DNA of 64,000 nt from the NCBI RefSeq assembly GCF_900101265.1, contig NZ_FMZS01000003.1, forward strand, positions 310,001 to 374,000. The letters are read 5' to 3'. The position numbers and the translations under genes are program-made. The notes beneath the pieces were generated by a model. The model saw only the letters and a program-made list of their open reading frames with translations, ran no database searches and had not been told where the DNA came from. This stretch comes from Massilia sp. PDC64 (GTDB lineage: Bacteria; Pseudomonadota; Gammaproteobacteria; Burkholderiales; Burkholderiaceae_D). Positions 1-64,000 of the stretch are shown here, one piece after another; position 1 is the first letter of the stretch; each line of letters opens with the position of its first letter.

Positions 1-161
1 CGTCGGTGAGCTATCAAATCAACAAAATCTTCACGGTGTCCGCGGATGCCGTCAATCTGAGGAACTCGATGTACCACACGTATGTCGAGCGCCCCTCGGG
101 AGGTTTGTTGTGGCAGCTTAACGATCGCCGGTACAGCGTATCCCTGAAGGCAAGCTTCTGA
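1..161 (+). CDS. TonB-dependent receptor, C-terminal fragment
   Basis: This is only the last 53 codons of a gene that begins before the window; the reading frame runs from base 3 to the TGA at 159-161. The visible peptide has alternating polar and hydrophobic residues typical of outer-membrane beta strands, and it ends in Phe (the last residues are SLKASF), the usual C-terminal signature for barrel assembly. The sequence AVNLRN a little upstream resembles the penultimate-strand region of TonB-dependent receptors. The downstream halogenase and GH30 genes fit a sugar-uptake receptor. Another barrel family cannot be excluded from so short a piece. Confidence 0.6.
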   Translation, partial: SVSYQINKIFTVSADAVNLRNSMYHTYVERPSGGLLWQLNDRRYSVSLKASF

Positions 162-178
162 CGCTGACATGAGCGAAC

Positions 179-210
179 GCGCCGCAGGATATTCTGCGGC
201 GCGCTTTTTT
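179..210 (+). terminator. Rho-independent terminator after the receptor gene
   Basis: A perfect 9-bp stem (179-187 pairing with 194-202) with a 6-base loop is followed by GC and six T residues. It lies 17 bases after the receptor stop codon. It also shows that the halogenase gene does not begin at the in-frame ATG at 169, because translation from there would run through the hairpin. Confidence 0.9.
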
Positions 211-234
211 GTACGCGACCCACGAGGGGACAGG

Positions 235-1755
235 ATGGTCAAGGATAGATGGATTGCCAAAGTTGTGATTCTCGGCGGCGGTACCGCCGGATGGATGACG
301 GCCGCCGCGTTGTCCCACACGTTCGGTCGGGCCGTCGAGGTCGTCCTGGTAGAGTCCGACGCCATCGGCACGGTGGGTGTCGGCGAAGCGACGATCCCGC
401 CGATCCGCACGTTTCATCAAATGATCGGCATCGATGAAGCCGAGTTCATACGGGCCACCGGGGCGACGTTCAAGCTCGGTATCGAATTCCGCGGTTGGCT
501 CAACGAAAGTTCGACATATTTCCACCCCTTCGGCGCATACGGGGTGGAACGCGACATCGGCTACTTTTTCCAGTACTGGCTGCGTTTGAAGGAGAAAGGA
601 CAAGTATCCGATTTCTCCGAATTCTCGCTATGCACACTGGCAGCGCGGAATAACGTATTCGCGCCCGCGTCCGAACGACCGGGCGATCCGCTGCAGCATC
701 TGCAGTCGGCCTATCACTTCGACGCCGGCCGCTACGTGACATATTTGAAGGGCGTCTGCCTGGCGCGTGGGGTGTCGCACAAGATCGGCGACATGCTGGC
801 GGCGGAACGCGACTCCGAAAACGGGCATGTCACAGGCCTGAAGCTGAAGTCGGGGGAGCTTGTTTCGGGCGACCTGTTTATCGACTGCTCCGGCATGCGC
901 GCCATGCTGCTCGGGCAGGCGTTGGGTGTCGACTACGAGGACTGGTCGCGTTGGTTGCCCATGAATCGCGCGTGTGCGGTGCCCTGTGAACAAAAGCTGG
1001 CGCTGACACCCTATACGATTTCCACGGCCAGGCCTTTCGGTTGGCAGTGGCGGATACCTTTGCAGCATCGCGTCGGTAACGGTGTCGTGTATTCGAACGA
1101 ATTCACCACGGATGAGGCGGCGGAACGGTCTCTGCTGGATGGATTGGAGGGGGAGCCGCTCGCACTCATCAATCGCATCAGGTTCACGGCAGGACGGCGC
1201 AAGACGCCGTGGTGCAAGAACGTGGTCGCCATCGGACTTGCCAGCGGGTTTCTTGAGCCGCTGGAATCCACCAGCATTCATTTCATTCAGTCCAGCATCC
1301 AGCGGCTCATCCGCTATTTTCCGGATGCTGGGTTTGCTCCGGTGTGTGCACAGGCTTTCAACAAGGAGGCCACCAGGGAGATCGAAAACGTCAGGGACTT
1401 CCTCATCCTGCATTACCACGCGACCGAACGCGACGACTCCGAATTATGGCGCTACGTGAAAGCGATGCAGATTCCGGACAGTCTCCAGGAAAGAATCGAG
1501 CTGTTCCGCGAGCGTGGACAACTGAACCTCGCTGCTGAAGAACTGTTTCAAAGCACGTCGTGGCATGCCGTCCTGTTGGGGCAGGGAATTCGGCCGAGAA
1601 CCTATATGCCGACCATGGCCCTGCAGGACGACGCCATGCTCGCGAATGCGTACGGCAATCTCGAACGCAATTTCAAGAAAATCGTGTCGAGGCTTCCGGA
1701 TCACGCCGCCTACATCAAGGAACACAGGCTGACCTCGACCATGGAGAATCGCTGA
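235..1755 (+). CDS. Flavin-dependent tryptophan halogenase family protein
   Basis: The 506-residue product belongs to the FADH2-dependent tryptophan-halogenase family, which installs chlorine or bromine on indole-type rings using a partner flavin reductase. The N-terminus has the FAD-binding GGGTAGWMTAAAL motif and a VGEATIPP segment. The family signature W-x-W-x-I-P appears as GWQWRIP, and a GFLEPLEST segment follows in the C-terminal half, all as in known members. The ATG at 235 was chosen because a GAGGGGA ribosome site lies just upstream; the in-frame ATG at 169 precedes a terminator. The gene abuts the GH30 gene with no gap. Halogenase homologues beside TonB receptors in polysaccharide loci are known, but their substrates are mostly unproven. 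Confidence 0.9.
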   Translation: MVKDRWIAKVVILGGGTAGWMTAAALSHTFGRAVEVVLVESDAIGTVGVGEATIPPIRTFHQMIGIDEAEFIRATGATFKLGIEFRGWLNESSTYFHPFGAYGVERDIGYFFQYWLRLKEKGQVSDFSEFSLCTLAARNNVFAPASERPGDPLQHLQSAYHFDAGRYVTYLKGVCLARGVSHKIGDMLAAERDSENGHVTGLKLKSGELVSGDLFIDCSGMRAMLLGQALGVDYEDWSRWLPMNRACAVPCEQKLALTPYTISTARPFGWQWRIPLQHRVGNGVVYSNEFTTDEAAERSLLDGLEGEPLALINRIRFTAGRRKTPWCKNVVAIGLASGFLEPLESTSIHFIQSSIQRLIRYFPDAGFAPVCAQAFNKEATREIENVRDFLILHYHATERDDSELWRYVKAMQIPDSLQERIELFRERGQLNLAAEELFQSTSWHAVLLGQGIRPRTYMPTMALQDDAMLANAYGNLERNFKKIVSRLPDHAAYIKEHRLTSTMENR

Positions 1756-3252
1756 ATGAGGTTACGCAAGATACTGCGGTGCATGGTTGTCATCGGACTG
1801 GGTGTGCTGGCCAGCGGTGTCCGTGCCGAAAACAATGCCGAAAAGCCGGCACATGTTCGCGCTGTCGTCAATGTCGACTGGCGGCATCCGGGTCCTCCAT
1901 TTGAAGGATGGGGAACCGCGCTTGCCTGGTTTGCCCATGTGACGGGGAGATTCGCCGAGCCGCAGCGCACGCAGTTGGCCGATCTGCTCTATGGGCGGGA
2001 CGGTCTTGCCCTGAATATCGCGCGTTACAACATTGGTGGCGGCAATGCGCCCGGGACACCACCGTATTTGCGGCCCGGCGGCGACATTCCCGGATTCTGG
2101 CGCACGCCGCATGAGGGGTCGTGGAATCCGGACGCCGACGATGCCTGGGACTGGTCCGCGGATGCCGGGCAGCGCTGGTGGCTCGATGCCATCAAGGCGC
2201 GGGTCGCGCCGCGGGATTTGATCCTGGAGGCGTTTTCGAACTCGCCGCCGTATTTCATGACCCGTAGCGGGCTCGTGTCCGGTAACGTCAACGGGTTGGA
2301 AGACAACCTGAAGCCGGGATTCGAAACGCAATTTGCCAAGTATCTCGCGCGTGTCACGGCGGAGCTCGGACGGCGGCACGGCATCCGGTTCAGGACACTG
2401 TCGCCGGTCAACGAGCCCAATACACCCTATTGGTTTTCCACCAACAAACAGGAAGGCGCGCACTGGTCGCCGGACGCGCAGTCGCGCATGTTCGTTGCGT
2501 TGGCCAAGGTGTTGGCCGAATCCGGCATGAAGACGGAAATCTCCGGGCCGGATGAAACCAATCCCCAGACCTTTTTTGTCGACTGGGCCGGTTTGTCGGA
2601 CGATGCGAAAGCCGTCATCGGGCAAATCAACGTCCATAGCTACGAATGGATCGGCAAAAGTGGTGTCAGCGATATTGCGCAAACTTCCGGGAAACGGTTG
2701 TGGATGTCGGAAGTCGATCTATCGCCCGGCAATGTGCGCGAAGACGTCGACGACATGCGTCCAGCCATCGCACTGGCGCAGCAGATCGTCACTGACATCG
2801 GCAGCATGAATTCCCGTGCCTGGGTGCTATGGCAAGCCGTGGAAAACAGGTCTTCCGATCCGAAGAACAGTTCGAACTGGGGATTGATCAAGACCGATTT
2901 TTCCAATCTGGAGCGACCCGCATATCAGGTCACGAAGAAATTCTGGGCGTTTGCGCAGTTCACGAGATTCATCAGGCCCGGATATCGGTTCCTGAAATCG
3001 GATCACCCGGATACGTTGGTGGCTGAAAATCCGGAGACGAAGGAAGTCGTCATCGTGGCGGTCAATCCAGGCATCGTGGCGCGGATGCTGGACATCCGGC
3101 TGCCGGATGCAAAACGCGGCAAATGGACCTGCAAAACGTCTATCACCCAGGCAGGCGACAGCCTCGCGACTGCGAAGCCTGCACCCTGCGCCGCCAGGCT
3201 ATCCGTGCAGTCGCGACCGATGTCCGTGGTTACCGTCGTCGCGACGCCCTGA
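1756..3252 (+). CDS. Secreted glycoside hydrolase family 30 enzyme
   Basis: This 498-residue protein starts with a Sec signal peptide (basic start, hydrophobic core, cleavage near VRA-EN). The FEGWGTALAWFA opening, the NIGGGN segment and the SNSPPYFMTRSG strand are typical of GH30 (clan GH-A, TIM barrel with a side beta domain). The probable acid/base is Glu220 in SPVNEPN and the probable nucleophile is Glu319 in WMSEVD. The C-terminal 90 residues resemble the beta-sandwich side domain. The fold resembles endo-beta-1,6-galactanase-type members, but specificity cannot be read from sequence alone. It starts directly after the halogenase stop, so the two are probably one transcript. It ends one base from the convergent transporter gene. 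Confidence 0.9.
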   Translation: MRLRKILRCMVVIGLGVLASGVRAENNAEKPAHVRAVVNVDWRHPGPPFEGWGTALAWFAHVTGRFAEPQRTQLADLLYGRDGLALNIARYNIGGGNAPGTPPYLRPGGDIPGFWRTPHEGSWNPDADDAWDWSADAGQRWWLDAIKARVAPRDLILEAFSNSPPYFMTRSGLVSGNVNGLEDNLKPGFETQFAKYLARVTAELGRRHGIRFRTLSPVNEPNTPYWFSTNKQEGAHWSPDAQSRMFVALAKVLAESGMKTEISGPDETNPQTFFVDWAGLSDDAKAVIGQINVHSYEWIGKSGVSDIAQTSGKRLWMSEVDLSPGNVREDVDDMRPAIALAQQIVTDIGSMNSRAWVLWQAVENRSSDPKNSSNWGLIKTDFSNLERPAYQVTKKFWAFAQFTRFIRPGYRFLKSDHPDTLVAENPETKEVVIVAVNPGIVARMLDIRLPDAKRGKWTCKTSITQAGDSLATAKPAPCAARLSVQSRPMSVVTVVATP

Positions 3253-3253
3253 T

Positions 3254-4090
3254 TCACGCCAGCCGCATCGCGACCGCGCCGCACGCGATCAGGACGACGG
3301 CCGCCAGCCGTGCGCGGCCGATGGGCTCGCGCAGGATGAAGGCGGCGATGGCCGTCGCGAACAGGATAGCCGTTTCGCGCAGCGCGGCGACGGCCGCCAC
3401 CGGGGCGCGTGTCATCGCCCACAGCGCGATGCCGTACGAGCCGACGGAGGCGAGGCCGCCCAGCGGCGCCACGAGCGGGTGCGCACGCGCGAACGCGGCA
3501 AGTAGCGGCATGCGGCCGCGGGCCGTCCACGCGCACACGCCGGCACCCGTCAGCAGGAAGATCCACAGCGTGTAGGCGGCCGGCGCGCCCGAGCGGCGCA
3601 CGCCCTGGCCGTCGATGAGCGTATAGGTCGCGATGACGCCGGCCGTCAGCAGCGCGAACACGGTCGTGCGGCGCGCGCCCGCGGCAGGCGCGGCGAGCCA
3701 TTGCGCCAGCACACCGCCGCAGATCAGCAGCATGGCGACCCACTGGCCGGCGCCCAGCCGGTCGCCCGTCAGCGGCCCGTTCATCAATGCGACGAGCAGC
3801 GGGGCGCAGCCGCGCATCAGCGGGTAGGCGTGGCTGACGTCGCCGTCGCGGTACGTCTCGATGAGCAGCAGGTAGTAGACGATCTGGACGACGCTCGACG
3901 CCCCGATGAACGGCCAGCTGGCGCGCGCCGGCGCCGGCAACCAGGGCAGCAGTACGATGGCAACGGAGGCCGATCCCGCCACCACGAGCACCGTCGCGAG
4001 CAGCGGCTCCCCGCGCCGCTTGAGCAGCGCGTTCCAGCTCGCGTGCAGCAGGGCCGCGCCCAGTACGGCGAGCAGGACGGACGGCGTCAC
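3254..4090 (-). CDS. EamA/DMT-family transporter
   Basis: The 278-residue protein has about ten hydrophobic helices arranged as two EamA repeats, the layout of drug/metabolite transporters that export small molecules across the inner membrane. The second repeat ends with the usual ETAILFATAIAAFILREP-like segment. The start is a GTG at 4090 whose last bases overlap the stop codon of the upstream MFS gene (GTGA), so the two genes are probably translationally coupled. The substrate is not predictable. No close upstream regulator gene is visible. Confidence 0.85.
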   Translation of the reverse strand: MTPSVLLAVLGAALLHASWNALLKRRGEPLLATVLVVAGSASVAIVLLPWLPAPARASWPFIGASSVVQIVYYLLLIETYRDGDVSHAYPLMRGCAPLLVALMNGPLTGDRLGAGQWVAMLLICGGVLAQWLAAPAAGARRTTVFALLTAGVIATYTLIDGQGVRRSGAPAAYTLWIFLLTGAGVCAWTARGRMPLLAAFARAHPLVAPLGGLASVGSYGIALWAMTRAPVAAVAALRETAILFATAIAAFILREPIGRARLAAVVLIACGAVAMRLA

Positions 4091-5322
4091 GCCTGCTCGG
4101 CGGCCGGTGCCGTCTCCGGAATGCCGTGGCTGCGGAAGTAGCGGTGCGCGACGAGCAGCGCGCCCGCCTGCATCGCGGCGCACAGGAAGAACGGCCCGCC
4201 CACGCGCCAGTCCTGCGGCGGCAGATGGCTCGCGGCGCCGAGCAGCAGGGTGCCGACGAGGGGCGAGACGACGAGGCCGATGCTGCTGATCGATTGCAGG
4301 GAGCCCATCAGCTCCCCCTGCTCGCGGCTCGACGACGATTTCGACAGGATGCCCTGCAGCGCCGGTCCTGCCGCGAACGACAGCAGGTTGCAGAGGATGA
4401 AGACGTACATCATCCAGCCGTGCGTCGCGATCGCGTACAGGAAGTAGGTGATGGCGCCCGACGCGAGGCCGATCAGCGACAGCCGCACCTCGCCGAAGCG
4501 CCGGATCAGCGGCGCGAGCAGCCCCGCCTGCACGACGATCGAACACACGCCCACGCAGAACAGGGCGATGCCGTTGTCGCGCGGCGTCCAGTCGAAGCGG
4601 AACGTCGTGAACAGGACCCACGTCGATTGCAGCATCATCTGGGCGAAGGCGACGAGCGTGTAGACGACGATCAGGCCACGGATGTCCGTGCGGCCCACGA
4701 GGCGCAGCAGGGAGCCGAACGGGTTGATGCGCGACCACTGGAACGGCGCGCGGCGCTCGCGCGGCAGGGACTCGGGCACGGCGAAGTAACCGTAGACGAA
4801 ATTCGCGGCGGACAGCGCGGCCGCCACGTAGAACGGCAGGTGCAGACCCATGTTGCCCAGCAGGCCGCCGAGGATCGGGCCGCAGATGAAACCGAACCCG
4901 AACGCGGCGCCGATCTTGCCGAAGCTTTTCGCGCGGTTCTCCGGCGTCGACACGTCCGACGCATATGCGGAGGCGACGGACATGCTGGCGGACGAGGCGC
5001 CGCCGATCACGCGCCCGATGAACAGGCAGGCAAGATTCGGCGCCCAGGCCGTCGCGAGGAAGTTGATGCACATGCCGCCCATCGAATACAGCAGCACGGG
5101 ACGGCGGCCGATGCGGTCGGACAGCGCGCCCACCATCGGCATGAACAGGAATTGCATCAGCCCGAACGTGGCGCCCAGCACACCGTACCACAGCGCCTGC
5201 TGCGCGCGGTTGGCGACGAATTCGCCCACGAGGCTCGGCAGCACGGGCACGATGAGGCCGATGCCGAGCATGTCGACGAACACGCAGATGAGGACGAAAT
5301 TCAGGTTCGCGCTTTTGGCCAT
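4087..5322 (-). CDS. MFS transporter, TetA/TCR-like
   Basis: The 411-residue protein has twelve predicted membrane helices. The loop between helices 2 and 3 reads GALSDRIGRRPVLL, the motif A of the major facilitator superfamily, and the opening FVDMLGIGLIVPVLPSL resembles tetracycline-type proton antiporters. The function is therefore probably efflux of a drug or metabolite, but TetA-like MFS proteins in environmental bacteria often have unknown substrates, so resistance should not be assumed. It is the first gene of a two-gene minus-strand operon with the DMT transporter, overlapping it by four bases. Confidence 0.88.
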   Translation of the reverse strand: MAKSANLNFVLICVFVDMLGIGLIVPVLPSLVGEFVANRAQQALWYGVLGATFGLMQFLFMPMVGALSDRIGRRPVLLYSMGGMCINFLATAWAPNLACLFIGRVIGGASSASMSVASAYASDVSTPENRAKSFGKIGAAFGFGFICGPILGGLLGNMGLHLPFYVAAALSAANFVYGYFAVPESLPRERRAPFQWSRINPFGSLLRLVGRTDIRGLIVVYTLVAFAQMMLQSTWVLFTTFRFDWTPRDNGIALFCVGVCSIVVQAGLLAPLIRRFGEVRLSLIGLASGAITYFLYAIATHGWMMYVFILCNLLSFAAGPALQGILSKSSSSREQGELMGSLQSISSIGLVVSPLVGTLLLGAASHLPPQDWRVGGPFFLCAAMQAGALLVAHRYFRSHGIPETAPAAEQA

Positions 5323-5395
5323 GGGCGTCCCGTGACGATGCGGAAAACGCCTATGGTAGCACCGATTGCCGGGCAGACAACAGGTTGCCTTCGGG

Positions 5396-6076
5396 TCAAG
5401 CTTCCACGTGTGGGATGCCGGTCCATTCGGCCGCGAAGGCGGTGCGGAATGCCGTCAACGTGGCCAGTCTCGCGTCGGCCAGCTTGCGGCCGGCGTCCGT
5501 CTGCATCATGCCCGGCAGGCGTGCCAGCTTCGCGTCGATGTGGTCGAGCGAATACATCTTGTCGTCGAGCGGACGGTCCAGTGCGAGCGGATCGCTGCCG
5601 TGGGCGAGGGCGCTGCCCATGCGGCCGGCGATATAGAACATGCGCGCGAGGCCGACGGCGCCCAGGCCGTCCAGGCGGTCGGCATCCTGCACGATGCGGG
5701 CTTCCAGGGTCGTCGCGGGGACCCCGGCGGAAAAGCTGTGCGCTTCGATCGCGTGCGCGACGCCGGCCAGCTTGTCGGCCGGGAAACCGAGCGCCGCCAG
5801 CCGCTCGCGCGCCAGCTCGGCCGACAGGCGCGACGCGCTGCTGCGGCGCGGATCGTCTTTCGGCACGTTGACGAGGTCGTGCAGGTAGCACGCCGCCAGC
5901 ACGACGAGGGCGTCGGCCTGGTCGTAGTGCGCCAGCAGTGCCTGCGCATTGCGCCATACGCGTTCGAAGTGGTTCAGGTCATGGGCGCCGTCGGGGCCCT
6001 GGTCGGCGACCGCCTGCGCGGCCAGTCGGGCGAGGCGGGGACGCCACGCGTCGAGTTCAGGTGGGAGTGATTGCAT
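5396..6076 (-). CDS. HD-domain phosphohydrolase, YedJ-like
   Basis: The 226-residue protein contains the HD-superfamily metal ligands: an early His in DLNHFERVW, the HD pair in CYLHDLVN, a later His in HAIEAHSF and the Asp in IVQDADRLDGLG. The order and spacing match the YedJ-type soluble hydrolases, whose physiological substrates (probably phosphorylated small molecules or nucleotides) are not established. Its start lies inside the last 20 bases of the upstream RNase HI-like gene, so the pair is likely translated together. No membrane segment is present. Confidence 0.85.
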   Translation of the reverse strand: MQSLPPELDAWRPRLARLAAQAVADQGPDGAHDLNHFERVWRNAQALLAHYDQADALVVLAACYLHDLVNVPKDDPRRSSASRLSAELARERLAALGFPADKLAGVAHAIEAHSFSAGVPATTLEARIVQDADRLDGLGAVGLARMFYIAGRMGSALAHGSDPLALDRPLDDKMYSLDHIDAKLARLPGMMQTDAGRKLADARLATLTAFRTAFAAEWTGIPHVEA

Positions 6077-6725
6077 CGGTGTCTACGGAAATGAGGGCAC
6101 GTTGCGACAGCGCGTCGGCCCCGGTGTTCTTGTGGCGCGGCACCCAGCGCAGGCGCACGCCGGGCAAGAGCGCGAGCAGCGCCAGCGCGCGGGCGCGGTA
6201 GCCGGCCAGCGCCGGCGCGGCGTACAGGTCGGGACCCGTCACGTCGTCGATCACGACCCGGCTGTCGCCATGCACGGTCAGCCCGTGCGCGCCGTGGACA
6301 ACGGCCGTTTCCAGCAACGCGATCAGGGCGCGGTATTCCGCTTCGCTGCTGTTGCCGTGGCCGGCCGGCTGGGCGAGTTCGATCCGCACGCCTTCCGGGC
6401 CGTCGATGCGCACGCCGATGCCGCAGCGGCCCGGGTTCGGCTTTGCGGAGCCGTCGAACCAGGCCTGCCACGCGGTCGGTTGCGCGTCGCGCCTGGCGGA
6501 CGCTGCCGCCTTTGCCGAAGCGCGGGCGGCGTCGCGTGCGGCCTGCGCCGCCAGCATGCCTGTGCGCAACTCGACGAGGGCGGCGAGGCCTGCGGCGCCG
6601 GCCGCCAGTTCCAGCGTGCGGCGCAGCGCCTCGTCGGGCGTCAGCCCCGCGGCCTGCGCGAGGCGCCGGCTCGCGGCGCGCTCGGCCTTGTAGGCGATCC
6701 GGTCCAGGTCGGGGAATTCAGTCAT
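6057..6725 (-). CDS. RNase HI-like protein
   Basis: The 222-residue protein has an Ala-rich helical N-terminus of about 85 residues followed by an RNase H fold. The catalytic acids are visible as Asp in WFDGSAKPNPG, Glu in SEAEYRAL, Asp in VHGDSRVVIDD and Asp in NTGADALSQ. It should cut RNA in RNA-DNA hybrids or be a related nuclease. The N-terminal extension is not part of the classic RnhA and its role is unknown. It overlaps the HD gene by 20 bases, which suggests co-expression; no mobile-element genes are nearby, so it is not a retroelement RNase H. Confidence 0.85.
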   Translation of the reverse strand: MTEFPDLDRIAYKAERAASRRLAQAAGLTPDEALRRTLELAAGAAGLAALVELRTGMLAAQAARDAARASAKAAASARRDAQPTAWQAWFDGSAKPNPGRCGIGVRIDGPEGVRIELAQPAGHGNSSEAEYRALIALLETAVVHGAHGLTVHGDSRVVIDDVTGPDLYAAPALAGYRARALALLALLPGVRLRWVPRHKNTGADALSQRALISVDTDAITPT

Positions 6726-6741
6726 GTCGAGAGGATACTAC

Positions 6742-6771
6742 AAAGAAAAACAGCGCCGCAGTGCGGCGCTG
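6742..6771 (-). terminator. Terminator after the YXWGXW-repeat gene
   Basis: Read on the minus strand, a nine- to ten-base GC-rich stem (arms at 6751-6760 and 6762-6771, with a very tight loop) is followed by five T residues and further T-rich sequence. It lies just after the stop of the minus-strand gene at 6781 and before the start of the RNase HI-like gene, separating the two transcripts. Confidence 0.8.
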
Positions 6772-6780
6772 TCGTCGGAC

Positions 6781-7347
6781 TCAGCGGCGGTACGGATTGT
6801 CCGGCCGGCGATCCCAGCGGTTCGGCACGCCGTCGCCGTCGCGGTCCCGGTCGTAGCGGTTCGGCACGCCGTCGCGGTCTTCGTCCCAACGGCGGCCGTG
6901 GCGCTCGTAGCGGTCGGGGATGCCGTCGCGGTCGCGGTCCCGGTAGTACGGACGGTCGTTGTAATAGTAATTCCTGTCGTACCCGCGGTCATAGCGGCGT
7001 TCGAAGCGGTCGGGCACGCCGTCGCGGTCGCGGTCGGGGCCGTACGGGGTCCACGCGGCCGGTTGCATGTACCAGCCGCCATTGCCCCGATACCAGGCCG
7101 GTGCGCGGTAGACATAGCCCGGGCGTTCGACGACCCAGTAGCCCGGTGCCCAGTTGTGGCGGTAGCCATCCCACTCCCAGTGGCCGGGCGCCCACACGTA
7201 GCCGTGGCGCGGCGCGGGGACGCGTTCGTACAACGGGGCCGGCGGGGCGGTGCTGATGTACAGGCTGACATTGCTGTAAGCCATGGAAGGAAGCGGTGCG
7301 GCGGCGGCGCCGATGGCGATCAGGGCGGCAAGTGCGAGGCGTTTCAT
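6781..7347 (-). CDS. Exported YXWGXW-repeat protein with Asp-rich DxDxDG repeats
   Basis: This 188-residue protein begins with a Sec signal peptide (MKRLALAALIAIG, cleavage near SMA). The middle holds aromatic repeats of the Y/W-x-x-G-x-W type (YVWAPGHWEW, NWAPGYWV), known from small envelope proteins. The C-terminal half is a run of DRDRDGVPDR-type units that look like calcium-binding thrombospondin type 3 repeats mixed with RYDR segments. The ATG at 7347 has a GGAG site seven bases upstream; an in-frame ATG at 7359 lacks one. The likely location is the periplasm or cell surface; the function is unknown. Confidence 0.75.
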   Translation of the reverse strand: MKRLALAALIAIGAAAAPLPSMAYSNVSLYISTAPPAPLYERVPAPRHGYVWAPGHWEWDGYRHNWAPGYWVVERPGYVYRAPAWYRGNGGWYMQPAAWTPYGPDRDRDGVPDRFERRYDRGYDRNYYYNDRPYYRDRDRDGIPDRYERHGRRWDEDRDGVPNRYDRDRDGDGVPNRWDRRPDNPYRR

Positions 7348-7446
7348 GTTGGTCTCCAATCCGGACTTCGGATGTGACCAATATAGCGCGGCGGACGGAA
7401 CGATTCAGCGATTGAAGCAGTTACTTACATCTGAAACAGATTGTGT

Positions 7447-7472
7447 GCGGGGATGGCAACGGCCATCCCCGC
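7447..7472 (-). repeat. Strong inverted repeat downstream of the small exported protein gene
   Basis: A perfect 10-bp stem (7447-7456 with 7463-7472) encloses a six-base loop, just past the stop of the minus-strand gene at 7481. There is no T-run after it on the minus strand, so it is either a weak terminator or an mRNA 3-prime stabilising hairpin. Confidence 0.5.
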
Positions 7473-7480
7473 GGAGTCCA

Positions 7481-7699
7481 TCATGCGCGGCTCCGCACGC
7501 GTTCCAGCGCCAGCATCTGCTGTTTCTCGACCGGCGTCAGGCGCTTGGCGGTGACGTGCACGACCGGGATGCCGGCCGTCGCCGCGAACACGGGTGCGGT
7601 CGCCTGTGCGGGCTTGACGCTGTCGAGTGCCACGCTGCCGGCGGCGGCCAGGCCCAGTGCGACGATGAAGGCGGCTTCCATGTGCTTGATGACGTTCAT
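7481..7699 (-). CDS. Small exported protein of unknown function
   Basis: The 72-residue product has a hydrophobic segment (FIVALGLAAAGSVAL) near its start that could be a signal peptide or anchor, then a short polar tail ending in basic residues. A GAGGAG ribosome site sits seven bases before the ATG at 7699, which supports real translation. I do not recognise the family. It lies upstream of, and divergent from, the large penicillin-binding protein gene, with about 185 bases between them that could hold both promoters. Confidence 0.6.
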   Translation of the reverse strand: MNVIKHMEAAFIVALGLAAAGSVALDSVKPAQATAPVFAATAGIPVVHVTAKRLTPVEKQQMLALERVRSRA

Positions 7700-7884
7700 G
7701 ATGCTCTCCTCGGGGTTGATGGTGAAGCGTTTGTCGATGGTTGTACTGTAGTCGCGGGCATCCCGCGTCTCCAGCGGCGTGCGACGAACCGCACGAAATG
7801 GCGGATGAAGCGCAAATAAGCGGGACCGGCTTTCATCGACCCCCGGCTAGGCGCGCACGAACACAACGGGGGGAGAACACAGCG

Positions 7885-10800
7885 ATGATAGGAACGCTCG
7901 TCCAGGCCGTCGCGGCCAACCGGACACGCCTGCGGCGCGCGCGCAACCTGCGTGCCGGCGGGCGCACGCACGTGGCCGCCCGCCCCGTCGCACAGGGCCC
8001 CGCACCGCTGCGCTGGCTCACGGCCGGCTGCGTGCTGCTGGCCCTGGCGGGCGCCGCGCTCATCGTCGTGCACGCGCGCTGGCTGGCGGCCGCAGGGGAG
8101 GCGCCCGCCGGCGACGGCGCTGCCCGGCTGACGGCCGTGCTGCCCGGCGTCGCGTTCACGGTGCCCGCCACGCCGGGCGTCGCGGTGAGCAATCACGACG
8201 GCACGGCACTACTCATCCTGTCCGGCATGCGCGCCGGACCCATGCAGCGCGTCGACCTGTGCGACCAGCTCGCCGACCGCACCCGTCCCGGCCGCCTGCT
8301 GCCGCTGCGGATCGGCTGGTCGTTCGCGGACGCGGCCGCGCTGGCCGCGCCGCGCAACGTGCTGCTGGCCGGGTCTCCCATGCCGCGCGTGCGCGTCGAC
8401 GGCCGCGCCGGCGCGCCGCTGGACGTGCGCTGGGACGGGCAGGCGCAATGGGTCGGGACCCACGCCCAGGTCGCGCCGGACGGAGAGGGCTGGCTGACGT
8501 GGCGCGACGGCGCGCTGCGGCTGCGTCACCGTACGGTCAGCGCGTGTCCGGCGGCCGGCGAACTCCTCGTGCAGCTCTACCGCCCTGCGCCGGCGCCGCG
8601 CGCGCTGGTGGTCGCGCTGCCGGCGCAGGGCGATCCGGTCGAGACGCTGCTGGTGCCGGGCGACTATCGCGTGCCGTCGTCGCCGGCGCCGGCCATGGAA
8701 GACGAGCAGCTGTTCGCCCAGCTGCAGGCCCGCGGCCTCGTGCGCCTGGGCGCGAACGGCCTGGCCGAGCTGGCCCCGCCGGACCTCGCCGCATGGCGCG
8801 CGGCGGGCAAGACGCCGTGGGATGACGTGACCCTCGACGGCGACGCGCTGCGGCTGCTGGAACGGTTGTATCGCCGCGCCGACGGCGACTTCGTGCGCGA
8901 ACAGGTCCGCATCTTCAATTCCGAGCGGCGGCTCCTCGCGTGGCGGTTACCGGCCGGCGCGACGGCATCCTGGCGCGCTGAGGTGCAGCAGGGCGCGGCC
9001 ACGGTGCCCGTGCCGCTGGCCGACGACATGCCGACGGCCAGTGCCCGCCTGTTCGCCCGGCTGCCGCAGGGCTGGGCGCCGTGGCAGCGGATCGGCGCAT
9101 GGCCGGCGGACGGGGGCGCCGCGCGGCTGCATCTGACCGTACCCGCTGGTACGGGCGGCTTCCGGCTCATGCTGGCCGGCCGCCTGCGCCACGTGACCGG
9201 CGCCCGGTTGCGCGGCGAGCCGCAGCCCGCCTGCGACGGCCGCGCGTGCAATGACCCGGACGAGGTGCAGGTGCTCGACCTGTTGCCCGAGTCCCCGGAC
9301 ATCGTGATCGATGCGGAACCGCTGGCGCAGGGCGCGCTGGCCACGCCGGGCGATGCGCGCTACCGCCACCTCGTCGTGCGCGACGGCCGCCTCGCGTGGC
9401 AGGCGCTGGGTCCCGCCACGTCCCGCCCGTCCGCGCCGCTGGCGGACGTGGTTCTGGCCGACCGCAACGGCATCCCACTGTGGCGCGACGGTGCCCCGAC
9501 GGATGAAGCGCGCGCGGCCGGTCTCGCCACGTTGCTGGGCGTGCGTGCGGGCCAGCCGGGCAGTGTCGCCACCTTGCTCGGCCGGGTCCCCGGCGACCGC
9601 CATGCAGCACGGCTGACCGTGGACCTGCGCCTGCAGACGGCCGCGCAGGCCGCGCTCGACTGCATCGCCATGCGCCGTGGCCACTGGGATGGCCGGCAGT
9701 GCAGCGGAGGCGGCGTCGTGCCGGCCGGGCGCCAGGCGGGCGTCGTCCTGCTCGACACGGAGACGGGCGCGATCCTTGCCGCGGCCGGGGCAGGCATGCC
9801 GGCCGTGACGACCGGGAACTGGCGCGAGGCGCGCGACTTCGACCGCGTCGACCCGGCCGCGAGTCCGTTGCGCCTGCCTGCGCTGCAGCACGACGGCGGC
9901 GCCGAGCGGGCGCCCGGGTCGACGTTCAAGATCGTCAGCGCCCTCGGCCTCGAACTGGCCGCACGGTCCGACCGCCAGCTGGACGCCTTGCTGGACGGCC
10001 TGCCGCTGGCGGGCATCAACGCCACCGCCCACGAACGGGGCTTTGCGTTTCGGACGGATGCGTCCACGTATCCCGTCGACGGCCGCGCGCGCATCACGAA
10101 TTTCCGCGACCAGGGCCTGGACCGGCGCGCCCAGGATGGCCGCCTGGGCCTCGCTCAGGCGCTGACCTACAGCCTGAACACGTGGTTCGCGTGGACGGGA
10201 GAACTGTCCGACCGGAGTCTCCTCGGCCGGCCCGACGGCGGCGTGCCGGATCTGCAGCCGCTGGAGCCCGGTGCGCTGGACCCCGTCCGCCCGATCGTCG
10301 CGATGGCGCGCCGGCTCGGCTTCGGGCAGGCGCTGCGGCTGGACGGCGGCCTGCTGCCGGCCGACACCGCGTGGTCGACGTGGGACGCCCTGCAGACGAC
10401 GCCGGCCGCCATCGACCCCGTCCATACGCGCCACGAGCTGCGCCAGATGGCGATCGGCCTGCGCATGCAGGCGACGCCGCTGCAGATGGCGCTCGTCGCC
10501 GGCGCCGTCGGCCAGGGCAGGGCGATCGTGCCGCACCTGCTGGGAGAGCTCGACGGCAGGGCGGCCGCGCCGTCGAACGGGCCGGACCTGGGCGTGCGCC
10601 TGGACCGCATCCGCGCCGGCATGAAGGGTGTCGTCGACGTGGGCACGGCGTCCGGCGCCTTCCGCGCGCCGGCCCTGGCCGGCATCCGGCGCGGCCTGTC
10701 CGGCAAGACGGGGACGGCGCCGGTCGGTGACGGATCGCTCGCCACGGTCTGGTTCACGGGCTGGCTGGAGCCGCACAGTGTGCCGGGGCAGGACCACCGG

Positions 10801-10908
10801 CTGGCCGTCGCCGTCTTCGTCAGCCGCTCGGAAGCGACGGGGGGCGAGCATGCGGCGCCCGTCGCGGCGGCCGTCCTCGGGGCGCTGGCCGGCAGCACGT
10901 CGAAATAG
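7885..10908 (+). CDS. Large penicillin-binding protein with transpeptidase domain
   Basis: The 1007-residue protein has a basic cytoplasmic start, one membrane helix near residues 48-68, a roughly 550-residue beta-rich periplasmic region of unknown type, and a C-terminal penicillin-binding transpeptidase domain. All three active-site motifs are present: Ser679-T-F-Lys682, Ser763-L-Asn765 and Lys941-T-G. It should cross-link peptidoglycan and bind beta-lactams. Family members usually have 550-750 residues, and I do not see the classic class B dimerisation domain. The ATG at 7885 follows a GGGGGGAG site; longer in-frame starts lack one. It is the first gene of the plus-strand part of the kinase/FHA/SEDS cluster and could pair with the SEDS protein at 25585. 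Confidence 0.9.
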   Translation: MIGTLVQAVAANRTRLRRARNLRAGGRTHVAARPVAQGPAPLRWLTAGCVLLALAGAALIVVHARWLAAAGEAPAGDGAARLTAVLPGVAFTVPATPGVAVSNHDGTALLILSGMRAGPMQRVDLCDQLADRTRPGRLLPLRIGWSFADAAALAAPRNVLLAGSPMPRVRVDGRAGAPLDVRWDGQAQWVGTHAQVAPDGEGWLTWRDGALRLRHRTVSACPAAGELLVQLYRPAPAPRALVVALPAQGDPVETLLVPGDYRVPSSPAPAMEDEQLFAQLQARGLVRLGANGLAELAPPDLAAWRAAGKTPWDDVTLDGDALRLLERLYRRADGDFVREQVRIFNSERRLLAWRLPAGATASWRAEVQQGAATVPVPLADDMPTASARLFARLPQGWAPWQRIGAWPADGGAARLHLTVPAGTGGFRLMLAGRLRHVTGARLRGEPQPACDGRACNDPDEVQVLDLLPESPDIVIDAEPLAQGALATPGDARYRHLVVRDGRLAWQALGPATSRPSAPLADVVLADRNGIPLWRDGAPTDEARAAGLATLLGVRAGQPGSVATLLGRVPGDRHAARLTVDLRLQTAAQAALDCIAMRRGHWDGRQCSGGGVVPAGRQAGVVLLDTETGAILAAAGAGMPAVTTGNWREARDFDRVDPAASPLRLPALQHDGGAERAPGSTFKIVSALGLELAARSDRQLDALLDGLPLAGINATAHERGFAFRTDASTYPVDGRARITNFRDQGLDRRAQDGRLGLAQALTYSLNTWFAWTGELSDRSLLGRPDGGVPDLQPLEPGALDPVRPIVAMARRLGFGQALRLDGGLLPADTAWSTWDALQTTPAAIDPVHTRHELRQMAIGLRMQATPLQMALVAGAVGQGRAIVPHLLGELDGRAAAPSNGPDLGVRLDRIRAGMKGVVDVGTASGAFRAPALAGIRRGLSGKTGTAPVGDGSLATVWFTGWLEPHSVPGQDHRLAVAVFVSRSEATGGEHAAPVAAAVLGALAGSTSK

Positions 10909-11005
10909 GGGGTATTTCCCACTCATCTGCGCGCCTACGAGATGTGGTTCTGTGGCATGATCTGTTACGGTCCTGCCATGAGCGACCGAACATCGAAGAG
11001 GATTT

Positions 11006-12232
11006 ATGCGTTTGCCGGGAACCCGGTACCAGGAACCGGGCTGGGAAGAAGTGCGCAAGTTGCTGGGACAGTGCTCGCTCGCCGCGCTGCGCGGCTTCGA
11101 TGCCGCACATCCTGACCTCGACGGCTACGTCGAATCCATGACGGACCAGCTTCTGGCCCAGCGCCACAGCGCCCGCGCCCGGGCGGCCGGCAACGGTTAT
11201 GGCGACACGGTGTACGAGCTGGCGGTGACGCTCGTCGTCGAGCTGAGCGCCCGCCCGGCCGACTGGGACGCCCTGTGCGCCGCACTGGCGGACGGCCCCG
11301 CTGGCGACGCGCTGCTGCGCAAGAAGGTGAACGACATGTACGCCGTGCTGCGCGACCGGGTCGATGCCGACAATTACCAGGCCGCCTGCGGCCGGCCGTG
11401 CAGTCCGAACCGTATGTACGCGTACCGGATGCTGGACACCGCCTATCACGACGTCGCCCGCCTGTTCGCCAACTGGCGCGCGCACCGGGCCCAGGTGGGC
11501 GCGATCCTCGGTCGCGAGATCGCCGACGGCGCCGAGCCCATCGAAGTGCGCCAGCTGCGCACGATCCACGACTGCCGCGCCGAGTGGATCGTGCGCTGGA
11601 GCGCGACGCTGGAGGAATTCGGCGGCGGCCCCGGTCCGCTGCACACGCGCTCGAAGCGCTTCGCCAGCCTGAAGACGAGCCCGGACCGGATCGCCGCCAT
11701 GCTGCGCGAGATCGGCGATTACGAACAGCTGTCGGCCAACCGCGACGAGGACTGGCTGCAGGACCTGGACGACGCGTCCGCCTGGGTGGAGGATTACTGG
11801 CGCGTGCTGCAGGAATCGGAGCATGCGGCCACGCCGGGCCCGGACCGTATCCTGGAAGCGCAGCAGGATGCGCTCGACGTGACGCCGCCGGAACCCGATC
11901 CGGCGCCCGCAGAGGACACGCCGGACCCGCGGCTGGAAACGCTGGCGCTGAGCGTTTCACTGCCCCCCGGCTATGTTGCGCAGGCGCCGGTGGATGGCCT
12001 GCTGGCGGCGGAAGGGCTGCCGGTGGGCCTGGCCGTGTACGCGAAGCTGCTGGGCCCCGACGACGCGTCGTACCCGGACGCCTGGCGCGACCCGGCCACC
12101 AGCGCGCTGCCGACGATGCAGCAGCTGGCGGCGCTGGCCGAGGTGTCGCTGCCCACGTTGCGCAAGCGGCGCGACGCGGCGATCGCCCGGATGACGGCCG
12201 CCTTTGACACGAAGCGAGGAAGCGATGCATAG
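11006..12232 (+). CDS. Unknown protein with sigma-region-4-like C-terminus
   Basis: I do not recognise this 408-residue soluble protein. Most of it is helical and rich in Arg, Ala and acidic residues, with two Cys near the middle (CGRPCSPN). A Pro/Asp-rich linker (about residues 290-315) precedes a last domain whose helix MQQLAALAEVSLPTLRKRRD reads like the helix-turn-helix of sigma factor region 4 or an ECF-type regulator. A GAAGAGG site precedes the ATG. The gene overlaps the next one by eight bases. A DNA-binding or transcription role is only a guess; it may simply be a cluster-specific scaffold. Confidence 0.7.
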   Translation: MRLPGTRYQEPGWEEVRKLLGQCSLAALRGFDAAHPDLDGYVESMTDQLLAQRHSARARAAGNGYGDTVYELAVTLVVELSARPADWDALCAALADGPAGDALLRKKVNDMYAVLRDRVDADNYQAACGRPCSPNRMYAYRMLDTAYHDVARLFANWRAHRAQVGAILGREIADGAEPIEVRQLRTIHDCRAEWIVRWSATLEEFGGGPGPLHTRSKRFASLKTSPDRIAAMLREIGDYEQLSANRDEDWLQDLDDASAWVEDYWRVLQESEHAATPGPDRILEAQQDALDVTPPEPDPAPAEDTPDPRLETLALSVSLPPGYVAQAPVDGLLAAEGLPVGLAVYAKLLGPDDASYPDAWRDPATSALPTMQQLAALAEVSLPTLRKRRDAAIARMTAAFDTKRGSDA

Positions 12233-12788
12233 CAACGAGAACACCGCCCGCGGGCTGCAGGAAGCCCTGCTGCTGGCCCGCCGCAAGGACGGCGACCGGT
12301 TGATGCTGGACGATGCCACGCTGGCCGCCGCGCTGGACGGCAGCCGGCCGCTGACGGCCGGCGAGCGGGCCGCACTGCAGGCGTCGCCGCTGACGGCGCG
12401 CCGGCTGCGGCATCTCGCGCTCGCGCGGCGCACGGCCGCATCGACCGCCTGGCGCGGCAGCCGCGGCGCGCTGCGGGCCGCGAGCACCGGCACGCTCGAC
12501 GCGGTCGTGACGGACGACGGCTGGTGGACGCTGCACTTCGTCCCCGCCGGCGACGGCTGGCGCGCGATCCTGCAACTGGCGCCGCAGGCCCCGTTCGCGG
12601 AAGCGCTGCTCGTCGCGCGCGCGCCGCTGCGCGTCGTGGACGGCGCCGGCGCCGAGCTGCTCACCGGCCAGCTCGATGCGGACGGCGAATGCGAAGCCGC
12701 GTGGCCGTTCGCCGCCGCACCTCATGACCACCTGCAGGCGCATGGCGCCCGTTTCGCCGTCGAACCGCTGGAGGCGGACACACCATGA
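12225..12788 (+). CDS. Unknown cluster protein, N-terminus reminiscent of anti-sigma factors
   Basis: This 187-residue protein has no membrane helix or signal peptide. Residues 25-60 (ALDGSRPLTAGERAAL followed by an Arg-rich helix) resemble the start of anti-sigma factors but lack their His/Cys zinc ligands. The C-terminal 90 residues are beta-rich (WWTLHFVPAGDGWRAIL). The ATG at 12225 was chosen because GCGAGGAA lies just upstream; an earlier ATG at 12204 has no site. It overlaps both neighbours by a few bases, so it is translated as part of the same operon. The function is unknown. Confidence 0.65.
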   Translation: MHSNENTARGLQEALLLARRKDGDRLMLDDATLAAALDGSRPLTAGERAALQASPLTARRLRHLALARRTAASTAWRGSRGALRAASTGTLDAVVTDDGWWTLHFVPAGDGWRAILQLAPQAPFAEALLVARAPLRVVDGAGAELLTGQLDADGECEAAWPFAAAPHDHLQAHGARFAVEPLEADTP

Positions 12789-13810
12789 TCCCATTCTTCA
12801 AGCGCGCCGCGCCCGTCCATGACGCCTGCACCCTCGGCCGCACGGCCGTGGCGCTGCCGCTGTCGCCCGGCTGCGGCGCGCCGCCGGGCTGCCCCGTCGT
12901 CATCGTCGACGCGGACGGCCGCCCGCGCCGCGCCACAACCCCGGCCGGGAAAAAGGTCGAGCTGCGTCCCGGCGAACTCGCCTGGGCATTCCACCCCGGT
13001 CCGTACACGATCGACGTGGTCCCGTACGCCCAGGCGCCCGAGATCGGCCTGCGCACGACGTTCGCCATCGACCCGCAAGACCCCGCGCCCGCCGGCAAGC
13101 GCTTCGACCTGTACCTGGCGGCCGAAGCGGATGGCCGCGTCGACCTGGCCGCGCTGGGAGCGAAAGTGGAAAGTGCCGTGCGCGGCGCGCTGGAGCAGGG
13201 CGCGCTGGACCTGCCGCCGTGCGTGGACATCGACGAGTGGAACGCGTTCCGCCAGGGCCTGAACCGCCTGCTGTACCTGCGCTTCGGCCTCACCGTGGAC
13301 GATTGCGTGCCCGTCGAACTGGAAGGCGTCGACTATGCGGCGCAACTGGCCGCGCGTGCGGTCGGCACGGCTGCACCTGCGCCCGTCGCGGAAAAAGTCG
13401 TGCCGGACCTGGCCGACGCGAAGGCCCTGCGCCGGCTGTTCCTCGAACTGCCTTGCCTGATGTGCGGCCTGCGCCTCGGCGCGCTGCCGAACGGGCAGGA
13501 CCAGTTCCGCCAGCAGCAGGCCCTGCTGCAACGGCTGGACCGCCTGTCCGTCGAGATCACGACGATGCCGGCCCTCGTGCTGGCCGCGCCCGGTCAGCCG
13601 CTCGCGCTGGACGAGCAGCTGCGCCGCATGCGCCACAGCCGCCGCGCCACCGTCGCCCTGGACGAGGCGTGGGCGCTGCTGGCCCGTCTCGAAGGCGCGC
13701 AAGGCGAGCGCCTGGCCGCGCTGTACGACGAGGCCGAGCGCATCGTCGCCAACCTCGAAGCCGATTGCGCCGGCCGGCGCGCGGCGAAGCACGTCGCGGA
13801 GGCAGCATGA
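12785..13810 (+). CDS. Unknown protein, possible divergent SPFH-like domain
   Basis: The 341-residue protein is not identified with certainty. Its first 170 residues (a GxLAWAFHPGPYTIDVVPYA-like stretch, then alternating strands and an amphipathic helix) follow the strand pattern seen in the SPFH domain of the protein encoded at 14838, so it may be a shorter relative. The second half is helical with two conserved-looking Cys (LPCLMCGLRL). There is no signal peptide. It starts inside the end of the preceding gene (ATGA-type overlap) and ends four bases into the Lon-like gene. Possible roles are membrane-associated scaffolding or complex assembly; that is inference. Confidence 0.6.
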   Translation: MIPFFKRAAPVHDACTLGRTAVALPLSPGCGAPPGCPVVIVDADGRPRRATTPAGKKVELRPGELAWAFHPGPYTIDVVPYAQAPEIGLRTTFAIDPQDPAPAGKRFDLYLAAEADGRVDLAALGAKVESAVRGALEQGALDLPPCVDIDEWNAFRQGLNRLLYLRFGLTVDDCVPVELEGVDYAAQLAARAVGTAAPAPVAEKVVPDLADAKALRRLFLELPCLMCGLRLGALPNGQDQFRQQQALLQRLDRLSVEITTMPALVLAAPGQPLALDEQLRRMRHSRRATVALDEAWALLARLEGAQGERLAALYDEAERIVANLEADCAGRRAAKHVAEAA

Positions 13811-14802
13811 ACAGTCCCGCGCAAGCGATCTGCCGCACGCGCCAGCCGGACGGCACGCTGCTCACCGTGACGGCCACGCGGCGCGAGCGCGCGGGCCGCG
13901 CGGACGTCAAGTGCACGGTGCCGGGCGACGCGCAACTGGCGGAACGCCTGCAGCAGGTGGTGCGCCTCGCGCGCCACACGGAAGCGAAGATCGACAGCCG
14001 CGACCAGGTCGTGCTCAGCGTCGACCGCACGCCCGCGGGACGGGACTGCGAACTGGCCTTCGTGCTGGCCGACCGTCTCGTGCGCGGCGTCTGGCACGGG
14101 CGGGGCGACATCGTCGCCAACGGCTGGTCCGATGCGTGGCAACTGGGCCGCGTGGACGGTCACGACGTGGCGGATGCGTCGCCGGACGCGCTGCTGGGCG
14201 GCCCGGACGGCCTGGCGCACCTGGGCCAGCTGGACGGCCATCCGGACCCCGGCGCGCGCGTGTCGAGCGCCCGCGCATGGTTCCCGCTGCACAGCGGCGG
14301 CGACGGCGACGGCCTCGGCTGGGTCGAGGTGAGCGTCCATCCGCTGGAGGGCGAACGAGCGGACGAGGAACAGACGATCGCCGTGCCGGGTGCGGATGCG
14401 GCGCGACAGCTGGCCGTGCGCCAGGCGCTGGCCGGTGCCCGTCACTTCGACGGCCGCGGCCTCGGGCGCTGGCGCACGACGGTCCGCTTTTCCGACACCG
14501 CCTTCGCGGGCCGCTCGTACGAACTGGCCCTCGTGCTGGCCGACCGTATCGCGCGGGGCCGCGAATTCATCCCGCGCGCCCGCCTGCTGGCGACGGGTTG
14601 TTCGGATGCGTGGCATGCGGGCCGCGTGGACGGCGTCGACGGCCTTGCGCCCAAATGCGCGCTGCTGCTGCGCGAAGCCGGGCCGGGCGACCGCATCGTG
14701 CTGCCGCATGCATGGCGCGACGGCTTGCCCGCCGGGTTCGCGGACGACGTCCGTGCGCGCGGCGCGAGCGTGGCGTGCGTGGAGCGGATCGGGATCATTT
14801 GA
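13807..14802 (+). CDS. Protein with two Lon-protease-like (S16) domains in tandem
   Basis: The 331-residue protein is an internal duplication. Both halves contain a L-A-x-V-L-A-D-R helix, an x-A-T/N-G strand and a GRVDG loop, the order found in the Lon proteolytic domain. In the second half Ser237 (AGRSYELALVLAD) and Lys283 (DGLAPK) sit 46 residues apart with an LLATG strand between them, close to the Ser679/Lys722 dyad of E. coli Lon. In the first half Asp80 replaces the Ser and the Lys is lost. There is no ATPase domain. It could be a small peptidase or a binding module derived from one. The ATG at 13807 has GGAGGCAGC before it and overlaps the preceding gene by four bases. Confidence 0.6.
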   Translation: MNSPAQAICRTRQPDGTLLTVTATRRERAGRADVKCTVPGDAQLAERLQQVVRLARHTEAKIDSRDQVVLSVDRTPAGRDCELAFVLADRLVRGVWHGRGDIVANGWSDAWQLGRVDGHDVADASPDALLGGPDGLAHLGQLDGHPDPGARVSSARAWFPLHSGGDGDGLGWVEVSVHPLEGERADEEQTIAVPGADAARQLAVRQALAGARHFDGRGLGRWRTTVRFSDTAFAGRSYELALVLADRIARGREFIPRARLLATGCSDAWHAGRVDGVDGLAPKCALLLREAGPGDRIVLPHAWRDGLPAGFADDVRARGASVACVERIGII

Positions 14803-14837
14803 GGTAGGCTTGCGGCGTGGCCGGGAAGGAGTCGATG

Positions 14838-16805
14838 ATGTTGCGGATGTTCGGATTGGGTGGGGCGAAGTGCCCCCGCTGTTCTCACGGGAATAGCGGG
14901 ACCGACGGCTATTGCGCCGCCTGCGGCCTGATGCTCGGCACGCCGCGCAATGTGCCCGTGCTGGTCGAGAACCGCTGGGTGCCGGGCCCGGACGAACTGG
15001 CGGTGTTCTTCGGCGTGCGCGCGCTGTCCGGCGTGTTCGTCAAGACCCTGCGCGTGCCTGCCACCGCGCGGGCCTACATCCTGCAGGGCGACCAGGCGAC
15101 CGAGGTGCCGCAGGGCGAGTACGAGATCGAAGGTTTTTTCACGCGCCTGAACCACCTGCTGCGCGACCAGCATGCGGAAATCCTCGTCACGAGAAGCAGC
15201 GCGCTGCCCATCGAATTCGAGCTGGACGACCTGGTCAGCGCCGAGCACCTGGCCGTGTCGGCCCGTCTCAGCCTATCCGTGCGGATCGAGAGCGTGCCCG
15301 CGTTCGCGCGCCATTTCATGACGATGCCCGGCACCGTCAAGGCCGACCACCTGCGCGACCTGCTGCAGCAGCCGGTGCGCCAGCTGGCGGGCGAATTCGT
15401 CGCGGCCCGCTCGCTGCGCGAGATGGCGGGCCGGCGCGAGCTGCGCCCCGAACTGGACCAGCACCTGCAGGGTGGTCTTGCCACCCTGCTCGCCGATTAC
15501 GGCCTCGCCATCGTGCGGGTGGAGACGCTGTCCCTGCGCCACGACCGCTTCGACGCCAACCGTTCCCGCGTCGGCAGCCTGTGGCTCGCCGTGGACGAGC
15601 AGCGGGTCAAGGTCGAGCACGCGCGCCAGCTCGACGAACTCTATACGGACGACGAATGGCGCCGCATCGCGCGCGAGGAAAGCGAGGCGCGTCTCGCGCA
15701 CCGGCGCGCGGCACTGCGCCAGGAGGCCAGCATCGAGCGTGCGGAAACGAGCCTGCAGAACGCCGAGCGTGCGCACGCGATCCGCGCACGCGAGATCGAG
15801 CTGTATGGCCGCATCGTGGAGTCCCGCTCGCGCAAGCACGCGATCGAGCGGGGCGCGCAAGACCTCGTCGCGGAACTGGAACACGAACTCGCGCAGAAAC
15901 GGGGCGCGCGCGCGGACCAGGAGACGGAATGGGCGCACCTGCGCGAACTGGCCGCCGTGCGCATGCGCGAAGAGGTGGCGCTGGCGCGCCAGGATGCGGC
16001 GCAGGCGCGCACGGTCGCCGCGCAGCGCTTCACGCACCAGCTGCTGCAACAGCAGATCCGCAACAAGATCGAGCAGGCGCGCGGCATCGAGGATGCGGCC
16101 CGTCAGCGCGCGGAACTGGCGCGCCTGCACGCGGCCGAGGACGACGCGGCACGGCGTGTGCGTGAGGTCGAAGAGCAGGCACATGGGGCGCGGCTGCGGG
16201 CGGCGGAGCGGGAAGAATCCGTCGACGCGGAAGCCGTGCGCCAGCGCGTGGAAGCGCTGCGCCGCGACGGCGCGCAGGCGGACGCGCTGGCCCAGCACGA
16301 AAAGCTGCTCCGCACCATCGAGGCCGATGCGGCGCTGCAGCGGGTCGCGCTGGACGGCGAGGAAGCGCGCGCCGTGCTGCAAGCCGAACTGGTCGCCGCC
16401 GAACGCGCACACGAACTGCGGCGCATGGAGACGCTGGGCGCCGTGGACGACACGACGAAACTGGTGCTGGCCGGCGAAACCAACGCGGCGCTGCTGGCGG
16501 ACGTGCTGAAGGCCCGCACGCAGGCCGGCATGAGCGCGGAGCAGCTGGCGGCGCTGACGTCGTCGCGCCTCGCCGACGAACAGGTCGAACGCGAGCGCGC
16601 GCGGCGCGACGCGGAGCTGGAACGCGAACGGCGCCACCAGCTGGAACTGCTGGCGCTGCAGAACGACGTGAACAAGACGGCGCTGGCCACGCAGGCGCAG
16701 CTGGGCAGTGCGCTGGTCGCGGGGGCGGCCTGCCGCCACGCGGGCGCCCAGGCCGGCGACCGGTTCTGCGGGACGTGCGGCGCGCCGCTGCCGGCGCGGG
16801 GATGA
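14838..16805 (+). CDS. SPFH-domain coiled-coil protein with zinc ribbons at both ends
   Basis: The 655-residue protein opens with a zinc ribbon (CPRCSHGN...CAACG), followed by an SPFH/band-7 domain (about residues 40-240). Next come some 330 residues of Glu/Arg/Ala-rich coiled coil and a terminal CxxC-type ribbon (FCGTCGAPLP, with an upstream Cys and His). This matches the stomatin/prohibitin-like family with zinc ribbons (YdjI-like, once called virion-core-like), whose members assemble on membranes. The ATG at 14838 lies six bases after AAGGAG; the ATG at 14835 and a GTG at 14817 are alternatives. The stop overlaps the start of the kinase gene, so kinase and scaffold are made together. It may organise the cluster proteins at the membrane. 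Confidence 0.8.
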   Translation: MLRMFGLGGAKCPRCSHGNSGTDGYCAACGLMLGTPRNVPVLVENRWVPGPDELAVFFGVRALSGVFVKTLRVPATARAYILQGDQATEVPQGEYEIEGFFTRLNHLLRDQHAEILVTRSSALPIEFELDDLVSAEHLAVSARLSLSVRIESVPAFARHFMTMPGTVKADHLRDLLQQPVRQLAGEFVAARSLREMAGRRELRPELDQHLQGGLATLLADYGLAIVRVETLSLRHDRFDANRSRVGSLWLAVDEQRVKVEHARQLDELYTDDEWRRIAREESEARLAHRRAALRQEASIERAETSLQNAERAHAIRAREIELYGRIVESRSRKHAIERGAQDLVAELEHELAQKRGARADQETEWAHLRELAAVRMREEVALARQDAAQARTVAAQRFTHQLLQQQIRNKIEQARGIEDAARQRAELARLHAAEDDAARRVREVEEQAHGARLRAAEREESVDAEAVRQRVEALRRDGAQADALAQHEKLLRTIEADAALQRVALDGEEARAVLQAELVAAERAHELRRMETLGAVDDTTKLVLAGETNAALLADVLKARTQAGMSAEQLAALTSSRLADEQVERERARRDAELERERRHQLELLALQNDVNKTALATQAQLGSALVAGAACRHAGAQAGDRFCGTCGAPLPARG

Positions 16806-19006
16806 TGCAGACGGCGATCGACAAGCTGCGCGAACTGCGCGCGCTGCATGAAGACGGCCTGTTGAGCCGGCAGGAATTCGACAGCCGCAAGAACGCGATC
16901 CTCGACGCGGCGTATCCCGCGGATGCGCCGGCCGACGCGCCCGCGGAGGCGCCCGCGCGCGCCGGCACCGAGATCGGCCTGATGGCCACGCAGGAAGTGG
17001 GCCCGGCGCACCGCCGCTACCGGCTGGAGAGATTGATCGCGCAGGGCGGCATGGGCGAGGTGTGGCAGGCGACCGACCTTGCGACGCACGCGGAACTGGG
17101 TCACAGCGCGCAAGTCGCGCTGAAGATCCTGCCGCCGCGGCTCACGGAAAACTCCCTGCACGCGAAACTGCTGATCGAGGAAGCGGCGCGGGCGCGCCAG
17201 CTCGCGCACCAGCACATCGTGCGCGTGTACGACTGGGCGCAGGACCCGGCGACGGGCAGCTATTTCATCATCATGGAGTGCCTGGACGGCGAGGACCTCG
17301 ACACCTTGCTGGCGCGCGCGGGCCGGCTCGATGTCGGGCGCGCGCTGGACGTGCTCGCGCCCGTGGCCGCCGCACTGGATTACGCGTGGGAGCGGCACCA
17401 CCTCGTCCACCGCGACATCAAGCCCGCCAACGTCTTCCTCGCGCGTGGGGGCGACGTCAAGCTGCTCGACTTCGGCATCGCGGCGCGCGCCCGTGCCGGC
17501 GGCCTCGCGCTGGAAGCCCCGGCCAGTTCGGGCACGACGGGCTACCGCGCGCCGGAAGCGAGCGGTGCCGGCGGCGTGCCGGACCGGGGGCTGGATGTGT
17601 ATGCCGTCGCCGTCATGCTGTACCAGATGCTCACGGGGGCGCTCCCGGCCGGCGCCGATCCGGCACGGCCCGACGCGTTGAACGATGCGCAGTGGACCGT
17701 GCTGCGCGCGGGCTTCGCGCAGGATCCGGGCCAGCGTCCGGCCAGCGTCACCGAACTGCTCGCGCGCCTGTGGGCCGCGCCGGCCGTCGACGAGGCGCCG
17801 CGCGCGGACACCGCGGCGATCGACAGGGAGCGCGCAGAACAGGCCGCGCGCGAACTGGCGGCCCGCAAGCTGGCGCAGGCCCAGGCGGAAGCGGCGGCGA
17901 AAGCGCAGCTGGAGCGCCAGCGGCGCGAACAGGAACGGGCCGCGAAGGCGGCGGCGGAAGCGGCACGCGCGGCGCGCAAGGAAGCGCTGCGCCAGCAGTT
18001 GCTGGAGCGGCGCGCGGCGGAAGCGGAGAAGGCGCGGCTGGAGCGCGAGGAAGCGCAGCGCAAGCTGGTGCAGGCGAAGGCCGCCGCCGCGTACATCGCG
18101 GAGCAGAAGCGCGCCCGGCTCGAGGAAGCGGCGCGCGCCCAGGCCGTGCTGACGCAGTTGATACCGACGCCGACGAGTCCCGTGGCCGACACGGAAGGCG
18201 TGCTGCGCGACCGCTTCCTCGGCGGCGACGCCAAGGGCCCGGAACTCGTGCTGCTGCCGACGGGGCGTTTCCAGATGGGCTCTCCCGAGCACGAACGGAA
18301 GATCGCGATGGCTGCCGGCTCGCAACCGGCGTGGCTGGCGCGCGAGCTGCCGCAGCACTGGGTCGGCATCGAGAAGCCGATCGCGATGGGGCGCTATCCC
18401 GTCACCGTCGGCGAGTGGCGCGTGTTCGTGGCCAGCACCGGTTGGCGCCCGAGCGGGGAAACGGAGTGGGACACACCGGGCTTCGCGCAGACGGATCGCC
18501 ACCCCGTCGTGGGCGTCAACTGGTTCGACGCGATCCGCTACGTGCGCTGGCTGTCCGAAGCGACGGGCAAGTCGTACCGGCTGCCGAGCGAAGCGGAATG
18601 GGAATACGCGTGCCGCGCCGGAACGAAGACGGCGTTCTCGTTCGGCGACACCATCACGACGGACCAGGCAAATTACGACGGCAATTTCACCTACAACGGC
18701 GGCCCGCGCGGCGAGTACCGGCGCGGCACGACGCCGGTCGGCACGTTTCCCGCGAATCCCTGGGGCCTGTTCGACATGCACGGCAACGTGTGGGAATGGG
18801 TGCAGGACGTCGTGCACGACAACTACGACGGCGCGCCGCTCGACGGCAGCGCGTGGGAAGAGGGCGGCGACCAGGCCCGCCGCGTCCTGCGCGGCGGCTC
18901 GTGGCTGTACAACCCCCGCTACCTGCGCTCGGCGCTGCGCAACGGCTTTTCGGCCGCGTTGTCGAACGACATCGTGGGCTTTCGTATCGTACGCGACCTG
19001 ATGTAG
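16802..19006 (+). CDS. Ser/Thr protein kinase fused to a formylglycine-generating-enzyme-like domain
   Basis: The 734-residue protein begins with a SHOCT-like segment (residues 7-35, HEDGLLSRQEFDSRK). A full kinase domain follows: glycine loop QGGMGEVW at 81-88, Lys108 in VALKIL, His203-Arg-Asp205 with Lys207, Asp223-Phe-Gly and an APE motif. A long Ala/Glu/Arg coiled coil (about 340-460) leads to a SUMF1/FGE-like domain (about 479-734; MHGNVWEWVQD, RVLRGGSW). Such kinase-FGE fusions are known (Chlamydia Pkn1 type); the last domain is often a C-type-lectin-like binding fold rather than an active enzyme. No membrane helix is visible. ATG 16802 overlaps the previous stop (ATGA). Confidence 0.9.
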   Translation: MMQTAIDKLRELRALHEDGLLSRQEFDSRKNAILDAAYPADAPADAPAEAPARAGTEIGLMATQEVGPAHRRYRLERLIAQGGMGEVWQATDLATHAELGHSAQVALKILPPRLTENSLHAKLLIEEAARARQLAHQHIVRVYDWAQDPATGSYFIIMECLDGEDLDTLLARAGRLDVGRALDVLAPVAAALDYAWERHHLVHRDIKPANVFLARGGDVKLLDFGIAARARAGGLALEAPASSGTTGYRAPEASGAGGVPDRGLDVYAVAVMLYQMLTGALPAGADPARPDALNDAQWTVLRAGFAQDPGQRPASVTELLARLWAAPAVDEAPRADTAAIDRERAEQAARELAARKLAQAQAEAAAKAQLERQRREQERAAKAAAEAARAARKEALRQQLLERRAAEAEKARLEREEAQRKLVQAKAAAAYIAEQKRARLEEAARAQAVLTQLIPTPTSPVADTEGVLRDRFLGGDAKGPELVLLPTGRFQMGSPEHERKIAMAAGSQPAWLARELPQHWVGIEKPIAMGRYPVTVGEWRVFVASTGWRPSGETEWDTPGFAQTDRHPVVGVNWFDAIRYVRWLSEATGKSYRLPSEAEWEYACRAGTKTAFSFGDTITTDQANYDGNFTYNGGPRGEYRRGTTPVGTFPANPWGLFDMHGNVWEWVQDVVHDNYDGAPLDGSAWEEGGDQARRVLRGGSWLYNPRYLRSALRNGFSAALSNDIVGFRIVRDLM

Positions 19007-19078
19007 GCAGCACGATACGCAGCGGAAAATTCGGCACCGGCGCATAATGAATCGCACTCTGCAAACGAGGAGGTGATC

Positions 19079-19183
19079 ATGCGTATTCCCAAGGATATCC
19101 AGATCCCGTTCATCGTGCTGTCGCTGGAAGCCGTCCTGCTGACCGGCGCGGCGCTCATCTTCCTGGTCCTGCGGCCGGGTTGA
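19079..19183 (+). CDS. 34-residue single-pass membrane peptide
   Basis: A very strong ribosome site (GAGGAGGTGATC) stands directly before the ATG at 19079. The peptide starts MRIPKDIQIPF and continues as one hydrophobic helix of about 20 residues, ending in RPG. It follows the kinase-FGE gene by 72 bases on the same strand and is the last plus-strand gene of this part of the cluster. Very small membrane proteins often regulate a larger partner; which one here is unknown. Its shortness makes it easy to miss, but the ribosome site and helix make it credible. Confidence 0.65.
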   Translation: MRIPKDIQIPFIVLSLEAVLLTGAALIFLVLRPG

Positions 19184-19198
19184 TCCTGGACGAAAGCG

Positions 19199-20689
19199 TC
19201 AGGCGTCGAGCAGGCGGGCGTGCGCGCGCCGGCGTTCGCCCGTGCGTTCGGTCTGGTCTTCCGGACGCGGGCTCGCCGCGAACCGTACGCGGCCCGTGAA
19301 GCGGGCGAGGCGGTCCAGCAAGGTAGCTGGGCCGATCGGGGTTTCCTGGCCGCTGGCCGGGTCGAGGTGCCAGAAGCCGCCGTCGCGGTGGAACAGCACC
19401 GGCATGCCGGCCGCGCGCGGCAGGGCGCCCGTACCCGCGGCCGCCGGCTCGGGCGCGACGCCGGGCGCCAGCAGCACGAAACACTCCGCGGCGCCGCCGG
19501 CGTCCACGCGGTGCAGGGTCAGTGCATGCGCGTGCAGCGCCGTCACGACGAACGTCACGACGCCGCGTATGCTGGCCGTCAATTCGATGCGCATCCCGAG
19601 GCGCAGGGGGACGGGCACGTGCTTGCCGGGCCAGACGCCGTCCAGCAGAAGGCCGTAGCGCGACACGTCCTCGATCTCGAAACCGCCGCGCGCGGGCCGG
19701 ATGACGGCGTGGCGCGCGGACAGCCGGCGCGTGAGACCATCCCGGACGGGCCCGTGTTCGTCATGGTGTTCCAGGAGCAGGTCGGCCTCGGCGCCGACGG
19801 ATTCATGGCGGCCCAGCACGCATTCGTCGAGCGCGAACAGGCGCACGTGGCGCTGGGCGCCGGCGTCCGGTTCCGCGTACACGAGGCAGGCGGTGCTCGC
19901 CGGGCACGGATGCGCCGCCCGTTCGGCCGGCAGGTCGATCTCGATCAGGTCCTCGTCCCACGCGATGGTGGGCAGGCCGACGGCCACTTTCCCGCCGGCA
20001 CTCCCGTCGAGGTGCAGCTGGGCGATGGAGGCGTTACGGGCCTGGATGTCGATGTCCATCGCGCCGCCGCCGGCCAGGCCCTGCACGCGGGCGATGGCGG
20101 CATCGTCGGCGCTGATGCGCACGTTCTTGTGCGTCGACAGATAGGTCTGGTGGATCTCGCCCAGCGACGCGTCCGGACGGGGCACGAGCAGCACGAGCGT
20201 CGCCACCCAGGTGCGTGCCGGGTGGCGCGCATGGATCTCCAGGTCGACTCGGTACTGGCCGTGTTCCCGTCCGCGCGACGAGAATTCCACGAACACGGGC
20301 CGCCAGTCGCCGCGCAAGGTGCGCACGAACTGCAGCCGGCCGGCGCCCATCGGCAGCAGCTTCGATTCGAGCAGCAGGGTCAGTTGCGGGGGCGCGTCGT
20401 CCGGCATCCCCCGCAATTCCAGCTTGATGGCCTGGCGGCCGCCGGCCGCGCGCGGGTCGAAGCCGCTCACGTGCAGGTGCGGGCGGGGCGGCTGGGCATG
20501 GATGGCTGCCGGCATCCTGGCCGGCGTCTCCGCGCGCACGCGTTTCAGCATCTCGAAGCTGGAGCCGAGCACGTCGACAGTTCCCGGCACGGGCGCCGCC
20601 GGCTGGCGATGGCCGTGCGCGCACTGCGCCTCGCCCGGGGCGACCCAGACGGTGCAATGCGGGTGATCGGGACTGCTGCAGCGCTTCAT
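19199..20689 (-). CDS. FHA-domain protein with N-terminal zinc-ribbon-like motif
   Basis: The 496-residue protein starts with a short Cys/His cluster (CSSPDHPHC, then CAHGH). A beta-rich middle region leads to an FHA domain at about residues 285-385, shown by CVLGRHE, SARHAVI and a GFEIEDVSRYGLLLDG stretch. FHA domains bind phosphothreonine, so this is a probable reader or substrate of the two Ser/Thr kinases of the cluster. The C-terminal 110 residues are unassigned. It lies 114 bases downstream of the PP2C gene on the same strand. Its 3-prime end faces the small membrane-peptide gene, 15 bases away. Confidence 0.85.
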   Translation of the reverse strand: MKRCSSPDHPHCTVWVAPGEAQCAHGHRQPAAPVPGTVDVLGSSFEMLKRVRAETPARMPAAIHAQPPRPHLHVSGFDPRAAGGRQAIKLELRGMPDDAPPQLTLLLESKLLPMGAGRLQFVRTLRGDWRPVFVEFSSRGREHGQYRVDLEIHARHPARTWVATLVLLVPRPDASLGEIHQTYLSTHKNVRISADDAAIARVQGLAGGGAMDIDIQARNASIAQLHLDGSAGGKVAVGLPTIAWDEDLIEIDLPAERAAHPCPASTACLVYAEPDAGAQRHVRLFALDECVLGRHESVGAEADLLLEHHDEHGPVRDGLTRRLSARHAVIRPARGGFEIEDVSRYGLLLDGVWPGKHVPVPLRLGMRIELTASIRGVVTFVVTALHAHALTLHRVDAGGAAECFVLLAPGVAPEPAAAGTGALPRAAGMPVLFHRDGGFWHLDPASGQETPIGPATLLDRLARFTGRVRFAASPRPEDQTERTGERRRAHARLLDA

Positions 20690-20803
20690 GGGCGGTTATT
20701 GGTTCGGAGCATGGGGTCTCAGCTTACGCGATTGTAGCGTAGCGCGGCGCGCGGATTTCATAGTTGAGCAAGACTTTTTTCCAAGATGCATTATTTACCA
20801 CAG

Positions 20804-21793
20804 TCAAACACCAGGTAACGCTGTCTCGTCCCGCCCGGTGCCGGGGACGTGGATGAGGATGGCGCTGACGTTGTCCGGATAAAAGAACGCGGCCGGATGG
20901 GCTTCGTACGCGGCCAGCAGGGCGCGCAGCAGCGTGGCGGCCTCCAGCGTGCCGGCCAGCAGCTGCGGCCATTGCCCGACCCAGCCGGCCGGGTCGGAGC
21001 ACGACCACAGGCCGTCCGTCGCGAGCAGGTAGGTGCTCCCCGCGCGCAGTGCGAGCGGACGGCGGTCGGCCAGGCCGGACAGCCAGGCCGGCAGGTTCAA
21101 CGGGGACAGTTCGAACAGCGGGTCGTTCAGCCGGGTCGGGTCGGCGAACGCATTCCCGAGCAGGAAGGCCTGGGCGATCTGCGGGCGGTGCTCGCCGTGC
21201 ACCTGCCGCCACCAGTCCGCTTCGCCCAGCAGCCCGGCCATCGCGTACGCGGTCGCGGGGACATGGTCGACCGTCAGCGGCGTCGCGCGTGCGGGCGTGA
21301 TCTCGTACAGGCGTGAATCGCCCACGTGGTACAGCAGCGGGGCGTCGTCCGCGCGCAGTTCCAGCAGGGTGAGCGTCGTGCCGGGGCGCGGGCCGGGCGC
21401 GTCGGCGAAATGGCGCTGCAGGTCGGCATGGAGCGCGTCCAGGCGGCGCGCCAGCTCGGCGCCCGTCGTGCAGGGCGGCAGCGCGAGCAGGCCGCCGACG
21501 ACGGCTTCTGCCGCTTCGCGGCCGTGGCCATGACCGCCCATGCCGTCCAGCACGGCGAGGCGCGCATGGCCGGGACGCCAGCCGGGGAGCCGCCGGTGCT
21601 GTACGGACTGGTCCTGCAGCCACGCGGCGTGGCCGTCCATGTCGATCAACAGCAGGTTGTCCTGGTTTTCCGCGCGCAGGCGCGGGCCGGCGCCCAGGCG
21701 CGAGCAGGCGGCGACGTCCAGGGCGCCGAAGCGCATCCCGGCGATGACGTCGTCGAGGGAGGAAACGGAGGCGGGCGAAATCGGCATCCCCAT
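20804..21793 (-). CDS. PP2C-family Ser/Thr protein phosphatase
   Basis: The 329-residue protein carries the PP2C metal-binding motifs in order: RAENQDN, LDGMGGHG, GTTLTLLEL, GDSRLYE, ATDGLW and the final DNVSAILI. It should dephosphorylate Ser/Thr residues set by the cluster kinases, the role played by PstP in actinobacteria and PppA in type VI systems. An extra segment of about 25 residues sits between the first Asp motif and DGMGGH. No membrane helix is visible, unlike PstP. The MFS gene ends 35 bases upstream on the same strand. Start ATG 21793 has only a weak ribosome site. Confidence 0.9.
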   Translation of the reverse strand: MGMPISPASVSSLDDVIAGMRFGALDVAACSRLGAGPRLRAENQDNLLLIDMDGHAAWLQDQSVQHRRLPGWRPGHARLAVLDGMGGHGHGREAAEAVVGGLLALPPCTTGAELARRLDALHADLQRHFADAPGPRPGTTLTLLELRADDAPLLYHVGDSRLYEITPARATPLTVDHVPATAYAMAGLLGEADWWRQVHGEHRPQIAQAFLLGNAFADPTRLNDPLFELSPLNLPAWLSGLADRRPLALRAGSTYLLATDGLWSCSDPAGWVGQWPQLLAGTLEAATLLRALLAAYEAHPAAFFYPDNVSAILIHVPGTGRDETALPGV

Positions 21794-21828
21794 ACTCTAA
21801 CCGGAAATGCCAAAAGACCAAGCTTCGA

Positions 21829-23082
21829 TCAGATGGGCTTTTGCCGTCTACCCGTCAGCAACACGGCCGCGTTGACGAGGACGCACGCGCCGGCCGCCGC
21901 CATCGCGAACCGCACGCCCCAGGCGTCCGCCACGCGGCCCCAGAACAGGCTGCCGGCCGTGTAGCCCCCCGCCATCACGACGAGATAGATCGCCAGGGTG
22001 CGCGCCCGCACGTCGGCCGGGAACGACAGTTGCGCGGCCGCGTTCAGCGTGGACACGACGGCCGACCAGGCCATACCGCCGAACACGATCAGCGGGATGA
22101 GCAGCGCGAGCGTATGCAGGAATGGCATGATGGCCAGCATGGCACCGTACACGGCCAGTGCGCCGGCCAGGATATTGGTCTTGTCGACGCGGGCGCGGAT
22201 CGCGGGCAGGCAGAACGCGGCCAGTACGGCGCCGGCGCCCAGGCTGCCCATCAGGGTGCCGAACACGCTGGCGTCCATGCGCAATACGTCGCGCACGAAC
22301 ACGGGCAGCAGGCCCGCGAAGGCGATGGTGGCGAAGAACACGGTGGCCACGTTGCGCAGGATGCGGCGGTAGCGCGGGCAGCCGAACGCCGTCCGGATGC
22401 CTTCGCGCAGGCGCGCGCCATAGCCCGCGCAGGGCTTCACGTGCGTGCGGTCGTCGCGCCACCAGGCGCGGTAGATGGCAAGCAGGCCCACGAACGAGAT
22501 CGCGTTGAGGAGGAACAGCGGGCCGGGACCGATCCACTTGAACAGGACGCCGCCCAACGCCGGCCCGATGATCGCGGCCGTGTTGTACGACAGGTTGTTG
22601 AGCGTCGCCGCGGCCTCCACTTCGTCCGGTTCGACGAGTCCCGACATCGCCGCCTGCCAGGCGGGCCACATGAATGCGGAGCCGCAGCCGAGGCAGAACA
22701 GCACCATCAGCACGACGACGTGCGGCGCGTGCCCGGACGCCACCAGCGCAGCCAGCGTGCACGCGCAGCCGGCCATGAACAGGTTGCAGAGGAACAGGAA
22801 CTTCGGGCGGTGCACGGCGTCGGCCACGACACCCGCGAACAGCGCGAACAGGAAGATCGGGATGTACGTGCAGGTCTGCACGAGCGTCGTCGTGGAGGCC
22901 GAGTGCGAGCTGGACGCGATCAGCCAGGCCGACGCGAACGTCTGGATCCACGTGCCGAGGTTCGAGACCAGGTTGGCGCACCACAGGTGCCGGTAGCGCG
23001 CATGGCGCAGCGGTTGCGTCAGCGGGACTTTGCGCCGTACCTGATTACCCGCCTGCGCCGGGGTGAAGCTGGATGTCGTCAT
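21829..23082 (-). CDS. MFS transporter, MFS_3 / EntS-like
   Basis: The 417-residue protein has twelve hydrophobic segments and the pattern of the enterobactin-exporter-like MFS_3 group: NLVSNLGTWIQ in helix 1 and FALFAGVVADAVHRPKFL around the helix 2-3 loop. It probably exports a small molecule. It sits inside the kinase/FHA/SEDS cluster, just upstream of the PP2C gene, but nothing in its sequence links it to cell-wall signalling, so it may be a bystander. It is divergent from the GNAT gene, with 120 bases between them. Confidence 0.85.
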   Translation of the reverse strand: MTTSSFTPAQAGNQVRRKVPLTQPLRHARYRHLWCANLVSNLGTWIQTFASAWLIASSSHSASTTTLVQTCTYIPIFLFALFAGVVADAVHRPKFLFLCNLFMAGCACTLAALVASGHAPHVVVLMVLFCLGCGSAFMWPAWQAAMSGLVEPDEVEAAATLNNLSYNTAAIIGPALGGVLFKWIGPGPLFLLNAISFVGLLAIYRAWWRDDRTHVKPCAGYGARLREGIRTAFGCPRYRRILRNVATVFFATIAFAGLLPVFVRDVLRMDASVFGTLMGSLGAGAVLAAFCLPAIRARVDKTNILAGALAVYGAMLAIMPFLHTLALLIPLIVFGGMAWSAVVSTLNAAAQLSFPADVRARTLAIYLVVMAGGYTAGSLFWGRVADAWGVRFAMAAAGACVLVNAAVLLTGRRQKPI

Positions 23083-23202
23083 CGGGCCAGTCTACGGGCC
23101 CGGCCCGGCCGGGTCAACGCGGCGGCCGGGGTGATCGCGCCGTTGCGGGTTTTTCCCAACGTGACGTTTCGACAAGCTGCCGGCCGTGCTATCTTGTCGA
23201 CC

Positions 23203-23673
23203 ATGCAAATACGCTTACTGGAACCTGCCGACATCCCGGCCGCCGCCGCCTTGCTGCGCCGCTCTGCCGAAGCCTTCTTCCTGCACGAATCCGCGCCGGA
23301 AGACGCCACCGACTTCCTCGCCCAGCACGACGCGGCGGGCCTGCGTCGCAACCTGGACGCCGGCTTCGTCTACCACGCGGCCATCGTCGACGGCGCGCTG
23401 GCCGGCTTCATCGGCGTGCGCGGCGGCACGCACGTGTTCCACCTGTTCGTCGATGCCGCGTTCCAGCGGCGCGGCATCGCGCGGGCGCTGTGGGACGTGG
23501 CACGCGCGGCGGCGCTCATGCCCGGGCATCCGGGATTCTTCACGGTGAACGCGTCGAATTTCGCCGTGCCGTTCTACGAATCGCTCGGCTTCGAGCGCAC
23601 GGCGCCCATGCAGGTCGACAAGGTACGTTACAACCCCATGCGCCTGTCAGTGCCGCTCGTCGGTGCGGCGTAG
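23203..23673 (+). CDS. GNAT-family N-acetyltransferase
   Basis: The 156-residue protein has the GNAT acetyl-CoA-binding motif (LFVDAAFQRRGIARALW) and the late FYESLGFERT segment typical of the fold. It should transfer an acetyl group to an amine of an unknown substrate. ATG 23203 (MQIRLLEPADIPAAA) matches normal GNAT starts. The last 27 bases overlap tail-to-tail with the SH3b gene on the other strand, so the two stops are buried inside each other, which is uncommon. It has no obvious link to the surrounding cluster. Confidence 0.85.
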   Translation: MQIRLLEPADIPAAAALLRRSAEAFFLHESAPEDATDFLAQHDAAGLRRNLDAGFVYHAAIVDGALAGFIGVRGGTHVFHLFVDAAFQRRGIARALWDVARAAALMPGHPGFFTVNASNFAVPFYESLGFERTAPMQVDKVRYNPMRLSVPLVGAA

Positions 23674-24066
23674 CCACAGGCTGCTCGCCCAGCCTTCCAC
23701 GTCGCTGCCCTCGACGCGCACGCGCCACCAGTCGCCGTCCGTCGCCCCCGTCGTGCTGACGATCGTCCCGGCCGGGAGCACGCGCACGCGGGTGGCGCGC
23801 ACGCCGTGGTCCGCGCGCAGGTTCAGGTCGTCGACGACGCGGTAGCGGGCGCCGGCCGCGGGGCCGGCCACGGCCGGCGCCACCGGCACGGGCGCAGGCG
23901 TGACCGGCAGCAGGGACGCGAACAGCAGGCCGAAGCCGAGCGTCCCGCCGGCCACGACCGCGAGCGCGCGCAGGTTCGGCCGGCGCCACCAGGCGCGCGG
24001 CGTGCACCATGCGGCCAGCACGAGCGTCGTCGCCAGCGCGCCGGCCCACACGAGCCAGGGAGGCAT
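23647..24066 (-). CDS. Membrane protein with bacterial SH3 domain
   Basis: This 139-residue protein has two hydrophobic helices (about residues 2-20 and 35-52) followed by a bacterial SH3 domain (LNLRADHGVRATRVRVLPAGT, ending in GWASSLWL). SH3b domains of this kind bind peptidoglycan or peptides, which fits a wall-synthesis cluster. The ATG at 24066 follows a GAGGTGATC site; a longer in-frame ATG at 24084 overlaps the upstream gene. It is the last gene of the minus-strand kinase-SEDS-FHA operon, ten bases after the FHA-like gene. Its 3-prime end overlaps the GNAT gene by 27 bases. Confidence 0.75.
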   Translation of the reverse strand: MPPWLVWAGALATTLVLAAWCTPRAWWRRPNLRALAVVAGGTLGFGLLFASLLPVTPAPVPVAPAVAGPAAGARYRVVDDLNLRADHGVRATRVRVLPAGTIVSTTGATDGDWWRVRVEGSDVEGWASSLWLRRTDERH

Positions 24067-24076
24067 GGCGATCACC

Positions 24077-25615
24077 TCACGCATCGAAGCGCAGCACGTA
24101 ATGGCCCGCGACGAGGTGGTGCCCGGCCGGCAGGCGGTACGGCTGTTCCGGCGTGGCCGCATCGATGGCGGCGACGAACGCCAGCTTCTCGTCCAGGTGG
24201 TACAAGGCCTGCGTGGGCGACAGGCGCGCGATCAGCCAGCCGTCCGGTCCCGCTTCGAAGCTGAACGCGTCGCGCGACAGGCCGAGGCGGTCGGCGCTCG
24301 ACGGCGGCGTGCCCGCCGCATTCTTCAGGAAGGCCGGGGAATCCAGTACGCGCAGCGCGGCGAGCATCGGGGCCCCGCGTCCGAACGTGAAGCGCGCGCC
24401 GGGCGCCACCGGCAGGGCCGGCGGTTGCGGCAGCACGAGCAGCGCGCAGTAGCGGTCGGCCAGCGCGGGCGCGCAGGCGGCCAGTTCCACGCGCGCGCCG
24501 TCGACGGGGCTGAACGAGGCCGGCACGGCGATCCGTTCGCGGCCGGCCGGCGTGATCGCCTGCAGCTGGTCCTGGTCGTCGACGGCGAAGCCGATGACGG
24601 TGCCGGACGGTTGCGCGACCGGGACGAATGCGCGGTTCAGGTTGATCTCCAGTGCCTGCGCGCCCGTCTCGCGGTAGCGCGACAATCGCGGCAGCGCGAG
24701 GGCGGCCAGGGTCACGCGCTGGCGCGCGACGGGGGCATACGTCGCGTCGACGGTCTGCGGTGCCGGGGTGCGTGCCAGCGGGACGGCCGTCAGTTCGGGG
24801 TCGGGCGCCGCGCGCGGTTTCCAGACGGCGGGGCGCGCGGAGGCGGGTTTGGCCGCGGCTTTGACCGGTTCGGGACGGGCGGCGGCCGGCGTCACGCGCA
24901 GCAGCAGGCGCAGCGCTGCGCCGGTGGCGTCGACGGCGCCGCGGCGCGACCTGATCGTCCAGTAGCCCGCGGCCGCGTCGTAGCTGCAATCGAAGGCGTC
25001 CTTCGGGCGCACCTGCACTTCCAGCGGCGACTCCGGCCCGTCGTTGATGAGAAGGACGGCGCCTTCCGCGCCGAACGGCCAGCCCGGCGCGGCGTACGTC
25101 GCTTCATGGGCGTCGTGGCCGATGAGGGTGAGGCGCTGGTTCGGGTAGATCGGGCAGACGGTTTTCCAGACAGCGCTGTCGCGCGACACGCTGACCGTGT
25201 ATTGTACGGCTTCCCCTGGCGCGGGCAGGTAGACCGCGTGGCCGAACTTCACTTCGACCTCGCCCGGTTCGAGGCGGTCGGCGCCGACGACGTGGTATCG
25301 GACGTCGTCGCCCTGCAGCAGGTCGCCGAAATCCTTGCGGTGCAGCGCGGAGAGCGACTCCGCGAGGTCGCGCACGCGGGCGCCGCGCGTGAGATGGCGA
25401 TCGTCGTCGACCTCTTCCTGCGGCAGCATCAACGTGATGTGGGAAAAGCAGCGGGTGGCGGCCCGTCCGCGTTGCTCGCGCGGCGAGCGTTCCAGCAGGT
25501 CGCGCAGCAGCGGACGGCGCGCGAACAGCGCCAGTCCGGGCGCCTGCCAGATGGCGTGGGCGTCGAAGACGTCGTTGATCTTGCCTAGGGCTTCATGTTG
25601 GACGTAGACCGGCAT
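24077..25615 (-). CDS. Divergent FHA-like protein
   Basis: The 512-residue protein has no membrane helix. Its N-terminal 180 residues form an alpha/beta region I do not recognise (FSHITLMLPQEEV...DVRYHVVGADRLEPGEVEVKFG), then come a Pro/Ala-rich linker and a C-terminal segment that reads like FHA (FTFGRGAP...LGLSRDAFSF...GWLIARLSP). This arrangement loosely recalls actinobacterial FhaA, which has a DUF3662 region before its FHA domain; the likeness is only of layout. A GAGGAG site supports ATG 25615, which lies inside the last 31 bases of the SEDS gene, so the two are translationally coupled. It is the probable phospho-reader of this operon. Confidence 0.65.
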   Translation of the reverse strand: MPVYVQHEALGKINDVFDAHAIWQAPGLALFARRPLLRDLLERSPREQRGRAATRCFSHITLMLPQEEVDDDRHLTRGARVRDLAESLSALHRKDFGDLLQGDDVRYHVVGADRLEPGEVEVKFGHAVYLPAPGEAVQYTVSVSRDSAVWKTVCPIYPNQRLTLIGHDAHEATYAAPGWPFGAEGAVLLINDGPESPLEVQVRPKDAFDCSYDAAAGYWTIRSRRGAVDATGAALRLLLRVTPAAARPEPVKAAAKPASARPAVWKPRAAPDPELTAVPLARTPAPQTVDATYAPVARQRVTLAALALPRLSRYRETGAQALEINLNRAFVPVAQPSGTVIGFAVDDQDQLQAITPAGRERIAVPASFSPVDGARVELAACAPALADRYCALLVLPQPPALPVAPGARFTFGRGAPMLAALRVLDSPAFLKNAAGTPPSSADRLGLSRDAFSFEAGPDGWLIARLSPTQALYHLDEKLAFVAAIDAATPEQPYRLPAGHHLVAGHYVLRFDA

Positions 25616-27897
25616 GATTCGTTCTCCTCTAAAGATTGGCTGCTGGCGGCAGCGGCACCTAGCAGGGGGCAGATGAAAAACAGCAGGTGCGAGCCGCCTG
25701 CCGACAGGAAGCTCATCGGCTGGCCCATCACCGGGAAGATCGCGAGGTTCGTGCCCCACGAGAGCAGGAAGTGGCCGAACGCGAACGCAGCGCCGCCGGC
25801 CAGGAAGAAGCAGCGCAGGCGCGCGAGCCACGCGACGCGGAAGTCGCGCGCTTCGGCGCCGGCCAGCCAGCAGCGCACCGCGAGGCGCAGCAGCGCGGCG
25901 AGGAACAACGCCTGCAGCAGCCACAGGCCCACGGCGGCCACGAGTCCGTGACGCGCCAGGTAGAACGATGCGGCGAAATCGTCCTGCACGGCGGGGATGC
26001 GCAACGCGAAGCCCGGATCGAGGCCCAGCGCCGCGAGGCCGAACACGCCGTCGGCGCCGCGCCAGCCGCCCTGCGCGATGGCGCGGGCACCCAGCAGCAA
26101 CTGCTGCCCTGTATGCGGATGTGTGCCCGGATCCAGCCACACGAGGAAGCGGTCCGCATAGAAATCCCAGCGCGCGATGCCGTCCGCGCCCGCGCCGCGC
26201 AGCAGGGCCACCGTCGCGACAGCCGCCACCGCGACGCCGGCCAACGCGAGCGCGGTGCCGGTCCTGCGCGTGGCGAGCGCCTGTGCCAGCATCATCGTGC
26301 CCGCCCACAGCGCCAGCAACACGAGCGGAGAATAGTCGTCGACCTGCACGAGTGCCACGCCGAGCAGCAGCATGAACAGCAGTGCGGGCGCCGCGAGACG
26401 CAGGCCGCGCCGCCACGCGCCGCCCGGTGCCGGGCCGTCCGCGCAGGCGAGCGCCAGGCAGTGGGCGGACAGCGCGGCCAGCGCCAGCTTGGCGAATTCC
26501 ACGGGCTGCAGGTCGAACACGCCCGTCTCGTCGCCGTATGCCACCTGCAGCAGCAACGCGAGCAGCGCGACACCGGTCAGCAGCAACAGCGCCAGTTCGA
26601 TGCGGGCCTGCGGCAGCGGCCGCGCCGGGCGCACGAAGCCCGCCAAGGTCGCGGCGCCCGTACCCAGCGCGAGCAGGGCGGCCGTCTTGTTGAAATGCCG
26701 GAGCCAGGCGGTGTCCGGCGCGCCGAGGCCCAGGTCGAGCTGGGCCAGCAGGCCCAGCGCCAGCAGCGGCAGCGCGGCGGCGAGGACCCCTTCCAGCTTG
26801 CGCGGCGCCAGCAGCGCGAACGCCAGCGCGGCCCAGGCCACGAGCAGCCCGATGCCCGCGCCGGCCGGCGTGCCGCTGCGCTGCAGCCAGAACAGGACGG
26901 CGCCGCCGCCGGCCAGCAGCACGGCGGCGGCGACGCCTTTCCTTTTCATGAGCAGCCCGGCGGCGCAGGCAAGGCCGAGGATGGCCAGCAGCGGCGTGAC
27001 CGCCTGCGCGGGCAGGTGCCAAGGCGCGCGCCGCGTCCACGTCCATGCGACGCCGGATGGCAGGTGCTTCTGCGTATCTGCATAAAGGGCGACGTGGCCG
27101 CCGGGCTGGATCCGCAGCACGTCGCCGTCCGGCGCGAGCAGCAGGCGCGTGCGGCCGACGACGAGCGTCTGCCCCGCATCCAGCCGCAGCGGTCGGCCGG
27201 CCAGCAGCGCCGCACCATTGCCGTCTTCCAGCAGCAGCGGGACGGCCGGCGCGGCGGCCAGCATGACACCGTCCTCGCCGCGCACGATGGCGGCGGCATG
27301 CAGGGGCAGTCCCGCGACGGCGATGCGGTTGCCGCAATCGAGGTTGCCGCCGAAAACGAGCGGACGTCCGAACGCCAGCGCGCGCGGGGCGATCCGGTTC
27401 CACATGTCGGCGAGGCGCGTGCCCAGGCGGGCGTCCGGGCAGGCCGGCTGCGGCTTGCCGTCGCGGCGCAACAGGGCGCCGTCGTAGTGCCAGCGGGTCG
27501 CGCCGGCCGCCAGGTCGACGGCGTCGGTGGCGGCCGCGTCGACGCGCATGCGCAGGACGCCCAGCTGGAACTGCTGGCCGCGTGCCAGCGCGACGCTGCC
27601 GCTGCGGCGCTGGCGGGTGCCGTCCTGGACGCGCAGCGGGGCGCCCGTGCCGTCGTCCGCCGCCCACCAGGTGCCATCCTCGCGGTGTTCCAGCCGCAGG
27701 CGGCCGGCGTCCGCCGCGGGGGCGCCGAGGGCGGCGTGGTCGACGGCCAGCGTCGCACCCGGCGCCAGCGCGACGGCCACCTGGTCGGGCAGCCACGCGG
27801 CAGGGGTGCGCAGCAGGGCCAGCATCTGCAGGGCGCACAGGGCGGCGAGCGTTGCGCCGGACCACAGGCGGGCGCGGCTCGTTCGGGCGAAACTCAT
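25585..27897 (-). CDS. Divergent SEDS (RodA/FtsW-like) protein with large extracytoplasmic N-terminal region
   Basis: The 770-residue protein has one membrane helix at about residues 14-32, then roughly 270 beta-rich residues, then about ten membrane helices of SEDS type. SEDS signatures are recognisable: PVEFAKLALA in the middle, Pro-x3-Asp-Asp-Phe with Asp639/Asp640 in the position of the catalytic Asp of RodA/FtsW, and FPVMGQPMSFLSAGGSHLL matching the conserved T-G-x-x-L-P-F-x-S-x-G-G-S region. It is therefore a probable glycan-strand polymerase, working with the penicillin-binding protein at 7885. RodA has about 370 residues, so the extra N-terminal domain is unusual; parts of it look FHA-like. 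ATG 27897 overlaps the kinase stop (ATGA). Confidence 0.82.
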   Translation of the reverse strand: MSFARTSRARLWSGATLAALCALQMLALLRTPAAWLPDQVAVALAPGATLAVDHAALGAPAADAGRLRLEHREDGTWWAADDGTGAPLRVQDGTRQRRSGSVALARGQQFQLGVLRMRVDAAATDAVDLAAGATRWHYDGALLRRDGKPQPACPDARLGTRLADMWNRIAPRALAFGRPLVFGGNLDCGNRIAVAGLPLHAAAIVRGEDGVMLAAAPAVPLLLEDGNGAALLAGRPLRLDAGQTLVVGRTRLLLAPDGDVLRIQPGGHVALYADTQKHLPSGVAWTWTRRAPWHLPAQAVTPLLAILGLACAAGLLMKRKGVAAAVLLAGGGAVLFWLQRSGTPAGAGIGLLVAWAALAFALLAPRKLEGVLAAALPLLALGLLAQLDLGLGAPDTAWLRHFNKTAALLALGTGAATLAGFVRPARPLPQARIELALLLLTGVALLALLLQVAYGDETGVFDLQPVEFAKLALAALSAHCLALACADGPAPGGAWRRGLRLAAPALLFMLLLGVALVQVDDYSPLVLLALWAGTMMLAQALATRRTGTALALAGVAVAAVATVALLRGAGADGIARWDFYADRFLVWLDPGTHPHTGQQLLLGARAIAQGGWRGADGVFGLAALGLDPGFALRIPAVQDDFAASFYLARHGLVAAVGLWLLQALFLAALLRLAVRCWLAGAEARDFRVAWLARLRCFFLAGGAAFAFGHFLLSWGTNLAIFPVMGQPMSFLSAGGSHLLFFICPLLGAAAASSQSLEENESCRSTSNMKP

Positions 27898-28844
27898 GCG
27901 GCGCTCCGTAGCGGATACGCGGCGGCCGCGCCGGCGGCGGCGCGGGCGATCAGGCGGCTGATCTCGAGCGCATGACGGGGACGCGCTTCCGGGCGGGGCG
28001 CCAGCAGTGCCCGCAGCAGGGCCACCGGCGCATCGTCGGCGCAGGCGTGGCCGGCGAACAATGCGACTTCGTCCGGCGCGAGGATCGCGGGTGCGTGCAG
28101 CGCGGCGGCGCCGGCCGTCCCGTGGGTCCGGTACGCGTCCGCGCAGGCGGCGCAATAGCGCAGCGGGATGCCGGTGACGAGCCAGTAGAGCAGGGCGCCC
28201 AGGGCGAAATAATCGGTGCGCGTGTCGGTCCGGTAGCGACCGGCTTCATCCGGGAAAAATTGTTCCGGTGCCTGCCACGCCGCCGTGCCGGCGTACGAAT
28301 GCGCGGCGCTGTCCTGCAGGGCGCGATTGGTGCCGAAGTCCGCGAGCTTGAGCGTGTTGCCGGGCGCATCGACGAGCAGGTTGGCCGGTTTCAGGTCCAG
28401 GTAGCGCCAGCCGTATTGATGGACTTTCGCCAGTGCGGCATTGACTTGCGCCGTCCACGCGAGTGCCTGCCCGATTCCCGGACGGTCGCCGCGCGTGCGC
28501 AGCGTTGCCAGGTGCGCGGCCAGGTCGCCGTCCAGGAGCTCCAGCGCCAGTGCGGGCTGGCCGTCGTGTTCGCCGCTGTCGAGCAGGCGCACGATGTGGC
28601 GCTGGTCCCACGGCTGCAGGCCGCGCAGGAAGGCGATCTCGGCGTCGAAGCTGGCGCGCCAGAGGGCCCGTTGCGGCGGCAGCGCAAGGTCCATCTGCGC
28701 GCGGTTGACGAGTTTCACGGCGGCCGGTGTGCCGTCCAGCACGGATTGCGCCCGCCACACCTGGCCGTAGCTGGAGCCGCCCAGCGGCGCCTGCAGGCGC
28801 CAGGCACCCGCCGTCAACGTGATGATGTCGCCTGCTTCGACCAT
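27894..28844 (-). CDS. Ser/Thr protein kinase with altered HRD motif
   Basis: The 316-residue protein is a soluble kinase with no membrane helix. Visible motifs are the glycine loop LGGSSYGQVW, the VAIK-like AAVKLV, the catalytic loop YLDLKPANLL (Asp150, Lys152), Asp169-Phe-Gly and the APE segment WQAPEQF. The usual His-Arg before the catalytic Asp is Tyr-Leu, so it is a non-RD kinase that may not need activation-loop phosphorylation. Two close Cys (YCAACADAY) lie in the C-lobe. It is the first gene of the minus-strand operon kinase-SEDS-FHA-SH3b and overlaps the SEDS gene by four bases. PP2C at 20804 is the probable counter-enzyme. Confidence 0.88.
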   Translation of the reverse strand: MVEAGDIITLTAGAWRLQAPLGGSSYGQVWRAQSVLDGTPAAVKLVNRAQMDLALPPQRALWRASFDAEIAFLRGLQPWDQRHIVRLLDSGEHDGQPALALELLDGDLAAHLATLRTRGDRPGIGQALAWTAQVNAALAKVHQYGWRYLDLKPANLLVDAPGNTLKLADFGTNRALQDSAAHSYAGTAAWQAPEQFFPDEAGRYRTDTRTDYFALGALLYWLVTGIPLRYCAACADAYRTHGTAGAAALHAPAILAPDEVALFAGHACADDAPVALLRALLAPRPEARPRHALEISRLIARAAAGAAAAYPLRSAA

Positions 28845-28955
28845 GTCTCCTCCCGAGCGGTCGGCATCGTGCCGCCTCGGGCGACGCTAGCGGGGGGAGG
28901 GAGAAAACGTGTTACAGTCGAAAGATTGCCGTGCTTACAACTTGTCGAGGAAGCC

Positions 28956-29351
28956 ATGTCCAAAGCCACATTCAGTGCCCGGGTGTTCGCCATCTATGTC
29001 TTCGCCGTCAGTACCGTGCTGGTCGTGGCGCCGAATGTGCTGCTGTCGGTCTTCGGGATCGCGCCCACCCACGAGGTGTGGATCCGCCTTGTCGGCGTGC
29101 TGGCGTTCAATATCGGCATCTATGCTTGGGTCTGCGCCGGGTCCCCGGCATTCCTGGAAGCGTCGGTCTACACGCGTGCGCTCGTGTGCGCCGCGTCCGT
29201 CGCCTTTGCGTTGCTCGGCTTCGTCAGCCCGCTGATCGTGCTGTTCGGCCTCGTCGACCTGGCGGGAGGCATCTGGACGTGGCTTGCGCTCAAAGCCGAC
29301 GCGCGCGCCGTCGGTTCGGTGCCGGCAGGACTGCACGCGAACGCGCAATAA
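28956..29351 (+). CDS. Small four-helix membrane protein
   Basis: The 131-residue protein has four hydrophobic segments and short loops, the layout of small DUF-type inner-membrane proteins. I do not recognise a family. A CGAGGAA site directly precedes ATG 28956 (MSKATFSARVFA). It is transcribed away from the kinase operon, with 110 bases between the two starts, and stops at a bidirectional terminator. There is no evidence that it belongs to the kinase/SEDS cluster. Confidence 0.7.
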   Translation: MSKATFSARVFAIYVFAVSTVLVVAPNVLLSVFGIAPTHEVWIRLVGVLAFNIGIYAWVCAGSPAFLEASVYTRALVCAASVAFALLGFVSPLIVLFGLVDLAGGIWTWLALKADARAVGSVPAGLHANAQ

Positions 29352-29376
29352 AAAACCGCGCACGAGGCGCGGTTTT
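29352..29376. terminator. Bidirectional terminator
   Basis: Ten-base arms (29352-29361 and 29367-29376) that begin with A residues and end with T residues enclose a five-base loop. On either strand this gives a GC-rich stem followed by T residues. It lies between two convergent genes and can serve both. Confidence 0.85.
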
Positions 29377-29392
29377 CGCAGGCATTCGACGA

Positions 29393-29869
29393 TCAGCGGT
29401 GCCAGCCACGGTCATGGCCGCGGTCCCAGTCGCCACGGTCGCGGTCCCAGCCGCGATGCCAGCCGCGGTCGTGGTCGTAGCCGCGGCCACGTTCGACGAC
29501 GACGACGTCCGGACGGGAGTCGTAGTAATAGCGGGGCGATTCGACGTACACCGGACGCGGTTGCACGTACACCGGACGGGACTCGACGTAGGTCGGGGCC
29601 GACTGGTAATAGCCGCCCGAATAGCCGCCCGAGTAGGCGTAGCCGCGGTTGCGGTAGTAATAGTCGTCGTTCGTGCGGACCGAATTGCCCACCGCGGCGC
29701 CGATGGCACCCCCGACGAGCGCGCCGTCACGGCCACCCACGCTGCCGCCGATGGCGGCACCGGCCAGTGCGCCCACGACCGTGTTCACACCCCGATCGTC
29801 AGCCATTGCCGAGGTGGACACGGCAGCTGCGGCCAGGAGCATGGCACCAATGCATTTTTTCTTCAACAT
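29393..29869 (-). CDS. Exported glycine-zipper protein
   Basis: The 158-residue protein has a signal peptide (MLKKKCIGAMLLAAAAVS, cleavage near AMA-DD) followed by a glycine-zipper segment (GALAGAAIGGSVGGRDGALV) that could form a hairpin in a membrane. The rest is rich in Tyr, Arg and Asp with VYVQPRPVYVES-type repeats and ends in RGWHR-like units. Proteins of this type are common in the envelope of betaproteobacteria, with unknown role. An AAGGAA site supports ATG 29869. Confidence 0.75.
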   Translation of the reverse strand: MLKKKCIGAMLLAAAAVSTSAMADDRGVNTVVGALAGAAIGGSVGGRDGALVGGAIGAAVGNSVRTNDDYYYRNRGYAYSGGYSGGYYQSAPTYVESRPVYVQPRPVYVESPRYYYDSRPDVVVVERGRGYDHDRGWHRGWDRDRGDWDRGHDRGWHR

Positions 29870-30021
29870 GGTTAGTTCCTTGCGCCTCAACGGGGATCGG
29901 GATGATCACAACTACGCCAGGCATGCAATCATCATAGATACATCCGTGTATGCTGCCACGCGTTAATACAGATTATTACATCTGCTTCTGCGTCAGTAAC
30001 ATATGTCGAAGGAACGTTTTT

Positions 30022-30052
30022 CGCGGCTGTCCCGGGCGATCGGACAGCCGCG
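30022..30052. repeat. Inverted repeat downstream of the PEP-CTERM gene
   Basis: A perfect 11-bp stem (30022-30032 with 30042-30052) with a nine-base loop lies ten bases past the stop of the minus-strand gene at 30062. It lacks a T-run on that strand (A residues follow), so it is not a canonical terminator; it may protect the mRNA end. Confidence 0.5.
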
Positions 30053-30061
30053 TGCGCGCGA

Positions 30062-30703
30062 TTACTTCGCGGTGGAACGCTTGCGCAGTGCCGGGATGAG
30101 CGCCAGCCCCAGGCCGACCAACATGAACGAACCCGGTTCCGGTACGTGCACCAGGGTGGCATCGCCGTTGACCGTGAAGTCCGCAGCCAGTCCGGTGGCG
30201 CCGCCGCCCGTGTTATTGACCACGAACTGGAGCGTGTTCAGACCGCCGACGACCTGGCCGGTCACGCTGGCCGAGTTCGAAATTTTCCATACTTCGCTGG
30301 CGCCAAGATTGTTAACGCCCAGCGACACACCATTCAACAGGATATCGGTCAGGTAGTCGTCCGACACCCAACGGAAATCCAGACCGGTCGTCAGCGCGGC
30401 GCCGGACCAGTTGAACTGGAATGCGTACTTGTAAGTCTGGTCCTTCAGGGTGTTCGCGTTACGGCCGGACTGCACCGGATCCCAGGAGATGTACTTGCCG
30501 GACGTGATCGCCGAATTCGGCAGCACGGGCCATCCGGCGGCGGTCGAGGTCACGAGGTAGGCGGTCGCACCGTTGACGGTGAACTGGTCGTCCTTGCCAT
30601 CGTGATTGGCATCGAGGCCGGTGCTGTACGTGACGCTGGCCAGGGCGGACGAGGCAAAGGAAGCGCCGATCAGGGCGGCAAGCAATTTACTGCGAATCGA
30701 CAT
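30062..30703 (-). CDS. PEP-CTERM sorting-domain protein
   Basis: The 213-residue protein has an N-terminal signal peptide (MSIRSKLLAALIGASFASSALA) and ends with the PEP-CTERM tag: VPEPGSF, a hydrophobic helix and a basic tail RKRS. This tag is cut by an exosortase (EpsH/XrtA family) so the protein is released to the surface or matrix. The region between is beta-rich, with FQFNWSGAAL and a DANHDGKDD stretch that could bind calcium. No exosortase gene is in the window. The preceding 164 bases are AT-rich and could contain the promoter. Confidence 0.9.
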   Translation of the reverse strand: MSIRSKLLAALIGASFASSALASVTYSTGLDANHDGKDDQFTVNGATAYLVTSTAAGWPVLPNSAITSGKYISWDPVQSGRNANTLKDQTYKYAFQFNWSGAALTTGLDFRWVSDDYLTDILLNGVSLGVNNLGASEVWKISNSASVTGQVVGGLNTLQFVVNNTGGGATGLAADFTVNGDATLVHVPEPGSFMLVGLGLALIPALRKRSTAK

Positions 30704-30867
30704 ATAGATCTTTCGAAATCGTTTTCAGAGAAAAATATTTGCAAATTATAATGATCATATAGCAACTGAGCAACAAAATGTTTTGAATTCATAAAGTACC
30801 AGTTTTGTGCTTGCAGTCGGCGCAGTCCGCCCCATCTTGGAAGGGTTATCGACTGTCCTGACCGATC

Positions 30868-32010
30868 ATGGCGCGCCGACGTTCTTTTGTTTCCATTCTT
30901 GCCATCCTGCTGCTGTTGCATGCGTATATCGGTGTGCGGTTGTTGCCCGACATGGGCGCCGGCGTGGTCGGTATGCTCGCCGGCACCATCCTGCTGGCCA
31001 TCTCGGCCGCGCTCGTACGGATCGGCCTCGTCGCGCCGAGCCTGCGCCGCACGCGCTGGTCCGAACCGCTCACGTGGGCCGGGCTGCTCGCGATGGGCCT
31101 GTTTTCCTCGCTGTTCGTGCTGACCCTGCTGCGCGATCTCGTGCTGCTGGTCCTTGCGCTGGCCGGCGCGGGCGGCCCCGGCTTCACGCACGACAGCGCC
31201 GTCGCCGTGCCGCTGCTGGCGCTGGCTGTCACGTGCATCGGCTTCATCAATGCCCGGCGCGTGGCGCGCGTGGTGAAGGTCGAGGTGCCGATCGACGGCC
31301 TGCCGGAAGACCTGCACGGCTATTCGATCGCGCAGATTTCCGACATCCACGTGGGCCCGACCATCCGCCGGCCCTACCTGAACGCCATCGTCACGAAGGT
31401 CAACGCGCTCAAGCCGGACGCCATCGCCATCACGGGCGACCTTGTCGACGGCAGCGTGCAGCGTCTCGCCCTGCACACGGAACCGTTGGCGCGCCTGTCC
31501 GCGCCGGACGGTACGTTCTTTGTCACCGGCAACCACGAATACTATTCCGGCGCCGAGCAATGGATCGCGGAAGTGCGCCGCCTGGGCCTGCGTGTGCTGC
31601 TCAACGAACACGTGATCCGGCGCCGGGGCGGCGCGAAGCTGATGATTGCCGGCGTCACGGATTACACGGCGCAGCATTTCAATCCCGCCCACAAGAGCGA
31701 CCCGCACCTCGCCGCCGCCGGCGCGCCGGACGACGTCGCCGTGCGCATCCTGCTGGCCCACCAGCCCCGCACGGCGCCGGCCGCCGCCGATGCCGGCTTC
31801 GACCTGCAATTGTCCGGCCATACCCACGGCGGCCAGTTCTTCCCGTGGAATCTGTTCGTCCCGCTGCAGCAACCCTTCGTCGCCGGCCTGAACCGCGTGC
31901 GTTCGCTGTGGGTATATACGAGCCGCGGCACCGGGTACTGGGGACCGCCGAAGCGCTTCGGCGCGCCTTCCGAGATCACGCTCGTGCGCCTGGTGCCCGG
32001 CCGGGCGTGA
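30868..32010 (+). CDS. Membrane-anchored metallophosphoesterase
   Basis: The 380-residue protein has about four membrane helices in its first 130 residues, then a calcineurin-like phosphoesterase domain with the metal-binding motifs SDIHVG, GDLVDG, GNHEYY and SGHTHGGQ. The layout is that of YkuE/YaeI-like enzymes, some of which act on lipid phosphates or UDP-diacylglucosamine. The exact substrate is unknown. ATG 30868 follows AT-rich DNA. The gene stands alone on the plus strand, 81 bases before the M28 peptidase. Confidence 0.85.
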   Translation: MARRRSFVSILAILLLLHAYIGVRLLPDMGAGVVGMLAGTILLAISAALVRIGLVAPSLRRTRWSEPLTWAGLLAMGLFSSLFVLTLLRDLVLLVLALAGAGGPGFTHDSAVAVPLLALAVTCIGFINARRVARVVKVEVPIDGLPEDLHGYSIAQISDIHVGPTIRRPYLNAIVTKVNALKPDAIAITGDLVDGSVQRLALHTEPLARLSAPDGTFFVTGNHEYYSGAEQWIAEVRRLGLRVLLNEHVIRRRGGAKLMIAGVTDYTAQHFNPAHKSDPHLAAAGAPDDVAVRILLAHQPRTAPAAADAGFDLQLSGHTHGGQFFPWNLFVPLQQPFVAGLNRVRSLWVYTSRGTGYWGPPKRFGAPSEITLVRLVPGRA

Positions 32011-32091
32011 TTGCGTACATCAATATATTTCCCCAAAAACAATCGGATGCGTTATCGTTTTGGTTTTTCCACCGACTAAAGGATTGCCAGA

Positions 32092-33537
32092 ATGAATCGC
32101 CTCCGTCTTCGCACCTTGAGCCTGTTCGTCGCCTGCCTGCTGGGCAGTACCGCGAACGCCGCCACTCCCGGCAATGATCCGGCCGCGCTCGCCAAGGTGC
32201 GCGATACGGCGTTGCAAAGCGATTACGCCTACCAGCGGCTGGAAGACCTGACGGACCTCGTCGGCCCGCGCCTGTCGGGCTCGCCCGGTGCGGCCGCGGC
32301 CGTGACCCAGGTCGCCGACGAATTGCGCAAGCTGGGCGCCAAGGTGACGCTGCAGCCGATCAAGGTGCCGCACTGGGTGCGCGGCGAAGAGAAGGCGGCG
32401 CTCGTCGATTACCAGGGCCGTCCGGCCGGCGTCACGCAAAAGATCGTGCTGACGGCGCTGGGCGGATCGGGCGCGACGCCGGCCGCCGGCATCACGGCGC
32501 CGGTGATCGTCGTGCGCACCTTCGAGGAACTGAAGGCGCGCGCGGCCGAGGTGAAGGGCCGTATCGTCCTGTTCGACGTGCCGTTCGACCAGAACATGGC
32601 GGACCGCGGCCTCGCCGGCACGGCCTATGGCCAGGCCGTTGCGTTCCGCGGGGCCGGCCCGCGCATGGCGGCCGAGATGGGCGCGGCGGCGGCCCTCGTG
32701 CGCGCCGTCGGCGGTGCCGCGTACCGCATCCCGCACACGGGCGCGACGCTGCTGAAAGACGATGCGCGCATCCCGGCGGCGGCCGTCACGATCGAGGACT
32801 CGCTGCTGATCGCGCGCCTGTCGAAACGCGGCCCCGTCACCATGCACCTGACCCTGACGCCGCAGATCCTGCCGGACGCCGACAGCTATAACGTGATCGC
32901 CGACTGGCCGGGCACCGACAAGGCCGACGAGATCGTGATCGTGTCCGGCCACCTGGATTCCTGGGACCTGGCGACCGGTGCCAACGACGACGGCACGGGT
33001 GTCGTCGCCGCGATGGAAGTGATCAACACGCTGCGCAAGCTGGACTTTCATCCGCGCCGCACGATCCGCGTCGTCGCCTGGATGAACGAGGAGAACGGCG
33101 GCCGCGGCGGGCACACGTACGACGCCGTCAACAAGAAGCTCGCGGAAAAACATTTTGCCGCCTACGAGGACGACAACGGTTCCGGTCGCCCGTTCGGCAT
33201 CCGCGCGGGCATCAGCCAGGCGGGCGCCAAGCTGCTGGCGCCGCTGCAGGCAGCGCTGTATCCGATGGGGGCGGGCGCGTTCCGCCGCGAGGACGTCGTC
33301 GGCGCCGGCGACCTGCACGACCTGGAAGACTCGGGTGTGCCGAGCTTCGAACCCTGGATCGATTCCTCCGATTATTTCAATTATCACCATACCCCCGCCG
33401 ATACCTTCGATAAGGTGAACCCGGAAAACCTGCGCCGCCACGCTGCCGTCATGGCGACGACGGCGTGGTTCCTGGCCAACATGGACCAGCCGATCGGCCG
33501 CGCCAATGTCGTGACCGAGGCGAAGGCAGCGAAATAA
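32092..33537 (+). CDS. Secreted M28-family zinc peptidase
   Basis: The 481-residue protein has a signal peptide (cleavage near ANA-AT), a protease-associated insert (about residues 100-230) and an M28 catalytic domain. The zinc ligands and catalytic acids appear as SGHLDSWD, GANDDGTG, NEENGG and, near the end, YHHTPAD. It resembles carboxypeptidase Q-like aminopeptidases that trim peptides in the periplasm or outside the cell. The CDS is followed by a hairpin at 33549. Confidence 0.9.
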   Translation: MNRLRLRTLSLFVACLLGSTANAATPGNDPAALAKVRDTALQSDYAYQRLEDLTDLVGPRLSGSPGAAAAVTQVADELRKLGAKVTLQPIKVPHWVRGEEKAALVDYQGRPAGVTQKIVLTALGGSGATPAAGITAPVIVVRTFEELKARAAEVKGRIVLFDVPFDQNMADRGLAGTAYGQAVAFRGAGPRMAAEMGAAAALVRAVGGAAYRIPHTGATLLKDDARIPAAAVTIEDSLLIARLSKRGPVTMHLTLTPQILPDADSYNVIADWPGTDKADEIVIVSGHLDSWDLATGANDDGTGVVAAMEVINTLRKLDFHPRRTIRVVAWMNEENGGRGGHTYDAVNKKLAEKHFAAYEDDNGSGRPFGIRAGISQAGAKLLAPLQAALYPMGAGAFRREDVVGAGDLHDLEDSGVPSFEPWIDSSDYFNYHHTPADTFDKVNPENLRRHAAVMATTAWFLANMDQPIGRANVVTEAKAAK

Positions 33538-33548
33538 CGGTGACGACG

Positions 33549-33572
33549 CGGCAGGCGGTGCGCCGCCTGCCG
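33549..33572. terminator. Hairpin between convergent genes
   Basis: Perfect 10-bp arms (33549-33558 and 33563-33572) with a four-base loop lie between the stops of the M28 peptidase gene and the minus-strand gene at 33579. T-runs are weak on both sides, so termination is likely but not certain. Confidence 0.55.
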
Positions 33573-33578
33573 TTACCG

Positions 33579-33950
33579 TCATCCGGCCTCGATGCGCCGG
33601 ATCGCGCGGGCATGCCCGCGGAACGGACGGCCATACACGGTCTGGATGCCGCTGGCAAAATTCTGCCCCCAGACCAGTTGCGGCCGTGTGTCGTGGTGCT
33701 CGTTCGACCAGTACCAGACGCGGTCGAAGCCTTCGCGCAGGTTCGCGAACAGCAGCGCCAGTTCGCGCCGCGTCGGCAGCTCGCCCTGCTGCGCGGCAGC
33801 CCATTCGCGCGCGGCAGGCCAGCTGACGTCGGACGCTTCGTCCGGCAACAGCACCAGATGGTAGTCGGACTCGCCGTTCTTGCCGAGTATCAGGCCGGCA
33901 TAGGCTTCGCCTTCCTTCAACATTTCTTGGATCCTCAGGTAGTCACCCAT
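33579..33950 (-). CDS. DUF1566-like (Lcl C-terminal-type) protein
   Basis: The 123-residue protein has the conserved layout of the DUF1566 fold: DYHLVLLP, WPAAREWAAAQQGELPTRRELALL and WYWSNE. This C-type-lectin-like domain is frequent in phage tail-associated and secreted proteins, but here there is no signal peptide and no phage gene nearby. Start ATG 33950 has a weak ribosome site; ATG 33923 with a GAGG site is an alternative. Function unknown. Confidence 0.7.
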   Translation of the reverse strand: MGDYLRIQEMLKEGEAYAGLILGKNGESDYHLVLLPDEASDVSWPAAREWAAAQQGELPTRRELALLFANLREGFDRVWYWSNEHHDTRPQLVWGQNFASGIQTVYGRPFRGHARAIRRIEAG

Positions 33951-34107
33951 TGCGCAACCCTTTCGTCATGTCTTGCGGTCTCGTATGACCATCGATCGCC
34001 GCGCTTGGTTGCGACGTTCAATACGACCTAGCTCATAACGGTGTTTGCGACAGCGGTTCTCAGCCATCGTTTTGACTGACCGGAGGAAATGTTCATTTGG
34101 GGATATG

Positions 34108-34779
34108 TCAGTCGTCCAGGGGGCGGGCGATTTCCGGACCGTCCGCGCCGGCCCGGTTCACGGCCGTGCTGACCTTGTACCATTCGAAGGCATCGGCAGG
34201 CACGGCCGCATGGCGCGCCAGTTCGATGGCCTGCTGGGGCGACAGGCCCGGATCGAGCCACAGTTTCGCGTCTTCCGCCTCGAGCACGACGGGACGGCGG
34301 TCGTGGATGTCCAGCATGCCGCCGGACGCGTCGTCCGTGACGATGACGAAGCCCGCTTCCGCGCGGTTTTCCTCGAACGGGCCGAAGTTGGCGACGGCCA
34401 GCATGAACAGCGGGGCGTGGTCCTTGCGGTGGATGTGCCACGGTTGCTTGTGGCCTTTTTCTCCCGTCCACTCGTACCAGCCCTCGGCCGGCACGATGCC
34501 ACGTCCGTTCTTGACGAGCCGCGACCAGTAGCGGTTGGCGAGCTTTTCCAGCCGGGCATTGATGACGATGGGCACTTTGCCTTCCGCCCATTTTGCGCGG
34601 TAGCTCCAGAACACATCGTCCACGCGATGCTCGCCGTCCTGCACGTGCATGACGGGGCGGTAGGTGCCGGGCGCCGCGTTCGTCGTCGGCTTCGACTCGC
34701 TGTCGAACACGGCGTCGGTCCAGCCGATCAGGTTGGCGTAATGGCGCGCGGTCTGGCTTTGGTCAAATCGTCCACACAT
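34108..34779 (-). CDS. SRAP (YedK/HMCES) abasic-site-binding protein
   Basis: The 223-residue protein belongs to the SOS-response-associated peptidase family, which covalently traps abasic sites in single-stranded DNA. The key features are present: Cys2 right after the start Met (MCGRFDQS), the Asn in INARLEK, the Glu in PAEGWYEW and the His in DIHDRRPVVL. The length matches E. coli YedK (222). It stands alone on the minus strand. No clear LexA box was seen upstream. Confidence 0.92.
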   Translation of the reverse strand: MCGRFDQSQTARHYANLIGWTDAVFDSESKPTTNAAPGTYRPVMHVQDGEHRVDDVFWSYRAKWAEGKVPIVINARLEKLANRYWSRLVKNGRGIVPAEGWYEWTGEKGHKQPWHIHRKDHAPLFMLAVANFGPFEENRAEAGFVIVTDDASGGMLDIHDRRPVVLEAEDAKLWLDPGLSPQQAIELARHAAVPADAFEWYKVSTAVNRAGADGPEIARPLDD

Positions 34780-34837
34780 GGGACGATGGTAGCGCAGATG
34801 GGAAACGGCAGCCGTCCGTTAGCGTGCGCCGTGCCGT

Positions 34838-35149
34838 TCAGTCGGGCAGCCCCGGCGCGGGCAGGCCCGGGCCGGCGACGGGCAGCGTCTCGAAACGCTC
34901 GCCGAAACCGGCGATCAGGGGCCGCGCCTTCGCGATGGCGGCCTGTACCGACGGCAGCGCCAGCGACGCCTGGTGGCTGTGCCGGCTGTCCCACACTTCC
35001 GTCACCCAGATGGCGTCCGCGTCGGCGGCGTCGTGCGCGATGACGTAGCTGATGCAGCCCGGCATGCCGGTCGTGCCGTGGGCGAGGATGGCCGTCAGCG
35101 TGTCGCGCTGGCCGGGTGTGCAGAGGATCTTGCCGATCAGTCCAAACAT
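34838..35149 (-). CDS. Antibiotic-biosynthesis-monooxygenase-fold (YgiN-like) protein
   Basis: The 103-residue protein is a single ABM ferredoxin-like domain (IGKILCTPGQRDTL, TEVWDSRHSHQASL). Such proteins act as quinol monooxygenases or haem/aromatic oxygenases without cofactor; the substrate is unknown. ATG 35149 has a GGGAG site. It lies 23 bases after the acyltransferase gene on the same strand and may share its transcript. Confidence 0.8.
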   Translation of the reverse strand: MFGLIGKILCTPGQRDTLTAILAHGTTGMPGCISYVIAHDAADADAIWVTEVWDSRHSHQASLALPSVQAAIAKARPLIAGFGERFETLPVAGPGLPAPGLPD

Positions 35150-35172
35150 GGTGGCTCCCAGACGTGCCGGAT

Positions 35173-36222
35173 TCATGCGACGAGGCGGCGCGTGGGCGCA
35201 AACCGCCACAACAACCCCGTCAGCGCCAGCGACAGCGCGAAGACGAGGGCGACGACGATGATATCCCAGCCAGGGATGGCGCGCAGCGGCGTGTCCGGGC
35301 GCGCGAGCAGGTCGACGAACAGGAAGTGCGACGCATAAATGCCAAGCACGAGCGGGCCGAGTCCCGCGAGGCGGGGAACGCGCAGCGGCGCCGGATCGGA
35401 CAGGGCCAGCATGGTCATGCCCAGCCCATAAAAATAGGTGCCGAGGACGAAATCCTGCGCCATGTTCGTGCCCCACTGCGCGTGCAGCCAGGCGACCTCG
35501 GCCAGCTGCAGGGCCAGTCCGCCCAGCGCGAGTGCGGGGCCGACCCTGCGCCAGGACGGTCGGGGACCCAGGCGCCGCAGCCGGATCCCCGTGACGAACA
35601 TGATCAGGCTGAAGCACAGGCCATTGCGGACGTTCACGTGCGTATGGAAACCGATGGGGGTATCGGCATACGCCTTGCCGGCGAGGCCCACCGCGTACAG
35701 CGCCATGGCCAGCACCAGGAGGGTGTGTTCGCGCCCGCGCGCGAGCAGGGCGCCGCTGACGAGGGCCGCGAGGGCCAGCGCCGGCAGGAACCACAGATGC
35801 ACCTTGGTGCCCTGCAGGAGCAGGGTCGGCAGGCCGGGCAGGGGACGCGTTGCCGCTTCCCAGCCCACCGCCGCGCACGTGATGAGGAAATAGATCGCGG
35901 ACCATGCGACGAACAGCACGAGGACGCGCCGGGCAAGGGCGACGCCGGCCGTCCAGCACGCGGCGCCGCTCTGGCAGCGGTCCGCCCAGAAATAGCCGGA
36001 CAACATGAAGAACAGGGGCACGGCGAAGCGCTCCAGCTGGTCCCACACCGTGCGGGCGTCGAAACGCAATCCGACCGCGTCCGGGCCCGTGTGGGGCGCC
36101 GTGTGCAGGGCGATGACGGCGGCGATCGCCAGCACGCGGAAGACGTCGACCGACTGGATGCGCTCCGTGGAGGCTCGTCTTCCCGGTTGGCCGGAAGGCG
36201 GCACGTGTTGTTTCTGCATCAT
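35173..36222 (-). CDS. Acyltransferase family 3 membrane protein
   Basis: The 349-residue protein has ten predicted membrane helices and the family start: SVDVFRVLAIAAVIALH, with the conserved His in helix 1, and PLFFMLSGYF in helix 2. These OafA/WecH-like proteins transfer acyl groups to surface sugars. Nearby surface-related genes (the glycosyltransferase at 37683) fit that, but no polysaccharide operon is present. The gene is divergent from the diguanylate cyclase at 36407, with 184 AT-rich bases between them. Confidence 0.88.
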   Translation of the reverse strand: MMQKQHVPPSGQPGRRASTERIQSVDVFRVLAIAAVIALHTAPHTGPDAVGLRFDARTVWDQLERFAVPLFFMLSGYFWADRCQSGAACWTAGVALARRVLVLFVAWSAIYFLITCAAVGWEAATRPLPGLPTLLLQGTKVHLWFLPALALAALVSGALLARGREHTLLVLAMALYAVGLAGKAYADTPIGFHTHVNVRNGLCFSLIMFVTGIRLRRLGPRPSWRRVGPALALGGLALQLAEVAWLHAQWGTNMAQDFVLGTYFYGLGMTMLALSDPAPLRVPRLAGLGPLVLGIYASHFLFVDLLARPDTPLRAIPGWDIIVVALVFALSLALTGLLWRFAPTRRLVA

Positions 36223-36406
36223 TCAGCCCGACGTGTTTTCACCGATTTTGCCAAAAAATGGCGGGAAAATTCCACTGTGGCAATATAAAACGACTCAATT
36301 TTGTTAAACTCATCTTTATTTCCATCGCGCAATTTCGCGCGCCTTTCCCCCGTATCATGTCATTCTCGACAGTGTTGCACGTTCAGCCCATCCAGCCGGT
36401 TCCGAT

Positions 36407-37594
36407 TTGAGCGCCTTACTTTTTCTATTTGTCACCATCGCATTGTCGGCGATCATGCTGATGGTCTTGCGTTCGCTTGCCCGCAGCGACGTGGCCGGCA
36501 TGCGCGAGTGGACGGGGGCGAACGTCCTGGCGATCGTGGCGCTGCTGCTGTTCGCCGGCCGCGGACGGATCGCGGACGTGCTGTCCATCGACGTCGCCAA
36601 CCTGCTGTTCCTGGGCGCGCCCGCGCTGATGCATGCGGGCTTCGAGCGCCACCTCGGCCGCCCGGCCCCGTACCGTGCGCTGGCAGCGCTGGTGATCGCG
36701 TCGACCTTGGCGCTGGGCATATTCCACTATGGGGTGGACGCGATGGCGGTGCGCGTCGCGCTGTCTTCGCTATTCCATGGCATCGTGTACCTGGCCATGG
36801 CCCGGGGGCTGAGGCCCTGGACACATCCCGGCCGGGCCCGTTATCCGATCCGGTTCGCATTCGGCGCCGCGCTGACCCTGGCGGCGGCCCACGGGGTGCG
36901 GGCGGTGCTGTACGCCACGCACCATGACGCCCAGGTGACGCTGTTCGATGCGTCGCCCGTCAACCTCGTCTGCTTTGCGCTGGGCACGCTGGCACTGCCG
37001 GGTCTGACGCTGGGGGCGGTGATGATGGCGAACGCCGGCCTGATCGGCCAGGCCCGCTACGCGGCGGAACACGACCACCTGACGGGCGCGTGGTCGCGCC
37101 GCGCGTTCTTCGGCCGCGCCGAGCACGCCCACGCGGATGCCGTGCGCACGGGCGGAACGTTGTCGCTGCTGATTTTCGACGTCGACCACTTCAAGGCGAT
37201 CAACGATACCCACGGCCACGCCGTCGGCGATCGGGTGCTGGCCGATCTCGTCGCGCGGACGGATGCCGTGCTGCGCGGCGGCGCCTGCGCGCGCCTGGGC
37301 GGCGAGGAATTCGCCATCCTGCTGCCGCGTGAGGATGCGGACGCGGCCGTGCGCCTCGCGGACGAATTGCGGCGCACGCTCGAGCGGGCTGCCGTGGCGG
37401 GGGCGGATGGCGCGGTTGTCCATTACACGGTGAGCGTCGGCGCAGCCAGCCTCGATGACGGGGAATCGCTGGCGAGTCTGTTGCAGCGGGCGGATGCGGC
37501 GCTGTATGCGGCCAAGCGGGGCGGGCGGAATCGGGTTGCCGATGCGCGGCTTGTGGATGGCGACCGATGTAAGTACGCAACGCCCGCCATGTAG
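36407..37594 (+). CDS. Membrane diguanylate cyclase (GGDEF)
   Basis: The 395-residue protein has six or more membrane helices in the first 220 residues and a C-terminal GGDEF domain (DHLTGAWSRRAFF, FDVDHFKAINDTHGH, LGGEEFAIL). It should make c-di-GMP from two GTP. The product-inhibition I-site (RxxD five residues before GGEEF) is not present. The frame begins with TTG at 36407 and has no good ribosome site, so the true start may be a later ATG such as 36452. A palindrome lies three bases after its stop. Confidence 0.85.
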   Translation: MSALLFLFVTIALSAIMLMVLRSLARSDVAGMREWTGANVLAIVALLLFAGRGRIADVLSIDVANLLFLGAPALMHAGFERHLGRPAPYRALAALVIASTLALGIFHYGVDAMAVRVALSSLFHGIVYLAMARGLRPWTHPGRARYPIRFAFGAALTLAAAHGVRAVLYATHHDAQVTLFDASPVNLVCFALGTLALPGLTLGAVMMANAGLIGQARYAAEHDHLTGAWSRRAFFGRAEHAHADAVRTGGTLSLLIFDVDHFKAINDTHGHAVGDRVLADLVARTDAVLRGGACARLGGEEFAILLPREDADAAVRLADELRRTLERAAVAGADGAVVHYTVSVGAASLDDGESLASLLQRADAALYAAKRGGRNRVADARLVDGDRCKYATPAM

Positions 37595-37596
37595 GA

Positions 37597-37612
37597 GTAG
37601 GAATTTTCCTAC
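37597..37612. promoter_or_regulatory. Palindromic site G-T-AGGA-N4-TCCT-AC
   Basis: Seven-base arms (37597-37603 and 37606-37612) around TT read GTAGGA-ATTT-TCCTAC. The same six-base half-sites with the same four-base spacer occur in the mshE promoter dyad at 58925-58948. Here the site lies between a diguanylate cyclase gene and a glycosyltransferase gene (start 37683). A regulator-binding site is a reasonable inference. Confidence 0.45.
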
Positions 37613-37682
37613 AACTGGGCTATCCTTCTCGGCAAATTGTTCTTAAATCTAGAACCTTTAGCCTGCCGATGCGGCCACCATC

Positions 37683-38651
37683 ATGCACACGCCTACCGTC
37701 ACCGTCATTGCCCTTTGCTATAACCACGAGCGCTTCCTCCTGGACTGCCTCGAGAGCATTCGCGCCCAGACGTTCCAGGACTTCGAGCTGATCGTGACCG
37801 ACGACTGCTCGCGCGATCATTCGCCACACATCATCGCGGAATGGCTGGCCGAGCATTATCCGGCGGCCCGTTTCATCCGCCACGATGTGAATCGCGGTAT
37901 TTGCGCCACCCTGAACGAAGCGTTGGCGCAGGCACAAGGCACGTACATCAGCATGACCGCGACCGACGACACATGGATGCCGCACAAGCTGGCATCGCAG
38001 GTGGCACTGGCGCAATCGCTCGATGCCGACACGGCCGTCATTTATGCCGACGCCGACCAGATGAACGAGGAGGGGGAACTGCTGCCCACGCGCTTCATCG
38101 AAGCCCACGGCGTCACCGACCCGCCGCAGGGGTGGGTGTTCAGCCGCCTGGCGAACGGCAACTTCATCCCCGCCATGACGACGCTGATCCGGCGCGACGC
38201 ACTGCTGGCCGTCGGCGGCTACGACGAACGCCTGAACTATGAAGACTACGACATGTGGCTGCGGCTGGCGGACCGGTATGCATTCGCTTTCCAGCCCGAC
38301 GTCGTGGCGCACTACCGTATCGTGGCCACGTCGATGGTGCGTACCGTGTTCGCCCAGCCGAGCGCCTGGTATCACCACTCGAATTTCCTGATTCGCCGCA
38401 AATGGCTGCGCTCGGGCCGCCTCACGCGGGCGCAATGCGCGATGTGGGCCGACAAGATGTGGTGGGCGGCGTATGGACTGTTCGTCCTCAACGACCGGCG
38501 CGCCGCGTCCTGTCTGTGGGAAGCATTCCGCCATTGCGGCCGGCCGCGTGCGGCAGTGCTGGCATTGACGTCCCGGCTCGGGGTGTCGCGCGCGCGACTC
38601 GTGCGCCTGCGCCAGGCCGTGACGGGGATGACCCGGGACACGCCGACCTGA
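37683..38651 (+). CDS. Family 2 glycosyltransferase
   Basis: The 322-residue protein has the GT-A fold of GT2 enzymes: VTVIALCYNHERFL at the start, IVTDDCSRDHS, the DxD motif in YADADQ and a later YEDYDMWLRL that holds the catalytic base region. It should transfer a sugar from a nucleotide donor to a surface glycan or lipid. No other glycan genes are adjacent. A regulator-like palindrome at 37597 precedes it. Confidence 0.88.
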   Translation: MHTPTVTVIALCYNHERFLLDCLESIRAQTFQDFELIVTDDCSRDHSPHIIAEWLAEHYPAARFIRHDVNRGICATLNEALAQAQGTYISMTATDDTWMPHKLASQVALAQSLDADTAVIYADADQMNEEGELLPTRFIEAHGVTDPPQGWVFSRLANGNFIPAMTTLIRRDALLAVGGYDERLNYEDYDMWLRLADRYAFAFQPDVVAHYRIVATSMVRTVFAQPSAWYHHSNFLIRRKWLRSGRLTRAQCAMWADKMWWAAYGLFVLNDRRAASCLWEAFRHCGRPRAAVLALTSRLGVSRARLVRLRQAVTGMTRDTPT

Positions 38652-38684
38652 CCGGGAGGCGCGCGAAGACGGTCGACCGTGCCG

Positions 38685-39275
38685 TCAGGTACACGACGGT
38701 GAGGAGCCGGCAGTGCCCCCGAGGTTGCCCACCGGAACGATCGTCTCGGACGTAGGCACCTTCATCCCGGACAGATTGAAGAACGGGAACATCATCTGGT
38801 AGGACATCGGGGTGCAATTGCCTGCGCCATCCACCGATTCGCACACCCTTGCACGTACGAAGCGGATGCAGTTGTCGCCATCCGGGTTGGTCATGCAGTT
38901 CGACCGATTGGCTGCAGGACATGCCGGAAGGGTGCTCATGTGTGTCAGGTCCCAGGTCGCGTTCGAGACCGACAGGTAGTCGATCTTGACGTTATCGGCG
39001 GTGACGGGGTCCCCCAGCGCCAGCGGCCCCGATGCATTGCGGAAGACGGCGTTTGCCTGGACCTGTTTCATGGCGGTCGCGTCCGTATAGTCGACGTTTG
39101 CCGCGGCGGCGGCGGCGCGGCGCGTGACTTCTTCAAGTGTGTTGAACATGAACTCGACGCGCGCCAGTTCGAGTGTGGCGAACACGACGGTAAAAAAAAT
39201 CATCGCGACAAGCGAGAATTCGACGGCGGCGACACCGGACTGGGTTGTTTGTCCTTTGAATACGGTCCGTTTCAT
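38685..39275 (-). CDS. TadE-like pilus-assembly protein
   Basis: The 196-residue protein starts with a short basic stretch and one TadE-type helix (GVAAVEFSLVAMIFFTVVFATLELAR), including the conserved Glu. The rest is a periplasmic domain with several Cys pairs (SNCMTNPD, RVCES). TadE-like proteins are minor pseudopilins of Flp/Tad pili. ATG 39275 follows the previous stop by one base and has a GGGGAAC site; longer in-frame starts overlap that gene. It is last of three co-directional Tad genes. No tadA, tadB or flp gene is present in the window. Confidence 0.82.
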   Translation of the reverse strand: MKRTVFKGQTTQSGVAAVEFSLVAMIFFTVVFATLELARVEFMFNTLEEVTRRAAAAAANVDYTDATAMKQVQANAVFRNASGPLALGDPVTADNVKIDYLSVSNATWDLTHMSTLPACPAANRSNCMTNPDGDNCIRFVRARVCESVDGAGNCTPMSYQMMFPFFNLSGMKVPTSETIVPVGNLGGTAGSSPSCT

Positions 39276-39276
39276 G

Positions 39277-39783
39277 TCAGTTCCCCGAGTAGCGTACCGG
39301 CGCAACGATCGACATATACATGCCCTCGGCCTCCGTGCCCGTAAGCGGGTTGATGTAAGGCACGTTAATAGCGACGTCGACGCGAAACAGTGTGTTGGTA
39401 GTGGCGCCGAAGACCGCCGGCGTACACGCATTCATCTGCTTGCCGCTGCCCACCAGGTACATGCATGAAATGGTCGGATTCACAGGAACGTCGTCCGGGA
39501 CGATGCCGGCCAGCTCCTTGGCAACGATTCTCTTTGCCAACGTCACGGCAGCAAAATTGCCGTCCGGCCCGGCCGTTGTCATTTCCAGCCTCGGCGCTGT
39601 CGCCAGGTAGATCGCTGCGTCGTGTGCAGCTTTTTGCACAGCCGTGTACTGGCGAAAATAAAATGCGTAAAGAAGCGATGGCAGGCCGATAAAGAGCAAC
39701 AGAATGGGCAGCACGATCGCTGTCTCGACCACGATCGCCCCGCGTTCGTGCCGCCGCCCGACGGCCCTGAGTGTGCGTTTCAT
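39277..39783 (-). CDS. TadE/TadF-like pilus-assembly protein
   Basis: The 168-residue protein has the TadE helix with its Glu (GAIVVETAIVLPILLLFIGL) close to the start and a periplasmic C-terminus with two Cys (SCMYLVG, ACTPA). It is likely processed and assembled with the TadG-like protein encoded upstream. Its ATG overlaps the TadG stop (ATGA), and the next TadE gene starts one base after its own stop, so the three are co-translated. Confidence 0.82.
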   Translation of the reverse strand: MKRTLRAVGRRHERGAIVVETAIVLPILLLFIGLPSLLYAFYFRQYTAVQKAAHDAAIYLATAPRLEMTTAGPDGNFAAVTLAKRIVAKELAGIVPDDVPVNPTISCMYLVGSGKQMNACTPAVFGATTNTLFRVDVAINVPYINPLTGTEAEGMYMSIVAPVRYSGN

Positions 39784-41234
39784 CGGTAGAGCCTCACATC
39801 ACCGCCCAGGGCAGTCTCGGTGTTCATCCCGGCGAACTCCGCATAGATGGCGGACGAACTTGCGGGAACGAGCATGAAGAACTTTGCAATCCCGACCACG
39901 GTCGCCGTCGTGATGGCGCCTGCGGGAACCGGACAGCTCAACAGGGGAACGTTCAGCACCCGGGTATTGCGGTAGTACTTGTACTTCGCGCTTCCGCCCG
40001 CCGCCTGATAGGGTGTCGTACTCGGGTAGGCCTGGGCTTGCGGCAACCCCGGGTTGTAGAGGGCGCCCCAATCCGTCGTTTTGTAGGTGCTATAGCCTGC
40101 CGCGGGTTCCACGCCCCCGTTTGCAACGTAGGTTGCATACGGGACTGCCTTTGCATAGGTCCACAACGGCCCGTAAGCCGTCTGCGTTGCCCCGGCTGGC
40201 CTTTCCGCTACCGTCAGCAGCGGATTCGGGGCCGCTAACGAATTGGCGGAGAGATTGTCCGGCCTAAATTTCATCCACGTGGCGTTGGCAAGATCGAAGC
40301 TCTTGTTGACCGGATCCGCCGGCGCCGTCGATGGCACGCATGGCGTGTCATACGTACCGAACCGGGAGTTCAGATACCCGTACAGCAAGTTGAGCGGGAA
40401 CCCTCGTTCCACCGTGACGCTTCCGCCCCGCAATGTGGGTATCGCCATCTCTCCCGTGCAAATGAACGGCGCGACAGCGTCCGTGTTGCTCTTCATGCTC
40501 GTGCCAGCCGTGCCGGGCGGTGCGACCGGATTGACCAGAAAGTTCTCGGGCGACTGTCCGCCCGGGTTGAGGTTCATCAGGTTGTAACTGACGCCGCGCC
40601 GGAAGCCGTATTCCACGAGTTCTCCGGATGCGAGCGACGCTGCAGGCGTATTGGAGTTCGCGCAGATTGCGAGCGGCAGCACATGCAGTGAACTGCGGCC
40701 GGCCACCGCCGAGGCAGGCACGTTCGACTCCGCCAGGGATGACGAGAGGACCGGCATGAAGAAGTTCTCGATCTTCCCATGCCTGGCGTCCAGGGCAGAG
40801 GTGTCGACCCGGGCAAAAAACATCTGCGAGGGATTGGCCTTTGCGGTGGCCGCGTCCACCCAGCCGCCTGAACCACCGTCGGCACTTGTACCGAACTTGA
40901 GCGCGGCATCGGACCAGGTCACACTATCGGTGCTGTACGCGAAGGCAGAACTCGCGGCAATTTCCCCAGCGTCCGCGACGGCCCTGGTGATGCCCTGCGG
41001 CGTGCCGTCCAGGGCGGTGGCCGCGGCCAGGGCAGCGGCATCGGCGGCAATTTGCAGTTCGGCTTTCCTGTTGTAACTGCGGCTGAGGTCGAGCGCCAGC
41101 CCGAACATGGCAAGCATGACGAGGATAACGACAGGGGTCATGATGGCGATGGCGCCGGCCTCCGATTGCTTCCGGCGAAAACTTCGGTAGCACCGTGCGG
41201 ACGGTGACGCTTGCTTGAATGGTTCGATGGCCAC
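39780..41234 (-). CDS. TadG-like protein
   Basis: The 484-residue protein has one N-terminal helix (GAIAIMTPVVILVMLAMFGL) followed by the DLSRSYNRKAELQIAADAAA segment typical of TadG, then a long periplasmic domain with Cys pairs. TadG proteins anchor or regulate Flp-type pili. The start is taken as GTG 41234 because GAGGAG lies six bases upstream; ATG 41282 would give a longer product. The 11-base palindrome TAGGAATCCTA lies upstream at 41284-41294. It is the first gene of the three-gene unit. Confidence 0.8.
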   Translation of the reverse strand: MAIEPFKQASPSARCYRSFRRKQSEAGAIAIMTPVVILVMLAMFGLALDLSRSYNRKAELQIAADAAALAAATALDGTPQGITRAVADAGEIAASSAFAYSTDSVTWSDAALKFGTSADGGSGGWVDAATAKANPSQMFFARVDTSALDARHGKIENFFMPVLSSSLAESNVPASAVAGRSSLHVLPLAICANSNTPAASLASGELVEYGFRRGVSYNLMNLNPGGQSPENFLVNPVAPPGTAGTSMKSNTDAVAPFICTGEMAIPTLRGGSVTVERGFPLNLLYGYLNSRFGTYDTPCVPSTAPADPVNKSFDLANATWMKFRPDNLSANSLAAPNPLLTVAERPAGATQTAYGPLWTYAKAVPYATYVANGGVEPAAGYSTYKTTDWGALYNPGLPQAQAYPSTTPYQAAGGSAKYKYYRNTRVLNVPLLSCPVPAGAITTATVVGIAKFFMLVPASSSAIYAEFAGMNTETALGGDVRLYR

Positions 41235-41443
41235 GGATCGCTCCTCATGCTGACTCGGACAATTGTCGAGGCAACCTAGCAAATAGGAATCCTAGAGCCT
41301 TGCAAGCGTGCTACGTTGAGGAGTCGCAACTTGACCGTGACAGGCCAATCGGGTGAACGACGCGACCGGTCCGGGCGTTGCGATGCAGTATCGTTGGCCG
41401 CGAAATCGAAGTGTCCATGATGAGGGAACGCCGCATGGGCACG

Positions 41444-41530
41444 TGGTGCCCGGAGCCGGGATCGAACCGGCACGCCATCGCTGGCACGGGATTTTAAGTC
41501 CCGGGTGTCTACCAGTTTCACCATCCGGGC
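41444..41530 (-). tRNA. tRNA-Leu (anticodon UAA)
   Basis: Read on the minus strand this 87-base gene has a perfect seven-base acceptor stem (GCCCGGA with TCCGGGC), an encoded CCA end at 41444-41446, a T-arm with GGTTCGATCCC and a long variable arm as in leucine tRNAs. The anticodon loop reads CTTAAAA, giving anticodon TAA. Confidence 0.95.
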
Positions 41531-41568
41531 AGCGGGCAGGATTCTAGCACAGCCGGACCCGTTCAGGG

Positions 41569-41838
41569 TCAAAAATGCAATGTTGACCTGGCCGGCGCCT
41601 CCCACCGATGGGCGGAACCGAACGGTCTGACGAGCGCGGCCGCCGCTGCCACCAGCACATGCGGCGGACGCGGCGCCAGCCGTCTTCCCCCGGGCCGTGT
41701 TAGCACGCGCAATGCAACGTCGAACGGCACCCCGTCCTCGTGCAGGAGGCGGGCGGCACGGGCGGTGCCATGCTGCCGGCTGGCGTCCAGGACGGCATCG
41801 ATGAACATGGCGGATACGCGGTCATGGCGTCGATTCAT
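41569..41838 (-). CDS. Hypothetical protein
   Basis: The 89-residue product is basic and Ala-rich, with no membrane helix and no recognisable domain (HGTARAARLLHEDGVPFDVALRVL is a possible helix pair). A GGAG site eight bases before ATG 41838 supports translation. A longer in-frame ATG at 41898 lacks one. It lies between tRNA-Leu and the ParB-like gene. Confidence 0.45.
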   Translation of the reverse strand: MNRRHDRVSAMFIDAVLDASRQHGTARAARLLHEDGVPFDVALRVLTRPGGRRLAPRPPHVLVAAAAALVRPFGSAHRWEAPARSTLHF

Positions 41839-41980
41839 CGTTCGCACTCCGATAGCTGGGACCGTGTCATTGTGCACCGATCCCGTCGATGTTGCCATTC
41901 AACATGCATGATGCGTGCCGGCAGGCCGCGCATGGTGTAGCATGCGGGGCGATACGCCCGCGGCCGCCGCGGCAGGAAAC

Positions 41981-42790
41981 ATGCAAGGACAGACTTTGAA
42001 TATCACGATCAACGAGGAACTCCGCTCTTTCATCGACCCCCTCACACCCGTCGAATACGCGGCGCTCGAGCGCAGCCTGCTGGCCGACGGCTGCCGCGAC
42101 GCGCTCGTGCTGTGGCGCGACGTGCTGATCGACGGGCATAACCGCTACGACATCTGCACGAAGCACGGCATACCGTTCCGCACCGTCAACAACGACAAGT
42201 TCGATTCGCTGGAAGACGTCATGCTGTGGGTGATCGACAATAACCTCGCGCGCCGCAGCGTGTCCGACTTCCAGCGCGGCATGCTCGCGCTGCGCAAGAA
42301 GGAGATCGTCGCCGCACGTGCCGCCCAGCGCGCCGCCGAGGCGCCACCGGACCAGGCGGCGCAGGAACCCGCCGACGATCCGATCGACCCGCCGTGGAGC
42401 ACGCGCGAAGACGTCGCCAAGGCGGCGCGCGTGTCCGCCAACACGCTGAGCCAGATCGAGCGCATCCGCAAGACGGCGGCGCCGGAACTGGTCGACGCCG
42501 TGCGCAGCGGGACGATTTCCGTCAGCGCCGCCGCCAGCGTCGCGTCGTTGCCGCCGGAAGCGCAGGTCGCTGCCGTCGCCGGTGGCCGCAAGGAGCTGCA
42601 GCAGGCGGCGCGCCAGGTGCGCGAACAGAAGGCCGGCGCCAAGCCGAAGAAGGAAACCGTGCCCGATTCGCCGGAAGACCAGGTGAAGGCCCTGCGGGCC
42701 CAGGTGGGCGAATTGAAGGACCGCGTCGCCACCTTGATGACGGAAAACGAAGTCCTGCGCCAGAAACTCGCCGCGCTCGGCGGCGCCTGA
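41981..42790 (+). CDS. Orphan ParB/KorB-like DNA-binding protein
   Basis: The 269-residue protein has a ParB-N-like domain (residues 10-80, VLIDGHNRYDIC being the nuclease/CTPase-like motif), a central helix-turn-helix region (TREDVAKAARVSANTLSQIERI) and a C-terminal coiled coil (LKDRVATLMTENEVLRQKL). Proteins like this segregate or regulate plasmids and prophage-like elements. There is no ParA gene nearby, and the domain order is closer to chromosomal orphan ParB-like regulators. ATG 41981 follows AGGAAAC. It precedes the acylase gene by 13 bases. Confidence 0.75.
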   Translation: MQGQTLNITINEELRSFIDPLTPVEYAALERSLLADGCRDALVLWRDVLIDGHNRYDICTKHGIPFRTVNNDKFDSLEDVMLWVIDNNLARRSVSDFQRGMLALRKKEIVAARAAQRAAEAPPDQAAQEPADDPIDPPWSTREDVAKAARVSANTLSQIERIRKTAAPELVDAVRSGTISVSAAASVASLPPEAQVAAVAGGRKELQQAARQVREQKAGAKPKKETVPDSPEDQVKALRAQVGELKDRVATLMTENEVLRQKLAALGGA

Positions 42791-42803
42791 TCGAGGAGAC
42801 CCC

Positions 42804-45032
42804 ATGACGCTGTCCCGCGCGACCCCGGTCGCCATCGCCTGCGCCGCGCTGCTCGCGCTCGCCCAACCGGTCGTAACGCACGCCGCGGCGCCGGCCGCCA
42901 CGCAGGCGCATGCCGCCTTCGCCTCCACCGAGCGCGCGCGCATGCAGGCGCAGGCGCGGCGCGTGACGATCCTGCGCGACAAATGGGGCATCCCGCACGT
43001 GTTCGGCAAGACGGATGCGGACGCGGTGTTCGGCATGCTGTTCGCGCAGGCCGAGGACGATTTCAACCGCGTCGAACTCAATTACATCAACGCGCTGGGG
43101 CGGCTGGCGGAGGTCGAGGGCGAAAAGGAAATCTGGCGCGACCTGCGCATGAAGCTGTACATCGACCCCGTCGAGCTGAAGGCGAAGTACGCGGCGAGTC
43201 CCGCCTGGCTGAAGAAGCTGATGGATGCGTACGCGGATGGCCTGAACTGGTATCTCGTCACGCATCCGCAGGTGAAGCCGAAGCTGATCAACCGCTTCGA
43301 ACCGTGGATGGCGCTCGCGTTCAGCGAGGGGAGCATCGGCGGCGACATCGAGACCATCGACCTGAAGGCGCTGCAGGCCTTTTATGGCACGGCGCCCGCG
43401 CCTACGGTCGCGCTGGCCGACAAGGGCTTCGATCCGGAGCCGCGCGGCTCGAACGGCTTTGCCATCGCGCCGCGCCTGACGGCCGATGGCCACGCGCTGC
43501 TGATGATCAATCCGCACACGTCGTTCTACTTCCGCCCCGAGATCCACATGGTGAGCGGGGAGGGGCTGAATGCGTACGGCGCTGTCACGTGGGGCCAGTT
43601 CTTCATCTACCAGGGGTTCAACGACCGCATCGGCTGGATGCACACGTCGGGCGGCGGCGACGTCATCGACGAGTACCTGGAAACGGTGGAGCGGCGCGAC
43701 GGCAGGTTCGTCTACAAGTACGGCGGCGGAGAACGCGACGTGCGCGCGAAGACGATCGCGCTGCCTTACAAAACGGCGGACGGCATGGCGACCCGCACCG
43801 TCACCGCGTATTTCACGCACCACGGTCCCGTCATCCGCGAACAGGACGGCAAGTGGGTCGCGGTGCGCATGATGGACGACCCCATGCACGCGCTGATGCA
43901 GTCGTACGGCCGCACGAAGGCGCGCGACTACGCGGCGTTCCGCAAGGTGATGGACCTGCGCACGAATTCGTCGAACAACACGGTGTACGCGGACGCGGAC
44001 GGCAACATCGCCTACTTCCACGGCAATTTCATTCCGCGCCGCGATCCGCGCTTCGACTGGACGAAGCCCGTCGACGGCAGCGATCCCGCCACCGAGTGGA
44101 AGGGGCTGCACGACGTCGGCGAGACGATCACGCTGTTCAACCCGGGCAGCGGCTATATCTCCAACACGAACAACTGGCCGTGCACCGGCTTCGGCGCGAG
44201 CAGCCCGGACTGCTCGACATACCCGGCCTATATGTGGTCGCTGCCGCAGAATGCGCGCGGCGTCCACGCGGAGCGCGTGCTGCACGATGCGCGCGACGTC
44301 ACGCTCGACAGCCTCATCGCCAGGGCCTACGACAGCTACCTGACGGCGTTCGAGCCGCTCGTCCCGGCCGTGGTGAAGGACTGGGAGGCGCTGGCGGACG
44401 CCGATCCGCTGAAGGCGCGGCTGGCCGACCAGGTGGCGCTGCTGCGCGGCTGGGACCTGCGCTTCTCGACGGCGTCCACGGCGACGTCGCTCGCCGTGTA
44501 CTGGGGCCAGGACATGGTCGCGCAGGCGTCGGGTCGTGCGAAAGCGCAGCGGGTACCGGTCATCGACTTCGTGCAGACGCGCCTGACGCCGCGGGAACGC
44601 CTGGATGCGCTGGCACGTGCGAGCGACAAGCTGCAGGCGGACTTCGGCAACTGGAAGACGCCGTGGGGCGAGATCAACCGCTTCCAGCGCCTGTCCGGCG
44701 CCGTCGACCAGCAGTACGACGACAGCAAGCCGAGCCTGCCCGTCCCTTTCACGTCGGCCAACTGGGGCTCGCTGGCGTCGTTCGGCATGACGGGAAAACA
44801 GACGACGAAGCGCATCTATGGCGACCGCGGCAACAGTTTCGTGGCCGCCGTCGAATTCGGGCCTCGCGTGCGGGCGAAAAGCATCCTGGCCGGCGGCGAG
44901 AGCGGGGATCCCAGGTCGCCGCACTTCATGGACCAGGCCGCGATGTACAGCCGCGGCGAATTCAAGGACGTGCTTTACTACAAGGAAGATATCGAGAAAC
45001 AGCTCGAGCGCAAATATCATCCAGGCGAGTAA
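42804..45032 (+). CDS. Penicillin-acylase-family Ntn hydrolase
   Basis: The 742-residue precursor has a signal peptide (cleavage near THA-AA) and is expected to be cut into small and large subunits at Ser216 in EPRGSNGFAIAP, the N-terminal nucleophile. The conserved RDKWGIPHVFG segment of the small subunit is present. Relatives hydrolyse beta-lactam side chains, acyl-homoserine lactones or cyclic lipopeptides (aculeacin-type); specificity cannot be assigned. It lies 13 bases after the ParB-like gene, so it may be co-transcribed, although the two functions are unrelated. Confidence 0.9.
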   Translation: MTLSRATPVAIACAALLALAQPVVTHAAAPAATQAHAAFASTERARMQAQARRVTILRDKWGIPHVFGKTDADAVFGMLFAQAEDDFNRVELNYINALGRLAEVEGEKEIWRDLRMKLYIDPVELKAKYAASPAWLKKLMDAYADGLNWYLVTHPQVKPKLINRFEPWMALAFSEGSIGGDIETIDLKALQAFYGTAPAPTVALADKGFDPEPRGSNGFAIAPRLTADGHALLMINPHTSFYFRPEIHMVSGEGLNAYGAVTWGQFFIYQGFNDRIGWMHTSGGGDVIDEYLETVERRDGRFVYKYGGGERDVRAKTIALPYKTADGMATRTVTAYFTHHGPVIREQDGKWVAVRMMDDPMHALMQSYGRTKARDYAAFRKVMDLRTNSSNNTVYADADGNIAYFHGNFIPRRDPRFDWTKPVDGSDPATEWKGLHDVGETITLFNPGSGYISNTNNWPCTGFGASSPDCSTYPAYMWSLPQNARGVHAERVLHDARDVTLDSLIARAYDSYLTAFEPLVPAVVKDWEALADADPLKARLADQVALLRGWDLRFSTASTATSLAVYWGQDMVAQASGRAKAQRVPVIDFVQTRLTPRERLDALARASDKLQADFGNWKTPWGEINRFQRLSGAVDQQYDDSKPSLPVPFTSANWGSLASFGMTGKQTTKRIYGDRGNSFVAAVEFGPRVRAKSILAGGESGDPRSPHFMDQAAMYSRGEFKDVLYYKEDIEKQLERKYHPGE

Positions 45033-45072
45033 GGCTGGCCGGCTGCGCTGGCGCCGTGGCATGCCGGATTGC

Positions 45073-45078
45073 TATAAT
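45073..45078 (+). promoter_or_regulatory. Probable -10 element for tdk
   Basis: A perfect TATAAT stands 41 bases before the tdk start codon. No convincing -35 hexamer lies 16-18 bases upstream, so the promoter may rely on an activator or be an extended type. Confidence 0.5.
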
Positions 45079-45118
45079 CGCCGGATCGAACAATGGCATT
45101 CCAGGGCAGGACAGCGCA

Positions 45119-45670
45119 GTGGCAAAACTCTATTTCAGGTATTCGGCAATGAACGCGGGCAAGTCGACGTCGTTGCTGCAGGTGGCGCACAACTACGAAG
45201 AGCAGGGCCAGAAGGTCCAGCTGTACACGGCCGCCATCGACGACCGCTACGGCGTCGGCCAGATCACGTCGCGCCTGGGCCCGCAGCGCCAGACCGACGT
45301 GTTCGACAAGGACACGAATTTCCTCGACAAGGCGCCCGCCGTGTCCTGCGTGCTCGTCGACGAAGCCCAGTTCCTGACGAAGGAGCAGGTCGTGCAGCTG
45401 CACCAGCTGGCGCAGGTGCGCGGCGTGCCCGTCATCTGCTACGGCCTGCGCAGCGATTTCCGCGGCGAGCCGTTCCCCGGTTCCGCCTACCTGCTGGCGC
45501 TGGCCGACGATATCGAAGAAATCAAGAACATCTGCACCTGCGGCAAGAAAGCCACGATGAACATCCGGGTGGATCCGGAGGGGCGCCGCATCCGCGAAGG
45601 CGAACAGGTCAGCATCGGCGGCAACGAAAGCTACCGCCAGGCCTGCGGCCGCTGTTTTTACACGGGCTGA
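45119..45670 (+). CDS. tdk: Thymidine kinase (type II)
   Basis: The 183-residue protein salvages thymidine by phosphorylating it with ATP. It has the P-loop SAMNAGKSTSLL, the Asp-Glu magnesium motif in VLVDEAQFL and the structural zinc site as CTCGKK and CGRCF near the end. Length and motif order match E. coli Tdk (205). The start is GTG 45119, preceded by an AGG site; no earlier start in frame is near the TATAAT box at 45073. Confidence 0.95.
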   Translation: MAKLYFRYSAMNAGKSTSLLQVAHNYEEQGQKVQLYTAAIDDRYGVGQITSRLGPQRQTDVFDKDTNFLDKAPAVSCVLVDEAQFLTKEQVVQLHQLAQVRGVPVICYGLRSDFRGEPFPGSAYLLALADDIEEIKNICTCGKKATMNIRVDPEGRRIREGEQVSIGGNESYRQACGRCFYTG

Positions 45671-45682
45671 TACGGGTCGGCG

Positions 45683-46243
45683 ATGTCCTGGCTGGCCGGT
45701 TGCGCTGCCCATGTGCCTGCCTGGGTCTGCGGCCTGGGCGAGATCGGGCTGTATCTCGTGCCGTCGCTGGCGCTCGCGTTCCTGATCTGGATGGTCACGC
45801 GGGCGCACCCCGTCTTCTTCCTGTTCAGCGTCGTCGGCACGTTCTGTCACGAGCTGGCGCATTTCTCCGTCGGGCTGCTGCTGGGCGCCGAGCCCGTCGG
45901 TTTTACCATCATTCCGCGCCGCAACGGACGGACGTGGGAGCTCGGCTCCGTCTCGTTCGCGAACCTGCGCTGGTATAACGCCGCGCCGGCCGCACTTGCG
46001 CCGTTCCTCGTGCTGTTCGTGCCCGTCGCCGTGGCGTGGTGGCGCACCCGCACGCCATGGCACTTCGGCCCGGCCGACCTGGCGCTGACCCTGCTGCTGG
46101 CGCCGCAGTTCCTGTCGTTCTGGCCATCGCCCGTCGACTGGAAACTCAGCCTGCGCAGTTGGCCTTATCTGTTGATTATCGGGGCGGGCGGCCTGATGTA
46201 CTGTTGGTTTCAAACCAGTTTGTTTCGATTTGTAAAAGCGTAG
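45683..46243 (+). CDS. Predicted M50-like membrane metallopeptidase
   Basis: The 186-residue protein has four or more membrane helices and an HExxH motif inside one of them (FCHELAHFSVG), the signature of M50-type or YwhC-like intramembrane metalloproteases. A second metal ligand could be Asp in SPVDWK near the end, but it is not certain. The role is unknown. The gene starts 12 bases after tdk and may be read through from it. Confidence 0.65.
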   Translation: MSWLAGCAAHVPAWVCGLGEIGLYLVPSLALAFLIWMVTRAHPVFFLFSVVGTFCHELAHFSVGLLLGAEPVGFTIIPRRNGRTWELGSVSFANLRWYNAAPAALAPFLVLFVPVAVAWWRTRTPWHFGPADLALTLLLAPQFLSFWPSPVDWKLSLRSWPYLLIIGAGGLMYCWFQTSLFRFVKA

Positions 46244-46410
46244 GCAAACAGCCGCCGCGAAGACTTAAGCTCGGCTGAAGACGCGTACAAGCCGGCTCTG
46301 CGCCGCTGCGCTATCCTGTAGAATGGGTTGCATCCGCCGCTGCGTCGGCGCGACTGCCGGCCCTCCCGCCCAAGCAGTCGCTTGAATATTCCCGTCTGGA
46401 GAACCGAAGA

Positions 46411-48675
46411 ATGAAGAAGCAGTTGTTGATGGTCGCGCTGGCGTTTGCCATGTCGGCCCACGTGGTCACGGCGCAGCCCGAAAAGGTTGCCGCGGTCAAG
46501 ACCGACACGGCCCCCATCGTCCAGCTCAAGCCATCCGCCGCCCAGACCCAGGCCGCCCTGTGGGCATCGCGCGTGCTCGCGCGCTACCACTACAAGGCGA
46601 TGCCGCTGGACGACGCGATGTCCGCGAAAATCTTCGACGCCTACTTCAAGGCGCTCGACAGCGAGAAGCTCTACTTCACGCAGGCCGACATCGACAGCTT
46701 CGCGCCCGTGCGCACGAAGCTGGACGATGCGATCAACAACGAGGACCTGACCGTTCCTTTTCAGATCTACAACGTCTACCAGCAGCGTTTCTTCGACCGC
46801 ATGACGTATGCGCGCGAGCTGTTGAAGGGCAAGTTCGATTTCAGCACGGATGAATCGCTGCAGATCGACCGCGAAAAGGCCCCGTGGGCCAAGAACGAGG
46901 ACGAGGCCAGGGACCTGTGGCGCAAGCGCGTCAAGAACGACTGGCTGCGCCTGAAGCTGGCCGGCAAGGACGAGAAGGCGATCCGCGAGACGCTCGACAA
47001 GCGCTACGAGGGTTACCAGAACCGCCTCAAGAAGCTGAACAACGAAGACGTGTTCCAGATGTTCATGAACGCGTACGCGATGGCCATCGAGCCGCACACG
47101 AACTACCTGGGCCCGCGCTCGGCCGAGAACTTCGACATCGCCATGCGCCTGTCGCTGGACGGCATCGGCGCCGTGCTGCAGTCGCGTGAAGACTATACCG
47201 TGATCCGCGAGATCGTCCCGGGCGGCCCGGCCGACAAATCCGGCAAGCTGAAGGTGGGCGACCGCATCGTCGGCGTCGCGCAGGGCAATGGCCCGTTCAC
47301 GGACGTGATGGGCTGGCGCATCGACGACGTCGTGCAGCTCGTGCGCGGCGAACGCAACTCGACGGTCCGGCTGGACGTGCTGCCGGCCGAAGCCGGCCAG
47401 GACGGCAAGCACACGACGATCTCCCTCGTGCGCCAGAAGATCAGCATGGAAGAGCAGTCGGCCAAGAAGAAGATCATCGAGGTCACCGATAACGGCGTCA
47501 AGCGCCGCATCGGCGTGATCCAGCTGCCGACCTTCTACCAGGACTTCGAGGCCCGCCGCAAGGGCGACAAGGACTTCAAGAGCGCCACGCGCGACGTGAA
47601 GCGCATCCTCGGCGAACTGAAGAAGGAGAAGGTCGACAACGTCCTGATCGACCTGCGCAACAACGGCGGCGGTTCGCTGATCGAGGCCGTCGAGCTGACG
47701 GGCCTGTTCATCGACAAGGGCCCGGTCGTGCAGCAGCGCAGCGCCGAAGGCCGCGTCGAAGTCGAGAGCGACACGGATGCGGGCCTCGCCTGGGACGGTC
47801 CGATGGGCGTGCTGATCAACCGTGGTTCGGCGTCGGCCTCGGAAATCTTCGCCGCCGCGATCCAGGATTACGGCCGCGGCATCATCATCGGCGAGCCGAG
47901 CTTCGGCAAGGGCACCGTGCAGACGCTGATCAACCTCGACCGCTTCTCGCAGAACGACAAGATGAAGTACGGCGAGCTCAAAATGACCATCGCCCAGTTC
48001 TTCCGCATCAATGGCGGCACGACGCAGCTGCGCGGCGTCACCCCGGACATCAAGTTCCCGGTCACGTCGGATGACGACAACTTCGGCGAATCGTCCTACG
48101 AGAACGCCCTGCCGTGGGTGCAGATCAAGCCGGCGACGTACATGCCGTCCGGCGACCTGAAGGAGCTGTTCAATCCGCTGCAGAAGAAACATGACGCGCG
48201 CGTCGCCAAGGACCGCGACTTCCAGGACATCCAGCAGGACATCGCCGAAGCCCTGAAGATCCGCAAGGACAACCTGATCTCGCTGAACGAGGCCGTGCGC
48301 CGCAAGGAGCGCGAGAACCAGGAAGCCAAGGCCCGCCTGCGCGAATCGCGCCTGGCCGGCAAGGACGGTGGCGACGAGCCGGTGTCCGGTCCGGGCAGCA
48401 AGGAACAGCGCGGCAAGGTGCCGACGCCGACCAGCCCGAAGAAGACGAACGTCGTGCTGAAGGGCGGGGCGAGCGCCGACGACGGCCTGCAGGGCGACGA
48501 GCGCAGCCTGACGGCCGAACTGGCCGCCGAGAAGGCCGCCAAGAACGCCAAGGACGTGTATCTGCAGGAAGCTGCCCACATCCTGGCCGACGAGGCCGGC
48601 ATGCTGAAAGCCGATACCCGGATGGCGTCGCGTGCCATGCCTTACATGTCTATGTTGAAACAAAACGGCAATTAA
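46411..48675 (+). CDS. prc: Tail-specific protease Prc (C-terminal processing protease)
   Basis: The 754-residue periplasmic protease has a signal peptide (cleavage near VTA-QP), an N-terminal helical domain, a PDZ domain (about residues 230-320) and an S41 catalytic domain. By the spacing to the E. coli Ser452/Lys477 dyad, the active residues are Ser475 (in SASASEIF) and Lys500 (FGKGTVQ). It degrades or trims proteins at their C-terminus and in E. coli also processes PBP3. The C-terminal 60 residues are helical and Lys/Glu-rich. A strong terminator follows at 48736. Confidence 0.95.
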   Translation: MKKQLLMVALAFAMSAHVVTAQPEKVAAVKTDTAPIVQLKPSAAQTQAALWASRVLARYHYKAMPLDDAMSAKIFDAYFKALDSEKLYFTQADIDSFAPVRTKLDDAINNEDLTVPFQIYNVYQQRFFDRMTYARELLKGKFDFSTDESLQIDREKAPWAKNEDEARDLWRKRVKNDWLRLKLAGKDEKAIRETLDKRYEGYQNRLKKLNNEDVFQMFMNAYAMAIEPHTNYLGPRSAENFDIAMRLSLDGIGAVLQSREDYTVIREIVPGGPADKSGKLKVGDRIVGVAQGNGPFTDVMGWRIDDVVQLVRGERNSTVRLDVLPAEAGQDGKHTTISLVRQKISMEEQSAKKKIIEVTDNGVKRRIGVIQLPTFYQDFEARRKGDKDFKSATRDVKRILGELKKEKVDNVLIDLRNNGGGSLIEAVELTGLFIDKGPVVQQRSAEGRVEVESDTDAGLAWDGPMGVLINRGSASASEIFAAAIQDYGRGIIIGEPSFGKGTVQTLINLDRFSQNDKMKYGELKMTIAQFFRINGGTTQLRGVTPDIKFPVTSDDDNFGESSYENALPWVQIKPATYMPSGDLKELFNPLQKKHDARVAKDRDFQDIQQDIAEALKIRKDNLISLNEAVRRKERENQEAKARLRESRLAGKDGGDEPVSGPGSKEQRGKVPTPTSPKKTNVVLKGGASADDGLQGDERSLTAELAAEKAAKNAKDVYLQEAAHILADEAGMLKADTRMASRAMPYMSMLKQNGN

Positions 48676-48735
48676 TCGATTGTCAAAATATAAAGTATCC
48701 GCCGGTTAAGCGATTATTGTTACCGGATGGCTGAA

Positions 48736-48769
48736 GGCGAGGTTCCCCAGGGAGCCTCGCCTTTTTTTT
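48736..48769 (+). terminator. Rho-independent terminator after prc
   Basis: A 12-base arm (48736-48747) pairs with 48750-48761 apart from one mismatch and is followed by eight T residues. It lies 60 bases after the prc stop. Confidence 0.92.
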
Positions 48770-48866
48770 ATGCCGCGCAATTGAAAATTGTATTTTTTTC
48801 AGGTGTGCTACATTAGCTCAGCAGTTAAATTAACAACAACTTTATGAACTGAGCAAGGAGTGCAAT

Positions 48867-49754
48867 ATGACAACTCGTTACCTCATCGCGGCGGCTCTCC
48901 TGGCCGGGAGCGCATGCGGGGCCCAAGCAGCAGTGGTCTCGGGGACCCAGTCGGGTTTCCTGTCCGGGTGGACCGGCGGGAACGGCGCGGACGTGGTCAG
49001 TTCGGGCGTCCTGGCGAATGGCACGAGCCTGGTCGGCGGTGCCGCCTACGGCAGCGGCAACCTGGCCGAAACCCTGTACCAGAAGGCCAGCGCCAGCGTC
49101 GGCCAGAGCGGTGCACCGGTCAAGCTGACGTATTCGCAGGGCATCGAAGGCACGTATTTGCTGAGCACGAGCAATGCCAAGCTGGCGGCGATGCTGGGTA
49201 ACGGCATGGCGGTAGTGTCCACCAGCGACGGCAAGGTCGTCACGGTCGGCCAGTCGGGCAGCGGCTCGGTCGGCTCGGGCGGTGGCTTCGGCGGTGGCTT
49301 CGGCAACGGCGGGATCGGCGGCGGCGCTTCGGGCGGCGGCAATGCGGCAGGCGGCGGCAATGCGTCGGGCGGCGGCACTGCCGGTGGCGGTGGCGCATCC
49401 GGCGGCGGCACGGTGGTGGCCGGCGGCGGTTCCACCAAGGGCGGCGGCTCGACGAACGCGGGCAATGGCGTCGACGGCGCCCCGTCCGGCAATTACAACC
49501 ACGGGAACGGTGCGACCGTGATCACGCCGGCCGCCGGCGGCCAGGAGGGCGGTGCCATCGTCCAGCTGCCGATCCCGGCGCAGAACAGCAATGCCGGCGG
49601 CAACGGCGGCGGCAATGGCGGCGGCGACCTCGGCGCCGGCCTGCCGGACCTGCCGGCCGCACCGGCGGCGGCGGTGCCGGAACCGTCGTCGATCGCCCTG
49701 ATGATGGCGGGCATGCTGGGCGCGATGGGCATCGTTCGTCGCCGCAAGCGCTGA
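48867..49754 (+). CDS. Glycine-rich PEP-CTERM protein
   Basis: The 295-residue protein has a signal peptide (MTTRYLIAAALLAGSACGAQA), a non-repetitive first half, a long Gly/Ser/Ala-rich low-complexity stretch (about residues 130-260, GGGNAAGGGNASGGG-type units) and the PEP-CTERM tag VPEPSSIALMMAGM plus RRRKR. It is expected to be a flexible surface or matrix protein released by an exosortase. A terminator precedes and follows it, so it is its own transcript. Confidence 0.9.
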   Translation: MTTRYLIAAALLAGSACGAQAAVVSGTQSGFLSGWTGGNGADVVSSGVLANGTSLVGGAAYGSGNLAETLYQKASASVGQSGAPVKLTYSQGIEGTYLLSTSNAKLAAMLGNGMAVVSTSDGKVVTVGQSGSGSVGSGGGFGGGFGNGGIGGGASGGGNAAGGGNASGGGTAGGGGASGGGTVVAGGGSTKGGGSTNAGNGVDGAPSGNYNHGNGATVITPAAGGQEGGAIVQLPIPAQNSNAGGNGGGNGGGDLGAGLPDLPAAPAAAVPEPSSIALMMAGMLGAMGIVRRRKR

Positions 49755-49777
49755 TCGACACGCCGCGCGACATCACG

Positions 49778-49809
49778 AACGCCCCGCCCCGCGCGGGGGC
49801 GTTTGCTTT
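49778..49809 (+). terminator. Terminator after the glycine-rich PEP-CTERM gene
   Basis: Eight-base arms (49778-49785 and 49796-49803) enclose a GC-rich loop and are followed by a short T-rich tail. It ends the PEP-CTERM transcript before the acyl-CoA dehydrogenase operon. Confidence 0.6.
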
Positions 49810-49895
49810 CGCAGGTTGCGTTTTCCGCCGGGAGATTTCAGGTACAATCTTTTGAACGGTCGTGCTTTTTTGGCCGGCATAACAAAGGAGACAAC

Positions 49896-51086
49896 ATGGA
49901 CCTGACCTATACCGGCGACGACCTGGCCTTCCGCGACCAGGTACGCGCCTTTCTCGAGGCCGAGCTGCCGGCCGACCTGCGCGACAAGGTGCGCAACCAC
50001 CTGCGCCTGCACAAGGACGACTATGTGCGCTGGCACCGCATCCTCGCGCGCCAGGGCTGGGTCGCGCCCGGTTGGCCGCGCGAGTACGGCGGCCCCGGCT
50101 GGACGCCCGTGCAGCGCCACATCTTCGAGGAAGAGTGCGCCCGCGCCGGTACGCCGCCCGTGCTCCCGTTCGGCGTGAACATGGTCGCGCCCGTCATCAT
50201 GGCCTTCGGCAGCGAGGAACAGAAGGCGTATTACCTGCCGCGCATCCTGTCGTGCGAGGACTGGTGGTGCCAGGGCTATTCCGAGCCCGGCGCCGGGTCC
50301 GATCTCGCGTCGCTGAAGACGACGGCGGTACGCGACGGGGATCACTACGTCGTCAACGGCCAGAAGACGTGGACGACGCTGGCCCAGCATGCCGACATGA
50401 TCTTCTGCCTCGTGCGCACCGACCCGACGGTGCGCAAGCAGGAGGGCATCTCGTTCCTGTTGATCGACATGCATGCGCCCGGCGTCACCGTGCGCCCGAT
50501 CATCATGCTGGACGAAGACCACGAGGTGAACGAAGTCTTCTTCGACAACGTCCGCGTGCCTGTGGCCAATCTCGTCGGCCAGGAAAACCGCGGGTGGACG
50601 TATGCCAAATACCTGCTGGGCCACGAACGCACGGGGATCGCGGCCGTGGGCCGGTCCAAGCGCGAGCTGGCCCGCCTGAAGGCGCTCGCACGGCGCGAGC
50701 AGAAGAACGGCGCGCCGCTGCTGCGCGACCCGCTGTTCGCGGCGAAAGTGGCGGACCTCGAGATCGAGCTGATGGCGCTCGAGATGACGGTGCTGCGCGT
50801 GCTGGCCCAGGCGGACAAGGCACCGGGGCCGGAAGCGTCCGTGCTGAAGGTACGCGGGACGGAGATCCAGCAGCGGCTGTCGGAACTGATGGTCGAGGCG
50901 GCCGGTCCGCTGGCGCTGCCGTTCGACCCGGCCTACCTCGAGGGCGTACGCGAGCACAGCGTCATCGACGACGATTTTGCCGCGCCGCTGCTCCCGCATT
51001 ACTTCAATTTCCGCAAGACGTCGATCTACGGCGGATCGAACGAGATCCAACGCAACATCATCTCCCAGATGATTCTGGGCCTGTGA
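49896..51086 (+). CDS. Acyl-CoA dehydrogenase 1
   Basis: The 396-residue flavoenzyme oxidises acyl-CoA thioesters to enoyl-CoA and passes electrons to ETF. The YSEPGAGSDLASLKT signature and the WTTLAQHAD stretch are typical, and it ends with the GGSNEIQRNIISQ motif. An AAAGGAG site precedes ATG 49896; longer starts lack one. It opens a four-gene operon with a second acyl-CoA dehydrogenase and two MaoC-type hydratases, nine bases before the next gene. The substrate chain is unknown; similar pairs in actinobacteria work on steroid side chains. Confidence 0.92.
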   Translation: MDLTYTGDDLAFRDQVRAFLEAELPADLRDKVRNHLRLHKDDYVRWHRILARQGWVAPGWPREYGGPGWTPVQRHIFEEECARAGTPPVLPFGVNMVAPVIMAFGSEEQKAYYLPRILSCEDWWCQGYSEPGAGSDLASLKTTAVRDGDHYVVNGQKTWTTLAQHADMIFCLVRTDPTVRKQEGISFLLIDMHAPGVTVRPIIMLDEDHEVNEVFFDNVRVPVANLVGQENRGWTYAKYLLGHERTGIAAVGRSKRELARLKALARREQKNGAPLLRDPLFAAKVADLEIELMALEMTVLRVLAQADKAPGPEASVLKVRGTEIQQRLSELMVEAAGPLALPFDPAYLEGVREHSVIDDDFAAPLLPHYFNFRKTSIYGGSNEIQRNIISQMILGL

Positions 51087-51094
51087 GGAAAGAC

Positions 51095-52285
51095 ATGGAC
51101 TTCAACTTCAAGGAAGAGCAGCTGCAACTGGCGGATGCGCTCAAGCGCTGGATCGCACGCGACTACACGTTCGAGGCGCGGCGCGCCATCGTGGGTTCGC
51201 CGTCCGGCGTGTCGGACACGGCCTGGGCCACGCTCGCCGAGCTCGGCCTGACCGCGCTGCCGCTGCCGGAAGCGCAGGGCGGCTTCGATGGCGACGCGGT
51301 CGACATGTTCGTCGTGATGCAGGAACTCGGCCGTGGTCTCGTTGTCGAACCGTATTTCGCGACCATGTTCGGCGCCGAGTTCCTCCGTCGCGGGCGTGCG
51401 CACGACGCGCTGCTCGAACGCGTGGCGGCTGGCGAGCTGAAACTGGCTTGCGCGCTGGGAGAACGCCAGTCGCGCCACGACTTGCGCGATGTCGCAACCC
51501 GCGCGACGCGTGTCGCACATGACGCCCCGGAAGGCGACGGGTGGCGCCTGCACGGCGAAAAGAAGGTCGTGTTGCATGGCGCGCAGGCGGGCGTGCTGAT
51601 CGTGTCGGCCAGGACGGCCGGCGCGCAGCGCGACGAGGACGGCATCACGCTGTTCGCCGTGCCGGCGGACGCGGCGGGTGTCGTCACGCGCGATGTGCGC
51701 ATGCTGGACGGCCAGCGCGCGGCCGACGTGCTGCTGCGCGACGTGATCGTCGGCGCGGATGCCGTGGTCGGTACGGTAGGCCAGGGGTGGGCCATCCTGG
51801 AAGCGGCGGCCGACTACGGCGCCGGCCTGCTGTGCGCGGAAGCGCTCGGCGCGATGGATGCGCTGTTCGGCGCGACGCTCGACTACCTGAAGACGCGCCA
51901 GCAGTTCGGCGTGCCGATCGGTAAGTTCCAGGCCTTGCAGCACCGCATGGCCGACATGTACGTGCATCTGGAGCAGGCCCGTTCGATGGCGCTGCTGGCG
52001 GCGGTGCGCCTGGCCGACGACGCCCGGGGTGCGGGCGACGGACATGCGGCCGCCGAGCGCCGCCGCACCGTGGCGGCCGCGAAGTACCGCGTGGGCCAGG
52101 CCGCCCGCTTCGTCGGCCAGCAGGCGATCCAGCTGCACGGCGGGATGGGCGTGACGGACGAATTGCCGGCGTCACATTACTTCAAGCGTCTGTCGACGAT
52201 CGAGCTGACCCTGGGCGATTGCGACCACCACCTGGCCCGCTTCATCGCGCAGCCGGGCTTTTACGACGACGAGGAGGCGGCATGA
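51095..52285 (+). CDS. Acyl-CoA dehydrogenase 2
   Basis: This 396-residue protein is the same length as its upstream neighbour but only distantly alike. The N-terminal helical domain is present, yet the conserved Y-S/T-E-P-x-G-S-D segment of typical enzymes is degenerate here ([13 protein letters not shown]) and the C-terminal motif reads [15 protein letters not shown]. It may be the partner subunit of a heteromeric enzyme in which only some active sites work. A GAGGAAAG site precedes ATG 51095, and its stop overlaps the next start (ATGA). Confidence 0.88.
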
Positions 52286-52752
52286 AGAATTACTGGTACT
52301 TCGAGGATTTCGAACCCGGCCAGGACATCGACCTGGGCACGCGCACCGTCACGGAAGACGAGATCGTCGCGTTCGCCCGGGAATTCGATCCGCAGCCGTT
52401 CCACATCGACCGCGCCGCCGCCGCAGACTCGATCTTCGGCGGCGTGATCGCCAGCGGCTGGCACACGTGCAGCATGATGATGCGCATGGTCGTCGACGGC
52501 CTGATGAACCGGTCGGCCAGCATGGGCTCGCCCGGCCTGGACGGCGTGCGCTGGCTCGCGCCCGTGCGCGCGGGCGACACGCTGAACGTGCGCTACCGGA
52601 CCGTGCGGGTGAAGGCGTCCACGTCGAAGCCGGACCGCGGCGTCGTCTGGTCGAAGTGGGTCTCGATCAACCAGCACGGCGACACCGTGTGCACGGTCGA
52701 GGGCATGGGCATGTTCGGGCGCCGGCCCGGCGCGGAGGGGCGCCATGGCTAG
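52282..52752 (+). CDS. MaoC-family enoyl-CoA hydratase 1
   Basis: The 156-residue protein has a single hot-dog domain with the R-hydratase Asp/His dyad (FDPQPFHID) and the following [10 protein letters not shown] helix. It should hydrate the enoyl-CoA made by the upstream dehydrogenases. ATG 52282 overlaps the previous stop and its own stop overlaps the next start by eight bases, so it is part of a coupled operon. Confidence 0.9.
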
Positions 52753-53212
52753 CACCCTGCACGAAGTGACGGGGCTGGACGCGCTGCGGGCCCTCGTCGG
52801 TACGGAACTGGGCCGCTCGCGCTGGTTCGAGGTCGGCCAGGAGCGCATCGCCACGTTCGCCGATGCGACCGACGACCACCAGTGGATCCACATCGACCCG
52901 GAACGCGCGGCACGCGAGTCGCCGTTCGGCGGGACCGTGGCGCACGGGTTTCTCACCCTGTCGCTGCTGCCGTCCATGCTGGCGGACGTCCTCGTCATGG
53001 CCGACGCGAAGCTCGTCGTGAACTATGGCTTGAACAAGGTGCGCTTTCCCGCGCCGGTGCCGGCCGGCAGCCGCGTGCGCGCGGCGATCGTGCTGGCGGC
53101 GCTGGTGGAGGAGAACGGATCGAGTCAGTTGACGCTGGACGTTACGGTCGAGCGCGAAGGCGGCACGAAACCCGTATGCGTGGCCGAATTCCTCGTGCGC
53201 CGTTACGCCTGA
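52745..53212 (+). CDS. MaoC-family enoyl-CoA hydratase 2
   Basis: The 155-residue protein is a second hot-dog hydratase with the Asp/His dyad in DDHQWIHID and [12 protein letters not shown] after it. Both MaoC proteins keep the catalytic residues, so they may act on different substrates or form a heterodimer. It ends the operon, four bases before the stop of the convergent receiver-GGDEF gene. Confidence 0.88.
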
Positions 53213-53216
53213 CAGG

Positions 53217-54149
53217 CTAGGCGACGCAGTCGGCGCCGCCCAGCCGGTAGCGGTTGCGGCCTTCGGCCTTGGCCTGGTAGAGCAGGGCGTCGGCCACCTG
53301 GATCAGGTCGGCCGGGATACTGTGTTCGCCCGGCACCATGCAGGCGATGCCCATGCTGGCCGTCAGGTGTGAGGCAGTCGGCGACGCGGCGTGCGGGATC
53401 GCCAACTGCTCCAGCTCCGTCATGAGGCGGTGGGCCACGCCGGTGGCGCCGCGCCCGTCCAGTTGCGGCAACAGGATCGCGAATTCCTCGCCGCCGTAAC
53501 GCGCCACGAGGTCCTGGGTGCGCGCCGCGGCGCGCCGCATGGCCGTCGCGAACTGCACGAGCGTCGCATCGCCGGCCTGGTGGCCGTAATGGTCGTTGTA
53601 CAGCTTGAAATGGTCGATGTCGACGAGGATCAGCGCCACCGGCAGGCCCGCGCGCCCGCAGCGGCGCCATTCGGCATCGAGGCGTTCGTCGAAGGCGCGG
53701 CGGTTGGCGACGCCGGTCAGCGCGTCGGTGAGGATCAGGGCGCGCAACGCATCGCGCTGGCGCTTGACGGTCAGCTGCGTGCGCACGCGGGCGCGCACCA
53801 CGGCGGCATTCACGGGCTTGCTGATGAAATCGGCAGCGCCGGCACCGAGCGCGCGCGTTTCGTCCTCGGGCGACTTCAGCGCCGTCACGAAGATCACGGG
53901 GATGTCGCTCGTCTCGGGCGAGGCCAGCAGTTCCTTGCAGACGGCATACCCGTCCATGCCGGGCATGACGGCGTCCAGCAGGATCAGGTCGGGGTGCTGG
54001 GTGCGGGCGATCTCGAGCGCGCGTGGACCGTCCATCGCGAACAACACCTCGTGCTCGTCCTGCAGGGCGCCGTGCAGGATCTGGATGTTCTCCATCGCAT
54101 CGTCGACCACCAGGATGCGGCCGTTGACGGCCATGTCGGTCCAGCTCAT
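53217..54149 (-). CDS. Response regulator diguanylate cyclase (receiver-GGDEF)
   Basis: The 310-residue protein has a receiver domain with the phospho-acceptor Asp59 (LILLDAVMPGMDG), a short linker and a GGDEF domain (DALTGVANRRAF, YGGEEFAIL). The inhibition I-site R-T-Q-D lies five residues before GGEEF, so the enzyme is likely feedback-controlled by c-di-GMP. PleD-like enzymes of this layout are activated by phosphorylation. The gene overlaps the hybrid kinase by four bases, so that kinase is the probable donor. Confidence 0.92.
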   Translation of the reverse strand: MSWTDMAVNGRILVVDDAMENIQILHGALQDEHEVLFAMDGPRALEIARTQHPDLILLDAVMPGMDGYAVCKELLASPETSDIPVIFVTALKSPEDETRALGAGAADFISKPVNAAVVRARVRTQLTVKRQRDALRALILTDALTGVANRRAFDERLDAEWRRCGRAGLPVALILVDIDHFKLYNDHYGHQAGDATLVQFATAMRRAAARTQDLVARYGGEEFAILLPQLDGRGATGVAHRLMTELEQLAIPHAASPTASHLTASMGIACMVPGEHSIPADLIQVADALLYQAKAEGRNRYRLGGADCVA

Positions 54150-57100
54150 GCATCCTCCTTCGTATCCAGAAGCGTGCGCACCAGCCGCGCCGCTTCCTCG
54201 AATCGTAGCGTCGCCACGGCCTCCGCCAGCGGCGCCACCCGGTCCGGCTCGAGCCGGGCGAGGGCGGGGCGCAGCGTCTCGAACTGCGCCATCGCTTTCA
54301 TGTTGTTATTGTGGAGCAAATCGAGGAGCTGCGCCAACTCGCGCTGCAGGATAGCGCTATCTTCCGGCGCCACGTCCGGCGCGGGTGTCGCTTCCGGCGC
54401 GGGGAGGTCGCGCGCCGCTTCCAGCACGACGGACAGCGCGGCGTCGAGGCGGGCGAGGCGCAGCGCGAGCGCCGCGTCGTCCTCGCTGCGCAGCGCCTGT
54501 TCCAGTTCCAGCGCCTGGCGCGCGACCTCCGTCGCGCCCAGGTTGGCGGCCACGCCGCGCAGGCGGTGGGCGGCCTGGCCCGCCCTGGCGCGGTCGCCGG
54601 CGTCGAGCAGGGCGCGGATGTCGGCCACGGCGCCGCCCTGCGAGCTTTCGAAGCGCTTGAACAGCGCGGCGAAACTGGCGAAATTGCCGCCGAAGCGGGG
54701 CAAGGTCGTTTTCAGGTCGATGCCCGGTATGTAGGCCGGTACGGCGAGGCCGGTCGCGAGCGCCGTCCGCGCGCCTGCGGCGGGAGGCGTCGCCGGGCGG
54801 CCGGTGATACGGACCAGCATGTCCACCAGCTCGTCCACGTCGATCGGCTTGGCGAGGTAATCGTTCATGCCCGCGGCGAGCGCGCGGCGCCGGTCCTCGT
54901 CCAGGGCGTTCGCCGTCATCGCGATGATCGGCAGGCGGTCGAGTCCCATGGCGCGGATCGCCTGGGTCGCCTCGAAGCCGTCCATCACGGGCATCTGCAG
55001 GTCCATCAGCACGGCATCGTACTGGGCGGCGTTCTCGGCCAGCATGCTGACGGCGATGCGGCCATTGGCGGCGAAATCGACGCTGGCGCCTGCATGGACG
55101 AGCACGTAGTTCGCCACTTCCTGGTTGAGCAGGTTGTCTTCGACGACGAGCACGCGCAGGCCCGCGAGGCGCCCGCCCAGTGCTGTCGGCCGGCCGGGCG
55201 CCGGGGTCGGCGCGCCGCTGTGTACTTCCGCCAGCACGTCGGCCAGGGCGCCCGGCGTGAACGGTTTTGCCAGCACGGCGTCGATGCGCAGGTCGGCGGC
55301 CAGCGCATCGAGGCGCTCCCGTTCCGGGTCGGCCGCCAGCAGGACGCAGCGGGGCATGACGATGGCCTGGTCGGCGCGCGCGAAGGCGATCACGGAGGCG
55401 CCGTCCAGGTCGCCCAGCACACTGTCGATGAACGCGATGTCGAACGGCTCCGCAGTGGGTCCGGCAGTGCGCAGCAGCGCGAGCGTGTCCGCGCCGCTGG
55501 CGGCCGTCTCGACGTGCCAGCCGCGGCCCGCGAGCAGGGCGGCCAGTGCGGCACGGCTGCTCGCGTTGTCGTCGGCGACAAGGACGCGCAGCGGCGGCGT
55601 TTGCGGGTGCGCCGGCGCGGTGCCGGCCGCGACGCCGAACGGGGCGGTGAAGCGGAACGTCGCACCCCGGCCCGGCGCGCTGTCCACGCGCAGGTCGCCG
55701 CCCATCAGGCGCACGAGACGGCGGCTGATGGCAAGACCCAGGCCCGTGCCGCCGTATTTGCGGCTCGTGGACGTGTCGGCCTGCGAGAACGCCTCGAACA
55801 TGCGCTGCTGCTGCTCGGGCGGGATGCCGATGCCGGTGTCGCGCACGGTCAAGTTCAGAGCCACCCCGTCGTCGCCGGCGTCTCCCGGTTCGATGGAGAG
55901 AACGACTTCGCCCCGCTCCGTGAACTTGATCGCGTTGCTGACGAGGTTCAGCAACACCTGCCCGAGGCGCATCGGGTCGCCCACGAGGCGCGCCGGCACG
56001 TCCGGATGGACGGCGAACACGGGCTCGATGCCCTTGTTCCACGCGCCCGTGGCGGACATCGCGGCGATGCTGGCCAGGACGTCGTCCAGCGCGAACGGCG
56101 TCTGTTCGAGCACGAGCTGGTCCGCTTCCACCTTCGAATAATCCAGCACGTCGTTTAGCATCGACAGCAGCGATTTCGCCGCCATCTGCATGCGCGCGAC
56201 GTAGCCCCGCTCGCGCCGGCCCAGGTCGGCCTCCTCGAGCAGGCGCGCGAGGCCGATGATGGCGTTCATCGGCGTGCGGATCTCGTGGCTCATGTTGGCG
56301 AGGAATTCGCCCTTGGCGCTGCTGGCCGCTTCGGCGGCGCGCAGGGCGTCCTCCAGGCGCGACTGGGTGCGCTTGAGTTCCGTGATGTCCGCGTGCAGCA
56401 TGTAGAAACCCTGCACGCGGCCGTCCGCATCGAAGTCCGGGATGTAGCTGCCCCACGCCTGGATCACCTTGCCGGAACCCTTGCGGTGCAGCCGGCGCTC
56501 GAAGAACTGGCGCTCGCCGCGCAGCACGGCTTCCAGGTGCGGCATCACTTCGCGGATCTGGTCCTCGTCCACGAGCTCGACCATCGTGTGGCCGATCACG
56601 TCGGCGGCGTCGCGTTCCAGCCAGTCGAGATAGGGCTTGTTGGCGAAGCGGCAGCGCATGTCCGCGTCCCAGTAGCCGACGAGCGCGGGCAGGTGGTCCG
56701 TCACGGTGCGGATCATGCGCTCGCTCTCTTCCAGCCGGCGGCTGGCGGCGCGCAGCGCGGCGGACGTCTCCACGCGCGCCGTGATGTCGCGGATGGTGCC
56801 CTGCACGATGCCGCGGCCGCCGATGTCCACGCTGTTGAGCAGCACGTCGGCGTGGAATTGCGTGCCGTCGCGGCGGCGGTAGATCCACTCGAAGCGGTTG
56901 CCGCCCGTGTCGAGCGTGCGGCGCATCGCCTCGTGCCACATCTCGTCCGACCTGCGGCCGTTCGGCTGGAATTCGGGCGAGCTGCTGGCCGGGGCCATCG
57001 CGAGGAATTCGTCCGCGCCCGAGCAACCGAACAACTCGATGGCCGCCTGGTTGGCGCTGATGAAGCCCGCTCCGTAGGCGATCAGCACGTGGGCGTCGCC

Positions 57101-58633
57101 CGAGCCCTCGAACAGCGCGCGGAACAGGACTTCGTTGTCGCGGTTGCGCTGTTCCTGGCGCTTGCGCTCCGTGATGTCGAGCACGACGGCGTTGATGCCG
57201 ACCAGTTCGCGCTCGGGCCCGTACACCGGGTAGTAGCTGCAGATCCAGTGGCGCATGACGCCCGGTTCCGCGGGCGATTCGCCGCTGTCCTCGACGTCGA
57301 TCAGCGGGCGTCCCGTCGCCAGCACGTGGCGGTAGGGCTGTTCGATGTGGATGCCCCGTTCGCCCAGCAGGTCGGGCAGGGTGCGGCCGATGTGGGCGCT
57401 GGCCGGCAGCGCGTTCACGGCAGCCAGGTAGTCGTTGATCATCACGATCTTCAGGCTGCGGTCGAGGAAGGCGAGGCCGACGGGCGCCGTCGCGTACACG
57501 GTGGCCAGCATGGCGGAGGAGCGCTGCAACTCGTTGGTGCGTTCGGCCACGAGCGATTCCAGGCCGGCGCGGTATTGTTGCAGCTCGCCTTCGACCTTGC
57601 CGAGCGCGCGCGCGACGGTCGCTGCCTCGCGGATCGCCAGCGGCGGGATCACGAGCGCCTCGCCGCGGCCGAGGGCGGCCGCCGGTTCGGTCAGGGCGCG
57701 CACCGAGCGTGCGATCGATTCGCCGATGCGCCAGGCCAGCCCCAGGCTGATCGCCAGCATGACGGCGATCCACGTGAGCGTCGTGGCGGGGTCGGAGCCG
57801 AGGATCTCGCGCGCCGCGTGGCGCGGGAAGCCGATCGCCACGGCCCAGTCGTGGCCCAGCGTGCGCGCGTAGGCCGAGTACAGCGGCTGGGCGCCGTGGC
57901 CCGCCAGTTCGACGATGCCGACCGGGGTGCGCGCCAGCGCCTTGGCCAGGTCCGGATGCATCCTGTCGCCGATCCCGTGCGGCGTGGGGCCGCGGTAGGC
58001 GACCAGGCGGCGATTGTTGTCGAATACGATCGCGCTCCAGTGCGGGGGCAGGTTCTGGTTGGCCAACAGTTCCTGCAGGCGGCGCGGACGCAGTTCGACC
58101 GTGACGGCGTACGCGACCTTGCCTTCGCGCCAGACCGGCACCGTGATCGAGATCACCCACGGCTGCGTCGCATCGCCCCGGTGCAGGCCGGAGGTGAAGG
58201 TGTCGCCGCTGGCGAAGACGGCACGGATGTCGGCTTCGTTGCCGCGCGGCGGGAGCACGCTGCCGAGGGCATGGCGCGTGTCGAGGAGGACCTTGCCGTC
58301 CGGCGCGCTGACCGCGACGGCATAGGCGGGGAACTCGGGCCGTAGCAGCCGGCGCGCGGCCTTGTGAAAGGCGGCCAGGTCGCCGTTGGCGAGGTTGGCC
58401 TGGTTGGCCAGGGTGCGCGCCGCCGTTTCGCCGTTGGCCAGGTCGCGGTCGACGGCGGCCGCCAGCGCGCGCGCGATCATCTCCGCATCCTCGGCGACGT
58501 GGGCCCGTTCGCGCTTGTCGGCGTCGGTGGCGAACACGAGATAGCCGATGAGGATCGGCAGGGCGCACGCCAGCACGAGCGTCACGAGCTTGTGCCGGAT
58601 GGAAGGGAGGGAACGACGTTGTAACAACTGCAC
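54146..58633 (-). CDS. Hybrid sensor histidine kinase with PAS, two receivers and HPt
   Basis: The 1495-residue protein has a helix near residues 13-33, a periplasmic sensor domain, a second helix near 285, HAMP, about three PAS domains, HisKA with His783 ([10 protein letters not shown]), HATPase, receivers with Asp1070 and Asp1211, and an HPt domain with His1356 (AAHRLRGVA). It can run a full internal phosphorelay and is expected to feed the receiver-GGDEF protein that follows. GTG 58633 is chosen because GGAG lies six bases upstream; ATG 58678 and 58747 are alternatives, and the latter lies inside an inverted-repeat element. Confidence 0.92.
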
Positions 58634-58704
58634 TGCAAGCTCCGCGGAGTGTGCGCAGCCCAGGCGCCTTGCAAGCATGGTAGCCCAGCAGCCACCTTGT
58701 GTAA

Positions 58705-58809
58705 ATTCGGGGTCAGAGCACATTTTCGGCGAGGCACGCAGTCGCAAGTGCCTGTTTTATCGAAGCTTTAACGTCGCGAGGCGCCAAAAAAAGGGACCTG
58801 ACCCCGAAT
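58705..58809. repeat. Inverted-repeat element, REP/MITE-like
   Basis: Perfect 12-bp arms (58705-58716 reading ATTCGGGGTCAG, and 58798-58809) enclose about 80 bases that themselves contain smaller inverted pairs. Sequences of this type commonly mark remnants of REP elements mobilised by Y1 (RAYT) transposases; no transposase is present here. The 328 bases between the kinase start (58633) and mshE (58962) contain this element and the mshE promoter, and no gene. Confidence 0.55.
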
Positions 58810-58922
58810 CTTGGCAATATTTATTTCCTCTGTGGAATGCAGGAGTGACATGCAGTCGCGCGGACGATACGTTTTGCCTTACGTAAAGTCATTCTGTAGG
58901 TTAATTTTTCGTTCCTCTGGCA

Positions 58923-58948
58923 TACAATGCAGGACTAGTCCTACATTG
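58923..58948 (+). promoter_or_regulatory. mshE promoter -10 and overlapping 24-bp palindrome
   Basis: A TACAAT box at 58923-58928 is followed, and partly overlapped, by a 24-bp dyad (58925-58948) that is perfect except for one base pair. Its core AGGACTAGTCCT (58931-58942) is fully symmetric. The half-sites match those at 37597-37612. The site lies 13 bases before the mshE start codon, next to its AGAGG ribosome site, so a bound protein would probably block transcription. The -35 region is poor. Confidence 0.6.
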
Positions 58949-58961
58949 ATCAAGAGGTGGT

Positions 58962-60668
58962 ATGGCGCGGCCCGAAAAAGTCCGACTCGGCGAAATCCTG
59001 GTGCAACAAAAGCTGCTGTCGGAAGACCAGCTGAACCAGGCGCTTGCCGACCAGAAGCGCACGGGCCGCAAGCTCGGCCGCGTGTTCGTCGAGAGCGGAT
59101 TCGTCACGGAAGAGCAGATCTCCGGCGCACTGGCACGCCAGCTGGGCATCCCTTACCTCAACCTCAAGTTCTACAACATCAACCAGGACGTCGTGCGGCT
59201 GCTGCCGGAGACGCAGGCGCGCCGCTTTCGCGCGCTCGTGCTGGAAGACCGCGGCGAGACGGTGCTCGTCGGCGTCTCCGATCCGACCGACCTGTTTGCC
59301 TACGACGAGATCGCGCGCCTGCTGAAGAAGGGCGTCGAGCTGGCCGTCGTCAACGAGACGGAAGTGCTGCAGGCGATCGACCGCATCTACCGCCGCACGG
59401 GCGAGATCACGGGCCTGGCGCGCGAGCTCGAACAGGACCTGGGCGACACGACGTCCGTCGACTTCAACGCACTGTCCGCCAACTCCGGCCTGGAAGAGGC
59501 GCCGGTCGTGAAACTGCTGCAGTCGGTGTTCGACGACGCGGCCCAGGTGCGCGCGTCCGACATCCACATCGAGCCGCAGGACGGCCGCCTGCAGATCCGC
59601 TTCCGCATCGACGGCGTGCTGCACCTGCAGACGGAGGCCGACATCAAGATCGCGACGCCGCTCGCGCTGCGCCTGAAGCTGATGGCGGACCTGGACATTT
59701 CGGAAAAGCGCCTGCCGCAGGACGGCCGCTTCGCCGTCAAGGTGCGCAACCAGCGCATCGACGTCCGTATCTCGACGATGCCCACGCAGTACGGCGAATC
59801 CGTCGTCATGCGTCTGCTGAGCCAGGTGGGTATGAACTTGCGCCTGGACGCGATCGGCATGCCGCCCGCGCTGGTGGAACGCTTCCGCGCCATCGTCCAG
59901 CGCCCGAACGGCCTCGTGCTGGTGACGGGACCGACGGGTTCCGGCAAGACGACCACGCTGTACAGCGCGCTGGCCGAGCTGAACTCCGTCGAGAAGAAAC
60001 TCATCACGGTCGAGGACCCCATCGAATACCGCCTGTCCGGCATCAACCAGGTGCAGGTCAACGACAAGATCGACCTGAATTTCGCGCGCGTGCTGCGTTC
60101 CGCGCTGCGCCAGGACCCGGACATCGTGCTCGTCGGCGAGATGCGCGACCAGGAGACGGCGCAGATCGGCCTGCGTGCCGCCATGACGGGCCACCTCGTG
60201 TTGTCGACGCTGCACACGAACGATGCGGCGTCGACGCCGCTGCGCCTGATGGACATGGGCGTGCCGCGCTACATGGTGAGCGGGTCGTTGCAGGCCGTGC
60301 TGGCCCAGCGTCTCGTGCGCGTGATCTGCGAAAGCTGCTCGGAACCGTACCAGCTGCCGGCGCCGGAACGGGCCTGGCTGCGCGCCGAACTGGGCGACCG
60401 GGCGGAAACCGTGCCGTTCTTCCACGGGCGCGGCTGCTCGCACTGCAACGGCACGGGTTACCGCGGCCGGACCGGCGTCTACGAACTGCTGGAGATGACA
60501 CGCGCCGTCAACGAGGCCGCCAATCACCCGGACCCGTCGCACTTCCTGAAAGTGGCGCATGCCGAGATGCGCGGCGAGACGCTGCGCCGCAGCGGCGTAC
60601 GCCTCGCGATCCAGGGCCGCACGACGGTGGCGGAAGCCATGCGCATCAGCAACCAGATGGAAGACTGA
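58962..60668 (+). CDS. mshE: MSHA pilus extension ATPase MshE
   Basis: The 568-residue GspE/PilB-type ATPase powers pilus extension from the inner-membrane base. The N-terminus has two MshEN motifs (RLGEILVQQKLLSEDQLNQAL and KLGRVFVESGFVTEEQISGAL), which in Vibrio MshE bind c-di-GMP. Walker A contains Lys329 (GPTGSGKTTT). Further motifs are VEDPIEY, VGEMRDQETAQ, the His box TLHTND and a CxxC zinc site (CESC and CSHC). It is first of at least five pilus genes and divergent from the c-di-GMP-producing kinase module. Confidence 0.93.
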   Translation: MARPEKVRLGEILVQQKLLSEDQLNQALADQKRTGRKLGRVFVESGFVTEEQISGALARQLGIPYLNLKFYNINQDVVRLLPETQARRFRALVLEDRGETVLVGVSDPTDLFAYDEIARLLKKGVELAVVNETEVLQAIDRIYRRTGEITGLARELEQDLGDTTSVDFNALSANSGLEEAPVVKLLQSVFDDAAQVRASDIHIEPQDGRLQIRFRIDGVLHLQTEADIKIATPLALRLKLMADLDISEKRLPQDGRFAVKVRNQRIDVRISTMPTQYGESVVMRLLSQVGMNLRLDAIGMPPALVERFRAIVQRPNGLVLVTGPTGSGKTTTLYSALAELNSVEKKLITVEDPIEYRLSGINQVQVNDKIDLNFARVLRSALRQDPDIVLVGEMRDQETAQIGLRAAMTGHLVLSTLHTNDAASTPLRLMDMGVPRYMVSGSLQAVLAQRLVRVICESCSEPYQLPAPERAWLRAELGDRAETVPFFHGRGCSHCNGTGYRGRTGVYELLEMTRAVNEAANHPDPSHFLKVAHAEMRGETLRRSGVRLAIQGRTTVAEAMRISNQMED

Positions 60669-60677
60669 TAAGCCCTT

Positions 60678-61925
60678 ATGCCGTTCTTTGCCTACAAAGG
60701 CCGCAATGCGCGCGGCGAATTGATGCAGGGGGTGCTGGAAGGCGCCGACAGCAGCGCCGTGGCCGACCAGCTGTTCGGCACCGGCGTCACGCCGCTCGAC
60801 ATCACCCCGACCACCCGCAAGGCGACGGCGCCGGGCAATGCCGCCGGCGCGAACGACAGCCTGTGGGAACGCCTGACGCGCAAGAAGGTCACGTCGATCG
60901 ACGTCCAGCTGTTCAGCCGCCAGATCTACACCTTGCTGAAATCCGGCGTGCCGATCATGCGCGGCCTGGCCGGGTTGCAGGAATCGGCGACCAACAAAAG
61001 CTTCGCGCGCGTGATCCAGGACCTGCGCGAATCGCTGGACGCGGGCCGCGAACTGTCGACGGCGATGCGGCGCCACACGGAATGCTTCACACCGTTCTAC
61101 CTGTCGATGGTGCGCGTGGGCGAGATGACGGGCCGCCTGGAAGAGGTCTTCCTGCGCCTGTTCGACCACCTGGAATTCGACCGCGACATGCGCGACCGCG
61201 TGAAGACCGCGATGCGTTATCCGACGTTCGTCATCATCGCGATGATCGCGGCGATGGCCGTCGTGAACATCTTCGTGATCCCGCAGTTCGAGAAGGTCTT
61301 CAAGAGCTTCCACGCGGAGCTGCCGCTGATGACGCGTATCCTGATCGCGACGTCGCGCTTCACCGTCGAGTACTGGCCCGTGATGCTCGGCGGCGCCTTG
61401 GCGGCCTTCTTCGGCTTCCGCGCCTGGACGCGTACCGTGCCCGGCCGCCTCGCGTGGGACCGCTACAAGCTGCGCTTCCCCATCGCCGGCAAGATCATCC
61501 ACAAGGCCACGATGGCCCGCTTTGCGCGCAGCTTCGCGTTGTCGATCCGCAGCGGCGTGCCGATCGTGCAAGCCCTCTCCGTCGTCGCGCAGACGGCCGA
61601 CAATGCCTACCTGACCATGCGCCTGGACCAGATGCGCGACGGCGTCGAACGCGGCGAAAGCATCCTGCGCACGGCGACGAACGCCCAGGTGTTCACGCCG
61701 ATCGTGCTGCAGATGATCGCCGTGGGCGAGGAATCGGGCTCGCTCGATGACCTGATGGACGAGATCGCGCAGATGTACGAGCGCGAGGTCGACTACGAAC
61801 TCAAGACGCTGTCCAGCCAGATCGAGCCGATCCTGATCACCTTCCTCGGTGCGATGGTGCTGGTGCTGGCGCTCGGCATCTTCCTGCCGATCTGGGACCT
61901 GGGCAAGGCAGCCCTGCATCATTGA
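60678..61925 (+). CDS. mshG: MSHA inner-membrane platform protein MshG
   Basis: The 415-residue protein is a GspF/PilC-family platform with two repeated cytoplasmic domains and three membrane helices (one near the middle, one after residue 220, one at the C-terminus). The GspF signature VAVGEESGSLDDLMDEIAQ is clear. It works with MshE to move pilin subunits. It starts nine bases after mshE. Confidence 0.92.
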   Translation: MPFFAYKGRNARGELMQGVLEGADSSAVADQLFGTGVTPLDITPTTRKATAPGNAAGANDSLWERLTRKKVTSIDVQLFSRQIYTLLKSGVPIMRGLAGLQESATNKSFARVIQDLRESLDAGRELSTAMRRHTECFTPFYLSMVRVGEMTGRLEEVFLRLFDHLEFDRDMRDRVKTAMRYPTFVIIAMIAAMAVVNIFVIPQFEKVFKSFHAELPLMTRILIATSRFTVEYWPVMLGGALAAFFGFRAWTRTVPGRLAWDRYKLRFPIAGKIIHKATMARFARSFALSIRSGVPIVQALSVVAQTADNAYLTMRLDQMRDGVERGESILRTATNAQVFTPIVLQMIAVGEESGSLDDLMDEIAQMYEREVDYELKTLSSQIEPILITFLGAMVLVLALGIFLPIWDLGKAALHH

Positions 61926-61936
61926 CGAGGTATCCG

Positions 61937-62422
61937 ATGATTCGTTTCAGGACAACACGCGGTTTCACGCTGTACGAATTCGCGATCGTCGTCGTCATCA
62001 CGGCGGCGCTTTCCACAGTGTTGCTGCACCGGCTGGACGGCTACCGGCGCGCGGCGGAAGACGTGGCGGCACGTCAGACCGTGGCGGCATTGCGCACGGC
62101 GCTGCAGGCCGAGGCGGCGCGCCATCCCAATACGGTTGCGATGCTCGCCGGGCAGAATCCGATGCGCCTGCTGGCCCGTCCACCGGCCGATTATCTTGGC
62201 GAATTCGCACTCTCCGAGCAGGGTCGTGTGGCACGAAACGGGTGGGTGTTTGACCCACGCGACAAAATCCTTGTCTATCTCACCTCAGAACGAGAAAGAT
62301 TTGCTTCGGGCAAATCGAAATTGCCCACGTTCAAGGTAGAATTAACCCGAACTCCTGCTGACGCAGGGAAACAAATGATGAGCCTTGCATTAAATGAAGT
62401 TGATGTGCAAAGCGGTCGTTAA
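61937..62422 (+). CDS. Minor pseudopilin, MshB/MshF-like
   Basis: The 161-residue protein has a prepilin leader (MIRFRTTRG) and the type IV pilin helix FTLYEFAIVVVITAAL with Glu5 of the mature form. The C-terminal domain is small. It is probably a minor pilin that primes the MSHA pilus; the exact Msh name cannot be assigned. ATG 61937 has a GAGG site; the earlier TTG at 61922 is not needed. Confidence 0.85.
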   Translation: MIRFRTTRGFTLYEFAIVVVITAALSTVLLHRLDGYRRAAEDVAARQTVAALRTALQAEAARHPNTVAMLAGQNPMRLLARPPADYLGEFALSEQGRVARNGWVFDPRDKILVYLTSERERFASGKSKLPTFKVELTRTPADAGKQMMSLALNEVDVQSGR

Positions 62423-62469
62423 ATGAAAACCCCACGCGGCAGGGTTGCCGCACCTAAATCGGAGAGAGC

Positions 62470-62979
62470 ATGAAAGTAAGTATCAAGAATAATGCGCAGG
62501 GCGGCTTCACCTTGATCGAATTGATCGTCGTGATCGTGATTCTGGGCATTTTGGCTGCGACGGCGCTGCCGAAGTTTGCCAGCCTCGGCGGCGATGCTCG
62601 CCTGGCCAGCTTGAATGCGGCGAAAGGCGCGCTGAACGCCACCGCCGCGATGGCGCACGGGAAGTGGCTGGCAAGTTCTACCGTTGCAAGTGCCGGTAAA
62701 GTAACAGTGGAAGATACGACGATCAATTTCCAGACGGGTGGGTATCCGAAAGCTGAAGCCGCTACGGCAACCGCTGCCGGCCTCGGTTCGAGCGACTACA
62801 AGGCGTATGTGAAAGGTGACGCTGGCAACCCGGTCACCACCATCGGTGCTGACGAACTGGTGATCGTGCCGGCGAGCCTGAGTGCCGCCAGCGCAGCGAA
62901 GTGCTACGTGTCCTATAAGGCACCGGCATCGACGCCGCCGACCGTGACTGTCACGGGCACGGCCGACGACTGCAACTGA
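62470..62979 (+). CDS. mshA: MSHA major pilin
   Basis: The 169-residue pilin has a prepilin leader ([12 protein letters not shown]), mature start [21 protein letters not shown], and a C-terminal Cys pair (AKCYVSY and DDCN) that likely closes the D-region disulfide. This is the structural subunit of the MSHA pilus. The gene has its own short upstream region of 47 bases with a GGAGAG ribosome site and is followed by a terminator-like hairpin, as expected for a highly expressed subunit. Confidence 0.9.
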
Positions 62980-62998
62980 TATATTCTCGCCTGATCCG

Positions 62999-63032
62999 AT
63001 CGGGACCGCAAAAGCGGTCCCGATTGCCGTTT
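62999..63032 (+). terminator. Terminator after mshA
   Basis: An 11-bp stem (62999-63009 with 63014-63024) with a four-A loop lies 20 bases after mshA and is followed by TGCCGTTT. The short T-run suggests partial termination, which would let some transcription reach mshI. Confidence 0.6.
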
Positions 63033-63141
63033 ACGGCTCCAATGCGGCGTATTGACCACACCCCATTAGTAGTTCCATACGGAAAACCAGAAATATTCTC
63101 TCCAAGTAAAAATTTGGTATCGGATTTTTCTACCGCTTGAA

Positions 63142-63147
63142 TATAAT
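63142..63147 (+). promoter_or_regulatory. Possible -10 element for mshI
   Basis: A TATAAT sits 52 bases before the mshI start in an AT-rich stretch. The best -35-like hexamer (TTGGTA at 63114-63119) has a 22-base spacer, which is too long, so this is only a tentative promoter. Confidence 0.35.
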
Positions 63148-63199
63148 CAAGCCTCTACCGTACGTATCTCGACCAAGTCACGGATAACCATCGCCACGC

Positions 63200-64000
63200 A
63201 TGGGTTTTTTCAGTAAAGCAAAGAATAATGCAGCCTGGCTGGCCATGGTGCCGCAACGCGACGGGATCGCGGCGGCCAGCGTGCGCCGTGGCGCGGGCGA
63301 CGGCACGAAGCCGGCCGTGACGCAGGCCACCTTCTTCCCCGGCACCCCATCCGCGGACAGCCTCGAAAAGGCGGCGAAGGAAATCCATAGCGCGAGCTAT
63401 CTTTGCACGACGGTGCTGGCCGGCGGCGATTACCAGTTCATGTCCGTCGAATCACCGAACGTCCCGCGCGAAGAATTGAAAAGCGCCATGCGCTGGCGCC
63501 TCAAGGACATCCTCGATTTCCCCATCGACGACGCCACCTTCGACGTCCTCGACGTTCCGCTCGACCCGAACGCCGTCGTGCGTCCGCAGCAGAGCGTGTT
63601 CGCGATCGCGGTCCGCAACAGTGTCGTGTCCGCGCGCCAGAAAATGTTCAATGCCGCCAAGGTCAAACTGCGCGTCATCGACATCCCCGAGATGGCCCAG
63701 CGTAACGTGTCCGCGCTGCTGGAGCAGGACGGGCGCGGCATCGCCATGCTGTCGTTCGGGGAGGACGGCGGCCTGCTGACCGTGTCGTGGCGCGGCGAGC
63801 TGTATCTGTCGCGCCGCATCGACGTCACGCTGGCCCTGCTGCTCGACGACGACCACGACCGCAAGCACCAGGCGTTCGACAAGATCACGCTGGAGCTGCA
63901 GCGCTCCCTCGACAATTTCGAGCGCCAGTTCTCGTTCATCAGCGTGGCCAAGCTCGTGCTGGCGCCGACCGGCGCCACGGGCCTTGACGAATACCTGTCG
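63200..64000 (+). CDS. mshI: MSHA biogenesis protein MshI, partial
   Basis: The 267 visible codons run off the window end. The protein starts MGFFSKAKNN and has a PilM-like actin-type fold (VESPNVPREELKSAMRWRL, FDVLDVPLDP, IAMLSFGEDGGLLTVSW), as in MshI/PilM that anchor the pilus machine on the cytoplasmic side. In Vibrio mshI lies at the other end of the locus, before mshE; here it follows mshA. Confidence 0.85.
   Translation, partial: MGFFSKAKNNAAWLAMVPQRDGIAAASVRRGAGDGTKPAVTQATFFPGTPSADSLEKAAKEIHSASYLCTTVLAGGDYQFMSVESPNVPREELKSAMRWRLKDILDFPIDDATFDVLDVPLDPNAVVRPQQSVFAIAVRNSVVSARQKMFNAAKVKLRVIDIPEMAQRNVSALLEQDGRGIAMLSFGEDGGLLTVSWRGELYLSRRIDVTLALLLDDDHDRKHQAFDKITLELQRSLDNFERQFSFISVAKLVLAPTGATGLDEYLS

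Follow-up and report, generated by a model that had tools for sequence, protein, structure and literature searches.

A third SEDS protein and a class-B-like PBP encoded together with a Ser/Thr kinase, PP2C, FHA and SPFH gene set in Massilia and its relatives

Two convergent operons of Massilia sp. PDC64, located at positions 7885..28844 of the 64,000-nucleotide stretch of DNA analysed here (the window), encode a PBP, a divergent SEDS protein, 2 Ser/Thr kinases, a PP2C phosphatase, one protein each of the FHA and SPFH type and several further proteins. We slightly favour, with a probability of about 0.55, the reading that the locus specifies a third, dedicated SEDS-PBP synthase together with a cytosolic Ser/Thr-phosphorylation and scaffold module, the synthase being one output of this module. 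Among the matches listed in searches of the literature, which include papers on other SEDS proteins, none deals with this locus.

The interval is bounded by exact gene starts, that of the PBP gene on the plus strand and that of the second kinase (Kin2) on the minus strand, and both its limits and the inventory given in the preliminary description hold, with the PBP, the SEDS protein and the kinases being recognized by Pfam. On the plus strand, the PBP gene (P0001, 7885..10908, 1007 codons, stop excluded) is followed by B408 (11006..12232), the product of which has a strictly conserved N-terminus, MRLPGTRYQE, and a C-terminus that is helix-turn-helix-like by eye; C187 (12225..12788); D341 (12785..13810), SPFH-like by eye; and Lon331 (13807..14802), a candidate Lon-like protein with Ser237 and Lys283 invariant in 9/9 members, none of which matches Pfam S16. 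The SPFH protein (14835..16805), KinFGE (16802..19006) and pep34 (19079..19183), a real 34-aa membrane peptide with a single helix encoded behind GAGGAGGTGATC, complete this operon. The minus strand encodes the FHA protein (19199..20689), PP2C (20804..21793), an SH3b membrane protein (23647..24066, SH3 match 2e-9), M512 (24077..25615), the SEDS protein (25585..27897) and Kin2 (27894..28844). The reading frames of Kin2, SEDS and M512 overlap, with the Kin2 stop overlapping the SEDS start. The core genes have dN/dS values of 0.02-0.42, C187 being the fastest-changing in most comparisons; the D341/L062 row (ratio 1.018) was left out of the table because the L062 locus ends before D341. Also within the interval are genes for an MFS transporter (21829..23082, minus strand) and a GNAT acetyltransferase (23203..23673, plus strand), frequent yet dispensable non-core neighbours present in 12/23 and 18/23 named loci, respectively.

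The SEDS protein has a first helix and 2 predicted beta domains, one spanning residues from about 35-145 and the other from about 202-289; D640 belongs to its SEDS membrane domain. It matches the Pfam family FTSW_RODA_SPOVE with an E-value of 3.2e-17 (63.0 bits versus a cut-off of 26.4), as do 24/24 aligned members, and a PDB sequence search with the SEDS profile gave no match. When its structure model (pLDDT 74.9, pTM 0.74; pLDDT <50 at 635-642 and 715-730) was searched with Foldseek, FtsW/RodA structures occupied ranks 1-4 (probability 1.00, E 1.4e-4 to 4.5e-3), with TM-scores by target of 0.60-0.67, so that the predicted fold supports the SEDS assignment made in the preliminary description. 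D640 aligns with the Asp of the HTDF motif, which we take to be D297 of E. coli FtsW, and is also invariant in the relatives from genome G406 and Rhodobacter; the EELG glutamates and the PDLG motif of FtsW/RodA are missing from the cluster protein. D297 is described as the catalytic aspartate of E. coli FtsW (PMC8765783). The possibility that the N-terminal beta domains are FHA domains drew no significant support: their hhalign comparison with the FHA protein and M512 was not significant, and Yop-YscD_cpl, a family with the FHA fold, was matched weakly by 1/24 SEDS members (E 0.18).

The genome encodes three SEDS proteins, two of which score 338 and 329 bits and adjoin a MurD-like and a PBP2-like frame (recognized by eye), whereas the cluster SEDS scores 66 bits. 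The cluster protein is thus a third SEDS, because the genome retains its own FtsW and RodA. In the SEDS tree, it belongs to a third clade with support of 100/100, to which a long-branch warning applies; the labels of L115, L116 and L133, marked as possible FtsW by a motif rule, are at odds with their grouping with RodA.

The PBP (Pfam Transpeptidase, E 2.5e-15) is predicted to be anchored by a single N-terminal hydrophobic segment (42-70), and carries the motifs S679TFK, S763LN and K941TG in its C-terminal transpeptidase, all three invariant in 7/7 members. About 500 residues, predicted to be extracytoplasmic, separate the anchor from the transpeptidase. Transpeptidase is the sole Pfam match up to E 1 and no dimerisation/pedestal domain was found; we therefore refer to the protein as a class-B-like PBP, neither FtsI nor PBP2. 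Its assignment rests on Pfam and motifs, and a PDB sequence search with its profile returned two matches, both transpeptidases.

Both kinases match Pkinase (E 1.2e-34 for P0007 and 1.5e-27 for P0013). KinFGE combines a SHOCT-like start with the kinase and an FGE-sulfatase-like domain, and no membrane segment was found in it, Kin2 or PP2C. The phosphatase matches Pfam PP2C (E 0.0028) and NCBIfam Stp1_PP2C (4.5e-9), in both cases under the model cut-off. In the FHA protein, R294, S324, R326 and H327 are invariant (10/10), and 6/10 aligned members match PF00498 (best 1.3e-6), the window copy having no Pfam match. Similarly, Band_7 is matched by 2/10 members of the SPFH family (best 2.3e-7), whereas the window copy yields only the zinc ribbons at its N- and C-terminus. 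M512, predicted to be cytosolic, consists of an N-domain, a disordered linker and a tentatively FHA-like C-domain, for which Foldseek placed the Ki67 FHA domain at rank 1 (probability 1.00, E 0.010), a weak match with none below 0.001; no FHA domain was found by Pfam in 17 members. We considered M512 as an FhaA-type protein on the assumption of a similar N-terminal domain, but that domain was matched neither by Pfam (17 members) nor among the 50 Foldseek rows listed, and the candidate was rejected. PDB sequence searches gave no match for the FHA and M512 profiles and only meaningless matches for B408 and Lon331. An anti-phage defence system was also rejected: PADLOC on 10 proteins matched only the two kinases, by many generic kinase models, no plasmid copy of the cluster SEDS was found, and the pattern in the clade is vertical and near-universal.

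The block is conserved in the Massilia/Telluria/Pseudoduganella group of soil bacteria, including 26/27 same-genus genomes listed. Among 294 family genomes, 67 encode both SEDS and PBP, 1 encodes only the PBP, none encodes only the SEDS and 226 encode neither. Co-inheritance is tight, and an extra SEDS-PBP pair is supported. These counts refer to the same 294 genomes as judged by matching size and handles; the PBP search matched 120/294, of which 52 were put down as housekeeping PBPs (E above 1e-9 and match limited to profile columns 922-1070) and left uncounted. Absences in the large genome searches are limited by their first look, because only 2-5 candidates were scored per genome. When SEDS and PBP lie on one contig, 57/58 pairs are convergent, and 56/58 are both convergent and 16-34 kb apart; relatives thus keep the genes together, as expected from the preliminary description. 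The association goes beyond chance in the loci read: Kin2, SEDS, M512, SH3b, FHA and KinFGE are all present in 23/23 named loci, and both halves occur together in 9/10 joined loci (those of G265 are 0.85 Mb apart) and in 7/7 close loci, where Kin2 falls outside the stretch, the three sets partly overlapping in genomes. Flanking genes past Kin2 and PBP are also common to many relatives, and the limits of the block were therefore set by function rather than by loss of synteny. The FHA and KinFGE genes are separated by a variable gap, the frames of which differ in eight other genomes; judged by eye, they resemble pirin, OsmC-type, porin and regulator genes, and were therefore not counted as cluster members.

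Partial loci indicate how the cluster can be divided. A same-genus genome, G237, keeps all other core genes and the flanking genes in place, with SEDS and PBP alone missing, from two places about 15 kb apart. G065 retains only PP2C-FHA-pep34-KinFGE-SPFH, the outer blocks with SEDS and with PBP both being missing from the 40 kb read. SEDS and PBP thus look like one unit, suggesting that they work as a pair, and the phospho-module appears separable from them. This counts against the strong form of the earlier claim, a dedicated synthase: since G237 and G065 retain the signalling genes, the phospho-module does not serve solely the synthase and probably has other targets. PP2C is absent from four SEDS-keeping loci (L080, L081, L084 and G271); in G271, the synthase is present and P0009 has no match genome-wide.

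In distant relatives, SEDS adjoins either M512 or the PBP. Rhodobacter sp. NTK016B (L086) and G1060 resemble the Massilia cluster in encoding a SEDS homologous over nearly its full length and, in an adjacent gene, a PBP with SxxK, SxN and KTG retained; these PBPs were missed by hmmsearch with the PBP profile and were joined to the cluster PBP only by hhalign and blastp. Their large neighbours differ, however, and neither kinase nor FHA was found among the proteins scanned. Likewise, no kinase was found beside SEDS among the scanned frames of G406, in which the SEDS-M512 pair lies on one contig, whereas relatives of PP2C and of the kinase-FGE protein are neighbours on another.

Under the favoured reading, the SEDS would polymerise lipid II through a pocket around D640, and cross-linking of the new strand would fall to the PBP, tethered through its single N-terminal helix, with the large, putatively extracytoplasmic extra domains of both setting the place or time of action. 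Partner proteins would be phosphorylated in the cytosol by the two kinases; phospho-threonine would be read by the FHA protein and perhaps also by M512, PP2C would reset phosphorylation and the SPFH protein may cluster the complex. Phosphorylation would thereby control the synthase. This reading is favoured by the SEDS and PBP assignments, the third-SEDS status, the co-occurrence and convergent layout, the joint absence in G237, the adjacent genes in L086 and G1060, the overlapping Kin2-SEDS-M512 frames and the dN/dS values of the core genes. Counting against it are the location of SEDS and PBP in separate operons, the persistence of the signalling genes in G237 and G065, the synthase of G271 without a P0009 match, the SEDS genes of G406, L086 and G1060 with no kinase found beside them among the frames scanned, the missing EELG glutamates and PDLG motif, the lack of any Pfam match but Transpeptidase in the PBP and the failure of hmmsearch to reach the Rhodobacter and G1060 PBPs.

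Alternatively, the locus might at heart be a signalling/membrane-scaffold system (PP2C-FHA-pep34-KinFGE-SPFH) with its own role, in which SEDS-PBP is an optional, uncontrolled tenant. The core left in G065, the loss of nothing but the synthase in G237, the separate contigs in G406 and the presence in G061 of an FHA relative, interrupted by one stop, are all consistent with this, but the overlap of the SEDS and Kin2 frames, the shared convergent layout of 56/58 same-contig pairs within 35 kb and the lack of both outer blocks in the 40 kb read of G065 argue otherwise, and we regard it as unlikely, although worth serious consideration. That the pair serves as a reserve synthase under wall stress, induced upon inhibition of the main enzymes, would be compatible with the favoured reading and has a precedent in antibiotic-induced extra SEDS proteins (PMC6686043, PMC12724132). 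However, the precedents as described there use two-component control, whereas the genes linked here form a phospho-module, and the cluster is carried by nearly all same-genus genomes listed, presence itself being silent on induction; this appears improbable. We give slightly less credence still to a SEDS-PBP that makes a product different from ordinary peptidoglycan, or a special-site wall, recognized by the large extra domains: the SEDS divergence (66 versus 329-338 bits), its beta domains and the PBP region without Pfam match would fit, but the invariance of all three PBP motifs and of the SEDS aspartate points to ordinary chemistry.

Descent by transfer from the actinobacterial fhaA-fhaB-pstP-rodA-pbpA-pknA-pknB locus (PMC6554272) is very improbable. 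The one-for-one match with the Mycobacterium locus previously proposed stands for the counts of the seven classes in common (2 kinases, PP2C, 2 FHA proteins, the second here tentative, SEDS and PBP), but not for domain architecture or order. Compared with that locus, typified by a PASTA-type membrane kinase and a membrane PP2C cotranscribed with rodA and pbpA, the Massilia cluster has no PASTA match in either kinase and no membrane kinase or phosphatase; membership in the actinobacterial type was therefore rejected, which agrees with the earlier remark that signs of such descent are missing. Furthermore, its gene order differs, its SEDS and PBP are divergent, carry large extra domains and are encoded on opposite strands in two convergent operons, SPFH, FGE and further genes are added, and the cluster comes on top of FtsW and RodA. 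The SEDS is nearest to the proteobacterial kin found, actinobacterial proteins having been compared by class rather than directly.

Other known systems share individual features. SEDS proteins beyond the usual two include FtsW2 and RodA3 of Listeria (PMC6686043) and FtsW2 and RodA2 of Enterococcus, the latter associating preferentially with distinct bPBPs (PMC12724132). Unlike the Massilia protein, these are Gram-positive, near FtsW/RodA and under two-component control, with no kinase/FHA/SPFH linkage noted in the accessible parts of these sources. Kinase and PP2C genes lie beside rodA in Lactococcus and Streptococcus, thus placing kinase, PP2C and SEDS genes in one cluster, and Chlamydiae encode kinases fused to an FGE-type domain (DUF323/NirV) (PMC1262709); these features are separate and in other phyla, with no FHA, SPFH or extra PBP noted in the excerpts of that source. 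Finally, no secretion-apparatus genes were recognized within the interval, unlike in the Type VI secretion module. The threonine-phosphorylation module of Type VI secretion, PpkA-PppA-Fha, likewise combines a kinase, a PP2C and an FHA reader in a single locus.

Two SEDS proteins are usual in bacteria and additional ones are little studied (PMC12724132). We tentatively propose, with some doubt, that the Massilia clade possesses a new, third proteobacterial SEDS-PBP family with large extra domains in both partners under a eukaryotic-like kinase/FHA/PP2C/SPFH relay, a Gram-negative and independently evolved counterpart of actinobacterial phospho-controlled wall synthesis, with G237 as a natural double knock-out. 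If true, there would be an extra Gram-negative SEDS-PBP synthase linked by gene order to a complete set of kinases, phosphatase and phospho-readers, and a natural genome lacking the synthase alone; Ser/Thr-phosphorylation control of Gram-negative wall synthesis, and its separate origin from the actinobacterial arrangement, would become testable.

Two convergent gene sets occupy positions 7885-28844. On the plus strand, the PBP gene (7885-10908) is followed, in order, by B408, C187, D341 and Lon331, which encode proteins without an assigned family, the SPFH gene, KinFGE, which encodes a kinase with an FGE-sulfatase-like domain and ends at 19006, and pep34 (19079-19183), which encodes a 34-residue membrane peptide. 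On the minus strand, the gene for the second Ser/Thr kinase, Kin2 (28844-27894), precedes those for SEDS, M512 (also without an assigned family), SH3b and MFS; PP2C and FHA follow on the same strand, with FHA reaching 19199 and a plus-strand GNAT gene lying between SH3b and PP2C. Many adjoining frames overlap by a few bases (Kin2-SEDS by 4 and SEDS-M512 by 31 on the minus strand; C187-D341, D341-Lon331 and SPFH-KinFGE by 4 each on the plus strand), suggesting that the cluster consists of two operons. A WXXGXW-repeat protein (6784-7359) adjoins the PBP end of the cluster and is the outer neighbour in several relatives too. The sole tRNA gene detected in the window is that of tRNA-Leu (taa; 41444-41530).

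Pfam backs the PBP (2.5e-15), the SEDS (3.2e-17), the FGE domain (1.6e-59), both kinases and the SH3 domain. PP2C remains under the Pfam and NCBIfam cut-offs, yet matches Stp1 at 4.5e-9, whereas the FHA and SPFH domains were detected by Pfam only in relatives' copies (6/10 and 2/10, respectively). Pfam scans of B408, C187, D341, Lon331 and M512 returned no confident match. The PBP triads S679-T-F-K, S763-L-N and K941-T-G are invariant in all 7 sequences compared.

The cluster SEDS (P0012) is the third SEDS of its own genome, which contains 3 PF01098 matches, scoring 338, 329 and, for the cluster protein, 66 bits; the former 2 adjoin frames that, judged by eye, resemble MurD and PBP2. A profile of 16 cluster SEDS proteins aligned with 8 housekeeping FtsW/RodA sequences over 240 columns (hhalign probability 96.3, E 1.6e-9), placing D640 opposite the Asp of the HTDF motif, and the EELG glutamates and PDLG motif of FtsW/RodA are replaced in this divergent protein. 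The predicted structure (pLDDT 74.9, pTM 0.74) comprises a first helix, 2 beta domains and a membrane domain, and in a Foldseek comparison against the PDB FtsW and RodA take the first 4 ranks (probability 1.00, E 1.4e-4 to 4.5e-3), which upholds the SEDS assignment of the preliminary description. Judging from the arginine-rich N-terminus, the beta domains would be extracytoplasmic. A 33-protein tree unites the cluster SEDS with those of genome G406, a Rhodobacter strain and genome G1060 in a clade separate from FtsW and RodA (100/100), albeit one carrying a long-branch warning.

P0012 was matched in 36 of 61 relatives (its own genome, 35/36 from the same genus and 0/24 from other families) and in 67 of 294 family genomes, representing 5/44 genera and 26/27 same-genus genomes. 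The named matches, 26 loci in all, come from Massilia, Telluria and Pseudoduganella, a strain recorded under Herbaspirillum, one Burkholderiaceae bin and the distant Rhodobacter. In the class, 3 of 369 genomes matched M512 (its own, G406 and G537); in the phylum, 2 of 398 did, and a wider SEDS profile (E 1e-20) matched 3 of 398 (its own, G012 and G1060). The Rhodobacter SEDS, used as a query, matched 3/149 genomes in the family of G1060, and the cluster SEDS had no match in a plasmid search.

SEDS and PBP travel together. With PBP presence counted at E under 1e-50, the 294 family genomes divide into 67 with both, 1 with PBP alone, 0 with SEDS alone and 226 with neither, the sole PBP-alone genome (G282) being 81% complete. 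Both genes share one contig in 58/67 genomes and are convergent in 57/58, with 56 of these 57 pairs 15,975-34,294 bases apart; this does not refute the preliminary description, against which scattered neighbourhoods in relatives would have counted. In the exceptions, SEDS and PBP lie 0.85 Mb apart, with the second half of the cluster intact elsewhere (G265), or 0.6 Mb apart, with PBP in two pieces (G312); the PBP profile pieces of the latter (G312:C1:5589706-5591394 and 6001379-6002797) have ~0.4 Mb between them. Both cluster halves are present in 9/10 joined and 7/7 close stretches, 2 of the sets of loci read, and dN/dS across core genes is 0.02-0.42.

Beyond the clade, G406 carries a SEDS-M512 pair with overlapping frames, the SEDS being 31% identical to P0012, a PBP fragment at the end of a contig and, on a separate contig, relatives of PP2C (49%) and KinFGE (36%) side by side (G406:C65:13623-17311). 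In Rhodobacter sp. NTK016B (L086), the PBP and SEDS frames, at 5232-10420, overlap one another and align with their cluster counterparts by hhalign (SEDS: 99.6, E 4.2e-24, over 38-748; PBP: 98.1, E 9.5e-14, over 539-963), with no such match for 4 neighbouring proteins. PBP also adjoins SEDS in G1060 (L163, 8917-16691). The L086 and G1060 PBPs were missed when the profile of the cluster PBP was run by hmmsearch; these and the G406 PBP keep SxxK, SxN and KTG. Both alphaproteobacterial pairs, which belong to the same third family, are flanked by large proteins without Pfam match.

G237, a same-genus genome (G237:C1:1417000-1456999), preserves the order Kin2, M512, SH3b, GNAT, PP2C, FHA, pep34, KinFGE, SPFH, Lon331, D341, C187 and B408 seen in other loci; only ~80 bases, and no SEDS, lie between Kin2 and M512, the usual outer neighbour lies directly beyond B408, where PBP is absent, and neither gene was located elsewhere in the genome. 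The 2 gaps are ~15 kb from each other, with flanks in place. Loss is the simpler reading, because 26/27 same-genus genomes carry this SEDS. G065 lacks SEDS and PBP genome-wide and, in the 40 kb read (G065:C113:36000-75999), also Kin2, M512, SH3b, Lon331, D341, C187 and B408, with both outer blocks missing; of the 14 core genes it retains only PP2C, FHA, pep34, KinFGE and SPFH. Among the other genomes searched, G237, G065 and G061 have 2 PF01098 matches each. PP2C is absent from loci L080, L081 and L084 and from that of G271, in the latter genome-wide. Of 10 further family genomes that lack this SEDS, 1 encodes the FHA protein, in a frame that contains a stop.

The single-helix peptide pep34, between KinFGE and FHA, has a start directly preceded by a long Shine-Dalgarno-like stretch, GAGGAGGTGATC. 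It is present in 21/23 named, 7/10 joined and 7/7 close loci, as well as in G237 and G065, and absent from L080, L084, G148, G271 and G285; by this conservation, pep34 belongs to the core. In loci where FHA and KinFGE are many kilobases apart, with unrelated genes between them, the peptide stays on the FHA side.

G237's lack of both genes, the 67/1/0/226 distribution and the adjacent genes in alphaproteobacteria together argue strongly that SEDS and PBP form one functional unit. Kinase control of this synthase may be proposed from linkage and frame overlap. The preliminary description had likened the inventory to the mycobacterial pkn-pst-rod-pbp-fha locus; the same 7 protein classes are indeed shared (PMC6554272), the second FHA protein tentatively, but the cluster has no PASTA domain, its kinases and phosphatase are not membrane proteins as they are in that locus, and its gene order differs. 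SEDS proteins beyond the usual 2 are on record in Listeria (PMC6686043) and Enterococcus (PMC12724132), and kinase and PP2C genes beside rodA, as well as kinase-FGE fusions, were noted in other phyla in 2005 (PMC1262709). No published account of this gene combination in a Gram-negative group was found in the literature searched. Of the dedicated, phospho-regulated wall synthase first envisaged, the SEDS-PBP unit and its linkage to kinase genes stand, whereas the synthase is not the sole purpose of the module. Since G237 keeps the other genes and G065 the 5-gene core, the phospho-module probably has a further role besides the synthase, which would then be read as one output of a larger module.
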